From: Closterium sp. NIES-65
Taxonomy: Eukaryota > Streptophyta > Zygnematophyceae > Desmidiales > Closteriaceae
Length of the DNA: 64,000 bases
Assembly: GCA_948144175.1 (NCBI GenBank)
Contig: CANXME010000532.1
Location: 1,059,001 to 1,123,000, forward strand
Reading direction: 5' to 3'
The notes under the pieces were generated by a model, which worked only from the letters and a program-made list of their open reading frames with translations, was not told the DNA's origin and did no database searches. The translations under genes and the position numbers were made by a program. Below, piece by piece: positions 1 through 64,000 of this stretch (position 1 is its first letter; every line of letters starts with the position of its first letter).

Positions 1-950
1 TGGTAACCACCTCTCTCACTATCTGGTAACCACCTCCCTGGCTATCTTGTAAGAACATCCATGTGATTAACACTAAATTGCACCTTTCTCACTATCCCCT
101 CCCTGCACACTCACTCGCTCGTCCCCCTCTCTCCCTCCCTCCCTTTCCCCCTCACAGGCCACAAAGGTTCGTCAAGGCGCCTATAGAAGTGGGTATGTCT
201 CTTGTCAGCTTGTTGTTGAATAGCTCACTGAGCAAGGAGGAAGAGCAGGAAGGAGGAAGAGGGTTTAGAAGAGAGGAAAGAGGTGTGGAGGTGTGTCGCG
301 GAAAGCGGTATAGAAAGGAGAGTGGTAACGCGCATTTTGAGTCGAGAGGTGGCATGGGGTGGGATGGCATGGCATGCAAAACATGTCATGGATTGAATGG
401 CATGGAAGGGTGTGGAACAGAACTGTTCAAAAGCAGTTCAAACCATGAATGAGCACAACACACGGCAGATAACCATTTTGACATGTTGCCAAGAGCTTGT
501 TAAAGATTCGTTCTTCCAAACCTGTCAAGCTTTATTGAGTTGGTAGACTATTCCAGACAGCATGACAAGAGGAAGAAATGATATCACGACTAGAGTAGTG
601 ACGATTTTTCAAGAACATCACGTGCGGATGGGCGATGTGGTAACCACCTCTCTATCTCTCGTGAAGACATCCACATGGTTACCACTAATATGCACCTCTC
701 TCGCTACACCTTCCTTGCACACTCAGTCGCGCTCCCCCCTCCTTCCCTCTCTCACAGGACAGTGAGGTTTGTCAAGGCGCCTATAGAAGTGGGTATGGCT
801 CCTGTCAGCTTGTTGTTGAATAGCCCACTGGGCGAGGTATCAGAAGGAGAAGGGCTCAGAACAGAGACGAGACGAAGGGTGGCAATGTATCGGGATAAGC
901 AGTATGGAGAGTTAGAGTGTGGTAGACAGCAATAGGGAGATGTAAGTGAA
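1..950. repeat. Tandem duplication of an LRR exon with its flanking introns, 600-bp offset
   Basis: The LRR exons at 156-227 and 756-827 lie exactly 600 bp apart and are nearly identical. Similarity extends into both introns: TGGTAACCACCTCTCT recurs at about 1 and 639, the text around 60-130 recurs near 660-730, and both exons are followed by G/A-rich tracts. This is direct evidence that the LRR array grows by duplication of exon-plus-intron units. Confidence 0.85.
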
Positions 951-3900
951 CAGTGAATAATTGTGTGTGAACAGTTGAAGAAATAAATGGTTACACACTA
1001 GGATGGGGAACACAATGAAAGGAAGAGCAAGGATGCAACATGGAACCAAAAATGGAGCAGGCAAATCGTCGGGGGAGGAGAGAATGAAGAGGAAAAGGAG
1101 GGAATGGGGAGTGGAGGAAGGGAGAAAAGTTCAGTCCAGTGTGGTGCAGTGCAATGCTCACAGTGTCTTTAGAGCAGCAAGGTTGCCAATGTCAGCAGGA
1201 ATGGAGCCTGAGAGCTGGTTGTTGTGGAGCAAACTGGGGGGTGGTAGTGCAAGGGCAGCCAGCAAGGAAGGAGGATGGACGAAGGAGAGAATGTGGAAAG
1301 AGAATCTGGGTGGGTTCTGTGGTCGATCGGTTCTGGTGGCTATGCTGTGACAAGTGAGTGTGTGGGAACACTGACAGGTGGGAGAGTTTTGTGAAGGAAG
1401 AGGGAAAGGCAGGGATTGTCCCTTCCAGCTCGTTGTTTTCCATGGACCTGAGAGCACCACGCAGCACCCGGCAAGAAGTAAATGCAATCACACACTAGCT
1501 TTGTGGAGAATTACTCTCGTTTGAGTGAAGGGAAAGCCAAAACAGTGCCAAGTGGCTCATTCTCTCTATGCAGACACGTGCGCACGAGGGAGAGTGATGC
1601 ACAGTTGTGGCATGAACCCGAGGGAAGGGTATGAACGGGCTGTGAGGCAGGGAGGGCGTGGGAGGGGGCGAGCGACTGACAGGTGGACCAGGTTAGTGAG
1701 GGTACTCAGGGCATCAGGGATGGTGCCTCCCAGCTTGTTGTTCTCCAAAGCCCCGTGATGGGCGCATTCAGAGGACCAAGGTAACTATTGAGGTTACAGT
1801 GGAGACCGACTGGAATGGAAAGGTACAGAGCAGGGGATGTCACAGCAGGAAATGAGAGAGCAGGGGATGAGAGAGCAGGAGAGACGAGAGAGGTTGCATG
1901 TGAGGTGTGGGGAGGGCACAAGGAATAAGAAAGCATGGGAATGTGAGAGCATATGCATGCATGCATGAATCATTGCAGGAATGTATGAGTGGAGAGTTAC
2001 AACAGAGCATGGTATGGACTGGCGCGAACAGGGACAGGGGGTTGGTTCCACTGACAGGCCCTCAAGCTGAACCAAGTTGCTCATTTCCGTGAGAATGCTT
2101 TCAGTGAGCATGTTGTGAGGTGTGGCATGGGAGTGAGACATGGCATGGGATTGAGGCATGGGCTGCATGGTTGTCTATGACTGCTTGGTTGACAATGATT
2201 GGCACACTTACATGACTTTGAGGGATGTGATGGTACTAATGGTGGAAGGAATGGCACCAGACAGCTGGTTGTTAAAGAGATTGCTGCGATGAGGGCAGGC
2301 GGACCAGGAAAGATGGGGAGTGAGTAGGACATGGGCATGGCACGTGGGGGGTATGTTTGCGGAGAGTCACTCTACACCGTTGGGAGCTAGACTACAGGGA
2401 AAGGACGGATGGTGCGAGTGATCATGGCGTATGTTTGTGATCCCTCTACTTGTGCATTTACACAAAGAATTGGCAAGAGTTTCACTAACAAAATTTTGGT
2501 ACAAGAACGCAAGAAGTGTTGGACAACAATGGCTACATCATAGCCTAGCAACCAAGCAAACAGGCAGGTCGACTGCCAGCAAAGCAAGTCGGCGGCCTGC
2601 CAACGCGGCACCAGGGCGGCTTGCCAACGCTGTAGCAAGCGGCTTGCCAGCGTTGCAACCGCAGGTTATTAACACATGTGCGCACCCACTTCGCGGATGC
2701 ATCTAGGCAGTCGAGCATGTCGTGCCCCACCCCGAGCACTGCGCATGCGTCAAGCCGGCCACGTGCCGATGGTTGTGCCTGATGCACCACGTCGACCTCG
2801 GGATACTAGCCAGAGGTCGGCTTTGCTAGAATATCTTGGGTGGCGTCCGTGCACACTCGCAGGTTTTCGCCGCCCTCCTGGTTACGCCATCATTGACCAG
2901 ATGGACCAGGTCGACCGGGTAACGCCCCGTCACCCTCTAGGTCGGAACCCTCAAGTCGGCGCCCTCAGGTCGACGAACTCCTTCGTCGACCACTTCAGTC
3001 TAAGTCGGCCGCCAACCTCCCTCGTCAGCGACTTCGCAGCGGTCCCCGCAGGTCAACCAACTTGGACGACCTACTCGCCCAAGTCGGCGTCGCCCATTGC
3101 GGACGGTCGGTCGCACCTCCAGCACACCCGACCACGAAGTCGGCGTCGCCCAAGCAAGGGCGGGGCCAACTCCCGTCAACAAATGCATGGATTACTTGGT
3201 GATTGATGGTTGGCAATAATTGGCACACTTACATGATTTCGAGGGATGTCAGGGCGCCTATGGAGGGAGGAATGGCACCAGACAGCTGGTTGTTGTAGAG
3301 TTTGCTGTGATGGGGGACATGCGAGCCAAGGGAGATGGGACATTGGAATGGCACGTGGGGGGTATGGTGACAATATGGGACTGAGACATGGCATAGGAGT
3401 GGGGCATGGCATAGGAGGGAGACATGGATGGGAGGGAGGCATCATGGATGGCTTGGAGATTAATGGTTGCTTGGTGGGCCGTGAGAGCGCTTATGCGGGT
3501 CGATCACAATTACGTGAGGACCAAGGCAGGCAGACATCTGGGGATCTCCTTAAAGCCCAAAAAAAAAAAAAAAAGGCAGGCAGACATCTAAGGGAACATT
3601 GGCCTTCCATGCAGAAAACACTACGGATTGCTGGATCGTCTATGGTTGTTGAGGAGCCTCGAAAATCGTTTCAGTTCATGTGTTTCTTACATGGATAGCG
3701 ATGCACAACGGTGCGCACGGAAATTTCATAAGTCATTGGTGTGGCGATGCATGGCTTATTAACGGCGCTGATGAAGACACTTGAGGTCGTCATACCTCTA
3801 GGAGAGGTTTGTAGCTCGAATTCAGTCTCCAACTCCCTTTACAAGTTGCACCATAATTTCTTTTGGTGAAGCTGTTTTTGTCATCAGAAAAATAATTGCT

Positions 3901-6900
3901 AACTTCTTTTCTTCTGTTCTTTCGCTTAATCACTTGTTTAAGTGGCCTATGGTTGCTGCGCTTCCAAGCATGAGTGACAATGCCTATGTTGTTCGGTCGC
4001 CTATGGCTGCTTGGTTGCCAATGACTGGCACACTCACAGGTAACATAGGGATGTGCGGGAGCCTATGCTGGTGGGAATGGCACCAGACAGCTGGTTGTTG
4101 TAGAGATCGCTGCGACGGGGGACACGCAGGACGTTAGCATGGCACGTGGGGGGTATGATGACAGCATGGGAGTGAGACATGATATGGGAGGGAGGCATGG
4201 GTTGCTCGGTGATCAATGGTTGCTTGGTTGCCAATGACTGGCACACTCACAGCTCTCGGAGGGCCGTGAGGGCGCCTATGTCAGGTGGAATGGCACCAGA
4301 CAGCTGGTTGTTGGAGAGATAGCTGCGACGGGGACATGCGGGCCATGGGAGAAGGAGGGGCGTGGAGAATTGGCATGAGACCATGTTGCACTGCCCTATG
4401 CTGTGCTACCCAGAATCGTGTTGCTCAATGCCAGACTGCCCCATGGTGCATGGCCCAATGCTGGACTGCCCCATGCTGCCCCGTTCTGTTCTATTTCATG
4501 CTGCGCTATCCAGTGCTTCGCTTCCCACTGCTGCGTTGCCCACTGCCGTGTTGCTCAATGCAACATTGTGCCCAATAATCGCTGAATAGTGCTTCGTTGA
4601 GCAGCGTTGCTTTGTCAATGCTGTGTGTACCAAATGCTGCCATGCCATGTAATGTATGCAGACTGCTGCGCTGCTCAATGTTGTGCTGGCCAATAATGCA
4701 CAGCCCAATGATGCGTTACCAAATACTGCTCTACCAAATGCTGCATTGCCCATCCTTGCCCTGCCCACTGCTGCGTTGTCTAATGATCGGCGCTGCTTGC
4801 CCAATGCTTCACGGCCCAATACTGCATTGTCAAACAATGCACTGCTTATTGGTGCTCTGCACATGATGCATTGCACACTCTTGCCTTGGCCAATGCTGCA
4901 TTGATTAATGCTGTGCCCACCCAATGCTGCGGGCCCAATGCTGCGCTGACCAATCTTGCCCAGTGCTGCATTGCCCAATCCTGTCCTACCCAATGCTGTG
5001 CTGGCCAATCCCGTGCTGCTCAATGCTGCGCCCCTCACTTCCTTGCCCAATGTTGAGCTACGCAATGCTGCGCAGCCCAACGCTGCGTTGCCTAGTGCTT
5101 TGATGCCCAATGCTGTGCTGTGATACCCAACGCTACAGCTGCCAATACTACATCCCCCAATGATATGATGAAAGGATAGGGATGAGACATGGCATAAAAG
5201 TGAGACATGGTACAGGAAAGGGACATGGCATGGGTGTAAAGCATGGCATATGAGTGAGACATGGCATGGGAGCGAAGCACATGATGAGTGAGACATGCGA
5301 GGCAGGCATGGGAGTAGGCATGGCATAGCAAAGTGGGAGTGGAAATCAGGACGTAGGTGGGTCATGACAGACAGACAGGATTTGAAACGGGAGAGCAAGA
5401 GATGGCAGGAGAGGGTTTTCAGGCTGTAGACACGTGAGGAATGCAGAACAGTGAGACAGAGACAGTCATACTCCGAGGGCACATTTGCACTGCCCCATGC
5501 AACACAGGTGCGAGTCAGTTCTCAGTTCCCAAGTAAAAAAACAATAGGTTCTAATGTAAGAATGCACAAAATGAAGGAGAGAGAAGGAAAAAGCAGGGGT
5601 GAAGTGAGAGACACAGACATTTAAACACACACAAGAATAACGAGGAAATGAAGGCCCTCCCACCCAGCCAACATAAGCCAGAGGGCAGAGGGCAGAGGGT
5701 TAACCCCTCCCTCCCTCCCTCCCTCGCACGGCCCTACATGTGTCAACCTGCCTCTTACAGGTAGACGAGAGAGGTGAGCATGCTGAAAGATGCCGGGATG
5801 GAGCCCTCTATGGCGTTGTGCCGCATATTTCTGCGCAAGTTGCAGCACAGCACACAGAAAGTGCATTGTGGCGTTGGTGGGGACGGAGTACAGAGGGCAG
5901 ATGCAGGGAGGGACACCGCTGGTGAGGAGCCTGAAAAGGGTTGCGGCATAAGTCGTAGCACAGAGGAGAGGGGGTGAGGATTGAGAAATAAAGAGCTGGA
6001 CCATGGGGTGAGACACTAAAAATACTGCAACAGATGAAGAGATGCCCTTTTTACCCTTCGAGTGCTTCGTCCCCCAGGAGGTGTTTCGAGGAATGAGGAG
6101 TGCCTAGAAAGGGCAGGAGGGATCGGGAAGGAAAGGAAACGAAAGGGCTACTGCTGGACAGGAAAGGGCTACTGCTGGACAGGAAAGGGCTACTGCTGGA
6201 CAGGAAAGGGCTACTGCTGGACAGGAATAGAAAGTGGCTACTGCACACGCAGGGTCCCCTAGATGTGCGTGATACAGAAGTAGCCTCGAGATGCCTCAAA
6301 GATCCATGTGTGAAAGCGTATGGATCCATGTAGAGTGGTAAGGCATGAAGGCGATGCAAAATGCTTGCATGTCTCGCTTTGGAACAGCATAGCGGTATAC
6401 AGAGTGGTGAGGGAAGTGCGCAGACAGCTGAGAGGCGTTTAGAAAGCTGCGAGATGTACAGGTAGGTGAGAGAGGTGAGAGTGCCAAGTGATGTTGGGAT
6501 GGATCCAGTAAGATGTGGCAATTCAATCCACCTGTTGTGTTGTGTTGAGCACACACAAGCAACCACACACACAGACACACACCCGCACGCACGCACACAT
6601 GCATACACAAACAGGCACAGAAGCAACAGAAGAGTGAAGCCCAGCTACAGCATACTGACGAAATGTCAGTGGCCATTGTGGCCCACCACCGTGATTTTTA
6701 CACAATACTTTTTTACAAAGTGCTACTGACATTCACCAGGTGTTGAACCGAAGTTGCTGCCACGTACAATGGCGCCTAACTGGTGTCCACTTCCGCTCCC
6801 CTGGGTCCCTCCCTCCCTCCCTCGCCCCCTCCCTCCACCCCTCGCTCCCCCTCTCCCTCCCCCGTTCCCTCCCTCCCTCCCGCCCTCACCCCTCCCCTCC

Positions 6901-9900
6901 CTCCCTCCCTCCCTCCATCCTCTCTCCACATCCGCTCTCCCCACATCTCCTCCTTCGTACCTTTCATCTGGCCTTCCGCCGTAATCAGACCCCCAATCAC
7001 GGTAGGGCGTGTCGTCGAGAATCAAGTCAGTGATGAACCCGTTGGCGTCGCATTTAATGTAATCTGCCGCGTCACAGTCGCCCCCCACGCGCCAATTGCT
7101 CGGCCAACCGCCCCATCCCGAAAAGTTCCATGCTGCAGCGCACTCCTTTAGCACCCGCGCTGCCAGGGGCTCGTGGGGAACGGCGGGGGGCAGGGGACGG
7201 GCAGGGGAGAGGGTGGGGGGAGGGAAGGGGAAGGGAAGGCCGAAGAGGGCAGGGGAGTGAGGCAGGAGGGAGTCCCTGATGGAGGTTAGCGGGAAGGGAT
7301 GATGAGAGGTGGGGGGTGAGTTGGGTACTGAGCGACCAGTGTGCATGTTACTTGGGTGTGGACGAAACAGGAAAAGTGGAATAGCAACGAGGGAGCATAG
7401 CAGCGTGGGGGCATAGCAGCGAGGGAGCATAGCAGCGGGGAGGGAGAACAAACACTCACAACGAACTCACGGACGAGTGTGTCCGGATGGTGCAAGACGC
7501 CAGTTTTCCACCCGGATAACAACCGCAAGGCGGATTTAGCAATCCGGGATCGGTCCTCAGGGGCAGTTTGGGTTGGTGATGAGACTATCAATCACCGACC
7601 CAATCAGCACTCGTGACCCGTGAAAGGAAGGGGCTGGGCAGCTGGAGAAGACTTTTAAGTCGACTCAAAAGTCACCCCGTGAAAGGAAGGGGCTGGGCGG
7701 CTGGGGAAGCGGCAGCAAAGAAAGTAGCCGACTACCGCAACTCTTACGTTGTGTTTTTACCGCTCGCCGTTGAGGCGTTCAGATGCCCATGCGATGAAGC
7801 CCCCACCTTCCTCAAGTTGCTTGCTGAGACGGTGGCCCAAAGAACTTTTCACCCCCGAACCAACATCTTACCTATCAGGCTGCGAAGTTCTGCCAGCGCC
7901 GCTGGTCGGTAGCACTGCAACGCGGGAAATCTGTAAGCTACATGACAAAGTGTAACGAGGCAACCCAGGTGGAGAACCCGCCTGTGGGAGCCCCATGCGA
8001 GGACATGTCCCTGGGGGACTGCCTTGCCCTACTGGAGCCCGCCTTGGAACTCCCTTGGAGTGGATGATGGTGTTTATTTGTTTACTTGTTAGGAACTTAA
8101 ACGTTCCCACCTGCATGTCTGTATTTCTCTGGAGTATAAATGAAAGGGCCGTTTGAGGGAGAGGGATGGGGCTGGAGGGCGGGGAGGTAAATCAGCGGGA
8201 AGGAAGAGGCTATGTATGGGTTACAGCGGGTAGTAGTAACATCGGAACCTATACCTGTGTGTCAAACAGCATGCCATCCAGTGGCTTGATGTTTGATAGG
8301 CATCGCTGGGGAAGTTTTCGCGATGCCTGGGACTGGCGTGTTGCAATACACACTTACAGCGTGTCACCTGCAGGCTGATTTCTACATCCCATGCGGCATC
8401 ATTCCCAACCCCAGGTTTCGCTCCACAATCGAACTCGCCATTTCCCAAAGCGCGCAAGTACTGTACAAAGCCAATTGCGGAAAAGGGCTCGGTACTCTTT
8501 TTTTCCGGGTCAAGAGTTTCGGGTTGATGCAAAACATTTGTGAATAAATCGAAGCGTGACTGTTCGCAATCAAGTGACTCTACATTTTTCTAATATAAGC
8601 CTACGAAACAGTTTGAGAATTGAAATGGTGAATCATTGTTTTCATACGTAAACTCAAGCAAGCTTACTTACAACGGATCGTTTCGCGGCCGAGGCGGCGG
8701 TACTGTAGCTTTGTGGTTACCGAATGGTTGTTACGTTTCCATTTATTATGTGACATTTGTAACCGTATTAACATTAGTCACCGTGGTTACCAAGAGTTCG
8801 AACAATTTATTTATTTCTTCATTACAGCAATCCGTACAAACTAATAATTGTCATGGGGACGTAAACTGGGCCAGTTTCAATTACGAATTTAGCAACAGCA
8901 GCATTAAATAGAACCTGCACCACGACCAATACAGCAATTTGGACATACACGGCACGATAAATCCAAATTTTAAATAATTGACGTCAACTCAACGAGCAGA
9001 AAACCAGCATTACATCACTATTGCGACCTAAAACAGGTACGTCCACGATCATGCATATTAGCAAGACTCCGGTCAAAACTCACTAATAGCAAACACACAG
9101 AGCGACAACCACCTGCCGTGCGGATCCCCGGGAATTCCGCAACCTGCAAAAAGAACACAGTTAGAAGAAAACAGCCTCACCACGAGTTGAGAAGCCTATG
9201 AAGACTCTTGTCATACGATTCCTACGCAGTAAAGAGAGATAGAACACAAGCAAAGCGAAAAAACATTACGTCGCGCGGGCGCATTATGTAGGATGGAAAA
9301 TCAGTATAACACCGTGCAGAACTGCGCGACAACAAGGGAAACATTTTAGTGGTGAATGCATTTGAGTAAGACGCACAAGTGCTGAACATACACAAAAAGC
9401 GAACGCAAAACAATGAATATGCACCAGGGAGTATCCTGGTAACGGCAAGGGGAAGGGCAGAAACCGAAAGGAAGGCGGCAAGGGAAACGGCGGCGGAAGA
9501 GACAACAGGAAGGGCGGAAGCGGAAAGGGCGGCGGGATCGGTGGCGGAATTCTGGGAGCGCTGACTGGCGGAAACTCGACGAGCGGATGGGGCGCGGGAG
9601 GCATAGGGCTGCTACGACTGGCACCGCAGCGCTGACGCTTGTCAAAGCAGAAAAAAGGCCGCAGAAGTGGAAATGGCGAGTTATTGGGAGTGAGGGCTGA
9701 AGTTTTCTTGACTCGAACTCAGATAAGCAAGAGCCTTGGTGCTCTAGCGGGGTGGTGAGCAGGGCAACTTCGCTGCTGTGCTGGTTCACCAGGCAAGCTT
9801 CAAATTGCGAAGCTTGCAAGGTGACAACGGTTGTGATTCGTCGCCTCGATGGCTCACCCGCCGCCACCTCTCATATCGTCAAAGAAGGATGTGCACCAGC

Positions 9901-12900
9901 TGCGGTGGCAAAAGCGTGAGCAAGGATTGGTTGCAAATGAAATTGCCGCGACAGCTGTCAAGTGTAGCCTTACAACATTTCAGCTACCCAGAGGAGGGTC
10001 GCGTGGATATCTCGTCAGTAACAAGCAGAAGAGTCAAGATGTACAATATTGTGTGCTTACATACAGATTACATTTCAGAAGGTGTCTCACAGACATTCCA
10101 TATTGAAAGCCACAGAATTGGCTAAGTGGTGGGATTTTTTTTTACGGTGTTTTTTAAATGCTCATTATTTATTTATGTATCCTTTACCATACTACAATCG
10201 AAAACTTTGCAAAACAACACTTTTAAGAGTGGTTTGTGGCTCCAAATGCCCGCCTATTCAATACCTTTCAAGGGTGGTAACCACTTGGTGTGTGGTCCAA
10301 AACATCATTTTGATGGCTCTACCGTTTCCCTTGGACCTCCTCTACTGTTCTCGAATGGAAATTTTTTTGGTGAAATTCGGTGAAACCAACATATCAAGCT
10401 ATACCAACAAAGCTCCTAGCACTTGACAACTCATTCTCTGGCTATCATTAACATGTGTTTATTTCAAGGATGTTAATTTGGGGTTCAGAACTATGTGCTG
10501 CGTCTATGACCTACTATGGTGGCAGTCTTCATCCATATGTTTGGTTGTTTCACTACCGTGCATGATATTTCGACGAAATTGCATGTTTTTACGACAAACA
10601 AGCGTCACGTGCTGCGTAGTTGTGCGAATGAACTCAAACCAGTTCCTATGGCTAGTGAAATGGATAAACTAGGGAAATGTGTGAAGAAATAGTGCTAAAA
10701 ACAACATATAGACGATGAAACAGTGACATGTTGCGTACTGGCCTATCCTTGCACAGATTCAGGCCATCAAACGTGCAAACAAGCGTCACGTGCTGCGTAG
10801 TTGTGCGAATGAACTCAAACCAGTTCCTGTGGCTAGGGAAATGGATAACCTAGGGAACTGTGTGAAGAAATAGGGCTAAAAACAACATATAGGTGACGAA
10901 ACGGTAGCATGTTGCGTACTGGCCTATCCTTGCACAGATTCAGGCCATCAAACGTGCAAACAAGCGTCACGTGCTGCGTAGTTGTGCGAATGAACTCAAA
11001 CCAGTTCCTGTGGCTAGGGAAATGGATAAACTAGGGAAATGTGTGAAGAAATGGGGGTGGAACCATCACCCAGATGGTGAAACGGTGACATGTGGCGCAC
11101 GGGCCTGACTTTGCACAGTTCCCTGGCATCGTACGCACAAACAAGCGTCACGAGCTGCGTAGTTGGGCGAACGATGCGAAACAACTTCCTTTGGCCTTGT
11201 AATAGGTCCTTTTAGGAAACAGTGTGAAGAAACGGGGGTGGAACCATCAACCAGACGACGAAACGGTGACATGTTGCGTACTGGCCTATCCTTGCACAGT
11301 TCCAGGCCATCAAACGCACAAACAAGCGTCACGTGCTGCGTAGTTGTGCGAATGAACTCAAACAAGTTCCTATGGCTTGGTAATTGGTCCTACTAGGGAA
11401 CAGTGCAAAGAAACGGGGGTGGAACCATCATCCAGACGGTGAAACGGTGACATGTGGCGCACGGGCCTGTCTTTGCACAGTTCCCTGGCATCGTACGCAC
11501 AAACAAGCGTCACGAGCTGCGTAGTTGGGCGAACGATGCAAAACAACTTCCTTTGGCCTTGTAATAGGTCCTTCTAGGAAACAGTGTGAAGAAACGGGGG
11601 TGGAACCATCACCCAGACGGTGAAACGGTGACATGTGGCGCACGGGCCTGTCTTTGCACAGTTCCCTGGCATCGTACGCACAAACAAGCGTCACGAGCTG
11701 CGTAGTTGGGCGAATGATGCGAAAAAACTTCCTTTGGCCCTGTATTAGGTCCTTCTAGGGAACAGTGTGAAGAAACGGGGGTGGAACCATCAACCAGATG
11801 ACGAAACGGTGACATGTTGCGCACGGGCCTGTCTTTGCACAGTTCCCTGGCATCGTACGCACAAACAAGCGTCACGAGCTGCATAGTTGGGCGAACGAGG
11901 TCAAAAAAGTTCCTATGGCTTGGTAATTGGTCCTACTAGGGAACAGTGCAAAGAAACGGGGGTGGAACCATCATCCAGACGGTGAAACGGTGACATGTGG
12001 CGCACGGGCCTGTCTTTGCACAGCTCCATGGCATCGTACGCACAAACAAGCGTCACGAGCTGCGTAGTTGGGTGAACGATGCGAAACAACTTCCTTTGGC
12101 CTTGTAATAGGTCCTTCTAGATAACAGTGTGAAGAAACGGGGGTGGAACCATCAACCAGACGAAGAAACGGTGACATGTTGCGCACAGCCCATCCTCGCA
12201 CGGATACCAAGCATCCAACGCACGAACAAGCGTCACGAGCTGCGTAGACTGAAGTAACCTATTGTGTGATTATAAAATGCTAAAAACACAATTATATACA
12301 AGAATGATGGTACATCGACTACGACCAAGTATTTAATAATTTTAGAAAACGTGTCAAATAGTTAATAATATAATAAAAGTTTGCATAAAAAGCATTGGCA
12401 AGATATTGGCAATGTTCACACTAGCATTGGCAAGATATTTGTTTCACTAATATCTCAATATCCACCGAATTATAATACCATGCGGGTTGACAAAAAAATG
12501 TAACATTACCAATTTAAGTTTAATAGCACTGTTTGTTACAACTTCATGAAATATGAAAAGCGCGATAAACAGTTTGTTACCACGAAACCATCCAGCTGGG
12601 CCTGCGGAGTTGACTTCAAGTGCCCAGAAACACGCGCACCACTTCGAAAAACACGCAACACCCTAACAACACTCCCACGAATCATGCGAGCAACATTCTC
12701 GCATGATTCCCAACCCCTGAAAGACGAGGAAGATGCAAACAAGATTCGCGCATGTCACAATCCCCTCCCCCCTGTTTTGCGATGAAGAGGGGGAGATTTG
12801 GAATCATGAGGGAAATGGGGGAGTTTGGTAAAGTGGGGTAGAGTGAGGTAGAGCGGGGGAAAGTGAGAGGCGAGGAGAGGTAGGTAGGGGGAGGAGTGAG

Positions 12901-13040
12901 CGACCTTGGGCGTCGTTGATGCGAGTGGCGGCAGCAGGGCACGGCGGCAGTAGAAGCAGCCCCGCCAGCAGCAGCAGCGGCAGGCGGAGGTGCAGCAGCG
13001 GCGGAGGGAAGGAGAAGCTGCGCCGGTCTTGGTCGCCCAT
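156..13040 (-). CDS. LRR protein gene, secreted or receptor-like; 3' end beyond the left edge
   Basis: Multi-exon gene read right to left. Exon 1 is 12905-13040 and exon 2 is 6961-7159. LRR exons are 6460-6531, 5759-5830, 4251-4322, 4038-4109, 3233-3304, 2212-2283, a decayed 2056-2127, 1681-1752, 1376-1447, 1162-1233, 756-827 and 156-227. Each LRR exon is exactly 72 nt and encodes one plant-type 24-residue repeat (NNQLSGAIPxxIGxLTxL). All start with one nucleotide completing a codon and end with two, so they can be joined or skipped without a frame change. Exon 2 ends in the same phase. By family knowledge, a signal peptide, LRRNT cap and tandem LRRs make an extracellular recognition module. 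Whether a transmembrane segment and kinase follow cannot be seen, because the gene leaves the window. Acceptor and donor dinucleotides fit everywhere except two exons noted separately. Confidence 0.75.
1681..1752 (-). CDS. LRR exon with non-canonical acceptor
   Basis: Encodes ENNKLGGTIPDALSTLTNL and has a normal CCT|GTCAGTC donor. The two bases before the 72-nt boundary on the coding strand are GG rather than AG. It may be skipped, may use a nearby site, or may reflect a sequencing error. Confidence 0.5.
2056..2127 (-). pseudogene. Decayed LRR exon
   Basis: The 72-nt block upstream of a good CCT|GTCAGTG donor translates to a degenerate LRR (NMLTESILTEMSNLVQLEGL), with Leu replacing the invariant Pro. 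No AG acceptor precedes it where every sister exon has one. It is probably skipped; because all LRR exons share phase, skipping would not break the frame. Confidence 0.5.
2340..3190. other. GC-rich insertion-like stretch in an LRR intron
   Basis: Lies between LRR exons 2212-2283 and 3233-3304. It is richer in CpG and in GTCGGC/GTCGAC motifs than the surrounding introns (about 2560-3170), and none of the intron motifs shared by its neighbours occur inside. It resembles in composition the possible MITE at 41587-41935. No terminal repeats or convincing coding were found. Confidence 0.4.
3523..3589 (+). mobile_element. Tiny retroposon insertion: 5'-truncated tail plus poly(A) within a target-site duplication
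   Basis: GGCAGGCAGACATCT occurs at 3525-3539 and again at 3575-3589 (17 bp if the shared A's are counted). Between the copies is only GGGGATCTCCTTAAAGCCC followed by 16 A's (3559-3574). A 15-17 bp direct repeat flanking a short unique tail and poly(A) is the mark of LINE-machinery retroposition with extreme 5' truncation. It sits in an LRR-gene intron. Confidence 0.8.
3605..4037. other. Intron of the LRR gene without recognised content
   Basis: Unique, moderately AT-rich sequence between the mini-retroposon and the LRR exon at 4038-4109. I see no coding potential or repeat structure, apart from the intron motif (TTGGTTGCCAATGACTGGCAC) that precedes several LRR donors. Confidence 0.5.
4370..5165. 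repeat. Degenerate 15-bp-based minisatellite in an LRR intron
   Basis: About 800 bp built on degenerate variants of CCCAATGCTGCGCTG. Because 15 is a multiple of three, the minus strand stays open for 328 codons (4496-5482) and reads as a five-residue repeat (NAALG and relatives). It lies between LRR exons and shows no start-site or splice logic, so I treat it as intronic repeat rather than protein. Confidence 0.75.
5165..5345. repeat. GAGACATGGCATGGGAGT short tandem repeats
   Basis: About 18-22 bp degenerate units of GAGACATGGCATGGGAGT. Shorter islands of the same motif occur in other LRR introns at about 2110-2160, 3380-3430 and 4150-4205, consistent with spread by exon-intron duplication. 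Confidence 0.65.
6145..6230 (+). repeat. 21-bp tandem repeat, four copies
   Basis: Four nearly perfect copies of GGGCTACTGCTGGACAGGAAA in an LRR-gene intron between exons 5759-5830 and 6460-6531. Confidence 0.9.
6541..6616 (+). repeat. CA-rich microsatellite
   Basis: Imperfect (CA)n tract with GCACGCACGCACAC interruptions, immediately upstream (in gene sense) of LRR exon 6460-6531. Confidence 0.8.
6798..6935 (+). repeat. CCCTCCCT polypyrimidine tract
   Basis: About 140 bp of nearly pure C/T built from CCCT/CCTCCC units, just downstream (in gene sense) of exon 2 of the LRR gene. The purine strand is the sense strand. It is a possible triplex-forming tract. A shorter one lies at 5701-5724. 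Confidence 0.85.
6961..7159 (-). CDS. Exon 2 of the LRR gene: LRR N-terminal cap
   Basis: 199 nt: two completing nucleotides, 65 codons and two left over. It encodes LKECAAAWNFSGWGGWPSNW, then a paired-cysteine stretch (GGDCDAADYIKCDANGF) and a first beta-strand-like ITDLIL. This is the W...C....C pattern of the LRRNT_2 cap of plant LRR proteins. The donor is GAAAG|GTACG at 6960-6959. Its phase joins exactly to the first LRR exon (6460-6531), which reads LTGSIPTSLGTLTSLTYL. Confidence 0.8.
9121..9139. other. Polylinker-like BamHI-SmaI-EcoRI string
   Basis: The bases CGGATCCCCGGGAATTCCG contain the 16-mer GGATCCCCGGGAATTC, identical to the cloning site of common pUC/pGEX-type vectors as I remember it. 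Flanking bases do not look like vector. It may be coincidence or a library or assembly trace. Confidence 0.4.
9425..9571 (+). other. Short Gly/Lys-rich open stretch, possible stray exon
   Basis: Plus-strand open frame reading GNGKGKGRNRKEGG, then a Gly-rich segment with GGGIGGGILGALTGGNSTSG; it stays open into the sequence around 9630. There is no ATG. A Gly-rich composition arises easily in GGC-rich DNA, so this is weak. Confidence 0.2.
10594..12255. repeat. 181-bp satellite, about nine tandem units
   Basis: The landmark AAGCGTCACG starts at 10600, 10781, 10962, 11143, 11324, 11505, 11686, 11867, 12048 and 12228. That is eight successive intervals of exactly 181 bp, then one of 180. Units fall into at least two variants: one with CTGGCCTATCCTTGCACAG, the other with CGGGCCTGTCTTTGCACAG. 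Short open frames of about 90 codons on the minus strand recur once per unit, but 181 is not a multiple of three, so they are shadows. The array lies in the first intron of the LRR gene. The near-nucleosomal unit length is typical of centromeric or heterochromatic satellites. Confidence 0.97.
12256..12904. other. First intron of the LRR gene, right part
   Basis: AT-rich unique DNA (12260-12540), then mixed sequence (12540-12780) and a G/A-rich tract on the plus strand (12780-12900), which gives a pyrimidine-rich sense strand just after the exon 1 donor. No coding is supported. Confidence 0.5.
12905..13040 (-). CDS. Exon 1 of the LRR gene: signal peptide
   Basis: The ATG is at 13040-13038. 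The exon encodes 45 residues with a Leu-rich hydrophobic core (LRLPLLLLAGLLLL) followed by PPCPAAA, a typical secretory signal with a small-residue cleavage region. It ends at a CAAG|GT donor in phase 1. That phase matches an acceptor CAG at 7160-7161 opening exon 2, giving the junction NDAQ-ARVLKECAAAW, which resembles the start of plant LRRNT caps. The join is inferred from phase and family architecture, not from transcripts. The intron would be about 5.7 kb. Confidence 0.62.
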
Positions 13041-13898
13041 GACTCTATAGACGGAAAGAAGGCAGGCAAGACGTGGTAAGCTGAGCAACGTGTGCAGTGG
13101 AGGTGTGGTGAGGGTGACGGTCGTGCAGACGGCTGCTGATGCAGCGGCCACGGTTGAGTCGTTGTGCCACTTTTAAGAATTCTCGGAGCTGCTGTCGCGG
13201 TTGGTGTTGCTCGGGCCGCCTGGGAAAGGCTGAGCCTGTTCCCAAGATTTGTATTTGCAGTCTAAATTTGACTGTGCGAAACGCTTTGGCGGACACAGAA
13301 TCCACACGACTAGAGAAATTTTCAGCACCTTGAAATTCGACTCGACTTGGAGGTCACCGTGTTTCGAGATACTTGGACATGAGCCGCCTGCCATATACTA
13401 CATCACAAAAATGCGTGTGTCTGAAAATCATCTAACATTCGCGGCAGCCTATCGTACGTTTGACAATCGTTTGAAAAACGTACAGGGAAACTCTAAAAAA
13501 CGTTTGCCTTCGGCGGAATGTTTTCCAGTCACATTCTGAATGTTTGCTCCTAACTATTTCTTGCTTGTGCGTAGGATTAGGGTTCCGGGCCTAACAGATA
13601 GTCGAGCATGTCTCTTCGCGAGGGAGCAGATAGCGAGAAATTTGATTCTCTCCAAGAATTCCTCGTTTAGGCTTTTGTGTACCATTTGTTACATTCATGA
13701 CATTTGCACTTATGTTTCTTTGAATATGATGATGTAATTTTCTCTATGTAAATAGTGCTTCCAAGAGTCATGTTTAACTATTTGAAGGAAATTTTACACC
13801 TATTATATTCTTACAAGGCCTAAAAAGAACATAGTCAGGGAACAATTTCATGTTTACAAAAGTCACAATGCGTCAAAGTTCTCTACGTGTGCTAGACC
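13041..13898. promoter_or_regulatory. Intergenic region between the LRR gene start and the transposase gene end
   Basis: Holds the presumed promoter of the minus-strand LRR gene (immediately right of 13040) and the 3' flank of the minus-strand transposase gene, which ends at 13899. AT-rich from about 13650. I found no clear TATA box, terminal repeat or coding exon. If a large transposon encloses the transposase gene, its left end should lie here. Confidence 0.35.
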
Positions 13899-16800
13899 TC
13901 ACCAAACGAATCTATTAAGAAGGCTCACTTCATCGTCCTCACATGAGGGAACAATGTGTACGAGACTGAGAATGCAGTCGACATCAATCACTGCAAAATC
14001 ATCCTTGCCCTCTGTGGGTAGAAGGCGCTTGCATCCCGTTGACGGGCATAGTCGCTTGTCCTCGGTGTAATACTCCACGTATGCTCCGCGCCTCAGCTCC
14101 CCATCTTTGTTGTAGTGAAACAGGACAAGACAACGGCCGTACCAGGGGGACCCCTTCCCTGCAGGGTTGATTGCAACAGATGAGAAGTTCTTCTCGCCCG
14201 GGCTAGCCTTGACAAAATGCCCCCTTGACGTCCATTCCATCTTGTCGTGAGGCGGAATCGCAAGTGCCGTGTGCACCTGAAACCACGAGCATGAACCAAG
14301 ACAATGTGAAAGCAGCGAAAGAGGCGGTGGAGAGCATAGCGAAAGGGGGAAATTGGCAAAGGGCTGGAGTGGGTGGAAAAGCAGGTTGGAGAGGAGGAAG
14401 GGGGGCTGGAGTGGGTGGAAAGCATTTTGGAGAGGGGGAAGGGGGGCTGGAGTGGGTGGAAAGCATGCAGGAGAGGGGGAAAGGGGGCTGGAGTGGGTGG
14501 AAAGCATGCAGGAGAGGGGGAAGGGGGGCTGGAGTGGGTGGAAAGCATTTTGGAGAGGGGGAAGGGGGGCTGGAGTGGGTGGAAAGCATGCAGGAGAGGG
14601 GGAAGGGGGGCTGGAGTGGGTGGAAAAGCATGCAGGAGAGGGGGAAGGGGGGCTGGAGTGGGTGGAAAGCATGCAGGAGAGGGGGAAGGGGGGCTGGAGT
14701 GGGTGGAAAGCATGCAGGAGAGGGGGAGGGGGGGCTGGAGTGGGTGGAAAGCATGCAGGAGAGGGGGAAGGGGGCCTGGAGTGGGTGGAAAGCATGCAGG
14801 AGAGGGGGAAGGGGGGCTGGAGTGGGTGGAAAGCATGCAGGAGAGAGGGAAGGAGGGCTGGAGTGAGTGGAAAGCATGCAGGAGAGGGGGAAGGGGGGCT
14901 GGAGTGGGTGGAAAGCATGCAGGAGAGGGGGAAGGGGGGCTGGAGTGAGTGGAAAGCATGCAGGAGAGGGGGAAGGGGGGCTGGAGTGGGTGGAAAGCAT
15001 GCAGGAGAGGGGGAAGTGCGGCTGGAGTGAGTGGAAAGCATGCAGGAGAGGGGGAAGGGGGGCTGGAGTGGGTGGAAAGCATGCAGGAGAGGGGGAAGTG
15101 GGGCTGGAGTGGGTGGAAAGCATGCAGGAGAGGGGGAAGGGGGGCTGGAGTGGGTGGAAAGCATGCAGGAGAGGGGGAAGGGGGGCTGGAGTGAGTGGAA
15201 AGCATGCAGGAGAGGGGGAAGGGGGGCTGGAGTGGGTGGAAAGCATGCAGGAGAGGGGGAAGTGCGGCTGGAGTGAGTGGAAAGCATGCAGGAGAGGGGG
15301 AAGGGGGGCTAAAGTGGGTGGAAAGCATGCAGGAGAGGGGGAAGGGGGGCTGGAGTGGGTGGAAAGCATGCAGGAGAGGGGGAAGTGCGGCTGGAGTGAG
15401 TGGAAAGCATGCAGGAGAGGGGGAAGGGGGGCTGGAGTGGGTGGAAAGCATGCAGGAGAGGGGGAAGGGGGGCTGGAGTGGGTGGAAAGCATGCAGGAGA
15501 GGGGGAAGGGGGGCTGGAGTGGGTGGAAAGCATGCAGGAGAGGGGGAAGTGCGGCTGGAGTGAGTGGAAAGCATGCAGGAGAGGGGGAAGGGGGGCTGGA
15601 GTGGGTGGAAAGCATGCAGGAGAGGGGGAAGGGGGGCTGGAGTGGGTGGAAAGCATGCAGGAGAGGGGGAAGTAGGGCTGGAGTGGGTGGAAAGCATGCA
15701 GGAGAGGGGGAATGGGGGCTGGAGTGGGTGGAAAGCATGCAGGAGAGGGGGAAGTGGGGCTGGAGTGGGTGGAAAGCATGCAGGAGAGGGGGAAGGGGGG
15801 CTGGAGTGGGTGGAAAGCATGCAGGAGAGGGGGAAGGGGGGCTGGAGTGGGTGGAAAGCATGCAGGAGAGGGGGAAGTGGGGCTGGAGTGGGTGGAGAGC
15901 ATGCAGGAGAGGGGGAAGGGGGGCTGGAGTGGGTGGAAAGCATGCAGGAGAGGGGGAATGGGGGCTGGAGTGGGTGGAAAGCATGCAGGAGAGGGGGAAT
16001 GGGGGCTAAGGTGGGTGGAAAGCATGCAGGAGAGGGGGAAGGGGGGCTGGAGTGGGTGGAAAGCATGCAGGAGAGGGGGAAGTGGGGCTGGTGTGGGTGG
16101 AAAGCATGCAGGAGAGGGGGAGGGGGGCCTGGAGTGGGTGGAAAGCATGCAGGAGAGGGGGAAGTGGGGCTGGAGTGGGTGGAAAGCATGCAGGAGAGGG
16201 GGAATGGGGGCTGGAGTGGGTGGAAAGCATGCAGGAGAGGGGGAAGGGGGGCTAAAGTGGGTGGAAAGCATGCAGGAGAGGGGGAAGTGGGGCTGGAGTG
16301 GGTGGAGAGCATGCAGGAGAGGGGGAAGGGGGGCTGGAGTGGGTGGAAAGCATGCAGGAGAGGGGGAATGGGGGCTGGAGTGGGTGGAAAGCATGCAGGA
16401 GAGGGGGAATGGGGGCTAAGGTGGGTGGAAAGCATGCAGGAGAGGGGGAAGGGGGGCTGGAGTGGGTGGAAAGCATGCAGGAGAGGGGGAAGTGGGGCTG
16501 GTGTGGGTGGAAAGCATGCAGGAGAGGGGGAGGGGGGGCTGGAGTGGGTGGAAAGCATGCAGGAGAGGGGGAAGTGGGGCTGGAGTGGGTGGAAAGCATG
16601 CAGGAGAGGGGGAATGGGGGCTGGAGTGGGTGGAAAGCATGCAGGAGAGGGGGAAGGGGGGCTAAAGTGGGTGGAAAGCATGCAGGAGAGGGGGAAGGGG
16701 GGCTGGAGTGGGTGGAAAGCATGCAGGAGAGGGGGAAGTGCGGCTGGAGTGAGTGGAAAGCATGCAGGAGAGGGGGAAGGGGGGCTGGAGTGGGTGGAAA

Positions 16801-19800
16801 GCATGCAGGAGAGGGGGAATGGGGGCTGGAGTGGGTGGAAAGCATGCAGGAGAGGGGGAAGTGGGGCTGGAGTGGGTGGAAAGCATGCAGGAGAGGGGGA
16901 AGGGGGGCTGGAGTGGGTGGAAAGCATGCAGGAGAGGGGGAAGGGGGGCTGGAGTGGGTGGAAAGCATGCAGGAGAGGGGGAAGTGGGGCTGGAGTGGGT
17001 GGGGAGCATGCAGGAGAGGGGGAAGGGGGGCTGGAGTGGGTGGAAAGCATGCAGGAGAGGGGGAATGGGGGCTGGAGTGGGTGGAAAGCATGCAGGAGAG
17101 GGGGAATGGGGGCTAAGGTGGGTGGAAAGCATGCAGGAGAGGGGGAAGGGGGGCTGGAGTGGGTGGAAAGCTTGCAGGAGAGGGGGAAGTGGGGCTGGTG
17201 TGGGTGGAAAGCATGCAGGAGAGGGGGAGGGGGGGCTGGAGTGGGTGGAAAGCATGCAGGAGAGGGGGAAGTGGGGCTGGAGTGGGTGGAAAGCATGCAG
17301 GAGAGGGGGAATGGGGGCTGGAGTGGGTGGAAAGCATGCAGGAGAGGGGGAAGGGGGGCTAAAGTGGGTGGAAAGCATGCAGGAGAGGGGGAAGGGGGGC
17401 TGGAGTGGGTGGAAAGCATGCAGGAGAGGGGGAAGTGCGGCTGGAGTGAGTGGAAAGCATGCAGGAGAGGGGGAAGGGGGGCTGGAGTGGGTGGAAAGCA
17501 TGCAGGAGAGGGGGAAGGGGGGCTGGAGTGGGTGGAAAGCATGCAGGAGAGGGGGAAGGGGGGCTGGAGTGGGTGGAAAGCATGCAGGAGAGGGGGAAGG
17601 GGGGCTGGAGTGGGTGGAAAGCATGCAGGAGAGGGGGAAGTGGGGCTGGAGTGGGTGGAAAGCATGCAGGAGAGGGGGAAGGGGGGCTGGAGTGGGTGGA
17701 AAGCATGCAGGAGAGGGGGAAGGGGGGCTGGAGTGGGTGGAAAGCATGCAGGAGAGGGGGAAGTGGGGCTGGAGTGGGTGGAGAGCATGCAGGAGAGGGG
17801 GAAGGGGGGCTGGAGTGGGTGGAAATCATGCAGGAGAGGGGGAATGGGGGCTGGAGTGGGTGGAAAGCATGCAGGAGAGGGGGAATGGGGGCTAAGGTGG
17901 GTGGAAAGCATGCAGGAGAGGGGGAAGGGGGGCTGGAGTGGGTGGAAAGCATGCAGGAGAGGGGGAAGTGGGGCTGGAGTGGGTGGAAAGCATGCAGGAG
18001 AGGGGGAGGGGGGGCTGGAGTGGGTGGAAAGCATGCAGGAGAGGGGGAAGTGGGGCTGGAGTGGGTGGAAAGCATGCAGGAGAGGGGGAATGGGGGCTGG
18101 AGTGGGTGGAAAGCATGCAGGAGAGGGGGAAGGGGGGCTAAAGTGGGTGGAAAGCATGCAGGAGAGGGGGAAGGGGGGCTGGAGTGGGTGGAGAGCATGC
18201 AGGAGAGGGGGAAGTGCGGCTGGAGTGAGTGGAAAGCATGCAGGAGAGGGGGAAGGGGGGCTGGAGTGGGTGGAAAGCATGCAGGAGAGGGGGAAGGGGG
18301 GCTGGAGTGGGTGGAAAGCATGCAGGAGAGGGGGAAGGGGGGCTGGAGTGGGTGGAAAGCATGCAGGAGAGGGGGAAGTGGGGCTGGAGTGGGTGGAAAG
18401 CATGCAGGAGAGGGAGAAGGGGGGCTGGAGTGGGTGGAAAGCATGCAGGAGAGGGGGAAGTGGGGCTGGAGTGGGTGGAAAGCATGCAGGAGAGGGGGAA
18501 GTGGGGCTGGAGTGGGTGGAGAGCATGCAGGAGAGGGGGAAGGGGGGCTGGAGTGGGTGGAAAGCATGCAGGAGAGGGGGAAGGGGGGCTGGAGTGGGTG
18601 GAAAGCATGCAGGAGAGGGGGAAGTGGGGCTGGAGTGGGTGGAAAGCATGCAGGAGAGGGGGAAGGGGGGCTGGAGTGGGTGGAAAGCATGCAGGAGAGG
18701 GGGAAGGGGGGCTGGAGTGGGTGGAAAGCATGCAGGAGAGGGGGAAGTGGGGCTGGAGTGGGTGGAGAGCATGCAGGAGAGGGGGAAGGGGGGCTGGAGT
18801 GGGTGGAAATCATGCAGGAGAGGGGGAATGGGGGCTGGAGTGGGTGGAAAGCATGCAGGAGAGGGGGAATGGGGGCTAAGGTGGGTGGAAAGCATGCAGG
18901 AGAGGGGGAAGGGGGGCTGGAGTGGGTGGAAAGCATGCAGGAGAGGGGGAAGTGGGGCTGGAGTGGGTGGAAAGCATGCAGGAGAGGGGGAGGGGGGGCT
19001 GGAGTGGGTGGAAAGCATGCAGGAGAGGGGGAAGTGGGGCTGGAGTGGGTGGAAAGCATGCAGGAGAGGGGGAATGGGGGCTGGAGTGGGTGGAAAGCAT
19101 GCAGGAGAGGGGGAAGGGGGGCTAAAGTGGGTGGAAAGCATGCAGGAGAGGGGGAAGGGGGGCTGGAGTGGGTGGAGAGCATGCAGGAGAGGGGGAAGTG
19201 CGGCTGGAGTGAGTGGAAAGCATGCAGGAGAGGGGGAAGGGGGGCTGGAGTGGGTGGAAAGCATGCAGGAGAGGGGGAAGGGGGGCTGGAGTGGGTGGAA
19301 AGCATGCAGGAGAGGGGGAAGGGGGGCTGGAGTGGGTGGAAAGCATGCAGGAGAGGGGGAAGTGGGGCTGGAGTGGGTGGAAAGCATGCAGGAGAGGGAG
19401 AAGGGGGGCTGGAGTGGGTGGAAAGCATGCAGGAGAGGGGGAAGGGGGGCTGGAGTTGGTGGAAAGCATGCAGGAGAGGGGGAAGTGGGGCTGGAGTGGG
19501 TGGAGAGCATGCAGGAGAGGGGGAAGGGGGGCTGGAGTGGGTGGAAAGCATGCAGGAGAGGGGGAATGGGGGCTGGAGTGGGTGGAAAGCATGCAGGAGA
19601 GGGGGAATGGGGGCTAAGGTGGGTGGAAAGCTTGCAGGAGAGGGGGAAGGGGGGCTGGAGTGGGTGGAAAGCATGCAGGAGAGGGGGAAGTGGGGCTGGA
19701 GTGGGTGGAAAGCATGCAGGAGAGGGGGAGGGGGGGCTGGAGTGGGTGGAAAGCATGCAGGAGAGGGGGAAGTGGGGCTGGAGTGGGTGGAAAGCATGCA

Positions 19801-22800
19801 GGAGAGGGGGAATGGGGGCTGGAGTGGGTGGAAAGCATGCAGGAGAGGGGGAAGGGGGGCTAAAGTGGGTGGAAAGCATGCAGGAGAGGGGGAAGGGGGG
19901 CTGGAGTGGGTGGAAAGCATGCAGGAGAGGGGGAATGGGGGCTAAGGTGGGTGGAAAGCATGCAGGAGAGGGGGAAGGGGGGCTGGAGTGGGTGGAAAGC
20001 ATGCAGGAGAGGGGGAAGTGGGGCTGGAGTGGGTGGAAAGCATGCAGGAGAGGGGTAGGGGGGGCTGGAGTGGGTGGAAAGCATGCAGGAGAGGGGGAAG
20101 TGGGGCTGGAGTGGGTGGAAAGCATGCAGGAGAGGGGGAATGGGGGCTGGAGTGGGTGGAAAGCATGCAGGAGAGGGGGAAGGGGGGCTAAAGTGGGTGG
20201 AAAGCATGCAGGAGAGGGGGAAGGGGGGCTGGAGTGGGTGGAGAGCATGCAGGAGAGGGGGAAGTGCGGCTGGAGTGAGTGGAAAGCATGCAGGAGAGGG
20301 GGAAGGGGGGCTGGAGTGGGTGGAAAGCATGCAGGAGAGGGTGAAGGGGGGCTGGAGTGGGTGGAAAGCATGCAGGAGAGGGGGAAGGGGGGCTGGAGTG
20401 GGTGGAAAGCATGCAGGAGAGGGGGAAGTGGGGCTGGAGTGGGTGGAAAGCATGCAGGAGAGGGAGAAGGGGGGCTGGAGTGGGTGGAAAGCATGCAGGA
20501 GAGGGGGAAGGGGGGCTGGAGTTGGTGGAAAGCATGCAGGAGAGGGGGAAGTGGGGCTGGAGTGGGTGGAGAGCATGCAGGAGAGGGGGAAGGGGGGCTG
20601 GAGTGGGTGGAAAGCATGCAGGAGAGGGGGAATGGGGGCTGGAGTGGGTGGAAAGCATGCAGGAGAGGGGGAATGGGGGCTAAGGTGGGTGGAAAGCTTG
20701 CAGGAGAGGGGGAATGGGGGCTGGAGTGGGTGGAAAGCATGCAGGAGAGGGGGAAGTGGGGCTGGAGTGGGTGGAAAGCATGCAGGAGAGGGGGAGGGGG
20801 GGCTGGAGTGGGTGGAAAGCATGCAGGAGAGGGGGAAGTGGGGCTGGAGTGGGTGGAAAGCATGCAGGAGAGGGGGAATGGGGGCTGGAGTGGGTGGAAA
20901 GCATGCAGGAGAGGGGGAAGGGGGGCTAAAGTGGGTGGAAAGCATGCAGGAGAGGGGGAAGGGGGGCTGGAGTGGGTGGAAAGCATGCAGGAGAGGGGGA
21001 AGTGCGGCTGGAGTGAGTGGAAAGCATGCAGGAGAGGGGGAAGGGGGGCTGGAGTGGGTGGAAAGCATGCAGGAGAGGGGGAAGGGGGGCTGGAGTGGGT
21101 GGAAAGCATGCAGGAGAGGGGGAAGTGGGGCTGGAGTGGGTGGAAAGCATGCAGGAGAGGGGGAATGGGGGCTGGAGTGGGTGGAAAGCATGCAGGAGAG
21201 GGGGAATGAGGGCTAAGGTGGGTGGAAAGCATGCAGGAGAGGGGGAAGGGGGGCTGGAGTGGGTGGAAAGCATGCAGGAGAGGGGGAAGTGGGGGCAGTG
21301 AGAAAAAATGGCATATCCATACGACCGGGAATGCACCTGCAAAATTTGCGTGTTGATGCCTGCCCGTCTGAGTCGCAGAACCATCGCACTCATGGCGGGT
21401 TCACCAACAGTCAAGACGTAGCTCCGAAACACTGAGTCGGTGATGTCCCCCAGGACCATCTTCTTGTGGGTCTTAGTAAGCACCCTCTGGCCAGCCAGGC
21501 ATGCCTGTCACCGTGGAGAGGAGAGGGTTGGTATAGGGAGGGGGAGGGTTGTATGGTGAGTCCTTTTGGAGGGAGGAGGAGGGGGGGGGGGGGATAGGGG
21601 ATGGATGCGAGGTGTAGGCAAAGAAGGGAAAGGCCACGAAGTGGGAATGGGTGTGGGGGAAAGGGGGAAAGGTTGTGGGGACGAAGAAGGTTATGGGGGG
21701 GTAGGAATCGATGACTTTGGTTAGGTTGGTCCTTCATGTCATTGCCAACTCATGCAGAGAGCATGGAAACAGAAGTGCGGGCAAAGAGACGAGCGAACAG
21801 AATGTGGCACAGAGCAGGGCAGACACAGAAGTGAACAAATCTGGGAAACAGTGAAGGGAACAGAGCGGGGCACATAGCAGGGCAGACACAGAAGTGAACA
21901 AATCAGGGAAAAAGTGAAGGGAACAGAGCGGGGCACATAGCAGGGCAGACACAGAAGTGAACGAATCAGGGAAACGATGAAGGGAACAGAGCGGGGCACA
22001 GAGGTGGGCAGACACAGATGTGAACAAATCAGGGAAACGGTGAAGGGAACAGAGCAGGGCACAGAGCAGGGCAGACACAGAACGGAACATGGCAGGGTAA
22101 CAGCGCAGGGAACAGAGCAGGGAAACAGAACAGGGTACCGAGTAGGGGAGACACAGCATGGAACATAGCAGGGTAACAGAGCGGATAACAAAGAAGGGGA
22201 AATGACGAGGGGAACGGAGCAGTGTGAGAGAGCAAGAGAGCCGAGCAGGGAAAAAGAGCATGGGGGGAGAGCATGAGACCCGGGCAGCGAAACAGAGCAG
22301 GAAAGAGCATGAGAACCGAGCAGGGAAAAAGGGCAGGGGAGGGAGCATGAGAACCGAGCAGGGAAACAGGGCAGGGGAGAGAGCATGAGAACCGAGCTCG
22401 GGCAAACTGAACATGGCACAGAGCAGGGCAGACACATAAGGGAGCATAGCAGGGAAACTGAAGGGAATACAACAGGCCACAAAGGAGGGCAGACACAGAA
22501 CGGAATATGCCAAAGGATAACACTGCAGGGAACAGAGCGGGGAAGACACAGTAGGGAACACAGCTGGGAAATAGAGCAGATAACAAAGAAGGGGAAATGA
22601 CTAGAGGAACAGGGCAGGGAGAGAGAGAAGGAGAACCGAGCAGGGAAACAGAGCAGGGGGAGAGAGCAAGAGAACCGAGCAGGGAAACAGAGCAGCGGAA
22701 CAGAGGAGGGGAACCGAGCAAGAGAACGGAGCATGGCATCACTTCAGGAGATCACAGCATGGGATTAAAATAGGGAAACTTAGCAGACGACGGGGTGCAG

Positions 22801-25800
22801 GGGAACAGAGCAGGTTCGTGAAACTCACCTCTTTCATCGAGGTCTCGTACGTGCTGTCCCCTCCGGCCTCCCGCGCGAGTTGCCTAACCACCGCATGCTC
22901 CAGGTGTTTCTGGACGATTCGATCTTCAACATTCTTCCAGTTCGTGCCACGTGAAGGACGCTTCACAGTGGTCTTGTGGGAGTGCTCGTAGCAGTTTGAC
23001 GAGTACTCGGCAGGGATCCCCCTCATACGGATTGTTGATGGGAGGTGAACGAGAAGATGAATCTTAACAATTTTCCACTTTGACTTCTGCTTAGGGAAAG
23101 CGACACGAGGAGCCTTCACCATCCTGGAGAAAATTTAGATACAAGGCATGCAGTTAAGACGGGGAATGCAGGCCGGGAACGGAGAAACGGGATGCGGGAG
23201 GGGGAGTGAGGAAGCAGACATCGAAAACAGAAACACGGAAGGAGGGAGCACGGAGGTGGGTTATGGAGGGACAGCGATGCAGTGCAGAGGGAGAAGATGG
23301 GCCTGGGAAACCACATAACAGACGGACTTATTACTTGATGGTGGCGTCTTTCATCCGTTCCAGAGATTCGTCGGTGTGGTACTCAGCGCGGATGAACTCC
23401 TTGTACCACTCGACCATCTTGACAATGGCCGTGCGGATATCATCTTGTCCTGGGAGGTTGATGATGAGGGGCAGGACCTGCATCATCGCCCGATGCTCTG
23501 CAGCTGAAAAGCAGGCAGTGGATGTGAAGTAGGCCCACGCCGAAGGAAGACGTAGCACGGAAGCTGGTGTGGCCTCCTTCAAAATCTTGTATCGCCTAGG
23601 CGTGAGTAATAGTTAGTCAAAGCACGGAAAGCAAGCACGGAGGGGTGTAGCATGAAGCAGGGCGCGGAAAGCAAGCACGGAGGGGAGTAGCATGAAGCAG
23701 GGCGCGGAAAGCAAGCACGGAGGGGAGTAGCATGAAGCAGGGCGCGGAAAGCAAGCACGGAGGGGAGTAGCATGAAGCAAGGCGCGGAACAACTCACTCC
23801 AGAAGAATCTTCCGTTCCCTCGGGGTCAGCTTCTTCACCAGGCACTTCATGGCATGCAGCCATATGCCTTGCTCCCAGATGTGCATGATGTCCGGGGGCA
23901 CAGCAAGGTACGTGTTTCCCCAGAGAGTTTTTGCGAATTCCCAGTCCCACAAAAGGCTCTGCGTCGGGGGTCAAGGGCACAAACTCACTATGGCGGGTCA
24001 GGATAATAAATATGAACAGCAAGATGCAGATCGGAGTAGGTTTTCGGGCACACTAGCCACAGCAGTATATGGTGGATACGGAGGGAAACCATATGAGAAC
24101 CACAAGGATGCACGCGGAGCAAGCTGGGCAAGGCGCACCTTCACAAAGTGTGTAGAGGACTTCTTCTTCACCGCCTTCAGCTCCTTTTTGGTCTTTGCGG
24201 CTTTCATCTCCTTGTGAAAATCCTTCTGACCCTTGACAGTTCTAAGGACAATGGTGTCTTCCTGCTTCTTTTTGGTTTCCGCAGATTCCTTCAGACCTTC
24301 GACATTTCTGGGGATAATGGTCTCATCCTGCTCATCCGGGCGCTTCTTATCAGTTGGCTGTTGAGTCAACTCAAAGTTCAACTCATCCAGGCCCTCCTTT
24401 TCAGCCAAGCACAACGAGCACGGATGGTGTGAGTTGCATGCCATCGTACAGGTGATCTTAGAAGACTCCGGGTGATCGGCCACCCATGAATAAAGGAGCG
24501 TGAATGCACTATACTGCACCCCGGCACTGTCTTCCACCTTCACACCGCCCCTGCACAGCCGCCAGGATGAGGGGTAAAGCAGGGGGGGGTATGGCAAGGA
24601 TGGGAGACCATGTTAGATATGTCAGTGATGGTGTGAGCATGGGTTGCTGTAAGCAAGCAGATGAAGGACGGTTAGGAGGAGGGGGACAGCAAGCAGGGAT
24701 GGTTTCAACGGCAGGAGACGGTGGTACGGGAGGAACCCGAATGGTATTAGGTGAAGCATGGTGGCTGGGAGCAGAGTACTTTCGACTGAATCCTACGTCG
24801 TGGCGCGCATGCGAAAGAAGAACAGAGGAGAAGGGGGGTCAAAAAGGGAGGGGAGTGTGTATTAGACAGGCAATGAAAATAAGTAGGGTAGTGTGGTGGA
24901 TTCTGGAGAGTACAAGGGATGCGCGCCTTTGGGCGAGAGTAGCAGTGTCTCACCCTGAAAGATGTGAAGCCGCCTTCAAATCTCGAATCATGATCTCTGC
25001 AGCGTCCTGGAACACTCGAACCTTCTCTTCTGGCGAGAGGTCAGCTGGGATGTTAGGCAGGAGCCCGAGAAGCTCAGTGCCTCCTTCAAGCCACCTAGCC
25101 CATTCAGGAATGTTCCCAAAGGACAACAGAAATGGGTGGGCAGATTGGCGCCCGTTGTACGATAGATTGGTCTGGTCCGAAAACAAAATGAGAGCTATAA
25201 CTATGCCAAACTTCCGCACCCTTTCCTGCCACAGTGATGATAAAGGGAAGGAAGAACGTATTGGATCCTAGGTTTCAATGCTCGTGTCCAACGCGACATG
25301 AGATGGCGTGGAACTTACCCAAGCCTCGAGCATCCAATCCGTGTTTGCAGGGGTACTGTAGCGGCGAACCCCATCCACCTTCCACTCTTGAGGCATGATG
25401 CTGAATCCCTTGACAGCCGACATCTTCTTGAACATGGACTGAAGGAGCTGATGGTGATAATTATGGAAACAATGACGGAAAACAAAAGCGTAGGATTGAT
25501 GGTTCCATTTGGACTGATGGTTTAGTCGGTCTCAACAAACACATTCCAGGGTGACAAACGTGACCCAGCACGCATGAATACACTCACAGTTATCGCGTTA
25601 CGGCGCTTGAAGGTGAGAAACCCAACCTCGTGATCCACCTCGATCTCCTCGACGATCCATTCATTCTCCGCTCCAAGGTCAAAGCTGTTCTCGTACTTCT
25701 CCAGGTCCCTGTAGCTGTTCCAATCGTCCAGCTGCTTTGGATCTAATTTCGGATGTCTAACTAACTGTATTGTGTCGTTTATCGCCCCGTTGGTAAGGCC

Positions 25801-26361
25801 GTGAGATCGTGCCAAAATGCATATTTCCGCCTTAACATCAAGAATTTCCTTTGTAGGAGCTTCTTCCACCACGAGTGTGGTGCTGCACGTACGAACCGCA
25901 TCAGGAACTCGCTCTGCCGGCTGCGGGTGCTGCTCTACTGCGTTCGGAAGTGCCGCTAAGGGAATTGAATGCGCTGGCGCGGGAAGGGTGGCTGTTGCTA
26001 ACGGAACCAATGTATACTGCTTCTCAACGCCACGGTCTAGTTTCTTACGTTTAGCATCCTCTTCGGCCTTGCGTTTTTGGGCCCGCTTACATCCGTCATG
26101 GTTAGCTTGATGGCTACTTACGTATTGATAGCAGTACACGCGCTTATTGCAGAACTCACAAGCCTGAGCCTCCATCGAGCAGATCTGTCCGTAAGACTGA
26201 AAGGGTGTTTGGCACACGAGCTTGAGATGTGAATGGTAACACTGCACCGTGGTGAGATAGCGCCCATCGTATGGATGATAGTTTACCGAAAGGCGAGGAT
26301 AGGGATTTGGCGCGAACACGAAGGGGCAATCTGAGTCTGAACTCATGTTTCCGGTGATCAT
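13899..26361 (-). CDS. Plavaka-like (CMC/KDZ-related) transposase, nine exons
   Basis: Exons in gene order: 25588-26361, 25319-25447, 24954-25225, 24139-24550, 23798-23958, 23335-23595, 22829-23123, 21337-21504, 13899-14276. All boundaries are GT-AG and all phases match, giving about 948 residues. The N-terminal exon has a Cys/His finger-like segment (CEFCNKRVYCYQ...H..NHDGC) and a Lys-rich stretch. Conserved blocks then follow the order I know from Plavaka transposases: SDQTNLSYNGRQSAHPFLLS; a CTMACNSHHPCSLCLAE cysteine cluster; PPDIMHIWEQGIWLHAMKC; FSAAEHRAMMQVLPLI; HLLVHLPSTIRMRGIPAEYS; and a C-terminal GAYVEYYTE...DVDCILSLVHIVP block. No frame breaks were seen, so the copy may be intact. 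Family assignment is from memory of motifs; a profile search would settle it. It diverges from the Ulp1 gene at 26926. Confidence 0.8.
14354..21300. repeat. 41-bp minisatellite, about 169 units, in the last intron of the transposase gene
   Basis: The consensus begins GGAGTGGGTGGAAAGCATGC and ends with AGGAGAGGGGGAAGGGGGGCT. A marker variant (GGGGGGCTAAAG) occurs at 16251, 16661, 17358, 18137, 19121, 19859, 20187 and 20925. The spacings are 410, 697, 779, 984, 738, 328 and 738, all exact multiples of 41, so the array has no net indel over 4.7 kb and is built of re-duplicated blocks of units. The unit has no stop codon in any frame. Since 41 is not a multiple of three, one strand gives an open frame of about 2,380 codons and the other about 1,880. 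The sense strand of the host gene is C-rich and the template strand G-rich. Confidence 0.98.
21760..22750. repeat. 63-bp minisatellite in an intron of the transposase gene
   Basis: AGACACAGAAGTGAACAAAT recurs at 21821, 21884 and 21947, with diverged copies at 22010 and 22073, a constant 63-bp period. It decays to the right into AGCAGGGAAACAGAGCAGGG motifs up to about 22750. It fills the intron between exons 22829-23123 and 21337-21504. Confidence 0.9.
23621..23790. repeat. 40-bp tandem repeat, about four copies, in an intron of the transposase gene
   Basis: Four units of GGAAAGCAAGCACGGAGGGG plus AGTAGCATGAAGCAGGGCGC lie between exons 23798-23958 and 23335-23595. Confidence 0.92.
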
Positions 26362-26925
26362 GATTGGCCATTGGTCATCGAGTGTCAGTAGTGGGATTGC
26401 AGTTGGTTAGGGTTTGTGATGTGCAGCTCGAAGTGTTCGGTCCTCCTGTTTATTGGTGCGCGACAACCGTGAAGATTGGCGAGAGCGCCATGCGACTCCC
26501 ATACTCAACATCTCTTGGTGTAACTGTTTTCGCGCACATAAACTGCTTACTCGTCGCTGCACCTTGACGAGGTTTTGTACCCAACTGCAAACAAGTTGGC
26601 GAGGGTCATTTCCGCTTGCGACATGGACCTGACATCATATTCGCGTACACGCCAATTGTGTGTCAGAAAAAAACAAGCCAAACAATGTCATTGGAGCAAG
26701 GAATTCTGTCAGACCACCCAACACTGTTCACCAAGTATGAACAAGCCATTCGTTGTCGACGCATGGGAGCAGGGAATCACAAACTTGACGAACGAAGGGC
26801 AAGGGCGTGTGGGTCCTTCTTCAGGAACTACAGTATTTCCTTAGACTTTCCGTTGGCTGGGCCACGGAATGTCGACCCTCACCTAAGGCACGATCCTGCT
26901 CAAGCTGAGTTTGTTATCTCAAGAT
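26362..26925. promoter_or_regulatory. Head-to-head intergenic region between transposase and Ulp1 genes
   Basis: 564 bp separate the transposase ATG (26361, minus) from the chosen Ulp1 ATG (26926, plus), so the region probably serves as a bidirectional promoter. An open plus-strand frame from 26616 (with ATG also at 26685) could instead be a 5' exon of the Ulp1 gene or its leader. It is out of frame with the catalytic exon and would need splicing. No clear core promoter motif was recognised. Confidence 0.4.
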
Positions 26926-29900
26926 ATGGAGGAGAAGGGCATACCCAAGTTAGCGCGATGTAGTTTCCGGCACATGCGCATGCCATCCCCGTTCCGGGGA
27001 TCCCTTGAAATCAAGCCCTCAGATTACCGCACGCTGAAAAACGAGCAGTGGGTCAGTGGCACGATTATCGAGTGGCTCTCATCGTGAGTGGCTCTGTGTT
27101 GAACACATAGCAAACTGATTTGTTGACCCTTGTTTTTAGTTTCTCACGAGCTCCACCGACTTTGTATATTTTCACGTCGATCCTGCAGTATGTTACACTA
27201 CGAGTACGGATATGACAATGCGTCGTGGCTTTGCACATCGCCTTATTTCTGGACACTCGTAGCACGCCCGGGGTCGAAGAGGATCACAAGGCAGGCCTAT
27301 GGACTAGACATCTTGTCGTTTAAGCACGTTCTTGTTCCGATTAACAAGAAGTAAGTGGTAGGGTCTTTTTATTCATGTGTTGAACGTAAACATGTCCTGC
27401 AAAATAACGATTTTGGATGTCTCGATTACATGGCAGTGCGCACTGGAGTCTTGTTGTTATCAAAATTACCCATGCTCCGGGATCCCTTATCCCGATCAAG
27501 TGTGACCTGTGGCATGCGGACTCATATTCAACTCACGTCGACATTGATGGACCATTGAGAAAGTGAGAAATGTGATGTGCTGCGTATGAAACACTGTTGT
27601 TCTCGACCGATGTTAACAAGCAGTACGTCTTAATGCGCAGGTATTTGATGAATCAAGCAATGCAGCGCTACGCATGGGTCACGGAGACAGAAGCAAAAGC
27701 GTGGGCAGCAGCGATTCAGTTAAACACCATTATGGTATGTGAATTCACGGCCCGTGCAAAAAGGAGGATTGGTGTGGGACAGGCCGCTCATGGACAGGCA
27801 TTGGATGCGCGGATGAGTAGGGGAAGGGGGAGGTGCGTGCTGCGCATGGACTGGCATGGGATGATGAGTAGGGGAAGGGGGAGTTGCGTGCGGCGCATGG
27901 ACAGGCATGGGATGATGAGTAGGGGAAGGGGGGGTTGCGTGCTGCGCATGGACAGGCATGGGATGATGAGTAGGGGAAGGGGGAGTTGCGTGCGGCGCAT
28001 GGACAGGCATGGGATGATGAGTAGGGGAAGGGGGGGTTGCGTGCTGCGCATGGACAGGCATGGGATGATGAGTAGGGGAAGGGGGAGTTGCATGCTGCGC
28101 ATGGACAGGCATGGGATGATGAGTAGGGGAAGGGGGAGTTGCGTGCTGCGCATGGACAGGCATGGGATGATGAGTAGGGGAAGGGGGAGTTGCATGCTGC
28201 GCATGGACGGGCATGGGATGATGAGTAGGGGAAGGGGGAGTTGCGTGTGGCGCATGGACAGGCATGGGATGATGAGTAGGGGAAGGGGGGGTTGCGTGCT
28301 GCGCATGGACAGGCATGGGATGATGAGTAGGGGAAGGGGGAGTTGCATGCTGCGCATGGACAAGCATGGGATGATGAGTAGGGGAAGGGGGAGTTGCGTG
28401 CTGCGCATGGACAGGCATGGGATGATGAGTAGGGGAAGGGGGAGTTGCGTGCTGCGCATGCACAGGCATGGGATGATGAGTAGGGGAAGGGGGAGTTGCA
28501 TGCTGCGCATGGACAGGCATGGGATGATGAGTAGGGGAAGGGGGAGTTGCGTGTGGCGCATGGACAGGCATGGGATGATGAGTAGGGGAAGGGGGAGTTG
28601 CATGCTGCGCATGGACAGGCATGGGATGATGAGTAGGGGAAGGGGGGGTTGCGTGCTGCGCATGGACAGGCATGGGATGATGAGTAGGGGAAGGGGGAGT
28701 TGCATGCTGCGCATGGACAGGCATGGGATGATGAGTAGGGGAAGGGGGAGCTGCGTGCTGCGCATGGACAGGCATGGGATGATGAGTAGGGGAAGGGGGG
28801 GTTGCGTGCTGCGCATGGACAGGCATGGGATGATGAGTAGGGGAAGGGGGAGTTGCGTGTGGCGCATGGACAGGCATGGGATGATGAGTAGGGGAAGGGG
28901 GAGTTGCATGCTGCGCATGGACAGGCATGGGATGATGAGTAGGGGAAGGGGGAGTTGCGTGCGGCGCATGGACAGGCATGGGATGATGAGTAGGGGAAGG
29001 GGGGGTTGCGTGCTGCGCATGGACAGGCATGGGATGATGAGTAGGGGAAGGGGGAGTTGCATGCTGCGCATGGACAGGCATGGGATGATGAGTAGGGGAA
29101 GGGGGGGTTGCGTGCGGCGCATGGACAGGCATGGGATGATGAGTAGGGGAAGGGGGGGTTGCGTGCGGCGCATGGACAGGCATGGGATGATGAGTAGGGG
29201 AAGGGGGGGTTGCGTGCGGCGCATGGACAGGCATGGGATGATGAGTAGGGGAAGGGGGGGTTGCGTGCTGCGCATGCACAGGCATGGGATGATGAGTAGG
29301 GGAAGGGGGAGTTGCGTGCGGCGCATGGACAGGCATGGGATGATGAGTAGGGGAAGGGGGGGTTGCGTGCTGCGCATGGACAGGCATGGGATGATGAGTA
29401 GGGGAAGGGGGAGTTGCGTGCTGCGCATGGACAGGCATGGGATGATGAGTAGGGGAAGGGGGGGTTGCGTGCTGCGCATGGACAGGCATGGGATGATGAG
29501 TAGGGGAAGGGGGAGTTGCATGCTGCGCATGGACAGGCATGGGATGATGAGTAGGGGAAGGGGGAGTTGCGTGCTGCGCATGGACAGGCATGGGATGATG
29601 AGTAGGGGAAGGGGGAGTTGCATGCTGCGCATGGACAGGCATGGGATGCGCGGATGAGTACGGGAGGAGGTGGGGGTGGGGGGGGGGGGGGGGGGGCAAG
29701 GGGGCTGAAAGCAGCTCGTGACTAAGCCTTAAGAACCACCTGATACTTGTCCTACCGCAGGTGCGTCAGCAGGACAACGAGAATGACTGCGGCGTTTATG
29801 TGATGCGTGTCATTCATACGCTTGTCGAGACCAACTTTGACAGCTTGAATGCGTGTGGCTTGGCCGGGACGCCAAGACAGTGGAGGCGCCAATATCGTCA

Positions 29901-29961
29901 CGATTTGGCTAGGTGGTCCTGTGTCTATGACAATGCATGTGGGTTGATCCAGGCTGACTGA
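26926..29961 (+). CDS. Ulp1-type (C48) cysteine protease, SUMO-protease-like, five exons
   Basis: Exons: 26926-27083, 27189-27350, 27437-27562, 27641-27734, 29761-29961. All are GT-AG with matching phases, for about 246 residues. The order matches Ulp1/SENP catalytic domains: a substrate-entry segment (LKNEQWVSGTIIEWL); DILSFKHVLVPIN leading into HWSLVVI with the catalytic His; HADS with the probable catalytic Asp; and QQDNENDCGVYVMR with the catalytic Cys and the preceding Gln region. Ulp1 enzymes cleave SUMO from conjugates or process its precursor in the nucleus. The start is the ATG that opens the catalytic frame; an upstream exon is possible. Ulp1 genes are common cargo of plant CMC and Mutator transposons, and this one sits head-to-head with a transposase gene. 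The last intron contains a 51-bp array. Confidence 0.87.
27811..29660. repeat. 51-bp minisatellite, about 36 units, in the last intron of the Ulp1 gene
   Basis: The unit begins GATGAGTAGGGGAAGGGGGA, continues GTTGCGTGCTGCGCATGGAC and closes with AGGCATGGGAT. Since 51 is a multiple of three and the unit has no stop, the plus strand gives a 686-codon frame repeating a 17-residue unit (MMSRGRGSCVLRMDRHG), with long minus-strand frames as well. The array lies wholly between the donor at 27735 and the acceptor at 29760, so it is intronic. A G homopolymer region follows at about 29666-29694. Confidence 0.97.
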
Positions 29962-31423
29962 TGCCCTTAAGCCTGCTTGGTGTTGGTTATTGACATGCAT
30001 TAGTACCGGACGATCTGGTGTATCGTACTGCTCGACGCTTGATGGAAACTGGCATGACAGTGCGGTAATTGATTTGCACTAGATGGTAAGCTCTAAGCCG
30101 AGCATTACATAGTGTCAGTGAATACACTCAGAACACAACATAGTGGTTGGGGTCTTGCTGAACTTGATGAGTAGTCAGATGAGCTGAATGCGGGGCAGGC
30201 ATCATGAACAACCTCCTAGAGGCATGGCAGGCGACCATGATAGTATTACAACATCACATGTGTTGGGAATATAAACACATGACTTACACAAAGCCGACTC
30301 ATGGCACAACTGACAACAGTTCAAATGCAACCTCAACGAGAATCTTCCTACTGCAGCGCCCTATATAAGTTGCTATGTATCGGCCCATGAACGTAATAAT
30401 GTCGACACAATGCAGTTTCTGTCTTCTCCAGCGCTGTAACATCTACGCGACAAACCAGCTGTTGATGTGAACCTAACTGTGCTTGCTCTCAACAATTGCA
30501 CAATGTTTTTTGAAGGTTGCTAGGCGTGTGAACACTGGTATAGTCATTGTACGGTGAGTCACGCCAAGTAGTCACCCTAAATTTGAATATGAAAATGCAT
30601 AGAAGTATACCAGTGTGCGATTAGGCGGCTGGAATGAGACTGTTAGTTTAGGTGTGCAGGATTATTCTTTCTACTCACCCTATGATTACCTTGATTGAAG
30701 CAAGACTTGGTGAACCTTACAATATTACTGAACTCTGTCACAATCTTATCGCATCAATCCTGTCACATCCTCGGTACAAAGAGCGGTGCCACGAAATCGA
30801 AGTTTCAGCGCAACCACTCGGGGTATTATCGAACCGCGATGTCTTGTATCTATCACGGCTCCAAACGCACATGTGTGTGCCGACAACGCGCGGCGCGGTT
30901 TGCTGCTGTCACATTGCGTTTTTTTTTTTTTTGGTGTGCGGCAAGGCTTGGTTCAGTTCCCGTACTCACGCGTGCAAATACTTACTAGTACTAGTCTCGC
31001 ATTTACAGTGCCGATCAGGCATTGTGGGCGCTCGAACGTTCTAGCCCAGGGAGGCTGCTGCAATTTAGGATTTGAAATATTGCCCCATTGACAGCGCCTT
31101 CCTTGCAACCTCAAGGGCAGCTAAACTATTGCGCTGCACCAAACACCACCACCCGACGTGGGGCCACCTGGTAATGCGTTACAGGAACAAGCATCTTCAT
31201 GCCGATTCCCATGCTGGGAGATGAGACCACGATATGCTCCACGTTCGAAGCACCTAGTTCGTCTTGCTGGTAGCCGTTCGGTTCTCGTCACGATACCCCT
31301 ACGGTAGGCACGTCATGCATTTACGGTAGTAGTATTGGTAGTAAATGTTGATGTTCCCTCTGGCACTCGATGCAAAGTGAGAAGATGTCAGTGGTAGCAC
31401 GTAATAGCCGTCACGTAGCTGTT

Positions 31424-31665
31424 CTCGTAATAGGCTCATCCATCTTTGGCGCTGCGGTGCAGTTTTCGTAGTAGGCACGTCCTACATTGGCGTGGCGGCC
31501 GGTTCTCATAGTAGGCTCCTCCTGTTTTGGCGCAGCGGTCTGTTCTCGTAGTAGGCTCGTCCTGTTTTGGCGCGGCGGTCTGTTCTCGTAGTCGTCTCGT
31601 CCTGTTTTGGTGCGGCGGTCTGTTCTCGTAGTAGCCTCGTCCTGCTCTGGCGAGGCCGTGATGTT
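31424..31665. repeat. 40-bp tandem repeat, about six units
   Basis: Units of GTAGGCTCGTCCTGTTTTGG plus CGCGGCGGTCTGTTCTCGTA, exactly 40 bp apart at 31511, 31551, 31591 and 31631, with diverged copies to the left. It lies upstream of the acidic-protein gene. Confidence 0.92.
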
Positions 31666-31669
31666 CTCT

Positions 31670-31732
31670 GACGGCGCGTCCAGGCATGGCGCGTCCAGCA
31701 ATGACGCGTCCAGCATGGCGCGTCCAGCGGCA
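31670..31732. repeat. GGCGCGTCCAGCAAT short tandem repeat
   Basis: Four imperfect copies of a roughly 14-15 bp unit GCGCGTCCAGCAATG immediately after the 40-bp array. Confidence 0.8.
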
Positions 31733-31893
31733 GTTCTAGCTTGCTCGATTTTCGTCGGCGCGTTTCGCAGGCACGTAGTGCGATTGCGCGCTGCTGTTCC
31801 TTGCGTCTCCAACACCTATTTATGGGATACTTGATACTTAGAAACAGCTCACTATTGTAACCATTAAGCTTGTCTAGCGGAACTGATAGATAG

Positions 31894-34800
31894 ATGGCAG
31901 ACATCATCGTCTCTGAACAGGCCAATGCTAGTGCGCTCCTCGGTAGCGCCGCTACAGCTTTACAACCTTTGGGTCCCATGAAAACCGACGCGGAACAGAA
32001 GGGGCACGACAAGATGACGCCTCACGATACCTCCCAGCTAGTTGTGCGGTATCGTCGGAAAAACATACTTCCTGCACGCGATGCCAAGGTGGAATCGGAA
32101 GGGGCATCTTCATCGGATAGTGAGCAATCTGAAGAAGAGGCCTACGATGGCAAGGTTAGACGCGGCGGTTCACAAGGGCGGAGGAACGGTCGAAAGCTGA
32201 AGCCGTTGGACCAGTGCAAACCTGCTACAGGGAGGAAAGGTACGCTATGAACTTTTATCCAGCTTTTTCAAGTTTGTATGTCTTAAAGTTGCTCGTTAAT
32301 TACTTGGATGTGTTCGCACCCAATCCAGAGAGGTGCTGCCCTCCTATTAACTGAGCGTATCATCCTTACTTCGTGCGTGTTGTAGGTACCCTTGCTGGAG
32401 CCAAGAAAATGAAAAGAGAAAGACAAGACGCGCCTGGTGCAACAGGACTTGTGGAAGATGTAGATGACAAGGAGCAACTGCCAGAGAAAGGGCATGAGCG
32501 TGGGGATGAGCGTGATGGAGAGCGTGAGGGCAGGCGTGAGGGAGGGCTTGAGGGCAGGCGTGAAGGCAGGCGTGAGGGCAGGCGGGAGGGAGAGCGTGAG
32601 GCTGAGCGTGAGGGAGAGCGTGAGGGAGAGCGTGATATGAAGCATGATGCGTCTTTTCCCTCTACTCCAGCAGGTGTTCGTGCGGCCGATGCACACGATG
32701 TTCGAGGGCATGAGGAGGGTGGGAGGGAGAGCCGTGGCGCTGAGCATGAAGATCAGAGGGGGGTGTCTGGGAGGGTGAAGGCACGGTGCAGAAAGGCTGG
32801 AAAGAAGGCCGTTGCTGAGGTCGAATCTTCTGATGGAGAAGATAGTTCCGAGGAGGAATCAGGGAGTTCATCCGGGAGCGAGGAGAAGTATGATGAGGAA
32901 GAGGACGAGAGTGATGACGCTGAAACTGGGTCCGGGAGTAATGACGACGGTAGGAGAGGGGGGAGGGCACGAGGAGCGCGCAACCACCAGTATAGCGGAA
33001 AGCGTGGTCATGCAACCGGTGGTAAGGCTGGTAGTGGCTATAAACGGCAGAGACGTAGAGAGTGTGCTCAAGGAAAGCGAGCAGATACTGAGGGTTACAC
33101 CCAGCGGCGTCGTAAGGAGCGTCCTGTTGTGAGACAGGACCTTGGCTTCTACAATGAGATGAGGATCATGGTGAACTCGGATGATGCTGATCCGTCGAAT
33201 CGTCGGGAGAACGTTCGGATGAAACGGGCAGCAACCAACGATCGGTATGCTGCCCTTGCTTCCACCTCAGGGTTGGGGAAGAGAGCATCTAGATTTCAAG
33301 ATCGGAGTGTGCGTGACAACGCTGGCCAGCAGCATGACAACACGCACAATCCAGCCGGTGGTAGTGACGATCCGGCCTGTGGTGGGGGGCTGGGGGCGGA
33401 AGATGGTGAGGCGGGTGGTGTTGGAGATTGGTTCAATGATGGCAGGAAAGTTGGACACTTTGACCCAGCAACTCCGCCCCCGTTCGCATCGGCAAGAGGC
33501 AATTCCCCGCTCAACGCTAGTGGAGTGCCCATCCTTCCCTCGATCAATTCTCCTAATGAATCCATGCAGCAACTCTTCCAGGCTTTGCAGGAAGCTAATC
33601 GGCAGATTGCCGAGCTAAAGGCCGGTCGTGGACCTTCGGTGGACCGGGAGGGAAATGGGACGCAAATCCCGCCGCTTACCTCGATATCCAGTGAACAACC
33701 TGAGCCGCCAGAAACGCCGGGCGCTGTGGCGGAGAGCGCTGTACAAGGCACTCCCATCACCAGGAGGCATGGGATGCCAAACGCGACTAATTTGAAGGTA
33801 AGTGCCACCAATTTCTCCTACCCATTGCCACACCTGACTCGCTGGCTTGCTCATTATATGGTTTTGTTTGACCAATGGTGCATTTTCATTCTCTTTCTCC
33901 AGTTGTCTAGGTTTTCCCACTCTCTGGTCTCATTCTCTGCAATGACTCGCTCACATTCCCACTCTCTGGTTTCCTTCTCTGCAGTGATTCATTCTCATCC
34001 CACCCTCTGGGCTCATTCTCTGCAGTGATTCATTCTCATTCCCACTCTCTGATTTCCTTCTCTGCAGTGATTCATTCTCATCTCACCCTCTGGTCTCATT
34101 CTCTGCAGTGACTCACACTCTCTGGTTTCCTTCTCTGCAGTGATTCATTCTCATCCCACCCTCTGGTCTCATTCTCTGCAGTGACTCCCACTCTCTGGTT
34201 TCCTTCTTTGCAGTGACTCATTCACATTCCCACTCTCTGGTTTCCTTCTCTGCAGTGATTCCTTCTCAACCCACCCTCTGGTATCATTCTCTGCAGTGAC
34301 TCCCACTCTATGGTTTCCTTCTCTGCAGTGATTCCTTCTCATCCCACCCTCTGGTCTCATTCTATGCAGTGACTCCCACTCTCTGGTTTCCTTCTCTGCA
34401 GTGATTCCTTCTCATCCCACCCTCTGGTATCATTCTCTGCAGTGAATCCCACTCTATGGTTTCCTTCTCTGCAGTGATTCATTCTCATCCCACCCTCTGG
34501 TCTCATTCTCTGCAGTGACTCCCACTCTCTGGTTTCCTTCTCTGCAGTGATTCATTCTCATCCCACCCTCTGGTCTCATTCTCTGCAGTGACTCCCACTC
34601 TCTGGTTTCCTTCTCTGCAGTGACTCATTCAAATTCCCACTCTATGGTTTCCTTCTCTGCAGTGATTCATTCTCATCCCACCCTCTGGTCTCATTCTCTG
34701 CAGTGACTCCCACTCTCTGGTTTCCTTCTCTGCAGTGATTCATTCTCATCCCACCCTCTGGTCTCATTCTCTGCAGTGACTCCCACTCTCTGGTTTCCTT

Positions 34801-37332
34801 CTCTGCAGTGACTTATTCACATTCCCACTCTATGGTTTCCTTCTCTGCAGTGATTCCTTCTCATCCCACCCTCTGGTATCATTCTCTGCAGTGACTCCCA
34901 CTCTCTGGTTTCCTTCTCTGCAGTGATTCTTTCTAATCTCACCCTCTGGTCTCATTCTCTGCAGTGACTCCCACTCTCTGATTTCCTTCTATGCAGTGAC
35001 TCATTCACATTCCCAATCTCTGGTTTCCTTCTCTGCAGTGATTCCTTCTCATCCCACCCTCTGGTCTCATTCTCTGCAGTGACTCCCACTCTCTGGTTTC
35101 CTTCTCTGCAGTGATTCATTCTCATCCCACCCTCTGGTCTCATTCTCTGCAGTGACTCCCACTCTCTGGTTTCCTTCTCTGCAGTGACTCATTCACATTC
35201 CCACTCTCTGGTTTCCTTCTCTGCAGTGATTCCTTCTCATCCCACCCTCTGGTATCATTCTCTGCAGTGACTCCCACTCTATGGTTTCCCTCTCTGCAGT
35301 GATTCATTCTCATCCCACCCTCTGGTCTCATTCTCTGCAGTGACTCCCACTCTCTGGTTTCCTTCTCTGCAGTGATTCATTCTCATCCCACCCTCTGGTC
35401 TCATTCTCTGCAGTGACTCCCACTCTCTGGTTTCCTTCTCTGCAGTGACTCATTCACATTCCCACTCTCTGGTTTCCTTCTCTGCAGTGATTCCTTCTCA
35501 TCCCACCCTCTGGTATCATTCTCTGCAGTGACTCCCACTCTATGGTTTCCTTCTCTGCAGTGATTCCTTCTCATCCCACCCTCTGGTATCATTCTCTGCA
35601 GTGACTCCCACTCTCTGGTTTCCTTCTCTGCAGTGATTCATTCTCATCCCACCCTCTGGTCGCATTCCACGCATGACTCCCACTCTCTGGTTTCCTTCTA
35701 TGCACTGATTCATTCTCATTCCCACCCTCTGGTCCCATTCTCTGCAGTGACTCATTCACACTCCCACTCTCTGGTTTCCCTCTCTGCAGTGATTCATTCT
35801 CATCCCACCCTCTGGTCTCATTCTATGCAGTGACATATACTCATTCCCAATTCCCCACATTCCCATTCTTTGGTTTACCCTACATTCTCATTTTAAACAG
35901 CTGTACATGGAAGAAGCAAGGAAGCGCATGTGTATGGAAGCTGAGGACCATCTTGTCACGTTCTACCCAAGCTTTGAGAAGCGGATTCTTGTTTTGCATG
36001 AAGTCATTTCTGAGAATTATGTGGTTCCATTGATATTGCTGAAGGAGGCCATGGCAGATAAAACACGGAGGGATGCATTCAAGCGCGTGTATACGCAGTG
36101 GAAGAACGAGCGCGGGTTTTACATCAAACGGACCGTGCTCGAGGGGTTGGGGGTTCCTATGAGTGGCTTGCGGGCAGCGGAAATCCACATCGACACTGAG
36201 CTCAAGGAGGATCTCTGGGGGGAGTATGGCCCGAGTGAGTAAACACCTGCCTGACCTTTTCCCCCACCCTCCCCCCCTCCCCCTTGTTTCACCATCTCAG
36301 CCCTAGCACCCGTTTCTTGCAACACCCCATATTCTGTACTCCATAGCTTGGCATTTCCTTTACATAGGCCGTTGTAGAAACCTGTGATTCGCCAGCCCAT
36401 CCACCCTCTTCCCTTTTCACACCCCACCCCTTGAACCACCTTCGTTCGAGTGTGTTGCAGGTGCGGACGCCCAACTGAGCACATGGGGAAATGCTGAGGT
36501 TACTGATCTCCCGTTCGGCAACGAGATCTTCTTCAACGCAGCAATGGACGCCTTCGGTGAATTTGCCGTGGGGAACGACATATGCTTGAAGGCGTATCAT
36601 ATTGCTTGGACTATCTTGGTGGTGAGTGGCTTGTGAGGGTCCTTTTACTTGTTTCTCATCCCACACTTTTCTCCTTGGTAAACCCGTGCCATCCCGTGTA
36701 AACCTTAAACCCCCGTGTTTCCACCTCCCTCTCAGGTGCTTCTTGAAACCTTGGTATCCACCTGCCCTCTGGAGTTGCGCCCACTCTGGGTTCACGCTTT
36801 CACTCATGGCCTTACGTTGTTTATATTTTTCACCAATCCCCTCACGACCATGCAGTACCCAGCAGTATCCTTCCCCTCCCGTGTTTCCGAACACTCTTTG
36901 GTTTCCTCTTCCTTTCAGAGGCTGCCCCACTCCTCTATCACCTTTCATGCTCACACTCATGGCGTACTTCACTGCATGTTGTGCTTGCCCCACATGATTC
37001 CGACCTCTCACACTTATCACGCTTGAATCTGTCCATGCTCCCCTTTCTTGACAATGCAGATAGACTACGGCTTGTCGAAGGTCAAGAAGTCGACAACGAA
37101 CCTCACAAACTCCCACCGAAAGAACACGCGGTGGGTGGCAAGCATCCGCAGGGCGGTGAAGCGGGCGGTGACGGATCATTTCAGCCAGGTGAACCCTGTC
37201 TACGACCCATGGATGAAGGGGTTTAGGTGGGGGAATTTTGGCTTGTTTGTCCATGAGTCGGGGTTTGAGGAGTATAGGCCAAGACCACAACCCCGCAATC
37301 CGACAAGGAGGGTGGCGTCAGTGCATGTCTAG
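31894..37332 (+). CDS. Unrecognised protein with acidic, disordered N-terminal half; five exons
   Basis: Exons: 31894-32239, 32386-33797, 35901-36234, 36461-36621, 37060-37332. All are GT-AG with matching phases, for about 841 residues. Residues about 1-330 are rich in E, D, K, R and S, with a repeat of EGRREGRREGERE type and acidic runs (SSEEESGSSSGSEEKYDEEE), then basic patches (RGARNHQYSGKRG). The middle is Pro/Ser-rich with a short possible coiled coil (MQQLFQALQEANRQIAELKA). The last three exons look globular and conserved (YPSFEKRILVLHEVI, WVASIRRAVKRAVTDHF, KGFRWGNFGLFVHE). I do not recognise the family. Composition suggests a nuclear, chromatin- or DNA-associated protein. It lies downstream of the transposase-Ulp1 pair and could be a third transposon gene or a host gene. 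Confidence 0.65.
33925..35845 (+). repeat. Array of splice-acceptor-like modules (41 + 32 bp, 73-bp pair) in an intron of the acidic-protein gene
   Basis: Module A (41 bp) is GTGATTCATTCTCATCCCAC followed by CCTCTGGTCTCATTCTCTGCA. Module B (32 bp) is GTGACTCCCACTCTCTGG followed by TTTCCTTCTCTGCA. A 42-bp variant starts GTGACTCATTCACATTCCC. Every module ends in a pyrimidine run plus CTGCAG on the sense strand, giving roughly 50 copies of a consensus-like 3' splice site in about 1.9 kb. The acceptor actually used (35899-35900, TTTTAAACAG) is outside the array. Confidence 0.95.
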
Positions 37333-37392
37333 AGGAGATGAATGGTGGAATTGCAGTGCTCCGAGCTTGGAGTAAGAGCAGATGTGGGGACA

Positions 37393-40225
37393 GGGGAACC
37401 ACAGCAGGGAGGGGAGGAGAGGAAACACAGCAGGGAGAGGAGCACGGGAACCACACCAGGGAGGAGAGGAGAGGAACCACAGCAGGGAGAGGAGTAGGAG
37501 AATCACAGCAGGGAAGGGAGGAGAGGAACCACAGCAGGGAAGGGAGCAGGGGAACCACAGCAGGGAAGAGAGGTGAGGAGTCACAGCAGGGAGGGGAGCA
37601 GGGGAACCACAGCAGGGAGGGGAGGAGAGGAACCACAGCAGGGAAGGGAGCAGGTGAACCACAGCAGGGAAGGGAGGGGAGCAGGGGAACCATAGCAAGG
37701 AGGGGAGGAGAGGAACCACAGCAGGGAGAGGAGCAGGGGAACCACAGCAGGGAAGGGAGGAGAGGAACCATAGCAGGGAGGGGAGCGTGGGAACCACAGC
37801 AGGGAAGGGAGGAGAGGAACCACATCATGGAGGGGAGGAGAGGAACCATAGCAGGGAGGGGAGGAGAGGAACCACAGCAGGGAGAGGAGCAGGGGAACCA
37901 CAGCAGGGAAGGGAGGAGAGGAACCATAGCAGGGAGGGGAGCGTGGGAACCACAGCAGGGAAGGGAGGAGAGGAACCACATCATGGAGGGGAGGAGAGGA
38001 ACCACAGCAGGGAGGGGAGGAGAGGAACCACAGCAGCGAGAGGAGCAGGAGAACCACAGCAGGGAAGGGAGGAGAGGAACCACAGCAGGGAAGGGAGCAG
38101 GTGAACCACAGCAGGGAAGGGAGGAGAGGAGTGACAGCAGGGAGGGGAGCAGGGGAACCACAGCAGGGAGGGGAGGAGAGGAACCACAGCAGGGAGAGGA
38201 GCAGGGGAACCACAGCAGGGAAGGGAGGAGAGGAACCATAGCAGGGAGGGGAGCGTGGGAACCACAGCAGGGAAGGGAGGAGAGGAACCACATCATGGAG
38301 GGGAGGAGAGGAACCACAGCAGGGAGGGGAGGAGAGGAACCACAGCAGGGAGAGGAGCAGGAGAACCACAGCAGGGAAGGGAGGAGAGGAACCACAGCAG
38401 GGAAGGGAGCAGGTGAACCACAGCAGGGAAGGGAGGAGAGGAGTGACAGCAGGGAGGGGAGCAGGGGAACCACAGCAGGGAGGGAAGGAGAGGAACCACA
38501 GCAGGGAATGGAGCAGGTGAACCACAGCAGGGAAGGGAGGGGAGCAGGGGAACCATAGCAGGGAGGGGAGGAGAGGAACCACAGCAAGGAGAGGAGCAGG
38601 GGAACCACAGCAGGGAAGGGAGGAGAGGAACCATAGCAGGGAGGGGAGCGTGGGAACCACAGCAGGGAAGGGAGGAGAGGAACCACAGCATGGAGGGGAG
38701 GAGAGGAACCACAGCAGCGAGGGGAGGAGAGGAACCAAAGCAGGGAGAGGAGCAGGGGAACCACAGCAGGGAAGGGAGGAGATGAACCATAGCAGGGAGG
38801 GGAGCGTGGGAACCACAGCAGGGAAGGGAGGAGAGGAACCACAGCATGGAGGGGAGGAGAGGAACCACAGCAGGGAGGGGAGGAGAGGAACCACAGCAGG
38901 GAGAGGAGCAGGGGAACCACAGCAGGGAAGGGAGGAGAGGAACCACAGCAGGGAAGGGAGCAGGTGAACCACAGCAGGGAAGGGAGGAGAGGAACCATAG
39001 CAGGGAGGGGAGCGTGGGAACCACAGCAGGGAAGGGAGGAGAGGAACCACATCATGGAGGGGAGGAGAGGAACCACAGCAGGGAGGGGAGGAGAGGAACC
39101 ACAGCAGGGAGAGGAGCAGGGGAACCACAGCAGGGAAGGGAGGAGAGGAACCACAGCAGGGAAGGGAGCAGGTGAACCACAGCAGGGAAGGGAGGAGAGG
39201 AGTGACAGCAGGGAGGGGAGCAGGGGAACCACAGCAGGGAGGGGAGGAGAGGAACCACAGCAGGGAATGGAGCAGGTGAACCACAGCAGGGAAGGGAGGG
39301 GAGCAGGGGAACCATAGCAGGGAGGGGAGGAGAGGAACCACAGCAAGGAGAGGAGCAGGGGAACCACAGCAGGGAAGGGAGGAGAGGAACCATAGCAGGG
39401 AGGGGAGGAGAGGAACCATAGCAGGGAGGGGAGGAGAGGAACCACAGCAGGGAGAGGAGCAGGGGAACCACAGCAGGGAAGGGAGGAGAGGAACCATAGC
39501 AGGGAGGGGAGCGTGGGAACCACAGCAGGGAAGGGAGGAGAGGAACCACAGCATGGAGGGGAGGAGAGGAACCACAGAAGGGAGGGGAGGAGAGGAACCA
39601 CAGCAGGGAGAGGAGCAGGGGAAACACAGCAGGGAAGGGAGGAGAGGAACCATAGCAGGGAGGGGAGCGTGGGAACCACAGCAGGGAAGGGAGGAGAGGA
39701 ACCACAGCATGGAGGGGAGGAGAGGAACCACAGCAGGGAGGGGAGGAGAGGAACCACAGCAGGGAGAGGAGCAGGGGAACCACAGCAGGGAAGGGAGGAG
39801 AGGAACCACAGCAGGGAAGGGAGCAGGTGAACCACAGCAGGGTAGGGAGGAGAGGAGTCACAGCAGGGAGGGGAGCAGGGGAACCACAGCAGGGAGGGGA
39901 GGAGAAGAACCACAGTAGGGAGAGGAGCAGAGGAACCACAGCAGGGAAGGAAGGAGAGGAACCATAGCAGGGAGGGGAGCATGGGAACCACAGCAGGGAA
40001 GGGAGGAGAGGAACCACAGCAGGGAGGGGAGCAGAGGAACCATAGCAGGGAAGGGAGGAGAGGAATCACAGCAGAGAGGGGAGCAGGGTAACCACAGCAG
40101 GGAAGGGAGGAGAGGAGTCACAGCAGGGAGGGGAGCAGGGGAACCACAGCAGGGAAGGGAGGAAGGGAGGAGAGGAGTATCAGCAAGGAGAGGTGCGCAG
40201 GAGTAACAGCAGGTAGGGGAGCACA
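37393..40225. repeat. 26-bp minisatellite, about 105-110 units, downstream of the acidic-protein gene
   Basis: Units such as GGAACCACAGCAGGGAAGGG plus AGGAGA, alternating with AGGAGCAGG and AGCGTGG endings. A rare CCACATCATGG variant at 37820, 37976 and 38288 is spaced 156 and 312 bp, exact multiples of 26, showing block duplication; occasional 31-bp units break the phase further right. The unit lacks stops in all frames, producing long spurious frames on both strands (up to about 950 codons on the minus strand). It starts 60 bp after the stop codon at 37332. Confidence 0.97.
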
Positions 40226-40240
40226 GTAGTAACAACATGA

Positions 40241-41586
40241 GGGCGAAGCAAGGATTGACATCAAGGGGGCGGGGTTAAGAAATAATAGCACAGAAGGGAG
40301 GATGCAGCAGGGAGTAGCATAGAAGGAAGCCCCAAGCAGAGTATGGACCTAGGGTTGATAGTGGGTAGTAGTAGCGCAGGTGTCATTAACCAAGGATGAT
40401 TAGTAGAGTAGCTAAGAACCAGAGAATAAGTAGGCATCTAGTGTGTTGTAAACCTTTTCAAGCTAATATTATGATTTACACGTACATGCCTTCCCTCTTA
40501 CGGTGTATTTATGGAAAGTGCTAAAGAAACTACCAACTGGGTTTTTCAAACTCTGATTATGTTTATTTTTAATACCCCATAATTCCTTTCCAAGATTATT
40601 ATATGCATATAAAAATAAATTGCAAACCTTATCCAAGTCCAAAATTGAAGCACATAGTATGATTTAAACAAGTTATCCCAAACACAATGAGAAGTTCCTC
40701 ACAACCATTTCCAAACTGTTTAAAAACACACCGATCATTGGCAAAGCATCTGACATATCATCTGGAAAAAGTTCGATACTTTCTTCTAAAAAAGTACCAA
40801 CCCCTACATCTTCAAATCATATGCAAAAACACAACAAACACACTTCATGAGAGGTTTTCCGCCACTTGATTTTTGTGATGTAGTATTAGACTTCTTGCAG
40901 GACGATGGAAGTGGCGGAGCACGAAATGGTGGATCTCAGCTAAAACCATGTTGCCGACAAAGAGGAGGCCTCGCGTGTGACGCGCGTGGAGCCGGGGGGC
41001 GCCGCCATGACTCAGCGCGGCCCGATTTCGGGCGACGACGACGACCAGTGCGGTCCTTCGGACGATGCCGCTGCCATGGGATGGGAAGCGATTGAGATGA
41101 CTTGGCTTGCCACTGCAGACGAAAGCCATATGAGGTGGCGTTCACTGCAGTCTTGGGGCCCAGATACGTGCTCCTGAAATATCTTGACATATGTGGCAAC
41201 CCTAAACACGTCCCCTCTGCACTGTTGTTGCGGGAATTTTGCTCGTTACCCAATCCTAGAATAAAGATGGTGCCTACTACATACGAGAGTCGTGTGGAAA
41301 ATTGTACACGTCGATAAGCAGCAAGTGTGTGTGGTTTCTGCTGCAGTGCGTGTGACGCGGGGAGAACTCCTCCTCCTTAACTCTCCTTCACAGGTAACTT
41401 CGCAACTCCTTGTGTGACCCTCGGCTGCCAACATGACCGTCGACTCATGGCAGCATGCAAATCGTGCACTCCAGCTCGACACCTCTATTCTTTCGTTTTG
41501 CCTTTCCCGTGTGCTAGTTGTCCAGAAATAATCATGGCGCTGTTCTGCTGGAGTTCTCGTCGCCACACCGTTGGCGGTTTGGTAAC
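40241..41586. other. Intergenic stretch; possible exon on the plus strand near 41125-41310
   Basis: 40460-40850 is AT-rich with no coding. At 41125-41310 a plus-strand frame reads AFTAVLGPRYVLLKYLDICG, then NPKHVPSALLLREFCSLPNP, which looks protein-like and follows CAG acceptors. I could not join it to other exons and do not recognise it. If a large transposon includes the acidic-protein gene, its right end should lie in this region. Confidence 0.35.
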
Positions 41587-41935
41587 GACGTGTTGCGACC
41601 CACACGGATTGGGTCGACCACCCCCCGAGCCATCACTTCTAGGAAGGCTGCATCGCGGGTCTAGCCGAATAGGTCGAGCCAACCAGACCTGTTTGGGTCT
41701 GCCTGACTCGGGTCGACAAGGTCGGCTCAACCAGGCCAACCAGACCCAACCCAATCGAGCTGGAGAAGGTTACCATAATCTGCGAACTTCAGAAATCTCG
41801 CGCAAATGTCGCAAGGAAATTGACGGGAAATTCCGTGATTTCCCGAGTCGTGTTTCCGAAGATCATCTGGTCGGGTTGGGTTTAGCCGACCAGGTCTAGC
41901 CGACCCAACCCAATCTCTTTGGGTCGCAACACGTC
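41587..41935. mobile_element. Possible MITE with 16-bp terminal inverted repeats
   Basis: GACGTGTTGCGACCCA at 41587-41602 is perfectly inverted at 41920-41935, and adjacent GATTGGGTCG/CGACCCAACCCAATC segments extend the pairing. The 349-bp interior is non-coding and rich in GGTCGAC/GTCGGC. I saw no convincing target-site duplication (flanks GTAAC and ATAAG), so it may be an old element or a hairpin-forming remnant. Confidence 0.5.
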
Positions 41936-42221
41936 ATAAGGCAAATCAAGGAAACCAAGAATTTCCTGTTGCTTTCCTTGCAGATTCGAAGTAAAAAAAA
42001 CGCACTTGCTGCGCTGGTGGAAGGTGGGCTGGGCAATGTTTGGCGATATAACCAAGGGTGCTGTTCTCCAGCAAATCGAAATTCTGAATTAAAATGATGA
42101 CATCGGCATCGCAACCGCATCTGGAAGCGGAGGCGGAACCCACCTCAAAGGTTTGGACGTAATGCCACTCGAGAAACTTCTACTGCCGAAACGGGAAATT
42201 ACGCAACTGCATCGGGAACCT

Positions 42222-42645
42222 TGTTGATATAACCAAGGAATCTAGTGGATAGGATAGAATCAGTAAGTCTGGGAGGAGACCAGAAGGCCTCTGTAGTGAC
42301 CTTATTGAATAATAATTGAAAGAGAACAAGATGATTGAAAGATAGGAGTACAAGAGATTAAATAGAAATCTAGCTAGCCATGTACTCTGAGGGGTACATT
42401 CCCTTATTAACTGTATTGCATAGCCACAGTATCCGCGACTATTGCTATCATCGACAGTTACCACGTTGCAGTAAGCTAACTGTCGTGCGGTTACTGATCG
42501 TCAACGGTCACGACCTTTGACTTCCTTGAACGGTTGACCTTCGGGTGACCTTCGAACTTCCGCATGCTCTATATGAGCTATTGCGGTACTGGTACAGTGG
42601 TGCAGCTTCGGGAATACCTTGTATAACCTTTCGGTTATTCCAACA
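42222..42645 (-). repeat. Copia 1 3' LTR
   Basis: 424 bp, TGTTG...CAACA, paired with 48548-48971 at about 97% identity by eye. Confidence 0.97.
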
Positions 42646-42660
42646 CTCCCCTTCATTCCT
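42646..42660 (-). promoter_or_regulatory. Copia 1 polypurine tract
   Basis: On the minus strand GGAATGAAGGGGAG abuts the 3' LTR, as expected for the plus-strand priming site. Confidence 0.75.
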
Positions 42661-44700
42661 GAAGGTGAGCCACGTGGGATTTCTTGGTGATTCCGCAGAG
42701 GTTGGCGCAGTGCTGGAACTGTTGACGTGGCAGCTTCTTTGTCAAGAAATCGGCTGCCATGTCACCGGTTGGGCAGTACGAGAGTTTAACCTTGCCCTTG
42801 TCGATTTCGTCCTTCATGAAGAAGTAGCGAAGAGCGATGTGTTTCGTGCGGTTCACGAAACCGGGCTTGTTTGCGATTTTGATCGCGCTCTGGTTGTCGC
42901 AGAGTAACGTGAAGTGCCCGTTCATCGTCACTTTCGCTTCCTGCAGGAGCTCCATCAGGTACAGTCCTTCGCGAACAGCTGCGCTGGCGGCGATGAATTC
43001 TGCTTCGGCTGACGAAAGTGCGATGAGCTCCTGCTTCTGAGAGTTCCAAGAGATGAGCCCAGCAGGCTGAAGTTGAAAAATGAATCCTGTGTGGGAGCGT
43101 CTATTGTCAACATCTCCGGCGTGATCAGCGTCTACGTAACCATGCAGCTGCAGAGTAGCCGTTAAGTTGGCTTCGTAGGTGAGACTGACGTCGGGAGTAG
43201 AGATGAAGTACTGTAGTGCTCGGCGAAGATCCAGTAGATTCTCCCCTTCAGGTCGCTTCAGGTACTGTGCGAGCTGGCTGGCGACGTAGGAGAGATCGGG
43301 CCGGCATGTGACGGCGGTGAACAGGAGACATCCCAGCTGCTGCTGATAGAGACGGTGATCGTCGGAGGAGAGCGGCGTGGTGTCTGGTTCGTGGTTAGGA
43401 GGAGGAGTGCGATAGGGTGTGGTGAGGTTGATTGGTGCGATGGAGAAGCGCTTTGCGAGTGTTTCGGCGTACTTGGCGGCGGAGAGATTAATGGAGGAGG
43501 CGGACTGGGTTACATTGAGACCGAGAAACTGAGTGACGTTGTGATTGACTGTCACCTCCAGCTTCTTCTTGATATCAGCCTCAAATTGGTTCAACAGCTC
43601 CATGTCGTCTCCGGTGTAGAGGAGGTTGTCGACGTAGGCGACGAGGAGAATGAACTTTCCGCGCGATTCCCGCCTGTACATTCCGAGGTCATGAGGCAGC
43701 TGAGCAAAGCCGAGCTCAAGGAGGACCGAGTGAAGGTACTGCTGCCACATACGAGGTGCTTGTTTGATCCCGTAGAGGGATTTCTGAAGGAGACACACCG
43801 CACCATCGTTTTCCTCGAATGTGTGCGGCTGTTCGACGAAGATGATGGCATCGACGGGAGCGTAGAGGAAGGCGCTTCCGACGTCAATTTGACGGAGTGG
43901 GCGCTACTTGATGGCGGCAATGCAGATGAGGATGCGCACCGAGGTGTGGCGGCCGACCGGGGCGTAAGTGAGTGTGAAATCCACCAGGTGCATTTGCTCA
44001 AAGCCCCGCACCACCCAGCGTGCCTTGTATTTGTCGATCGAGCCGTCAGCGAGAGTTTTGATGCGGAAAACCCATTTGCCGCTGAGAATTTTTCTCCCCT
44101 TTGCCGATGACCGTGGGACCAACTTCCAGGTGCCGCGCTTCTTCAGCGACGCGAGTTCGGCGGCCATGGCTGCTCTCCATTTTTCACTGTCGGGACCAGA
44201 TAGGGCCTGGCGGACGGTGGTTGGTTCCTTGGGGGAGGTGTGGCGAACAGCGACGGCGAGCCGAAGGACTCGGAGACCAGTTTCGCTGGTCTTTTCGTAG
44301 TGCAGGCGATCGTAGTCGTGGAAACTGGTTACTTCGACCACGTCGTCGTCACTTTCGTTATCGGGGCGGATGGAGTCCCACGAAGTGTTGGGTTGTGGTA
44401 ACTCAGCATCAGGTGATCGGCGCGCTTCACTGTTGTAGTCATGAGCCACGCGCGTAGTGTTGTCGGGATCAGGTTGGTGTAGAGGGACGAATGTTGGAGT
44501 CTGGAAGGGGCTTGTAAGGGGGATGTTGGGGGCCCTGTCAAATTGGGAGACGTTTGTCGCGTCCACGTCTTCCGCCAGGTCAGCTTCATCGTGTGGAGTG
44601 GCGAAGCTGCGGTGTCCCTCGAAAACCCTTTCCGGTACCCTGTCAGCTTCGCGGTGTTCGTTGAACAGTGGCAGGGTCAATTTCTCGTAGAAGATGCAGT
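42653..44700 (-). pseudogene. Copia 1 reverse transcriptase and RNase H
   Basis: RT (44680 down to about 43400): KWRAAMAAELASL, WVFRIKTLADGSIDKYKAR, then an in-frame TAG at 43904-43906, then RQIDVGSAFLYAPVDAIIF, KSLYGIKQAPRMW and the catalytic loop. That loop reads YVDN instead of YVDD, replacing a metal-binding Asp. RNase H follows (YVDADHAGDVDNRRSHTG, SSAEAEFIAA, LCDNQSAIKIA, KHIALRYFF) and ends at 42653, overlapping the polypurine tract. It is inactive as it stands. Confidence 0.93.
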
Positions 44701-44707
44701 CACGTGA

Positions 44708-45600
44708 TCACGTCACTTCGTGTGTCGCGTAGTCCAGCGCGATCCACGCCTTGTATTCTGTTTCGATTCCGAGGTGAATGCCCCAGCGAGCTCGGTCAGC
44801 AAATTTTCCGGTCCTTGCTGTGTGTGGTCTGTACTGTACCATGCAGCCGAACACCCGAAGCAAGCGAGTGTCTGCCTTTCTGCCCGTCCAGGCCCTGAAG
44901 GGGGAGTTGTTGTTCTCGAGGCTTCGAGATGACAGCAAGTTGTGCAGTCGGACTGCATGGTTCATGGTGAATGGCCAATAGCGAGTGGGGATGGCCGACT
45001 GCTTCATCAGGGCCCTCATCCTGGTGGCGAGCCTCTGGTTTGTCCGTTCTGCTACTCCTTGTTGCTCGTGAGCGTAGGGCAGGGACACCAGGTGTTCAAT
45101 CCCTTTCTTCCGGAAAAGCTCCTTGAACTCGTCTGAGAAGAACTCCAGGGCTCCGTCCGTTTGCCAGCTCTTGAGTTTAAGTCCCGATTGCCGTTCAGCT
45201 CGCTTCATCCACACGATGAAGCATTCGAAGGCGAGCGACCTGCAGTCGGTGTTGACGGCCCAAACATAGCGAGTGCTAGCGTCGACGAAAGTCAGCGTGT
45301 AATATTCGCCGTCAAGTCCTCCCTGTGTCAAGCACATGAAGTTGCTGTAGACCTTGTCGAGCGGTTGGTAGCGTTCGTATCCAGGCGGTAAGTCGGGAAA
45401 GGGCTGGTGAGTAAGCGAAGCTGTGGGGCACACTGTGCAAGTCGGGTCGTTGGAGCCTGCAGTGAGGAATCCTCCGCGTGGGAGGAGCAGTGCTTCGTTG
45501 TCGAAGACGCCGGCCTCCAGTGAGTTTTTGAGTGTTGCGTGAGAGGGATGCCCGAGCCGCTGGTGCCATATTTCCGGTTCCGCCCGATAGCCGACCGTTT
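44708..45600 (-). pseudogene. Copia 1 GAG-pre-integrase and integrase region
   Basis: The frame at 44708-45433 carries the integrase core: FVDASTRYVWA (first Asp), WQTDGALEFFSDEF (second Asp) and PYAHEQQGVAERTN (Glu). The preceding pre-integrase motif (IWHQRLGHPSHATLKNS) lies in this frame up to about 45600, while the upstream polyprotein segment (45600-45972) is in another frame, so a frameshift lies near 45570-45600. The frame stops at TGA (44708-44710) where Copia proteins read on into the VxSRDCIFYEKL segment. CGA-to-TGA explains the stop. Confidence 0.88.
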
Positions 45601-46616
45601 TCTTGTAATATTTTTGTCGTGCTGCTTCGTCTGCTGCGCCCCTTCAGGTCCGGCGTCAGCGGCGTTGTCGGTGTCTGCGGCGAATGCGCGGATTGCCTTC
45701 TGTTCCAGAAGCGTGGGTGGAATGCCGATGATGTCGTCGGTGTCGCCGACGTCGACCTGATCTCCGGTGACAAGCAGACATTGGTCAGGCCAATCTCGGA
45801 CGGGGAGACCTTTCATGGGGATGCGGTAGTAGCTGAACTTGGCTCCAATGACCTCAGTTTCTTGTGGTCCTTGTTCTGGTGGTTGTGGCTCCTCCGTAGG
45901 TGATGGCAGCTCCGTTGGTTCCCACGAAAGTTCGTAAGTTGTTTCCTGCTCCTCTGATTCTTCTTCTTCCATTGGCTCTACTATGGCAGGAGCGTACTGG
46001 TCTGGAAGGGGAGGTCCGCCCCAGCTGGTGCCTCGTGTCGCCTAGTAGGGATCATGCTCCGCGGTTTCGGCGGAGGGGAGTCCCGGGGCTTCGGGATACG
46101 GGGGAGCTGCCTGCCTTGAGCCTGATTGGTTTTCAGAAGTACCCCAATCGCTTCCGCAAGTGGAGGTGCCCCAGCCACCGGGGTTGTCGTCGGGGCCCCA
46201 GCCAGTTCCTTCGCCCCAACCGCCTCCTGCGCTCCAGCCACCTTCGGCGGCGCCACTTGCTACCGTTGCTGAGATGGTGCCGCGGTCTTCTGCAGCTGCC
46301 TCTTCGGGTGTTAAACTTCTCCCAGAGGGCCGAGTGCAGGACCGGGACTGACTGGCTCAGTGTCGCCCTTTTCTTTTACCTTAGCGAGTGGCTCCGCAGG
46401 TGCTGATGTTCCGCTGTCTTCTTCCATTGATGCAGGTCTGGTTTCAGCTGGGTTGGAGGTCGAAGCGGTCGGAACGGTGCGTAGCCGCAGGAGGTCGTCC
46501 GAAGCAGGTCGCTCGAGATCCATTTCTGCGGGATGCGACCAGGTCGGTGCTTCTGCAGTGGTTGTCTTCAACAGCAAGGTGCGGTGAGAGTCTCCTGAGG
46601 TGCCTTGAGCCGAGAA

Positions 46617-48452
46617 CTATAGTACGAAGACCCCGTCGTTGTCTACGGCCTTCCCAATGTAAGTGTTGCCGTAGAAAAGTTCGAAAGTTTTGTCTTTGCG
46701 GTTACTTCGTATGTCGACTCCGCACCTCATGAGTTGTGCTGAGGAGAGCACATTGTATCGCAGGTCTGGAGCGACGAGCACATCTCCGATGTGGATCGTG
46801 AAGTGAGTATCGTCTGCTTCCAGGAAGACCTCACCAATGTCGTATGCCTTGAGTGTGCCGTCGTTCGCCACTGTGATTTCGCAAAGCCGTCGCATGCGCT
46901 TGGAGTTGGTGATGAACGTAAGAGACCCCACCATGTGCTGTCCGCAGCAGCTGTCCAGGTACCAGGTGTTGATGTTCTCGCGGCTCTGCCTCGCTATGTT
47001 GGCGATCTTGGGTGTAACCACGCAATCCCTTTCGCCGGTGTATGGCGAGAGAGCGAAGTACCGATTCGCCGAGATGCTGGGAGGCGATTCTGGTGTTGGT
47101 GGTGGCAACTCGAAGTCAGGTGGGAATCTCTGAGGTGAGGTAGACCAAGTGGGAGTGGTGGGGTCGTTGTTCGGACTGGGCACGACAGGGTTCGGATCAT
47201 CAGACGGGAACGAGATTTGGTCCCAGTAACGAAAACCTCTGCCGCGGCGAGCCATGCAGCTCATGACGGCCCCTTTTCCCTTGTCCTTTGCCGTGATGAG
47301 TGCAGGAGATTGAGAAGTGCTGGCGACGGAGGGAGGCGACACAGTAGCAGAAGACTTGGTTTGTGCTGACGGCTGTTGGTTGGAAGCGTTGCGCCGCTCG
47401 TCAGCGGCCTGACGCTTGTAGCACTGGTCGATAGAGTGGCCAGACTTCTTGCAGTATTTGCAGAACGCGCCTTTCTTTCCGCGTTGTTCCCCTTGTGATG
47501 CTCCTGTATAGAAGACTAATTTTTCCTGTTTGACATTCTTCTTGTTGTATAGGTCAATTTCCTTCTGCTCCGAAAGTAGCGTGGTGCACAGAGCTGATTC
47601 CGAGATGGTTGCTCGGGCGCGAAGGAGCGACTGGCATTGTCGCCAATCTGGACCGAGGCCAGAGATGACCATCGAGATGAACATGTCGTCGGGAACGCTT
47701 CCACCGCATTTCTTGACTTGATCGCGCAGATTGCGGCACCGATTAACATACGGTCCCGCTTTCTCTCCTTGCTTCATTTTGACCGAAGTTAGTTGGCTGA
47801 GCACGCGACTCATGGTAGCTGGATCTGTTGCCATGTACGAATTGCGCAGGTGTTCCCAGGACGAGTATGCGGGAGCCCACTCCGTCTTGTAAGGACGGAT
47901 GCCAAGTTGTTCTTCAGGTGAGAGATTGCGAAGGAGAGCGGTGTACGCGAGGAGAGATTCGTGGTAGTATTGATGCTTCTCCTGAGTGGTGCCTTCCGAA
48001 GGAAAAGGGAGGCTTCCATCGTAGTATATCCAGACCTGAGCGGTTGTTGCGAGAAGCTCGAATTCAAAACTCCACGTGTAGAAATCCTTTCCGTCGAAAG
48101 GAATTGATGTCTTCAATTTTGATGTCAATACAAATTTGGTTTGCATTGAAGCGATGTCTGATTGTGAGCGTCGTGAGTTGTCTTGTGCAGGAGCTGGCCC
48201 TTGACGATTGTCGAAGGTGAACGATCTCTCTGAGTTGACGCGGCGGTCTTCTCCAGTGAGAGGAAGTCCAGCAACGCCACGTGCATAGCTTGAGCCGTCA
48301 ACGCTCATTGCTTGATGGCTTTCAAGGGCGTTGATGCGTGCGACTATCTCCTCAACGACAGCGGCGCTGACGGAGGTCACAGCTGATGGTGCGTTAGTCG
48401 TTGCTGGTGGTGGGCCCGGTGAGTCTGCAGTAGCTTTTCCTACAGGAGCCAT
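46617..48452 (-). CDS. Copia 1 gag and protease
   Basis: 611-codon frame starting 81 bp inside the 5' LTR. It has a UBN2-like gag core (residues about 105-310), a CX2CX4HX4C zinc knuckle (CKYCKKSGHSIDQC, about residue 335), and a protease segment WYLDSCCGQHM in place of the usual DSGAS/C motif. The frame ends at a TAG (VFVL-stop) after which the same frame stays open (FSAQGTSGDS) to 46311. The stop therefore looks like a CAG-to-TAG mutation inside the polyprotein rather than a natural end. Confidence 0.9.
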   Translation of the reverse strand: MAPVGKATADSPGPPPATTNAPSAVTSVSAAVVEEIVARINALESHQAMSVDGSSYARGVAGLPLTGEDRRVNSERSFTFDNRQGPAPAQDNSRRSQSDIASMQTKFVLTSKLKTSIPFDGKDFYTWSFEFELLATTAQVWIYYDGSLPFPSEGTTQEKHQYYHESLLAYTALLRNLSPEEQLGIRPYKTEWAPAYSSWEHLRNSYMATDPATMSRVLSQLTSVKMKQGEKAGPYVNRCRNLRDQVKKCGGSVPDDMFISMVISGLGPDWRQCQSLLRARATISESALCTTLLSEQKEIDLYNKKNVKQEKLVFYTGASQGEQRGKKGAFCKYCKKSGHSIDQCYKRQAADERRNASNQQPSAQTKSSATVSPPSVASTSQSPALITAKDKGKGAVMSCMARRGRGFRYWDQISFPSDDPNPVVPSPNNDPTTPTWSTSPQRFPPDFELPPPTPESPPSISANRYFALSPYTGERDCVVTPKIANIARQSRENINTWYLDSCCGQHMVGSLTFITNSKRMRRLCEITVANDGTLKAYDIGEVFLEADDTHFTIHIGDVLVAPDLRYNVLSSAQLMRCGVDIRSNRKDKTFELFYGNTYIGKAVDNDGVFVL

Positions 48453-48533
48453 AGTGTTGCAGACTTAAAGGTGTAATGAATGAGGAGATTGTTCTGGGAA
48501 GAACGAGAACTTGACAGATCCTATAATCCACTC

Positions 48534-48547
48534 TAACTCTGATACCA
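48534..48547 (-). promoter_or_regulatory. Copia 1 primer-binding site, initiator tRNA-Met
   Basis: On the minus strand the bases directly after the 5' LTR read TGGTATCAGAGTTA, matching the 3' end complement of plant initiator tRNA-Met, the usual Copia primer. Confidence 0.92.
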
Positions 48548-48971
48548 TGTTGATATAACCAAGGAATCTAGTGGATAGGATACAATCAGTAAGTCTGGGA
48601 GGAGACCAGAAGGCCTCTGTAGTGACCTTGTTCAATAATAATTGAAAGAGAACAAGATGATTGAAAGATAGGAGTACAAGAGATTAAATAGAAATCTAGC
48701 TAGCCATGTACTCTGAGGGGTACATTCCCTTATTAACTGTATTGCATAGCCACAGTATCCGCGACTATTGCTATCCTCGACAGTTACCACGTTGCAGTAA
48801 GCTAACTGTTGTGCGGTTACTAATCGTCAAGGGTCACGACCGTTGACTTCCTTGAACGGTTGACCTTCGGGTGACCTTCGAACTTCCGCATGCTCTATAT
48901 GAGCTATTGCGGTACTGATACAGTGGTGTAGCTTCGGGAATGCCTTGTATAACCTTTCGGCTATTCCAACA
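48548..48971 (-). repeat. Copia 1 5' LTR
   Basis: 424 bp and flush with the primer-binding site on its left. It should carry the promoter of the element. Confidence 0.97.
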
Positions 48972-49213
48972 AACCTCCATTACTACTTCCCCCCCAAGGG
49001 CTTTGAACGGCAATGCAATCGATGTGTCGTCGCTGTACTTTGAAAAACGGAGGATGGAGATGGCATAGCCTGGGGAGGGAGTTTTGCCCGGGACAAAGTT
49101 GCGTCCCCGCTTCCATATGCTGTCGAGGAGTTCAATTTGATCGATAAATGGGAGCGTTCGCCAGACCCCCACTTTGGTTTTTGGTTTGGACGATAAGAGA
49201 GGCTCGACAACAT

Positions 49214-50464
49214 TTTTACGGGCTGACCAGGTTGACGGAGGCTAACGAACCCTAATTGATGGGATCAGGAAGGCAAGTTTGACCTTCCTGATCCCGTCGC
49301 TATCCCGTCGTTTACTTTTCAGTGGTGCGGGCGAACAGCGCCAAGGTGTCCATTAGAAAGAAATGTGTTTCTGCAAGTGACGCTGATCGGCCCTCAGGGA
49401 GATATCTATTTTGAGGTTGCCCATTTTTGAATTTTGAAGCGAGGAATCTTATAGTGGACCTCCAATTCAAGTCCCTCCCCCGCAGCACGCTCTTGAACAC
49501 AAAACCGGACTCCCTTGGAATGTTTCTGTTCCAACCTGAGCCGCATTTCCCGCAACGCCGCGATCGGGCCGCCGCGCAGTGTGCACGCTGTTGTATGTGA
49601 CGAGCAGATTGCGTCGGGCAGCTTGAAACATCTGCTCCATCGTGCTAGGTAGTGCTTCATTGTATCGGGTCAGAGCATTCAAGCTTCAAGCTGCACCATG
49701 GTTCGCGGTGGGAATATTAGCTGACAGTGGGTAACGGAACTGGGAGAAGCTTGGTATATGTGGGAAATTGGCCAGCCAAGACATAATAACACTCAAGAGT
49801 CCGACGAAGAAATAGTACCTTTTTTCTTGCAGCAATTTGCCCCATGTTTTAGGGCAAATTCTATATTCTCTACCTCCCCTAGCTCCTGCCCACCTGCGTC
49901 CCTCCCGTTCCTCATGTCTTTGTCCCCTCCGGCCCACTTCCATTCCTCCATGGCCCCACTCACGAATTCCACACTATAGTCCGCCACACGAAACAACGCC
50001 TGAAATGTGAAAATCGCTGTGCAGTTTGTGATTCTTCAGCGGAATTTGCAACTCGCACCAGACTCCCCGAGTCTAGGGCCCCTAGAGTCATAGCGCTCCA
50101 CGCTCCCACCAGAGTCATAGCGCTCTATCGTTGCGTAGTTCCCTTCACGTCTTGCGCTGCAGATCTCCCACTTCGCAACGCCGTTCATTCTTCGAGGTAG
50201 TGTACTGCAAGCGCGTTTAACCTACCTGGAGCACAGGTTATGTGCATCAATCTGAGCGCAATTCAAGTCTACGCTCCATTTGCCGCACCAGGTCAATACA
50301 TCCAGGGCCAGTGCCACGTGTCGCCTCGACCGAATGACTAGAGATTGTTGGAGCACCTGCACGATTCTTCCTGTTTCTAAGCAGATTTCCACTGCCTCAT
50401 GCCACGCGTGCCTCTGAGCAGATTTCCACTGCCTCATTTCCACTGCCGCTGATTTTCTGCACCT
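49214..50464. other. Region upstream of the subtilase gene
   Basis: Contains the doubtful minus-strand exon at 49406-49682 and otherwise no supported gene. The sequence AGAGTCATAGCGCTC is repeated at about 50086 and 50113. The right end (50100-50464) should hold the subtilase promoter; I saw no unmistakable TATA box. Confidence 0.4.
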
Positions 50465-53400
50465 ATGACCGCGCACATGACGCCTTCCGCCCCCCGTGCG
50501 CGCACGTCACTCGCGGCGCTGCCACCGCTGCTGCTGCTGCTCTCACTCGTCGCGCCGTGCCTCGCCGGTCAAGGTACGCCGCGGCCTTCACTGGCGCTGT
50601 GAATGCGGGATCATCCCTACATGATGTAGCGCCTGCTCGGGGGGATGTAGCTTGCTGCGTGCTGCTTACCGCGCCGTGCTGCCTGTTGCTGCTCTTAGGA
50701 TCGTAAGCACCGTAGTCGGCAATAGTCTACTTGCTATCGCCTATCGTGTTCTCCACGATCTCCCGAATCCAACGATATGCGCAGCTCTGCTTGAAGTTAT
50801 CAATACACACTTCAACAATTTTCAGAATCTGATTGGTATCAATGTTGTCCAATGTTGTGATTTCCAGAATGAGTACAAGCAGTTTTATGGTCAACCAAGG
50901 TGCAAAATGCGATTCATAACTTCACTTGTTTCCCAAGTAACCGCGTGAGCCTCGTTTCACCCCGAGTCGCACACGCAACCGAACCGAATTCGGTGAACAC
51001 TCCTCAATACCGAATCTGGAACCTTCTCGAACACGCCTCGAGCTCGAACCACATTTTTCCCCCGTCAATCTCATTCTCGATGCTTCTCCTTCTCTCTCCC
51101 TCCTTCTAGCACATTTCTTCTCGATTTCTCTCCCGCTTTTCACGCCTTAGCTTCCAACATCCGCCATAGGCCGATTTCCACCGAAATCACTCTAGAATAT
51201 CCCACGCGCTCCATTCCGCCGCCATTCCGCATTTCACCGTAGGTTCCGTGGTTGGGCGAACCAACCCTAACAATCTCCCCTGTGGTTCGTCAACCACGAA
51301 CTCCACTCGCACTCCGCCCCTGCTCCTTGTAGCCTTCACAGGGTCTAAGTCGGGTTCACGCTCCCCTGCAGCTCCTGCACCTTGAACCTCTGCTTACGTG
51401 TCTTGAAGTTGAGCGCCTTGACATCCAAACCTTGAAACATTTTCTTGATCCTCTCGCTGCTCCTCGGCATCTCAACACTCAACACCTCTCGGGTCTCGTA
51501 CCCTTCAACGCGTTCATCCTCATTAAGCACTTGCCCCTTTGCAGTTGCATTCGCCTTTGATCCTTTCACCATGATGTCCCCTTTCACAGCGACTCCCACA
51601 CACTTCGCATTTACTACTTCGTCGATCGCTGCTGCAAAAGTGTTGACATCGTCTCCATCTCCACTGTTTACTGCTGCTGCCTCCATGATCACTATCTCCT
51701 CTTCCTGATTCACTGCTGCCTCCACACTCGCAGCCATATCATCCGAGTCCTCACTCTCATCATCCTCAGTAGACTCAGGATTCTCATAAATCTCATCCTT
51801 ATCGTTCATCGCCCCCAAGTTCATCTCATAGAACCCGTCACTGAAGTAACCATCCGCGTACTTCTCCCAGTCAGAACCAAACACAGTAACCTTGCCACTG
51901 CCATAGAATATCTTGCACCCCAAGTCATCAAGCTGTGACTGACTGACCAGTTTCACCTTTAAATCCTCAACCAGTAGCACATTCTCCAGTTTCACCTCTC
52001 CATACGGACTCTGCAGCACCACGTCACCCTCTCCTGTCACTGCTAACTTCCCACTGTTACCTTGCAGTATATAGCGCTCACTCGACTCCCTCACGTTCTC
52101 CATCCAATCTGACCTGAATGTCATGTGACGCGTGCATCCACTGTCCATGAACCATGCCGTCTTCTCACGTCCGTCTGTCTGACGAACATCCTTTGGTAAA
52201 CGCACCACGTTCGCAAGATGCGCTCCTCCCAAAATCACATCCTCATTTTCCGCTTCCGCTACATTCGCCTTACCCGCCACAATCTTCTGCTGCGACGGTC
52301 CCTTGTAGCTCCTGCTGTTCGGATTGGAGTAGCACTCTGCGGCACGATGCCCATAGCGCCCACAATAGTCGCACTTGCCTCCAAAACCCTGTTTCTGCTG
52401 CCACTCCGCTCCTGCATTTTCTCCTTTCTCGTTCTCCATCGCTTTGCCCTTATAGTTTCTGCTTCGCGGGTTCTCGTAGCAATTTATCGCCTTATGCCCG
52501 CGCTTTCCACACTGGTAGCATGCTCCAAACGCCTTCGTTGCATTCACCAAAGCGGGCCTCTCCTCGTCGAATACATTAGCTGCTGCTGCCGCTTTCTTTT
52601 TCCTCATCTCCTTAACCGTCTCAAGCGATTGCAGAATCTCCTGCAGCTTCATCAAACTCTCCGGCGGTTGGTACGTAAACATACCGATGTCGGATTCCCA
52701 CTCCTTAGGCAGTCGATCGACTATGTAGTCGATCATCGCTTTCTCCGTCTCCGCGGCTCCCATCACCCGCAAATCGTCGTTGTAGCTTTTCGCCCTGTTG
52801 ATGTAGGTGATGATTTTCTCGCCTTTCTCCATGCTCAGCACCAGCTGTTGCTTCCTGATCGCCTTCTTGTTGACATCGTTCGTACCCATATACGTGGACT
52901 CCAGGTACTCCCATGCTTTCTGTGCAGAGTTCAGCTCCCCTGCAAACTGGTCCAAATCCATCGCGATTCCATCGGCAACTGAATGACAAAGCTGAAAGAA
53001 CGCTTGCTTACTTTGTTTTTTAAACGCCGCTATTTTCTCCTTCGTATCCGTCGTGGAAGGCGCAACTCCCTCCATCGTCTCCTCATCGGGACGGTAGTAC
53101 GGCAAGAGGTCCACCTCCTCTGCCCTTCGAACGAATTTATTTCGCCACACGTTGTAGTTGCTTCCATTGAAGCACTGAGCTTCACCGAGCCCGATCGTCG
53201 GTTTAGCCACCAAACGGCCACTCGCAAGGGCCTCGAGAAGAGCCTTCAACTGCGGGTCTCCAAGACTCAAACTGGAACCCGAACTCGCCTCGTCTCCCAT
53301 AGCGTAGGCGTGAACGACTCCTCTTCTCCACTAATTTCACTTAGCGCACCAAGTGAATTCACGACGATCAACGCGCCCGTTCGCCAAGCTCTGATACCAG

Positions 53401-56400
53401 TTCTTAGGATCGTAAGCACCTTAGTCGGCAATAGTCTACTTGCTATCACCTATCGTGTTCTCCATGATCTCCCGAATCCAACGATATGCGCAGCTCTGCT
53501 TGAAGTTGTCAATACACACTTCAGCAATTTTCAGAATCTGATTGGTATCAATGTTGTCCAATGTTGTGATTTCCAGAACGAGTACAAGCAGTTTTATAGT
53601 CAACCAAGGTACAAAATGCGATTCGTAACTTCACTTGTTTCCCAAGTAACCGCGTGCCCCTCGTTTCACCCCGAGTCGCACACGCAACCGAACCGAATTC
53701 GGTGAACACTCCTCAAGACCGAATCTGGAACCTTCTTGAACACGCATCGAGCTCGAACCACATTTTCCCCCCGTCAATCTCATTCTCGATGCTTCTCCTT
53801 CTCTCTCCCTCCTTCTAGCACATTTGTACAACTGTCGTTCGCAAGAGCAAATTGAAATGACAATGACTATGCCGCCATGGCCATGGCGGAGAGCTTTAAG
53901 AGGCACAATGTGTCCCAATTTCTTGGCGGTTTCCAGCCTGAGTATAACCAACCGATGCACGGCTTTAAGCTCTTCTGAATGGTGGTTTCCTACTGTTCAT
54001 TACGGGAACATTGATACCACTTTAAGGAGTTCCAGGCTACACGCATTGAGTTACTCGGCCCTATATCAAGTCCAAGTTAATGGCTACGACACAAGCCCAA
54101 GGCTCTGGAGCTACCGTGGTTATCAAATGGATGATCTACAACTACCTCGCAATGTTTTCAAGGAGACCAAAGCTCAAGGCTGGCAACCAACCTCCATGGC
54201 AACCCTCGTGAACCTCAGCTTGGACCTGCAGAGCTTCGTTTTCAAGCACCGAAGATATAAAACAACAGGCTTACAATTCAATGTGCTCAGAAAGGCTACC
54301 TTCTCAACCAACTCAGGACTGTCCAGCTCGTTTCATCACAGCACCATGGTGAAGGGACGTAACAACAAAGGCGGCAAAAAGGCTGGCAACAATGCGCTTG
54401 AAGAGGAAGGGTTGGACGCACCTGACCTACCCGTGAAGGACTCCACTGGTGCGGGAAAGTCGCCAACAAGGTCCACGGCGGACACGGTGGTCGGGCCTTT
54501 TGAAGCCCTACTTGACCTGCAGAATGACAACGGGTCTGCTGAGGAAGCGGGAGGAAAGAACGCTGAGGAGGAAGGAGCTGAGGCGGTGAAGTCTACGCAG
54601 CCTGCTATGGAAGGGTCGTCCAAGGAGGATGTGGAAAAAGAGGACAACGACTCAGAGAATGAGGAAGATGCATCGGAGCCAGCACATGATGAGGAGGATG
54701 ATGGCTACCTGTCTGATGACTCCGATGAGCACCTGGAACCTGATTCGCTCAGCAGTGTTATTGCTTTAAAACGTTTCTCGCTAACGCTGCTGGTACCGAT
54801 TCTCAGGAAAGCTGAAGTCACACGTGCTGCGGTAACAGTAGCGGCACTGCTGGATGAATGGAAGGAGAATCTGACATCAGAAGTACTGCAGACAACAACA
54901 TACCAGGAGCTGACGGCGACTTACTTTTCGGGAACTCGATATGGTCGGCTCCAGGTCACCTTCAACAATGTGCGTGACGCGAACTTCGTATGGAGCCAAG
55001 CCATCCGTCATGAATGTGCCAATGGCGACTTCATCGACCTCACCTGGATGTATCCGGAAGATGCGCGCTTCCTGCGAGAACGGATCCTGAACCCCACGGC
55101 GAAGGAGATTGTGATCAAAGGCGTACCGGCGGACATCACGGCGGAGCTGATTAGGTGTCTCCTGGTGGTGTCGAAACTGGTCAAACGTGGAAGAAGCGCC
55201 TTCGCCAGCGGCTTCGGCTTTCATCGGACGCTGGACCTAGTGACAGGACTGGACACTGATCGCATTCGTTGACTTTTCATACCGCACGCTGATGACGAGT
55301 ACCGTTGGCGATATTTCGTTGAAGACCCTTCGACGGGGAAGCGTTACCTACTTCATTTCCCATCGCTGACCTGTGATTTCTACGGAGGATAACACATGTC
55401 ACGTTACCACGACCGCTACGTCTCTCCACGGCAGGAGAACTTCACCAACTGGAACATGTCTGTTAGAAAGGTCCATGAGATGAACGGTACAGACGACGAC
55501 GCTTCTTACCCGCTGGTGTTTCTCATCCCACCTTTCGCTTTTCCGCGTATGCTCTATTCTGACGAATGTCTACCTCTCTCCCCCCGCAGCTGCATCCCTG
55601 AAAGTTACAGATCTGCTGAAGCGTATAACGAAAGACCCTGCTATCGTCCTCACCTCAACCGGAGTCATGCGGGAGGAGTGGGTCTGCGTTCAGACGGTGT
55701 GCGAGAAGGCGCAGGGGAACCGTTTTGAACAGGCTTCTGCTCACATTGCATCTGCGCGTCACAAAGAAGGGCTGAAGAAGGAGGGATCGGCAACGCATGC
55801 CAGTGTGTCCTCTCAGAAGTCGCTCGCCTTCAGGAAGGGGTACATAACCAAACCGACGAAGTAGTCTGCCTCCACCCACAACAGCATGGAAAGTCTCAAC
55901 GGAACACCTCTCAGAGAAGAGCCTCTCAGTTACCCTGCCGGGAGTTGTGGAGAGCACTGACAACATGGGAAAGCAGACGTGCGAAGTTAACTCAAGAGCT
56001 GCATATGGCCGTAGTAGGCGGAGCAGTGGTTAGCGTCTCGTTAGCATCGGCTGTACTCTGTGGTATCCTGTTTGCAACAAACTCTTCTGACCGGTGGATG
56101 GAGTCACACCTGAGAACCATGACAAAGACACAAGCCCTGTGGATGCGGAGGGGCCAAAGGAAGTTGTTAAATGGATAAAAGGCAAGAACTCACCGTGGGC
56201 GCGCTCATTGTCAACGGATTGGGCAGCGCGGAGAAAAGGGATTGTCTGAAGGAGTGGCTGAACAAGTGCAAGGGAGTAATGGTACTCACAGACACGAGGC
56301 TACAAGAGGACCATAATTTCTGGACTCAGACAGGATCAGCGGCGCATGCAGTAGTACCGGTGGCGGAGACGGCCGGGGGGGTGGCGATCTTGAGTTTCAA

Positions 56401-59400
56401 CAAAGAAGTGACTCTCAACGTGGTGTGGGCACATGAATCAGGGAGATTGTTGGCAGTCACAATAAGCTGGAGAGAGCTGACATGGCTGCTGGTGGTAGTG
56501 TACTTCCCTGCTCAAGCGACGACAAGGGGGGAGTTCTTCAGGGACAGTCTCACAGGTTTTATAAACTCATTACCGCAAACAGGGCACCTACTACTGACAG
56601 GAGACCTTAATGTGGTGGCAGATCCAATCATGGACAAGACTTCAAGGGGAGGATCAGAAACAGAGACTAAGAGAGTACTGGATATCTGCTCACGGTGGGA
56701 TTTAAGAGACAGCTTCAGGATACTTTACCCGTCAAAACTGGAATACACCTTCTTGGCGAGATCAACGATGACGAGCTCCCGCATTGACCGCGCACTGGTG
56801 TCGGCATCGATGCTGCCCTTGGTAGCAGACGCGTATCACATGGCTGCCCCGGGTGGAGTCACGGACCACTGGTTCGGAATAACCACGGTACTAACAGCTG
56901 CAACGGGTGATGAGTGTGGTCCGGGATTATGGAGGATGCACGCTGAACAAGCAAGAAGCACGGGGCTCGGAAAACAAGCTGCAAGGTCAGTCCTAAAAGG
57001 GAGGCAAGAGACTGCAAGCTGCTCTTACAACGCTACAAGCCAGCCTAAAGGCGCACGCCAGGGAGGAGCGGAAAAGAATTGGGAGAACGATTACACACCT
57101 GGAGGACAGGGTGGCTGCGCTACGACAGGAATTTATGGCTGACACCCGGCTTGTGGATAAGTACGAAGAGCTGGTGAAGTTCAAGGCACAACTGAAAGCA
57201 TACAGAGACAGCCAGAGGAAACGGAAGCAGACGATGGCGGGAGTGGGTGAAGAGTTAGAAGGAGAAATCGCGACAAAGGTCCTGATAGGGAGGATCAAGT
57301 CGAGAAGAACAAAAACTGTGATCAAGGAGGTCGTGTACGAAGGGCGAACCTTTGAGGGAGAAAGAGAGGTGCTGACGACGGCATCAGACTTCTTCTCCAA
57401 ACTATTTCGGGAAAAAGGACAGACTGCGGAGGCGGAAGAGTGGGCAATGGATCCTAGGAAAGTGCTGAACAAGGAAGGGGCGGAGCGACTGGCAGCTCCG
57501 TGGTCGGAAGGGGAGGTTATGAAGGCGATCAAGGAACTCCCAAGAGGCAAAGCGCCAGGAGCGGATGGGTTGCCGAAGGAATTTCTGGAAGATAATTGGG
57601 ACCTGCTGGGGGAGGTCGTGATGGACTTCATGCGGGAGTTTGAGGCAACCGCAACGATGCCGGAAAGTTTCTCGACCGCGGTGACGATCCTGCTTCACAA
57701 AAAAGGAGAGAAAACGGATCTGGGAAACTATCGTCCTATCACACTCCTGGGCGCGGTATACAAAGTCTTTGCGAAGCTGCTGGCGAACAGGATGAAAAAG
57801 GAGTTACCACAAGTCATCTCTGAAAATCAGTTTGGCTTCGTTCCGGGCAGGAGACTGGCGGACGCAGTAAAGGTCATAGCAGACACAGTGGACACGGCAA
57901 TACTGGGGAGGGAAGACTGGTACCTGCTACTCGTCGACTTTCAAAAAGCATACGATTCAGTGTCACGTACCTTCCTTTTCCGCACACTGGAGCGCATGGG
58001 CTTCCCGAAAGCCTTCGTGGAATGGACCAAAGGCCTTCATGATCACGCGTCAACACAGCTTCTGGTCAACGGGTGGCTGGGAGAAAAGGTAGCGGTGGAG
58101 TCGGGAGTACGTCAAGGTTGCCCACTCGCGCCTTATCTGTTCATCTGTGCAGCAGAACCGCTGAGTCAGGAAGCGAAAAGGAGAAAACTCGGCTTGCGGA
58201 AAAGAGGGAAAGGGGAACTGGCTTACCTGGGGTACGCCAACGACACGACGCTCATTCTTCAGGGGAAAGAGCAGCTTGGGAAGGCGAGTAAACTGCTGGA
58301 GGATTTTAGTGTAAGGTCGGGGCTGAAGGTCAACCAAGGAAAATCGACTGTGATGCCGTTAGGGAAGAACAGGATGCTCCCGCCTCACACTGACTCGAGC
58401 TTCTGCTGGGCGGAGAGGGGGAAACCGGAAAGGCTCTTAGGCATTTGGATCACATCGGATGGCAACGCGGAACCAATATGGGATAAAGCACTGGTCCGGG
58501 TCAACACAATACTCCGAAACTGGGAGAAGCTTCACTTATCCACGACGGCGAGGGTGACAGTCTTGAACGCATATGTGATGCCGGTGGTTCTCTTCCAAGC
58601 GCAGATATATCAGCCGCCAAAGCAGATTTGGAAGAAGATCTCGAAGCTGTGCCACAACTTTATCTCGAAAGGCTGTGCGGATGAAGAAAGACACTTCATC
58701 CTCTGGAGTGAGTTCCTGGCGCACCTGGAGAGAAAGGAGGGAGGACTTGGGGTGATCAGTCCAACGGACAGAGTCAACGGACAAGCGTTATGGAACCTGG
58801 GTGCAGCCCTGTTGGAGGAGAACCCAATGAAACAGTGGCTGATGGAGAGGGCGGCGAATATGCCGCTGGGCTGGGCAACTCTGCTGGCACACAAAGCCAT
58901 CCTGACAGAGTGGAAATGCGGCAGTGAACGCTGGAGGTCTCTGGTGCCGCTGATATGGGAGAAAAAACTGCCGAAGCTGGCGGAACCTGCGAACAGATGG
59001 GAGATGGAACAAGAACAGTTATGGCTCAGCAACTGGATTAAGTATAAAGGGGACAGCCCATTCGGAAGACAAAAGGGCTCAGAGTGCCTGAAAGGCCTGA
59101 AAGTGGGAGACTTACTTCAAGAGGAATACGACGGAGGATGGAAGGTGAAGGACCTCTGGACCCTGACCAAACAGACGGGTCGATCGTCCACTGCGAGGTG
59201 GGCACTCGCAGCGTGGAAGGCAGTACCGGAAACCTGGAAGCAGAAACTACTATCGAAGGTGTCGGCGGCGGAAATTACCAAGACTACCACACTGGTTAAG
59301 GTAGGGAGAGCGGAGACAGGGCATCAGAGCTACCTCCAAGTGGCGCTGACTGAGAAAGAGGAGCTGAGTTGCGAGAGGGTGGGAGTGAGTGATAAAGGAA

Positions 59401-62400
59401 GAATAATACATCTGGGTGCAGCAGCTCAGCCGCCGACGAGACTCAGCATGCTGACCCCGATGGTGACCAGCGGGGGCTATGTACTGGGGCAGGCGGGGGT
59501 CCCGCTAACACGACTACGGGCCTCTTTTCTATGTACTGAAGACAAGCCGACGGCGCAAAGGAAGCTGAGACACCTGCTCAAGAAGCCGTCACAACAACCT
59601 AAGCAGCAGAAGAAGTGGGAAGAGAGCTGGGGAGGGCCTATCAACTGGAAGAAAGCTATTGCAAAGAGGGACTCACTCGCAACCCCAGCCAAGGCAAGGG
59701 AGGTACTGCTGAGGCTGCACAGCCACAACCTGCAAGTGGACAGCAGGCTGGCCTTCTTTGGCTCGCGTGCATGCTGCCCGCACTGCAGTCAAGAGGAATC
59801 GGCCACACACTGCCTGCTGAGCTGCCCGGTCGTGAAGGGGATTAGTGGTGCACTGCAAGACTCACTCCGTCTGATAAACCCTTCAAGGGCGGTGGGAACA
59901 CTGGAGGAGCTGCTTTTTGCAGAGGACAGCACGGCCTCTGGTTTTCTGGAGTCCACACTTATCGCGATAACTTTTAGACACATCTGGCTAGAAAGGTGTG
60001 ATGCGGTCTTCAGGAAGGAAAGTTTTGAACCCAAGCGAGTAGCCCGGAAGATAGGGGCGAACTTCAGAAGACATGTGCGGATCTACAGTGAAGGAGCTGG
60101 GGGCAAAGGAGGGCAGAAGAGAAGTGGGGGTGGAGGTGGATGGACAAGACTGACAACTGGCGAGGCATCGGCCTTGAGTCGTATTTGCGATCAGGATGAA
60201 AAGCTGACGTGGAACAAGGCTTTCAGCTCGATATGGGAGAGACCCAGTGCCTTCTTCAAGCCGCCGTAGAGGGCTTACAGGGAGAACAGTATAGACCTAC
60301 AGTGGTAGACCTGCTTTCTCCCCCCCCCTCAGTTACGACTGTGGATGTAATGCATTGTATAGTGCGTTATACCCAAAAAAAAAAAAAAAAAAAAAAACAT
60401 TTCTTCTCGATTTCTCTCCCGCTTTTCACGTCTTAGCTTCCAACATCCGCCGTAGGCCGATTTCCACCGAAATCACTCTAGAATATCCCGCGCGCTCCAT
60501 TCCGCCGCCATTCTGCATTTCACCGTAGGTTCCGTGGCTGGGCGAACCAACCCTAACAGCTGCACTGGCGGTGGATGGTCACGGGCCGTCGGATGCTCGT
60601 CGCCGATCAACGGAAAAAATCAACGGCCCGTTAAATTACTCGTCCGTGAGCGGACACGTCAAGGCATAGCCGGAAGACGAAGAATCTGACAACACGTACT
60701 CGTCCAGTCAATTCCCCGTCCCTCGCCCATCAACTCTTTCTTTCCCTCCTTTTCAATTTCTCCCCTTGCCTTGCCCTATCCCTCTCCCTCCCCCTCTAAT
60801 ATTCTCTCCCTCCCGCCCTCTCCCGCTCTCTCTGCCTTTCTGCCTCTCTATCTCTGTCATCGCCTCTCGCCAGGCGACTTAGACCCGGTCTACATAGTCC
60901 GCCTTAAAGACCCACCCGTCGCCGCATATTCCGGCGGAATCGGCGGGTACCCGACCACCGCGCCCGCCACCACCGCCGCGAACGCGCTCGGAAACCTAGC
61001 GAAATCGGCGAAGAACGCCGCAAAGCAGTTTTGGAAAAGACGGGCGAAGCTGAACGTGCGCGCGCCGAGCGTGAAGGCGTTTGTGAAGTTTCTGAAGAAC
61101 CAGCAGAAGAAGATCGCGCAGGACGCGGGCGTCGCCGCTAACAAGCTCATCCACAGGTGCGGCACGCCCCTATGGCATGGTGAGACATGGTTCCATCCAC
61201 CCATCCACACATCACCCACATCCGCTCAGCCACACATGCAATTTCTTTCCCACCTTCCGTCACGCTCTCTATCTCTTTCTCCCTCCCTCTCTCTCTCTCC
61301 CCCTGTCAGCTACACGCACGTGGAGAACGGGTTCGCGGCGGTGCTCTCGCCGAAGCAGGTCCGCGGTCTACAGAACCACCCGGACGTGGCGGCCGTCACG
61401 CAGAGCGTGCGCCTGGCGCCCTCCACCACGCACTCCCCGCAGTTCCTGCGCCTTCCGCAGACTCTCTGGAAGTCCGCGGGCGGGGAGGCATCTGCGGGGG
61501 AGGACGTGGTGATCGGCGTGGTCGACACGGGGATCTGGCCCGAGCACGCGTCGTTCGCCAACACGGTGTGTGTGACGTCTGGCGCCACGTTGTGAGTGAG
61601 TCGAGTCCGGTGAAAGATGCGGCACAGGAGGAACGTGCTGACAGGGTCCGCTCATTTTGTAAACATGGTGATTCTGGCCTGGGAACTTGAGGTGTCGCAG
61701 TCTCCACGCGCGCTTACTGCTAGCTTTCCAACTTCATCACCCTTCACCCTTCACTCGTATTCCCTCGCGCTAAGCCAGTCTCTATCCCCGATGCGCACCC
61801 TGAAATTACCCCAAACCGCCCTCCCTCTCCCCGCTCCCGTGCATCCCCGTCCACGCAACCGCAACCAGGCCGCAAACCCGTACGGCGACCCTCCGAAGAC
61901 GTTCACGGGGGAGTGCGAGCCGACGCCCGACTTCCCCCGGACGAAGTGCAATGGCAAGCTGGTGGGCGCGCGCTATTTCAATGCCGCCTTCTACAAGCAA
62001 ACCAAGGGAAAGATTGACACCACCGAGGATTACTCGTCTGCCCGCGATTCGAACGGCCATGGCACGTGGTGCGCTAGGTACGTGCTTCGCTGCCCTGCTC
62101 CGTTCCCCACTCCCTTCACTCCATTCCCCGCCCTTCCCTTCGCCTTTCTACCTTTTCTTATCCCCTCCAACCTCTGTCTGCACCTTGCATCAATCAGTCC
62201 TGTCCATTTGTTTCCATCACATCCTTTCGTCCTTCCCCTAGTAACATAAGTTCGTCCACTTACCCTCAGATTCAGACCGCATCTGCCAAAGCCCATCCAT
62301 TTTCCTCCTCTACCCCATTCCTTCCCCTCCCCTCCTCTTCCCCTTCCCCTCTCCCCCCCCCCAGTGCGGCGGCGGGCAACAAGGGAGTGCTCCTAGACGG

Positions 62401-63714
62401 CGACTTCACGATAAGCGGCATGGCGCCGCGTGCGCGTCTGGCAGCATACAAGGTCTTTTGGCGGAACAGCGACGGCGACTCGTGGGCCAACTCCGCAGAC
62501 GTCAATGCAGCCATTGATTCCGCTGTGATGGACGGTGTGGATGTGATCAGCCTGTCGCTCGGAGGCGTGAACCCCACTGGAACTTACTTTGATGACATGG
62601 CATCCCTCAACGCACTCGCCGTATGTTGCAACCTTTCAACCTCACACGCCCACCTCTAACCTGCACGCTTTAAGCTGCAGTTGCCGAGCTGGCGAGTTCC
62701 AAGTTGCGTGCTGCAGGTTTCCTGTGTGCAGGATTTTTTCTGGCCGGTACTGGCAGGATAGAGTGGTTCAAAGGGTAGGGCATGGGCGTTAGGGAGTGGA
62801 AAAGAGGAACTGCGAGGTGTTGCAGATGTTCCGTGTCCTTCCCACAACCTCTCCCCTCTCCCCATCTCCCTTCCCCCTGGCCTGCCACCAGGCGGGCGTG
62901 GTGGTGGCATTTGCAGCGGGCAATGCGGGCAGTGTGCATCCGGCTAAGGGAGAGTACCGCCTGATTGACAACTTCGCACCGTGGTACCTCAACGTGGGAG
63001 CCAGGTAACACTCTCCCCTCTCCGCTCCCCCCTCTCCGCTTTTTGCTCTCCGTGGGAGCCAGGTACACTTTCTTTCTCCGCTCTTCCCTCTCTCCCATCT
63101 CCCCTCTCCCTTCATCCTTCTTCCATACTCCCTCCCCACCCACTTGAGCATCTGCAACCCAACCTGCCTCCCTCTCTCGTTCTTCTGTCGACCACTCAGC
63201 ACCATGAGAGAGCCACTACACACGACTAACACCCAACACCACTCACCTTCCTCTCTCCAAATTCCTAATCCCCCCTCCCCTCACCCCTCTCCGTCATCTC
63301 CCCTTTCCTCCTCTTTCCCCCACCCCACTTACCCCCTTCCCTCCCCCTTCACCCCCCCATCAGCACCATAAGCATCTACACAGACATGTTAGCCAATGCG
63401 GTAGTCTCCCCTGACAGTGGCAGCAGTGGTGCTGCTGGTGCTACTACTGGTGCTGGTGCTGGTGCTAGTGCTACTACTGGTGCTGGTGCTGGTGCTAGTG
63501 CTACTACTGGTGCTGGTGCTGGTGGTGCTGGTGCTGGTGCTAGTGCTACTACTGGTGCTGGTGCTAGTGCTGGTGCTGGTGCTGGTGCTGGTGGTGGCGC
63601 TGATGCTGCTGGTGCTGGTGCTGCTCATGGTGATCGTGTTCTTGATGGTGCTGGGCCCCTTGCTGATGGTGCCACCACCGAGTCAGTCTCTTCCAAGGAA
63701 ACCAAAGACATAAC
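50465..63714 (+). CDS. Plant-type subtilisin-like serine protease (S8), 5' part; 3' end beyond the right edge
   Basis: Exons: 50465-50573 (in-frame ATGs at 50465 and 50477), 60874-61156, 61310-61565, 61869-62077, 62365-62620, 62892-63004, 63364-63714. All are GT-AG with matching phases. Exon 1 is a signal peptide ([20 protein letters not shown]). Exons 2-3 carry the I9 propeptide ([12 protein letters not shown] ... [14 protein letters not shown]). Exon 3 has the catalytic Asp ([17 protein letters not shown]), exon 4 the catalytic His (SNGHGTWCA), exon 5 [15 protein letters not shown] and [12 protein letters not shown], and exon 6 the oxyanion-hole Asn ([11 protein letters not shown]). The residue three after the catalytic His is Trp, where the family usually has His (GHGTH). 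Exon 7 contains an Ala/Gly/Thr repeat. The catalytic Ser exon is not in the window. By family knowledge this is a secreted, self-processing endopeptidase. Intron 1 is 10.3 kb because of two nested retroelements. Confidence 0.9.
50693..51272 (-). repeat. Copia 2 3' LTR
   Basis: Intact 580-bp copy. It shows what the interrupted partner LTR looked like before the LINE inserted after 51116-equivalent. Confidence 0.95.
51273..51284 (-). promoter_or_regulatory. Copia 2 polypurine tract
   Basis: The minus strand reads ACAGGGGAGAT immediately before the 3' LTR. Confidence 0.65.
51345..53300 (-). CDS. Copia 2 gag-protease protein, intact 651-codon frame
   Basis: Starts 101 bp from the 5' LTR. It has a gag core (residues about 40-230: [51 protein letters not shown]), two CX2CX4HX4C knuckles ([14 protein letters not shown] and [14 protein letters not shown]), and an aspartic protease with an intact [11 protein letters not shown] active site and a flap-like region. 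An acidic tail ([20 protein letters not shown]) leads to a basic C-terminus ([14 protein letters not shown]), and the frame ends 72 bp before the 3' LTR. Integrase and reverse transcriptase are absent. An open frame in an element with diverged LTRs may suggest the protein is still useful for packaging, or simply chance. Confidence 0.92.
   Translation of the reverse strand: MGDEASSGSSLSLGDPQLKALLEALASGRLVAKPTIGLGEAQCFNGSNYNVWRNKFVRRAEEVDLLPYYRPDEETMEGVAPSTTDTKEKIAAFKKQSKQAFFQLCHSVADGIAMDLDQFAGELNSAQKAWEYLESTYMGTNDVNKKAIRKQQLVLSMEKGEKIITYINRAKSYNDDLRVMGAAETEKAMIDYIVDRLPKEWESDIGMFTYQPPESLMKLQEILQSLETVKEMRKKKAAAAANVFDEERPALVNATKAFGACYQCGKRGHKAINCYENPRSRNYKGKAMENEKGENAGAEWQQKQGFGGKCDYCGRYGHRAAECYSNPNSRSYKGPSQQKIVAGKANVAEAENEDVILGGAHLANVVRLPKDVRQTDGREKTAWFMDSGCTRHMTFRSDWMENVRESSERYILQGNSGKLAVTGEGDVVLQSPYGEVKLENVLLVEDLKVKLVSQSQLDDLGCKIFYGSGKVTVFGSDWEKYADGYFSDGFYEMNLGAMNDKDEIYENPESTEDDESEDSDDMAASVEAAVNQEEEIVIMEAAAVNSGDGDDVNTFAAAIDEVVNAKCVGVAVKGDIMVKGSKANATAKGQVLNEDERVEGYETREVLSVEMPRSSERIKKMFQGLDVKALNFKTRKQRFKVQELQGSVNPT
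53388..53400 (-). promoter_or_regulatory. Copia 2 primer-binding site, initiator tRNA-Met
   Basis: The minus strand reads CTGGTATCAGAGC directly beside the 5' LTR. Confidence 0.9.
53402..53825 (-). repeat. Copia 2 5' LTR, part adjoining the primer site
   Basis: Matches 50693-51116 and is cut at ACATTT by the LINE. Confidence 0.95.
54346..55864 (+). pseudogene. LINE ORF1 protein, frameshifted
   Basis: ATG at 54346 in a CACCATGGTG context. The first frame (to 55272) has a Lys/Gly-rich start, an acidic Ser/Glu/Asp region (residues about 80-140), then an ordered segment ([40 protein letters not shown]). That segment resembles the RNA-binding domains of plant LINE ORF1 proteins (inference). Coding character continues past the stop in other frames ([20 protein letters not shown]; then [14 protein letters not shown]) to a stop at 55862-55864, so at least two frameshifts are present. 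Confidence 0.7.
56171..57010 (+). pseudogene. LINE ORF2, apurinic-type endonuclease domain
   Basis: The ATG-led frame shows [12 protein letters not shown] (metal-binding acidic motif), [14 protein letters not shown] (catalytic Asp-Leu-Asn), SRIDRALVS and GVTDHW (catalytic His), the ordered motifs of LINE endonucleases. The frame is lost at about 56985-57015 and coding continues one frame away into the reverse transcriptase part. Confidence 0.88.
57010..60269 (+). pseudogene. LINE ORF2, reverse transcriptase and C-terminal zinc knuckle
   Basis: A helical linker ([20 protein letters not shown]) joins the endonuclease frame, then RT motifs follow: [65 protein letters not shown] and [15 protein letters not shown]. 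The catalytic loop reads YAND where LINEs have YADD, so a metal-binding Asp is Asn. Downstream is LNVNQGKS-like [13 protein letters not shown]. Near the C-terminus is a zinc knuckle, [18 protein letters not shown], of the type seen after plant LINE reverse transcriptases. Stop at 60267-60269. Confidence 0.93.
60374..60396 (+). other. LINE poly(A) tail
   Basis: 23 A's after GTGCGTTATACCC, ending directly at the downstream ACATTT duplication. Confidence 0.95.
60403..60558 (-). repeat. Copia 2 5' LTR, distal part beyond the LINE
   Basis: Matches 51117-51272 of the intact LTR and ends CCTAACA at the GCTGC duplication. Confidence 0.95.
60564..60873 (+). other. Right remnant of the original subtilase intron 1
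   Basis: 310 bp from the target-site duplication to the CCAG acceptor of exon 2, rich in CTCCCTC pyrimidine tracts. With 50574-50687 on the left, the intron would have been about 0.43 kb before the insertions, similar to the other introns of the gene. Confidence 0.75.
63420..63640 (+). repeat. GGTGCT/ACT trinucleotide-based repeat inside subtilase exon 7
   Basis: Imperfect repeats of GGTGCTGGTGCTAGTGCTAC encode runs of Gly, Ala, Ser and Thr ([20 protein letters not shown]). They follow [18 protein letters not shown], where other plant subtilases have the start of the protease-associated insert. The repeat keeps the frame. Confidence 0.88.
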
Positions 63715-64000
63715 GTACGGCCCCTCCCACTTTCCACTCCCCTCCCCCTTTTCACTCCCCTCCCCCTGTGCCCCTACTTATTTTCCTCATCCCCATTTCC
63801 CCTTGTTAACCCGATGTGCCATTCCCTCCCCATTCCCATACGGCCTTGCTCCCCCTCCTTCAACCCTTGTGCGTGGTCTTCCCTTTCTCGCCCCTGCTCC
63901 TACCGTCGTACCTTCTTAGAAAGCCTAGCCCAGTAACCCCCCTGCCAAATTCTCCTCCTCCTCATCTTACCTCTCTGCATTAATTTTCCACCATTTCCTC
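63715..64000 (+). other. Start of the next subtilase intron
   Basis: C/T-rich intron sequence after the ATAAC|GTACGG donor, running off the window. No exon seen. Confidence 0.6.

Follow-up and report, generated by a model that had tools for sequence, protein, structure and literature searches.

The locus raises the question of whether three neighbouring genes, encoding a Plavaka-like transposase, an Ulp1-type protease and a third protein, belong to one mobile element and, if so, where this element begins and ends. In the window, which is the whole stretch of 64,000 nucleotides of DNA analysed, the first-pass annotation had read the three genes as a single mobile unit of 15-27 kb in a green-lineage genome, had found neither terminal inverted repeats (TIRs) nor a target duplication, and had left its limits unknown. 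The unit could here be delimited as a full-length DNA transposon of the cut-and-paste kind, belonging to the Plavaka lineage of the CMCT group and bearing PlavakaB-type ends, in a genome of the green plant lineage, a setting in agreement with the rbcL gene present in the assembly. We give this reading a probability of roughly 0.94, which refers to the identity and limits of the transposon only and not to the roles inferred for Ulp1 and the third protein.

Table 1. Features of the transposon, with positions in the window.
Feature	Position	Strand	Basis or remark
Target duplication TA, left copy (target ATAC-TA-GTAT)	13399..13400	.	single TA in empty sites L039 and L107
Whole transposon	13401..40880	.	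27,480 bp; 12-bp TIRs, paralogue alignment stops at both ends, two empty sites
Left TIR CATCACAAAAAT	13401..13412	+	12 bp; agrees with PlavakaB terminus CATCA
Plavaka transposase, 884 aa, nine exons	13899..26175	-	spliced open frame, Pfam match, conservation
Transposase exons 1-5	26175-25588, 25438-25319, 25225-24954, 24550-24139, 23958-23798	-	
Transposase exons 6-9	23595-23335, 23123-22829, 21504-21337, 14276-13899	-	
C2H2-type finger, N-terminal, C-x2-C-x12-H-x3-H	26098..26160	-	sequence
FSDQTNL, candidate first catalytic D (aa 253)	25163..25183	-	by eye; inside Pfam Plavaka match
VADHPES, candidate second catalytic D (aa 352)	24463..24483	-	by eye; inside Pfam Plavaka match
C(2)C motif CSLC	24409..24420	-	CMCT hallmark as given in PMC12730594
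H(3)H motif HLLVH	23045..23059	-	H(3-4)H is a CMCT hallmark as given in PMC12730594
NCYEHSHK, candidate catalytic E (aa 651)	22973..22996	-	by eye; outside Pfam-matched stretch
41-bp minisatellite, 169 copies	14361..21296	.	within transposase intron 8
Ulp1 (C48) cysteine protease, 246 aa, five exons	26926..29961	+	Pfam and PDB matches, triad
Ulp1 exons	26926-27083, 27189-27350, 27437-27562, 27641-27734, 29761-29961	+	
51-bp minisatellite, 36 copies	27812..29648	.	within Ulp1 intron 4
Third gene, 841 aa, five exons	31894..37332	+	charged low-complexity N part; conserved C-terminal 255 aa
Third-gene exons	31894-32239, 32386-33797, 35901-36234, 36461-36621, 37060-37332	+	
Pyrimidine-rich repeat array	33914..35834	.	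within third-gene intron 2
26/52-bp purine-rich array	37395..40163	.	adjoins right end
Right TIR, CATCACAAAAAT on minus strand	40869..40880	-	12 bp
Target duplication TA, right copy	40881..40882	.	single TA in empty sites

The span first proposed, 13899..37332, runs from stop codon to stop codon; it is replaced by that of the whole element, for which the missing TIRs and TA duplication are now at hand (Table 1). The ends carry a perfect 18-bp inverted repeat, which is the only one of 25 listed inverted-repeat pairs to be at least 18 bp long and 100% complementary, and in 300 dinucleotide shuffles of both flanks the longest repeat was 16 bp, obtained once. Paralogue edges define the termini, as the first-pass annotation had suggested they might: among the matches listed from the 874-Mb genome, alignments of non-self paralogues end at the element termini in 37 of 41 cases on the left and 36 of 40 on the right. 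CATCA was present in 28 of the 30 left loci read (of 42 matches listed) and TGATG in all 30 right loci read (of 41). An exact 2-bp duplication flanks 12 of 16 informative end pairs (chance 5e-12) and is lacking in 4 (C1722, C2291, C2377 and C1771). These limits are confirmed by two empty sites, element-free relatives of the target at L039 and L107, which are without the entire 27.5 kb and read ATACTAGTAT, matching the prediction. In place of the 15-27 kb anticipated, the element in the window measures 27,480 bp, and paralogues extend over ~18-45 kb in 16 of the 19 end pairs printed, a range that omits three pairs, one whose left end is altered and two at C1914 (64 and 75 kb). Apart from the inverted repeat and a 10-mer common to both, the two ends showed no repeated short motifs of the TnpA type. 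Copia and LINE elements surround the transposon in the window.

The genes were modelled from open frames, splice signals and conservation. The transposase gene had been described as an apparently unbroken gene of nine exons, and indeed all eight introns are GT-AG and the frame is open after splicing; a non-AG acceptor of exon 2 or 4 appears in the alignment of 3 of 12 paralogues (L004, L008 and L104). The profile search of the joined exons that had been recommended returned Pfam Plavaka (PF18759; E 7.7e-20; score 71.8 bits, cut-off 26.3), with a match covering only model positions 44-258 of 325, and this was the sole Pfam family reported up to the limit of E 5. Candidate D, D, CSLC, HLLVH and E, residues picked by eye, follow one another in the order of a DDE transposase in which C(2)C and H(3-4)H lie between the second D and the E. 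The C2H2-type finger is intact in 12 of 13 copies including that of the window, and broken in L007. The M at 26175 is the more likely start, because conservation is lower in the leader (up to 26361) than in exon 1, and in 5 of the 12 paralogues compared the leader does not stay in frame. The head-to-head arrangement with Ulp1 noted earlier stands, with start codons then ~750 bp apart instead of 564 bp.

According to PMC12730594, PlavakaB is characterized by CATCA..TGATG ends, 2-3-bp duplications, and C(2)C and H(3-4)H motifs; the PF18759 domain, the CATCA..TGATG ends and the 2-bp duplication are all found here. The Plavaka placement rests on profile match, ends, duplication and motifs. By the definitions in the same paper, PlavakaA has TGT..ACA termini, and KDZ elements make duplications of 8 bp (Zisupton) or 7 bp (Kyakuja), as opposed to CATCA..TGATG and 2 bp here. 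The most serious rival is that the element represents a CACTA/EnSpm lineage or a new CMCT branch, with PlavakaB-like ends arising for another reason. Fungal EnSpm families with Plavaka-like transposases (PMC12730594) and Ulp1-bearing plant CACTA elements (PMC2528002) are on record and lend it some weight, but it is unlikely given Plavaka as the only Pfam family and ends and duplication that differ from the CAC..GTG and 3 bp of CACTA/EnSpm (PMC12730594).

The head-to-head gene is an Ulp1-type protease with a predicted SUMO-cleaving activity, its protein matching Pfam C48 (PF02902; E 1.9e-10) and SENP2 in the PDB (E 8.9e-10). The three catalytic residues previously noticed are present as H109, D135 and C190, of which H109 aligns with SENP2, C190 with Ulp2, and D135 by position only. 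The third protein was likewise correctly described as being of no recognized family, for it gave no match in Pfam at full length, nor did its C-terminal part in Pfam, NCBIfam and PDB. Relatives of the transposase and of the third protein were searched for in viral contigs, and none were found.

The first-pass annotation had held that transposase paralogues never carrying the other two genes would speak against one mobile unit. Among the matches listed from the 874-Mb genome, 32 of the 36 transposase copies have Ulp1 beside them, each of the 32 Ulp1 loci of the window element's subfamily has a transposase, and 19 of the 36 transposase loci are complete from the left end through Ulp1 and the third gene to the right end, one of these (C1914) spanning 75 kb. 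The lists give no expected partner for 11 of the 40 third-gene loci, for 9 of the 38 left ends and for 4 of the 36 transposases. Second pieces of one copy and flank-only entries were dropped before counting, which kept 36 of 50 transposase, 32 of 36 Ulp1, 40 of 50 third-gene, 38 of 42 left and 37 of 41 right entries; the searches for ends and genes drew on the best 40 of 57, 40 of 56 and 40 of 65 candidates scored, and all genome copy counts are to be read as at least the values given. The loci are not independent insertions, since several left loci share flanks (C1596, C2291, C1218, C863 and C1795), and duplicated segments or haplotigs may account for some of them. Discordant identities between blocks show recombination. 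The copy at C1596 is near-identical (transposase stretch 100%, Ulp1 99%, third gene 99%, both ends 99%), suggesting recent movement, and the window element itself has probably been mobile recently.

The same association is found in diverged relatives, for which the best 150 of 771, 150 of 1869 and 149 of 615 candidates were taken and only listed entries (50 Ulp1, 104 transposase and 56 third gene) were counted. Ulp1 lies head-to-head with a transposase at 46 of the 50 places listed, against a chance expectation of 0.07, and the third gene keeps the same gene order at 48 of 56. Both partners are listed for only 19 of 71 transposases in the 56-75% set, and an Ulp1 for 1 of 33 in the 76% set; in one member of the 76% lineage that was read, Ulp1 occurs in four collinear blocks (tblastn E 3e-47). 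Ulp1 identity across lineages is 55-61%, or 37-59% in that member, and third-protein identity is 46-53%; from the occurrence of the set in lineages so diverged it could be deduced that the partnership of transposase and Ulp1 is old.

In all three genes dN/dS is below 1 among the compared copies: 0.07-0.28 in nine of ten transposase comparisons and 0.43 in the tenth, where changes are few; 0.17-0.55 for Ulp1 in 11 pairs chosen from 15 intact sequences; and 0.08-0.24 in eight of nine comparisons of the third gene with the window, the ninth giving 0.51. The transposase values are leader-free and replace those of 0.23-0.44 obtained in six comparisons with the false leader included. Broken sequences number 2 of 13 for the transposase, 6 of 21 for Ulp1 and 3 of 13 for the third gene.

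Such data weigh against the idea that Ulp1 and the third gene are passengers, host genes recently captured by one copy through transduplication and without a role in transposition. Plant MULE and CACTA elements do pick up ULP domains (PMC2528002, PMC13317346), and no Ulp1 is listed at the DNA level beside the transposases at C863, C2024 and C735; yet both genes also occur in diverged lineages, and dN/dS is below 1 in all three genes, so that recent capture is rejected as very improbable. Still less credible is a once-mobile family whose genes are now domesticated for the host: the dN/dS values would suit it, but purifying selection is also expected of active transposons, and copies with intact ends and duplications lie at many sites, as expected of a mobile family. 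Lastly, that three neighbour genes or nested smaller transposons merely adjoin in a repeat-rich region may be dismissed, for despite the copia and LINE surroundings and the long satellite arrays inside and between genes, a single pair of ends encloses all three, the set recurs at 19 of 36 listed transposase loci, and the two empty sites lack the whole element, unless these are assembly errors. The earlier reading of one mobile unit, possibly of a Plavaka lineage with a SUMO-protease partner, is supported by the co-travel of the other two genes with transposase paralogues, by the paralogue edges and by the two empty sites.

Fungal PlavakaB (PMC12730594) resembles this Plavaka transposon in its transposase, ends, short duplication and both motifs; some members carry a TET/JBP dioxygenase, and Ulp1 is not mentioned in the main text of that paper, whereas here Ulp1 and a new third protein accompany the transposase in a green-lineage host. 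Grapevine and rice CACTA elements with ULP domains (PMC2528002) share the CMCT group, the Ulp1 domain and a green host, but join Tnp2 and ULP1 domains in one protein in rice, in contrast to the separate gene and the Plavaka transposase, ends and duplication found here. KAONASHI/Vandal MULEs (PMC13317346) are likewise plant DNA transposons with a conserved Ulp1 whose precise role is unknown; they differ in being Mutator-type and non-TIR, with Ulp1 linked to VANC genes. Ginger1 (PMC2836005) is also a DDE transposon allied with a protease, Ulp1 or OTU, although its Ulp1 is the C-terminal domain of a Gypsy-integrase-like transposase and the families tabled there are from animals. Plavaka-type elements in a green host are also reported as EnSpm-Plavaka in the green alga Auxenochlorella (PMC12633428, where gene content is not given). 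The giant Plavaka repeats of Amoebidium, up to 50 kb, are similarly large and form tandem gene clusters with tyrosine recombinases, Ulp1 being absent from the main text (PMC11244446).

Ulp1-bearing DNA transposons of other kinds are thus already known, and no paper joining Plavaka, Ulp1 and transposon was found in the literature searched. What is new is a Plavaka lineage in which Ulp1 is a lasting partner, together with a third protein that matches no family and with minisatellites as constant components. Plavaka, in the literature mostly fungal, thus acquires a large green-lineage form with several genes. Ulp1 domains recur in unrelated plant and animal DNA transposons, where their precise role is unknown (PMC13317346, PMC2836005). 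Because the present family offers precise ends, copies of many degrees of divergence, some intact and others broken, and a protease encoded as a separate gene, the need of a SUMO protease for transposition becomes directly testable.

As to mechanism, the transposase would bind the 12-bp ends, excise the element and join it to a target cut with a 2-bp stagger. The divergent transposase and Ulp1 genes may have a control region of ~0.75 kb in common, by which the protease would be made together with the transposase. Ulp1 could then strip SUMO or a SUMO-like tag from the transposase, the third protein, or host silencing or repair factors; that such a step licenses transposition or blunts silencing is, in our judgement, an even bet. 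The third protein, which has accompanied the transposase through diverged lineages and is here named as a family, might tentatively be regarded as an accessory factor of the element's own, which perhaps binds the subterminal and intronic arrays in the manner of TnpA, by analogy with En/Spm. It is more doubtful that all of this amounts to an ancient green-lineage Plavaka branch, distinct from the fungal one, with three obligate parts: the transposase, a co-expressed Ulp1 that frees the transposition complex or host silencing proteins of SUMO, and an accessory protein, itself new, that recognises intronic and subterminal minisatellites.

The minisatellites belong to the element as constant components. 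Of the 28 left loci examined, 27 have the 41-bp unit, identical or nearly so, starting ~960 bp from the terminus, while in L030 it is displaced, and an array related to the 26/52-bp purine-rich one was present in all 30 right loci examined.

The three genes that the first-pass annotation had described hold up on closer analysis. The nine-exon Plavaka-like transposase gene, whose exons were re-derived from the sequence, is interrupted by eight introns, all GT-AG, and its open frame codes for 884 aa; the spliced product matches Pfam Plavaka with 71.8 bits. The protein has a C2H2-type finger at its N-terminus, and candidate catalytic D, D, and E residues, picked by eye, together with the C(2)C and H(3)H motifs keep the order of the CMCT superfamily grouping as given in the accessible part of PMC12730594. 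The longer N-terminus initially proposed for this protein shows weaker conservation than exon 1 and loses the frame in 5 of 12 paralogues; the start more probably lies at 26175. The head-to-head Ulp1 protease gene, with five exons, encodes 246 aa; the protein matches Pfam C48 (1.9e-10), has SENP2 as its top PDB match (8.9e-10), and carries a predicted catalytic triad of H109, D135, and C190. The third gene, also with five exons, encodes 841 aa, of which the N part is charged and of low complexity with an acidic stretch, and the C-terminal 255 residues are conserved. The full-length third protein found no match in Pfam, nor did its C-terminal part in Pfam, NCBIfam, or PDB.

Features of the window, with positions in the window
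Feature	Position	Strand	Remarks
181-bp tandem repeat	10590-12247		~9 copies; outside left end
Transposase gene	26175 to 13899	minus	nine exons
Ulp1 gene	26926-29961	plus	five exons
Inverted repeat of 28 bp (89%) enclosing 293 bp	41587-41935		possibly a small non-autonomous element
Copia-type retrotransposon, several frames	42656-48464	minus	RVT_2, integrase, gag domains; right of transposon
Second copia-type gag polyprotein reading frame	51348-53330	minus	
LINE	56171-60266	plus	endonuclease/exonuclease/phosphatase and reverse transcriptase domains
Reading frame with peptidase inhibitor I9 domain	60690-61592	plus	possibly a subtilase propeptide

The genes had been proposed to form a single mobile unit, 15-27 kb long, whose ends were not recognized; the unit stands, because one end pair surrounds all three genes and they travel together, and the missing ends lie within a perfect 18-bp inverted pair at 13395-13412 and 40869-40886. 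This pair is the sole fully complementary one of at least 18 bp among the 25 pairs listed in an inverted-repeat scan over 8-46 kb of the window. No perfect pair between the flanks 8000-13898 and 37333-46000 is longer, the runner-up being 12 bp, and in 300 dinucleotide shuffles of these flanks the longest perfect pair was 16 bp, seen once. The scan preceded comparison with the published PlavakaB ends, which are described in the accessible part of PMC12730594 as CATCA..TGATG with duplications of 2 or 3 bp. Read in this way, the 18 bp split into a terminal repeat of 12 bp, CATCACAAAAAT, and six target bases, ATAC-TA; the target is palindromic, TA is its duplicated part, and the empty site is predicted to be ATACTAGTAT. 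Searches of the host genome returned flank-only matches at C532:1388832 for the left end and at C532:1388732 and C532:1420123 for the right end (C-numbers denote contigs of the assembly). Stretches from these two places, compared with the flanks joined without the element, show identities of 93% (505 positions) and 82% (545 positions), and both hold the predicted site with a single TA; the flank is represented there by paralogous copies rather than alleles.

The edges of paralogues, which had been suggested as a guide to the termini, served this purpose well in the 874-Mb assembly of 2,400 contigs. Among the matches listed, 37 of 41 non-self rows of the left-end query start at query positions 97-105, the terminus being 101, and 36 of 40 non-self rows of the right-end query end at 539-546, the terminus being 541. 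CATCA is in place at 28 of 30 left loci read and TGATG at all 30 right loci read. In 19 of the end pairs listed, the two ends share a contig and are correctly ordered; 17 of these have both ends in place, and in 13 of the 17 the 2-bp flanks match. Because one of the 13 falls within a GAT microsatellite, it is uninformative, and 12 duplications remain in 16 informative pairs (TA twice, AA, GG, AG, AT, GT, TG twice, TT, CG, and AC); the probability of at least 12 of 16 by chance is 5e-12. The exact duplication is absent in the four other informative pairs, on C1722, C2291, C2377, and C1771; C2291 has the left flank of C1596 and may be a chimera. Since flanks are common to several loci, the locus counts exceed the number of insertions. 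With C1788, which has an altered left end, and two C1914 pairs omitted, the other 16 of these 19 end pairs give element lengths of ~18 to 45 kb. On C1914 (loci L037, L038, and L063) matching ends in a GAT microsatellite lie 75 kb apart and the genes are dispersed between them, a span perhaps interrupted by later insertions. Two minisatellites are standing parts of the element. At 27 of 28 left loci examined, a 41-bp array in intron 8 of the transposase gene, built of an identical or nearly identical unit, begins ~960 bp from the left terminus (it is displaced at the exception, L030), and a related 26/52/78-bp array adjoins the right end at all 30 right loci examined. Array length probably accounts for most of the variation in element length.

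Both partner genes do accompany the transposase paralogues of the window subfamily, a point that the first-pass annotation had singled out for checking. Among the matches listed, Ulp1 keeps its orientation relative to the transposase at 32 of 36 transposase loci, with the query starts ~2.0-2.5 kb apart, and the full set of left end, Ulp1, third gene, and right end is present at 19 of the 36, including C1914 with its parts over 75 kb; a transposase stands beside all 32 listed Ulp1 loci. No Ulp1 is among the matches listed in the DNA-level search for the transposase copies on C863, C2024, and C735; the same holds for C2291, but there the last Ulp1 exon is present in the protein search. A transposase within 45 kb is not listed for 11 of 40 third-gene loci, 9 of which have the right end (C624 of these begins at a contig edge), nor is one listed for 9 of 38 left ends. 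The loci on C863, C1760, C867, C2112, C2, and C2045 have the third gene and right end, with no transposase or Ulp1 among the matches listed; their right flanks are near-identical, and they form a derivative or duplicated segment.

A similar arrangement is seen in diverged lineages. In protein searches, diverged Ulp1 genes (55-61% identity) lie head-to-head with a diverged transposase, at most 25 kb away, in 46 of 50 listed places, compared with a chance expectation of 0.07, and 33 of these 46 pairs listed are spaced 3.4-3.6 kb. Diverged third genes are head-to-head with a diverged transposase, at most 30 kb away, in 48 of 56 listed cases. For the 71 listed transposases of the 56-75% set, Ulp1 is listed for 46, the third gene for 23, and both for 19; for the 33 listed in the 76% set, the third gene accompanies 26 and a listed Ulp1 one. 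The one member of the latter set that was read, C1227, also holds a Ulp1, which lies toward the third gene and aligns in four collinear blocks (37-59% identity). Taken with these pairings, it places the three-gene order in three lineages among the matches listed, in which some copies show fewer than three of the genes. Plavaka-like transposases at ~39-43% identity also occur (C708:918419, C1808:338656, C2090:2187054, and others), several in long single open frames of up to 778 aa, and apparently represent an intron-poor lineage.

Selection is seen in pairwise Nei-Gojobori dN/dS values for all three genes. Exons 1-4 of Ulp1 are intact in 15 of 21 sequences, with dN/dS of 0.27-0.55 where the window is one of the two sequences (six comparisons) and 0.17-0.27 in the five remaining comparisons, and introns are more diverged than exons in 6 of 6 comparisons. 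Exons 3-5 of the third gene are intact in 10 of 13 sequences, with values of 0.08-0.51 in nine comparisons, the most diverged giving 0.08. From M26175 to exon 4 the transposase frame is open in 11 of 13 sequences, with values of 0.07-0.28 in 9 of 10 comparisons and 0.43 for a near-identical pair; in the alignment, 3 of 12 paralogues lack AG at the acceptor of exon 2 or exon 4. Six copies (C1819, C1692, C1904, C1771, C2377, and C1197) are 96-98% identical to the window in a transposase stretch and the third gene and 77-78% in Ulp1, indicating that parts of the element differ in history, most simply through recombination between subfamilies.

In the proposed mechanism, the DDE transposase would move the element by cut-and-paste, Ulp1 would be co-expressed with it from a common control region and could strip SUMO off element or host proteins, and the third protein may play an accessory role. 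According to the accessible parts of the sources, Ulp1 is already known in plant CACTA elements (PMC2528002), in plant MULE elements, where its precise function is stated as unknown (PMC13317346), and in Ginger1, for which repair signalling is one idea offered (PMC2836005). EnSpm-Plavaka elements are mentioned in the green alga Auxenochlorella in the accessible part of PMC12633428. Our literature search, which covered the Plavaka literature for Ulp1 in part, found no paper pairing the two.

The host belongs to the green lineage and is probably a streptophyte. The rbcL gene occurs many times in the assembly, and its product most resembles green-type Rubisco chains in PDB, scoring 1069 bits to 9chz and 1050 to 4hhh, compared with 1032 to 1gk8 from Chlamydomonas.
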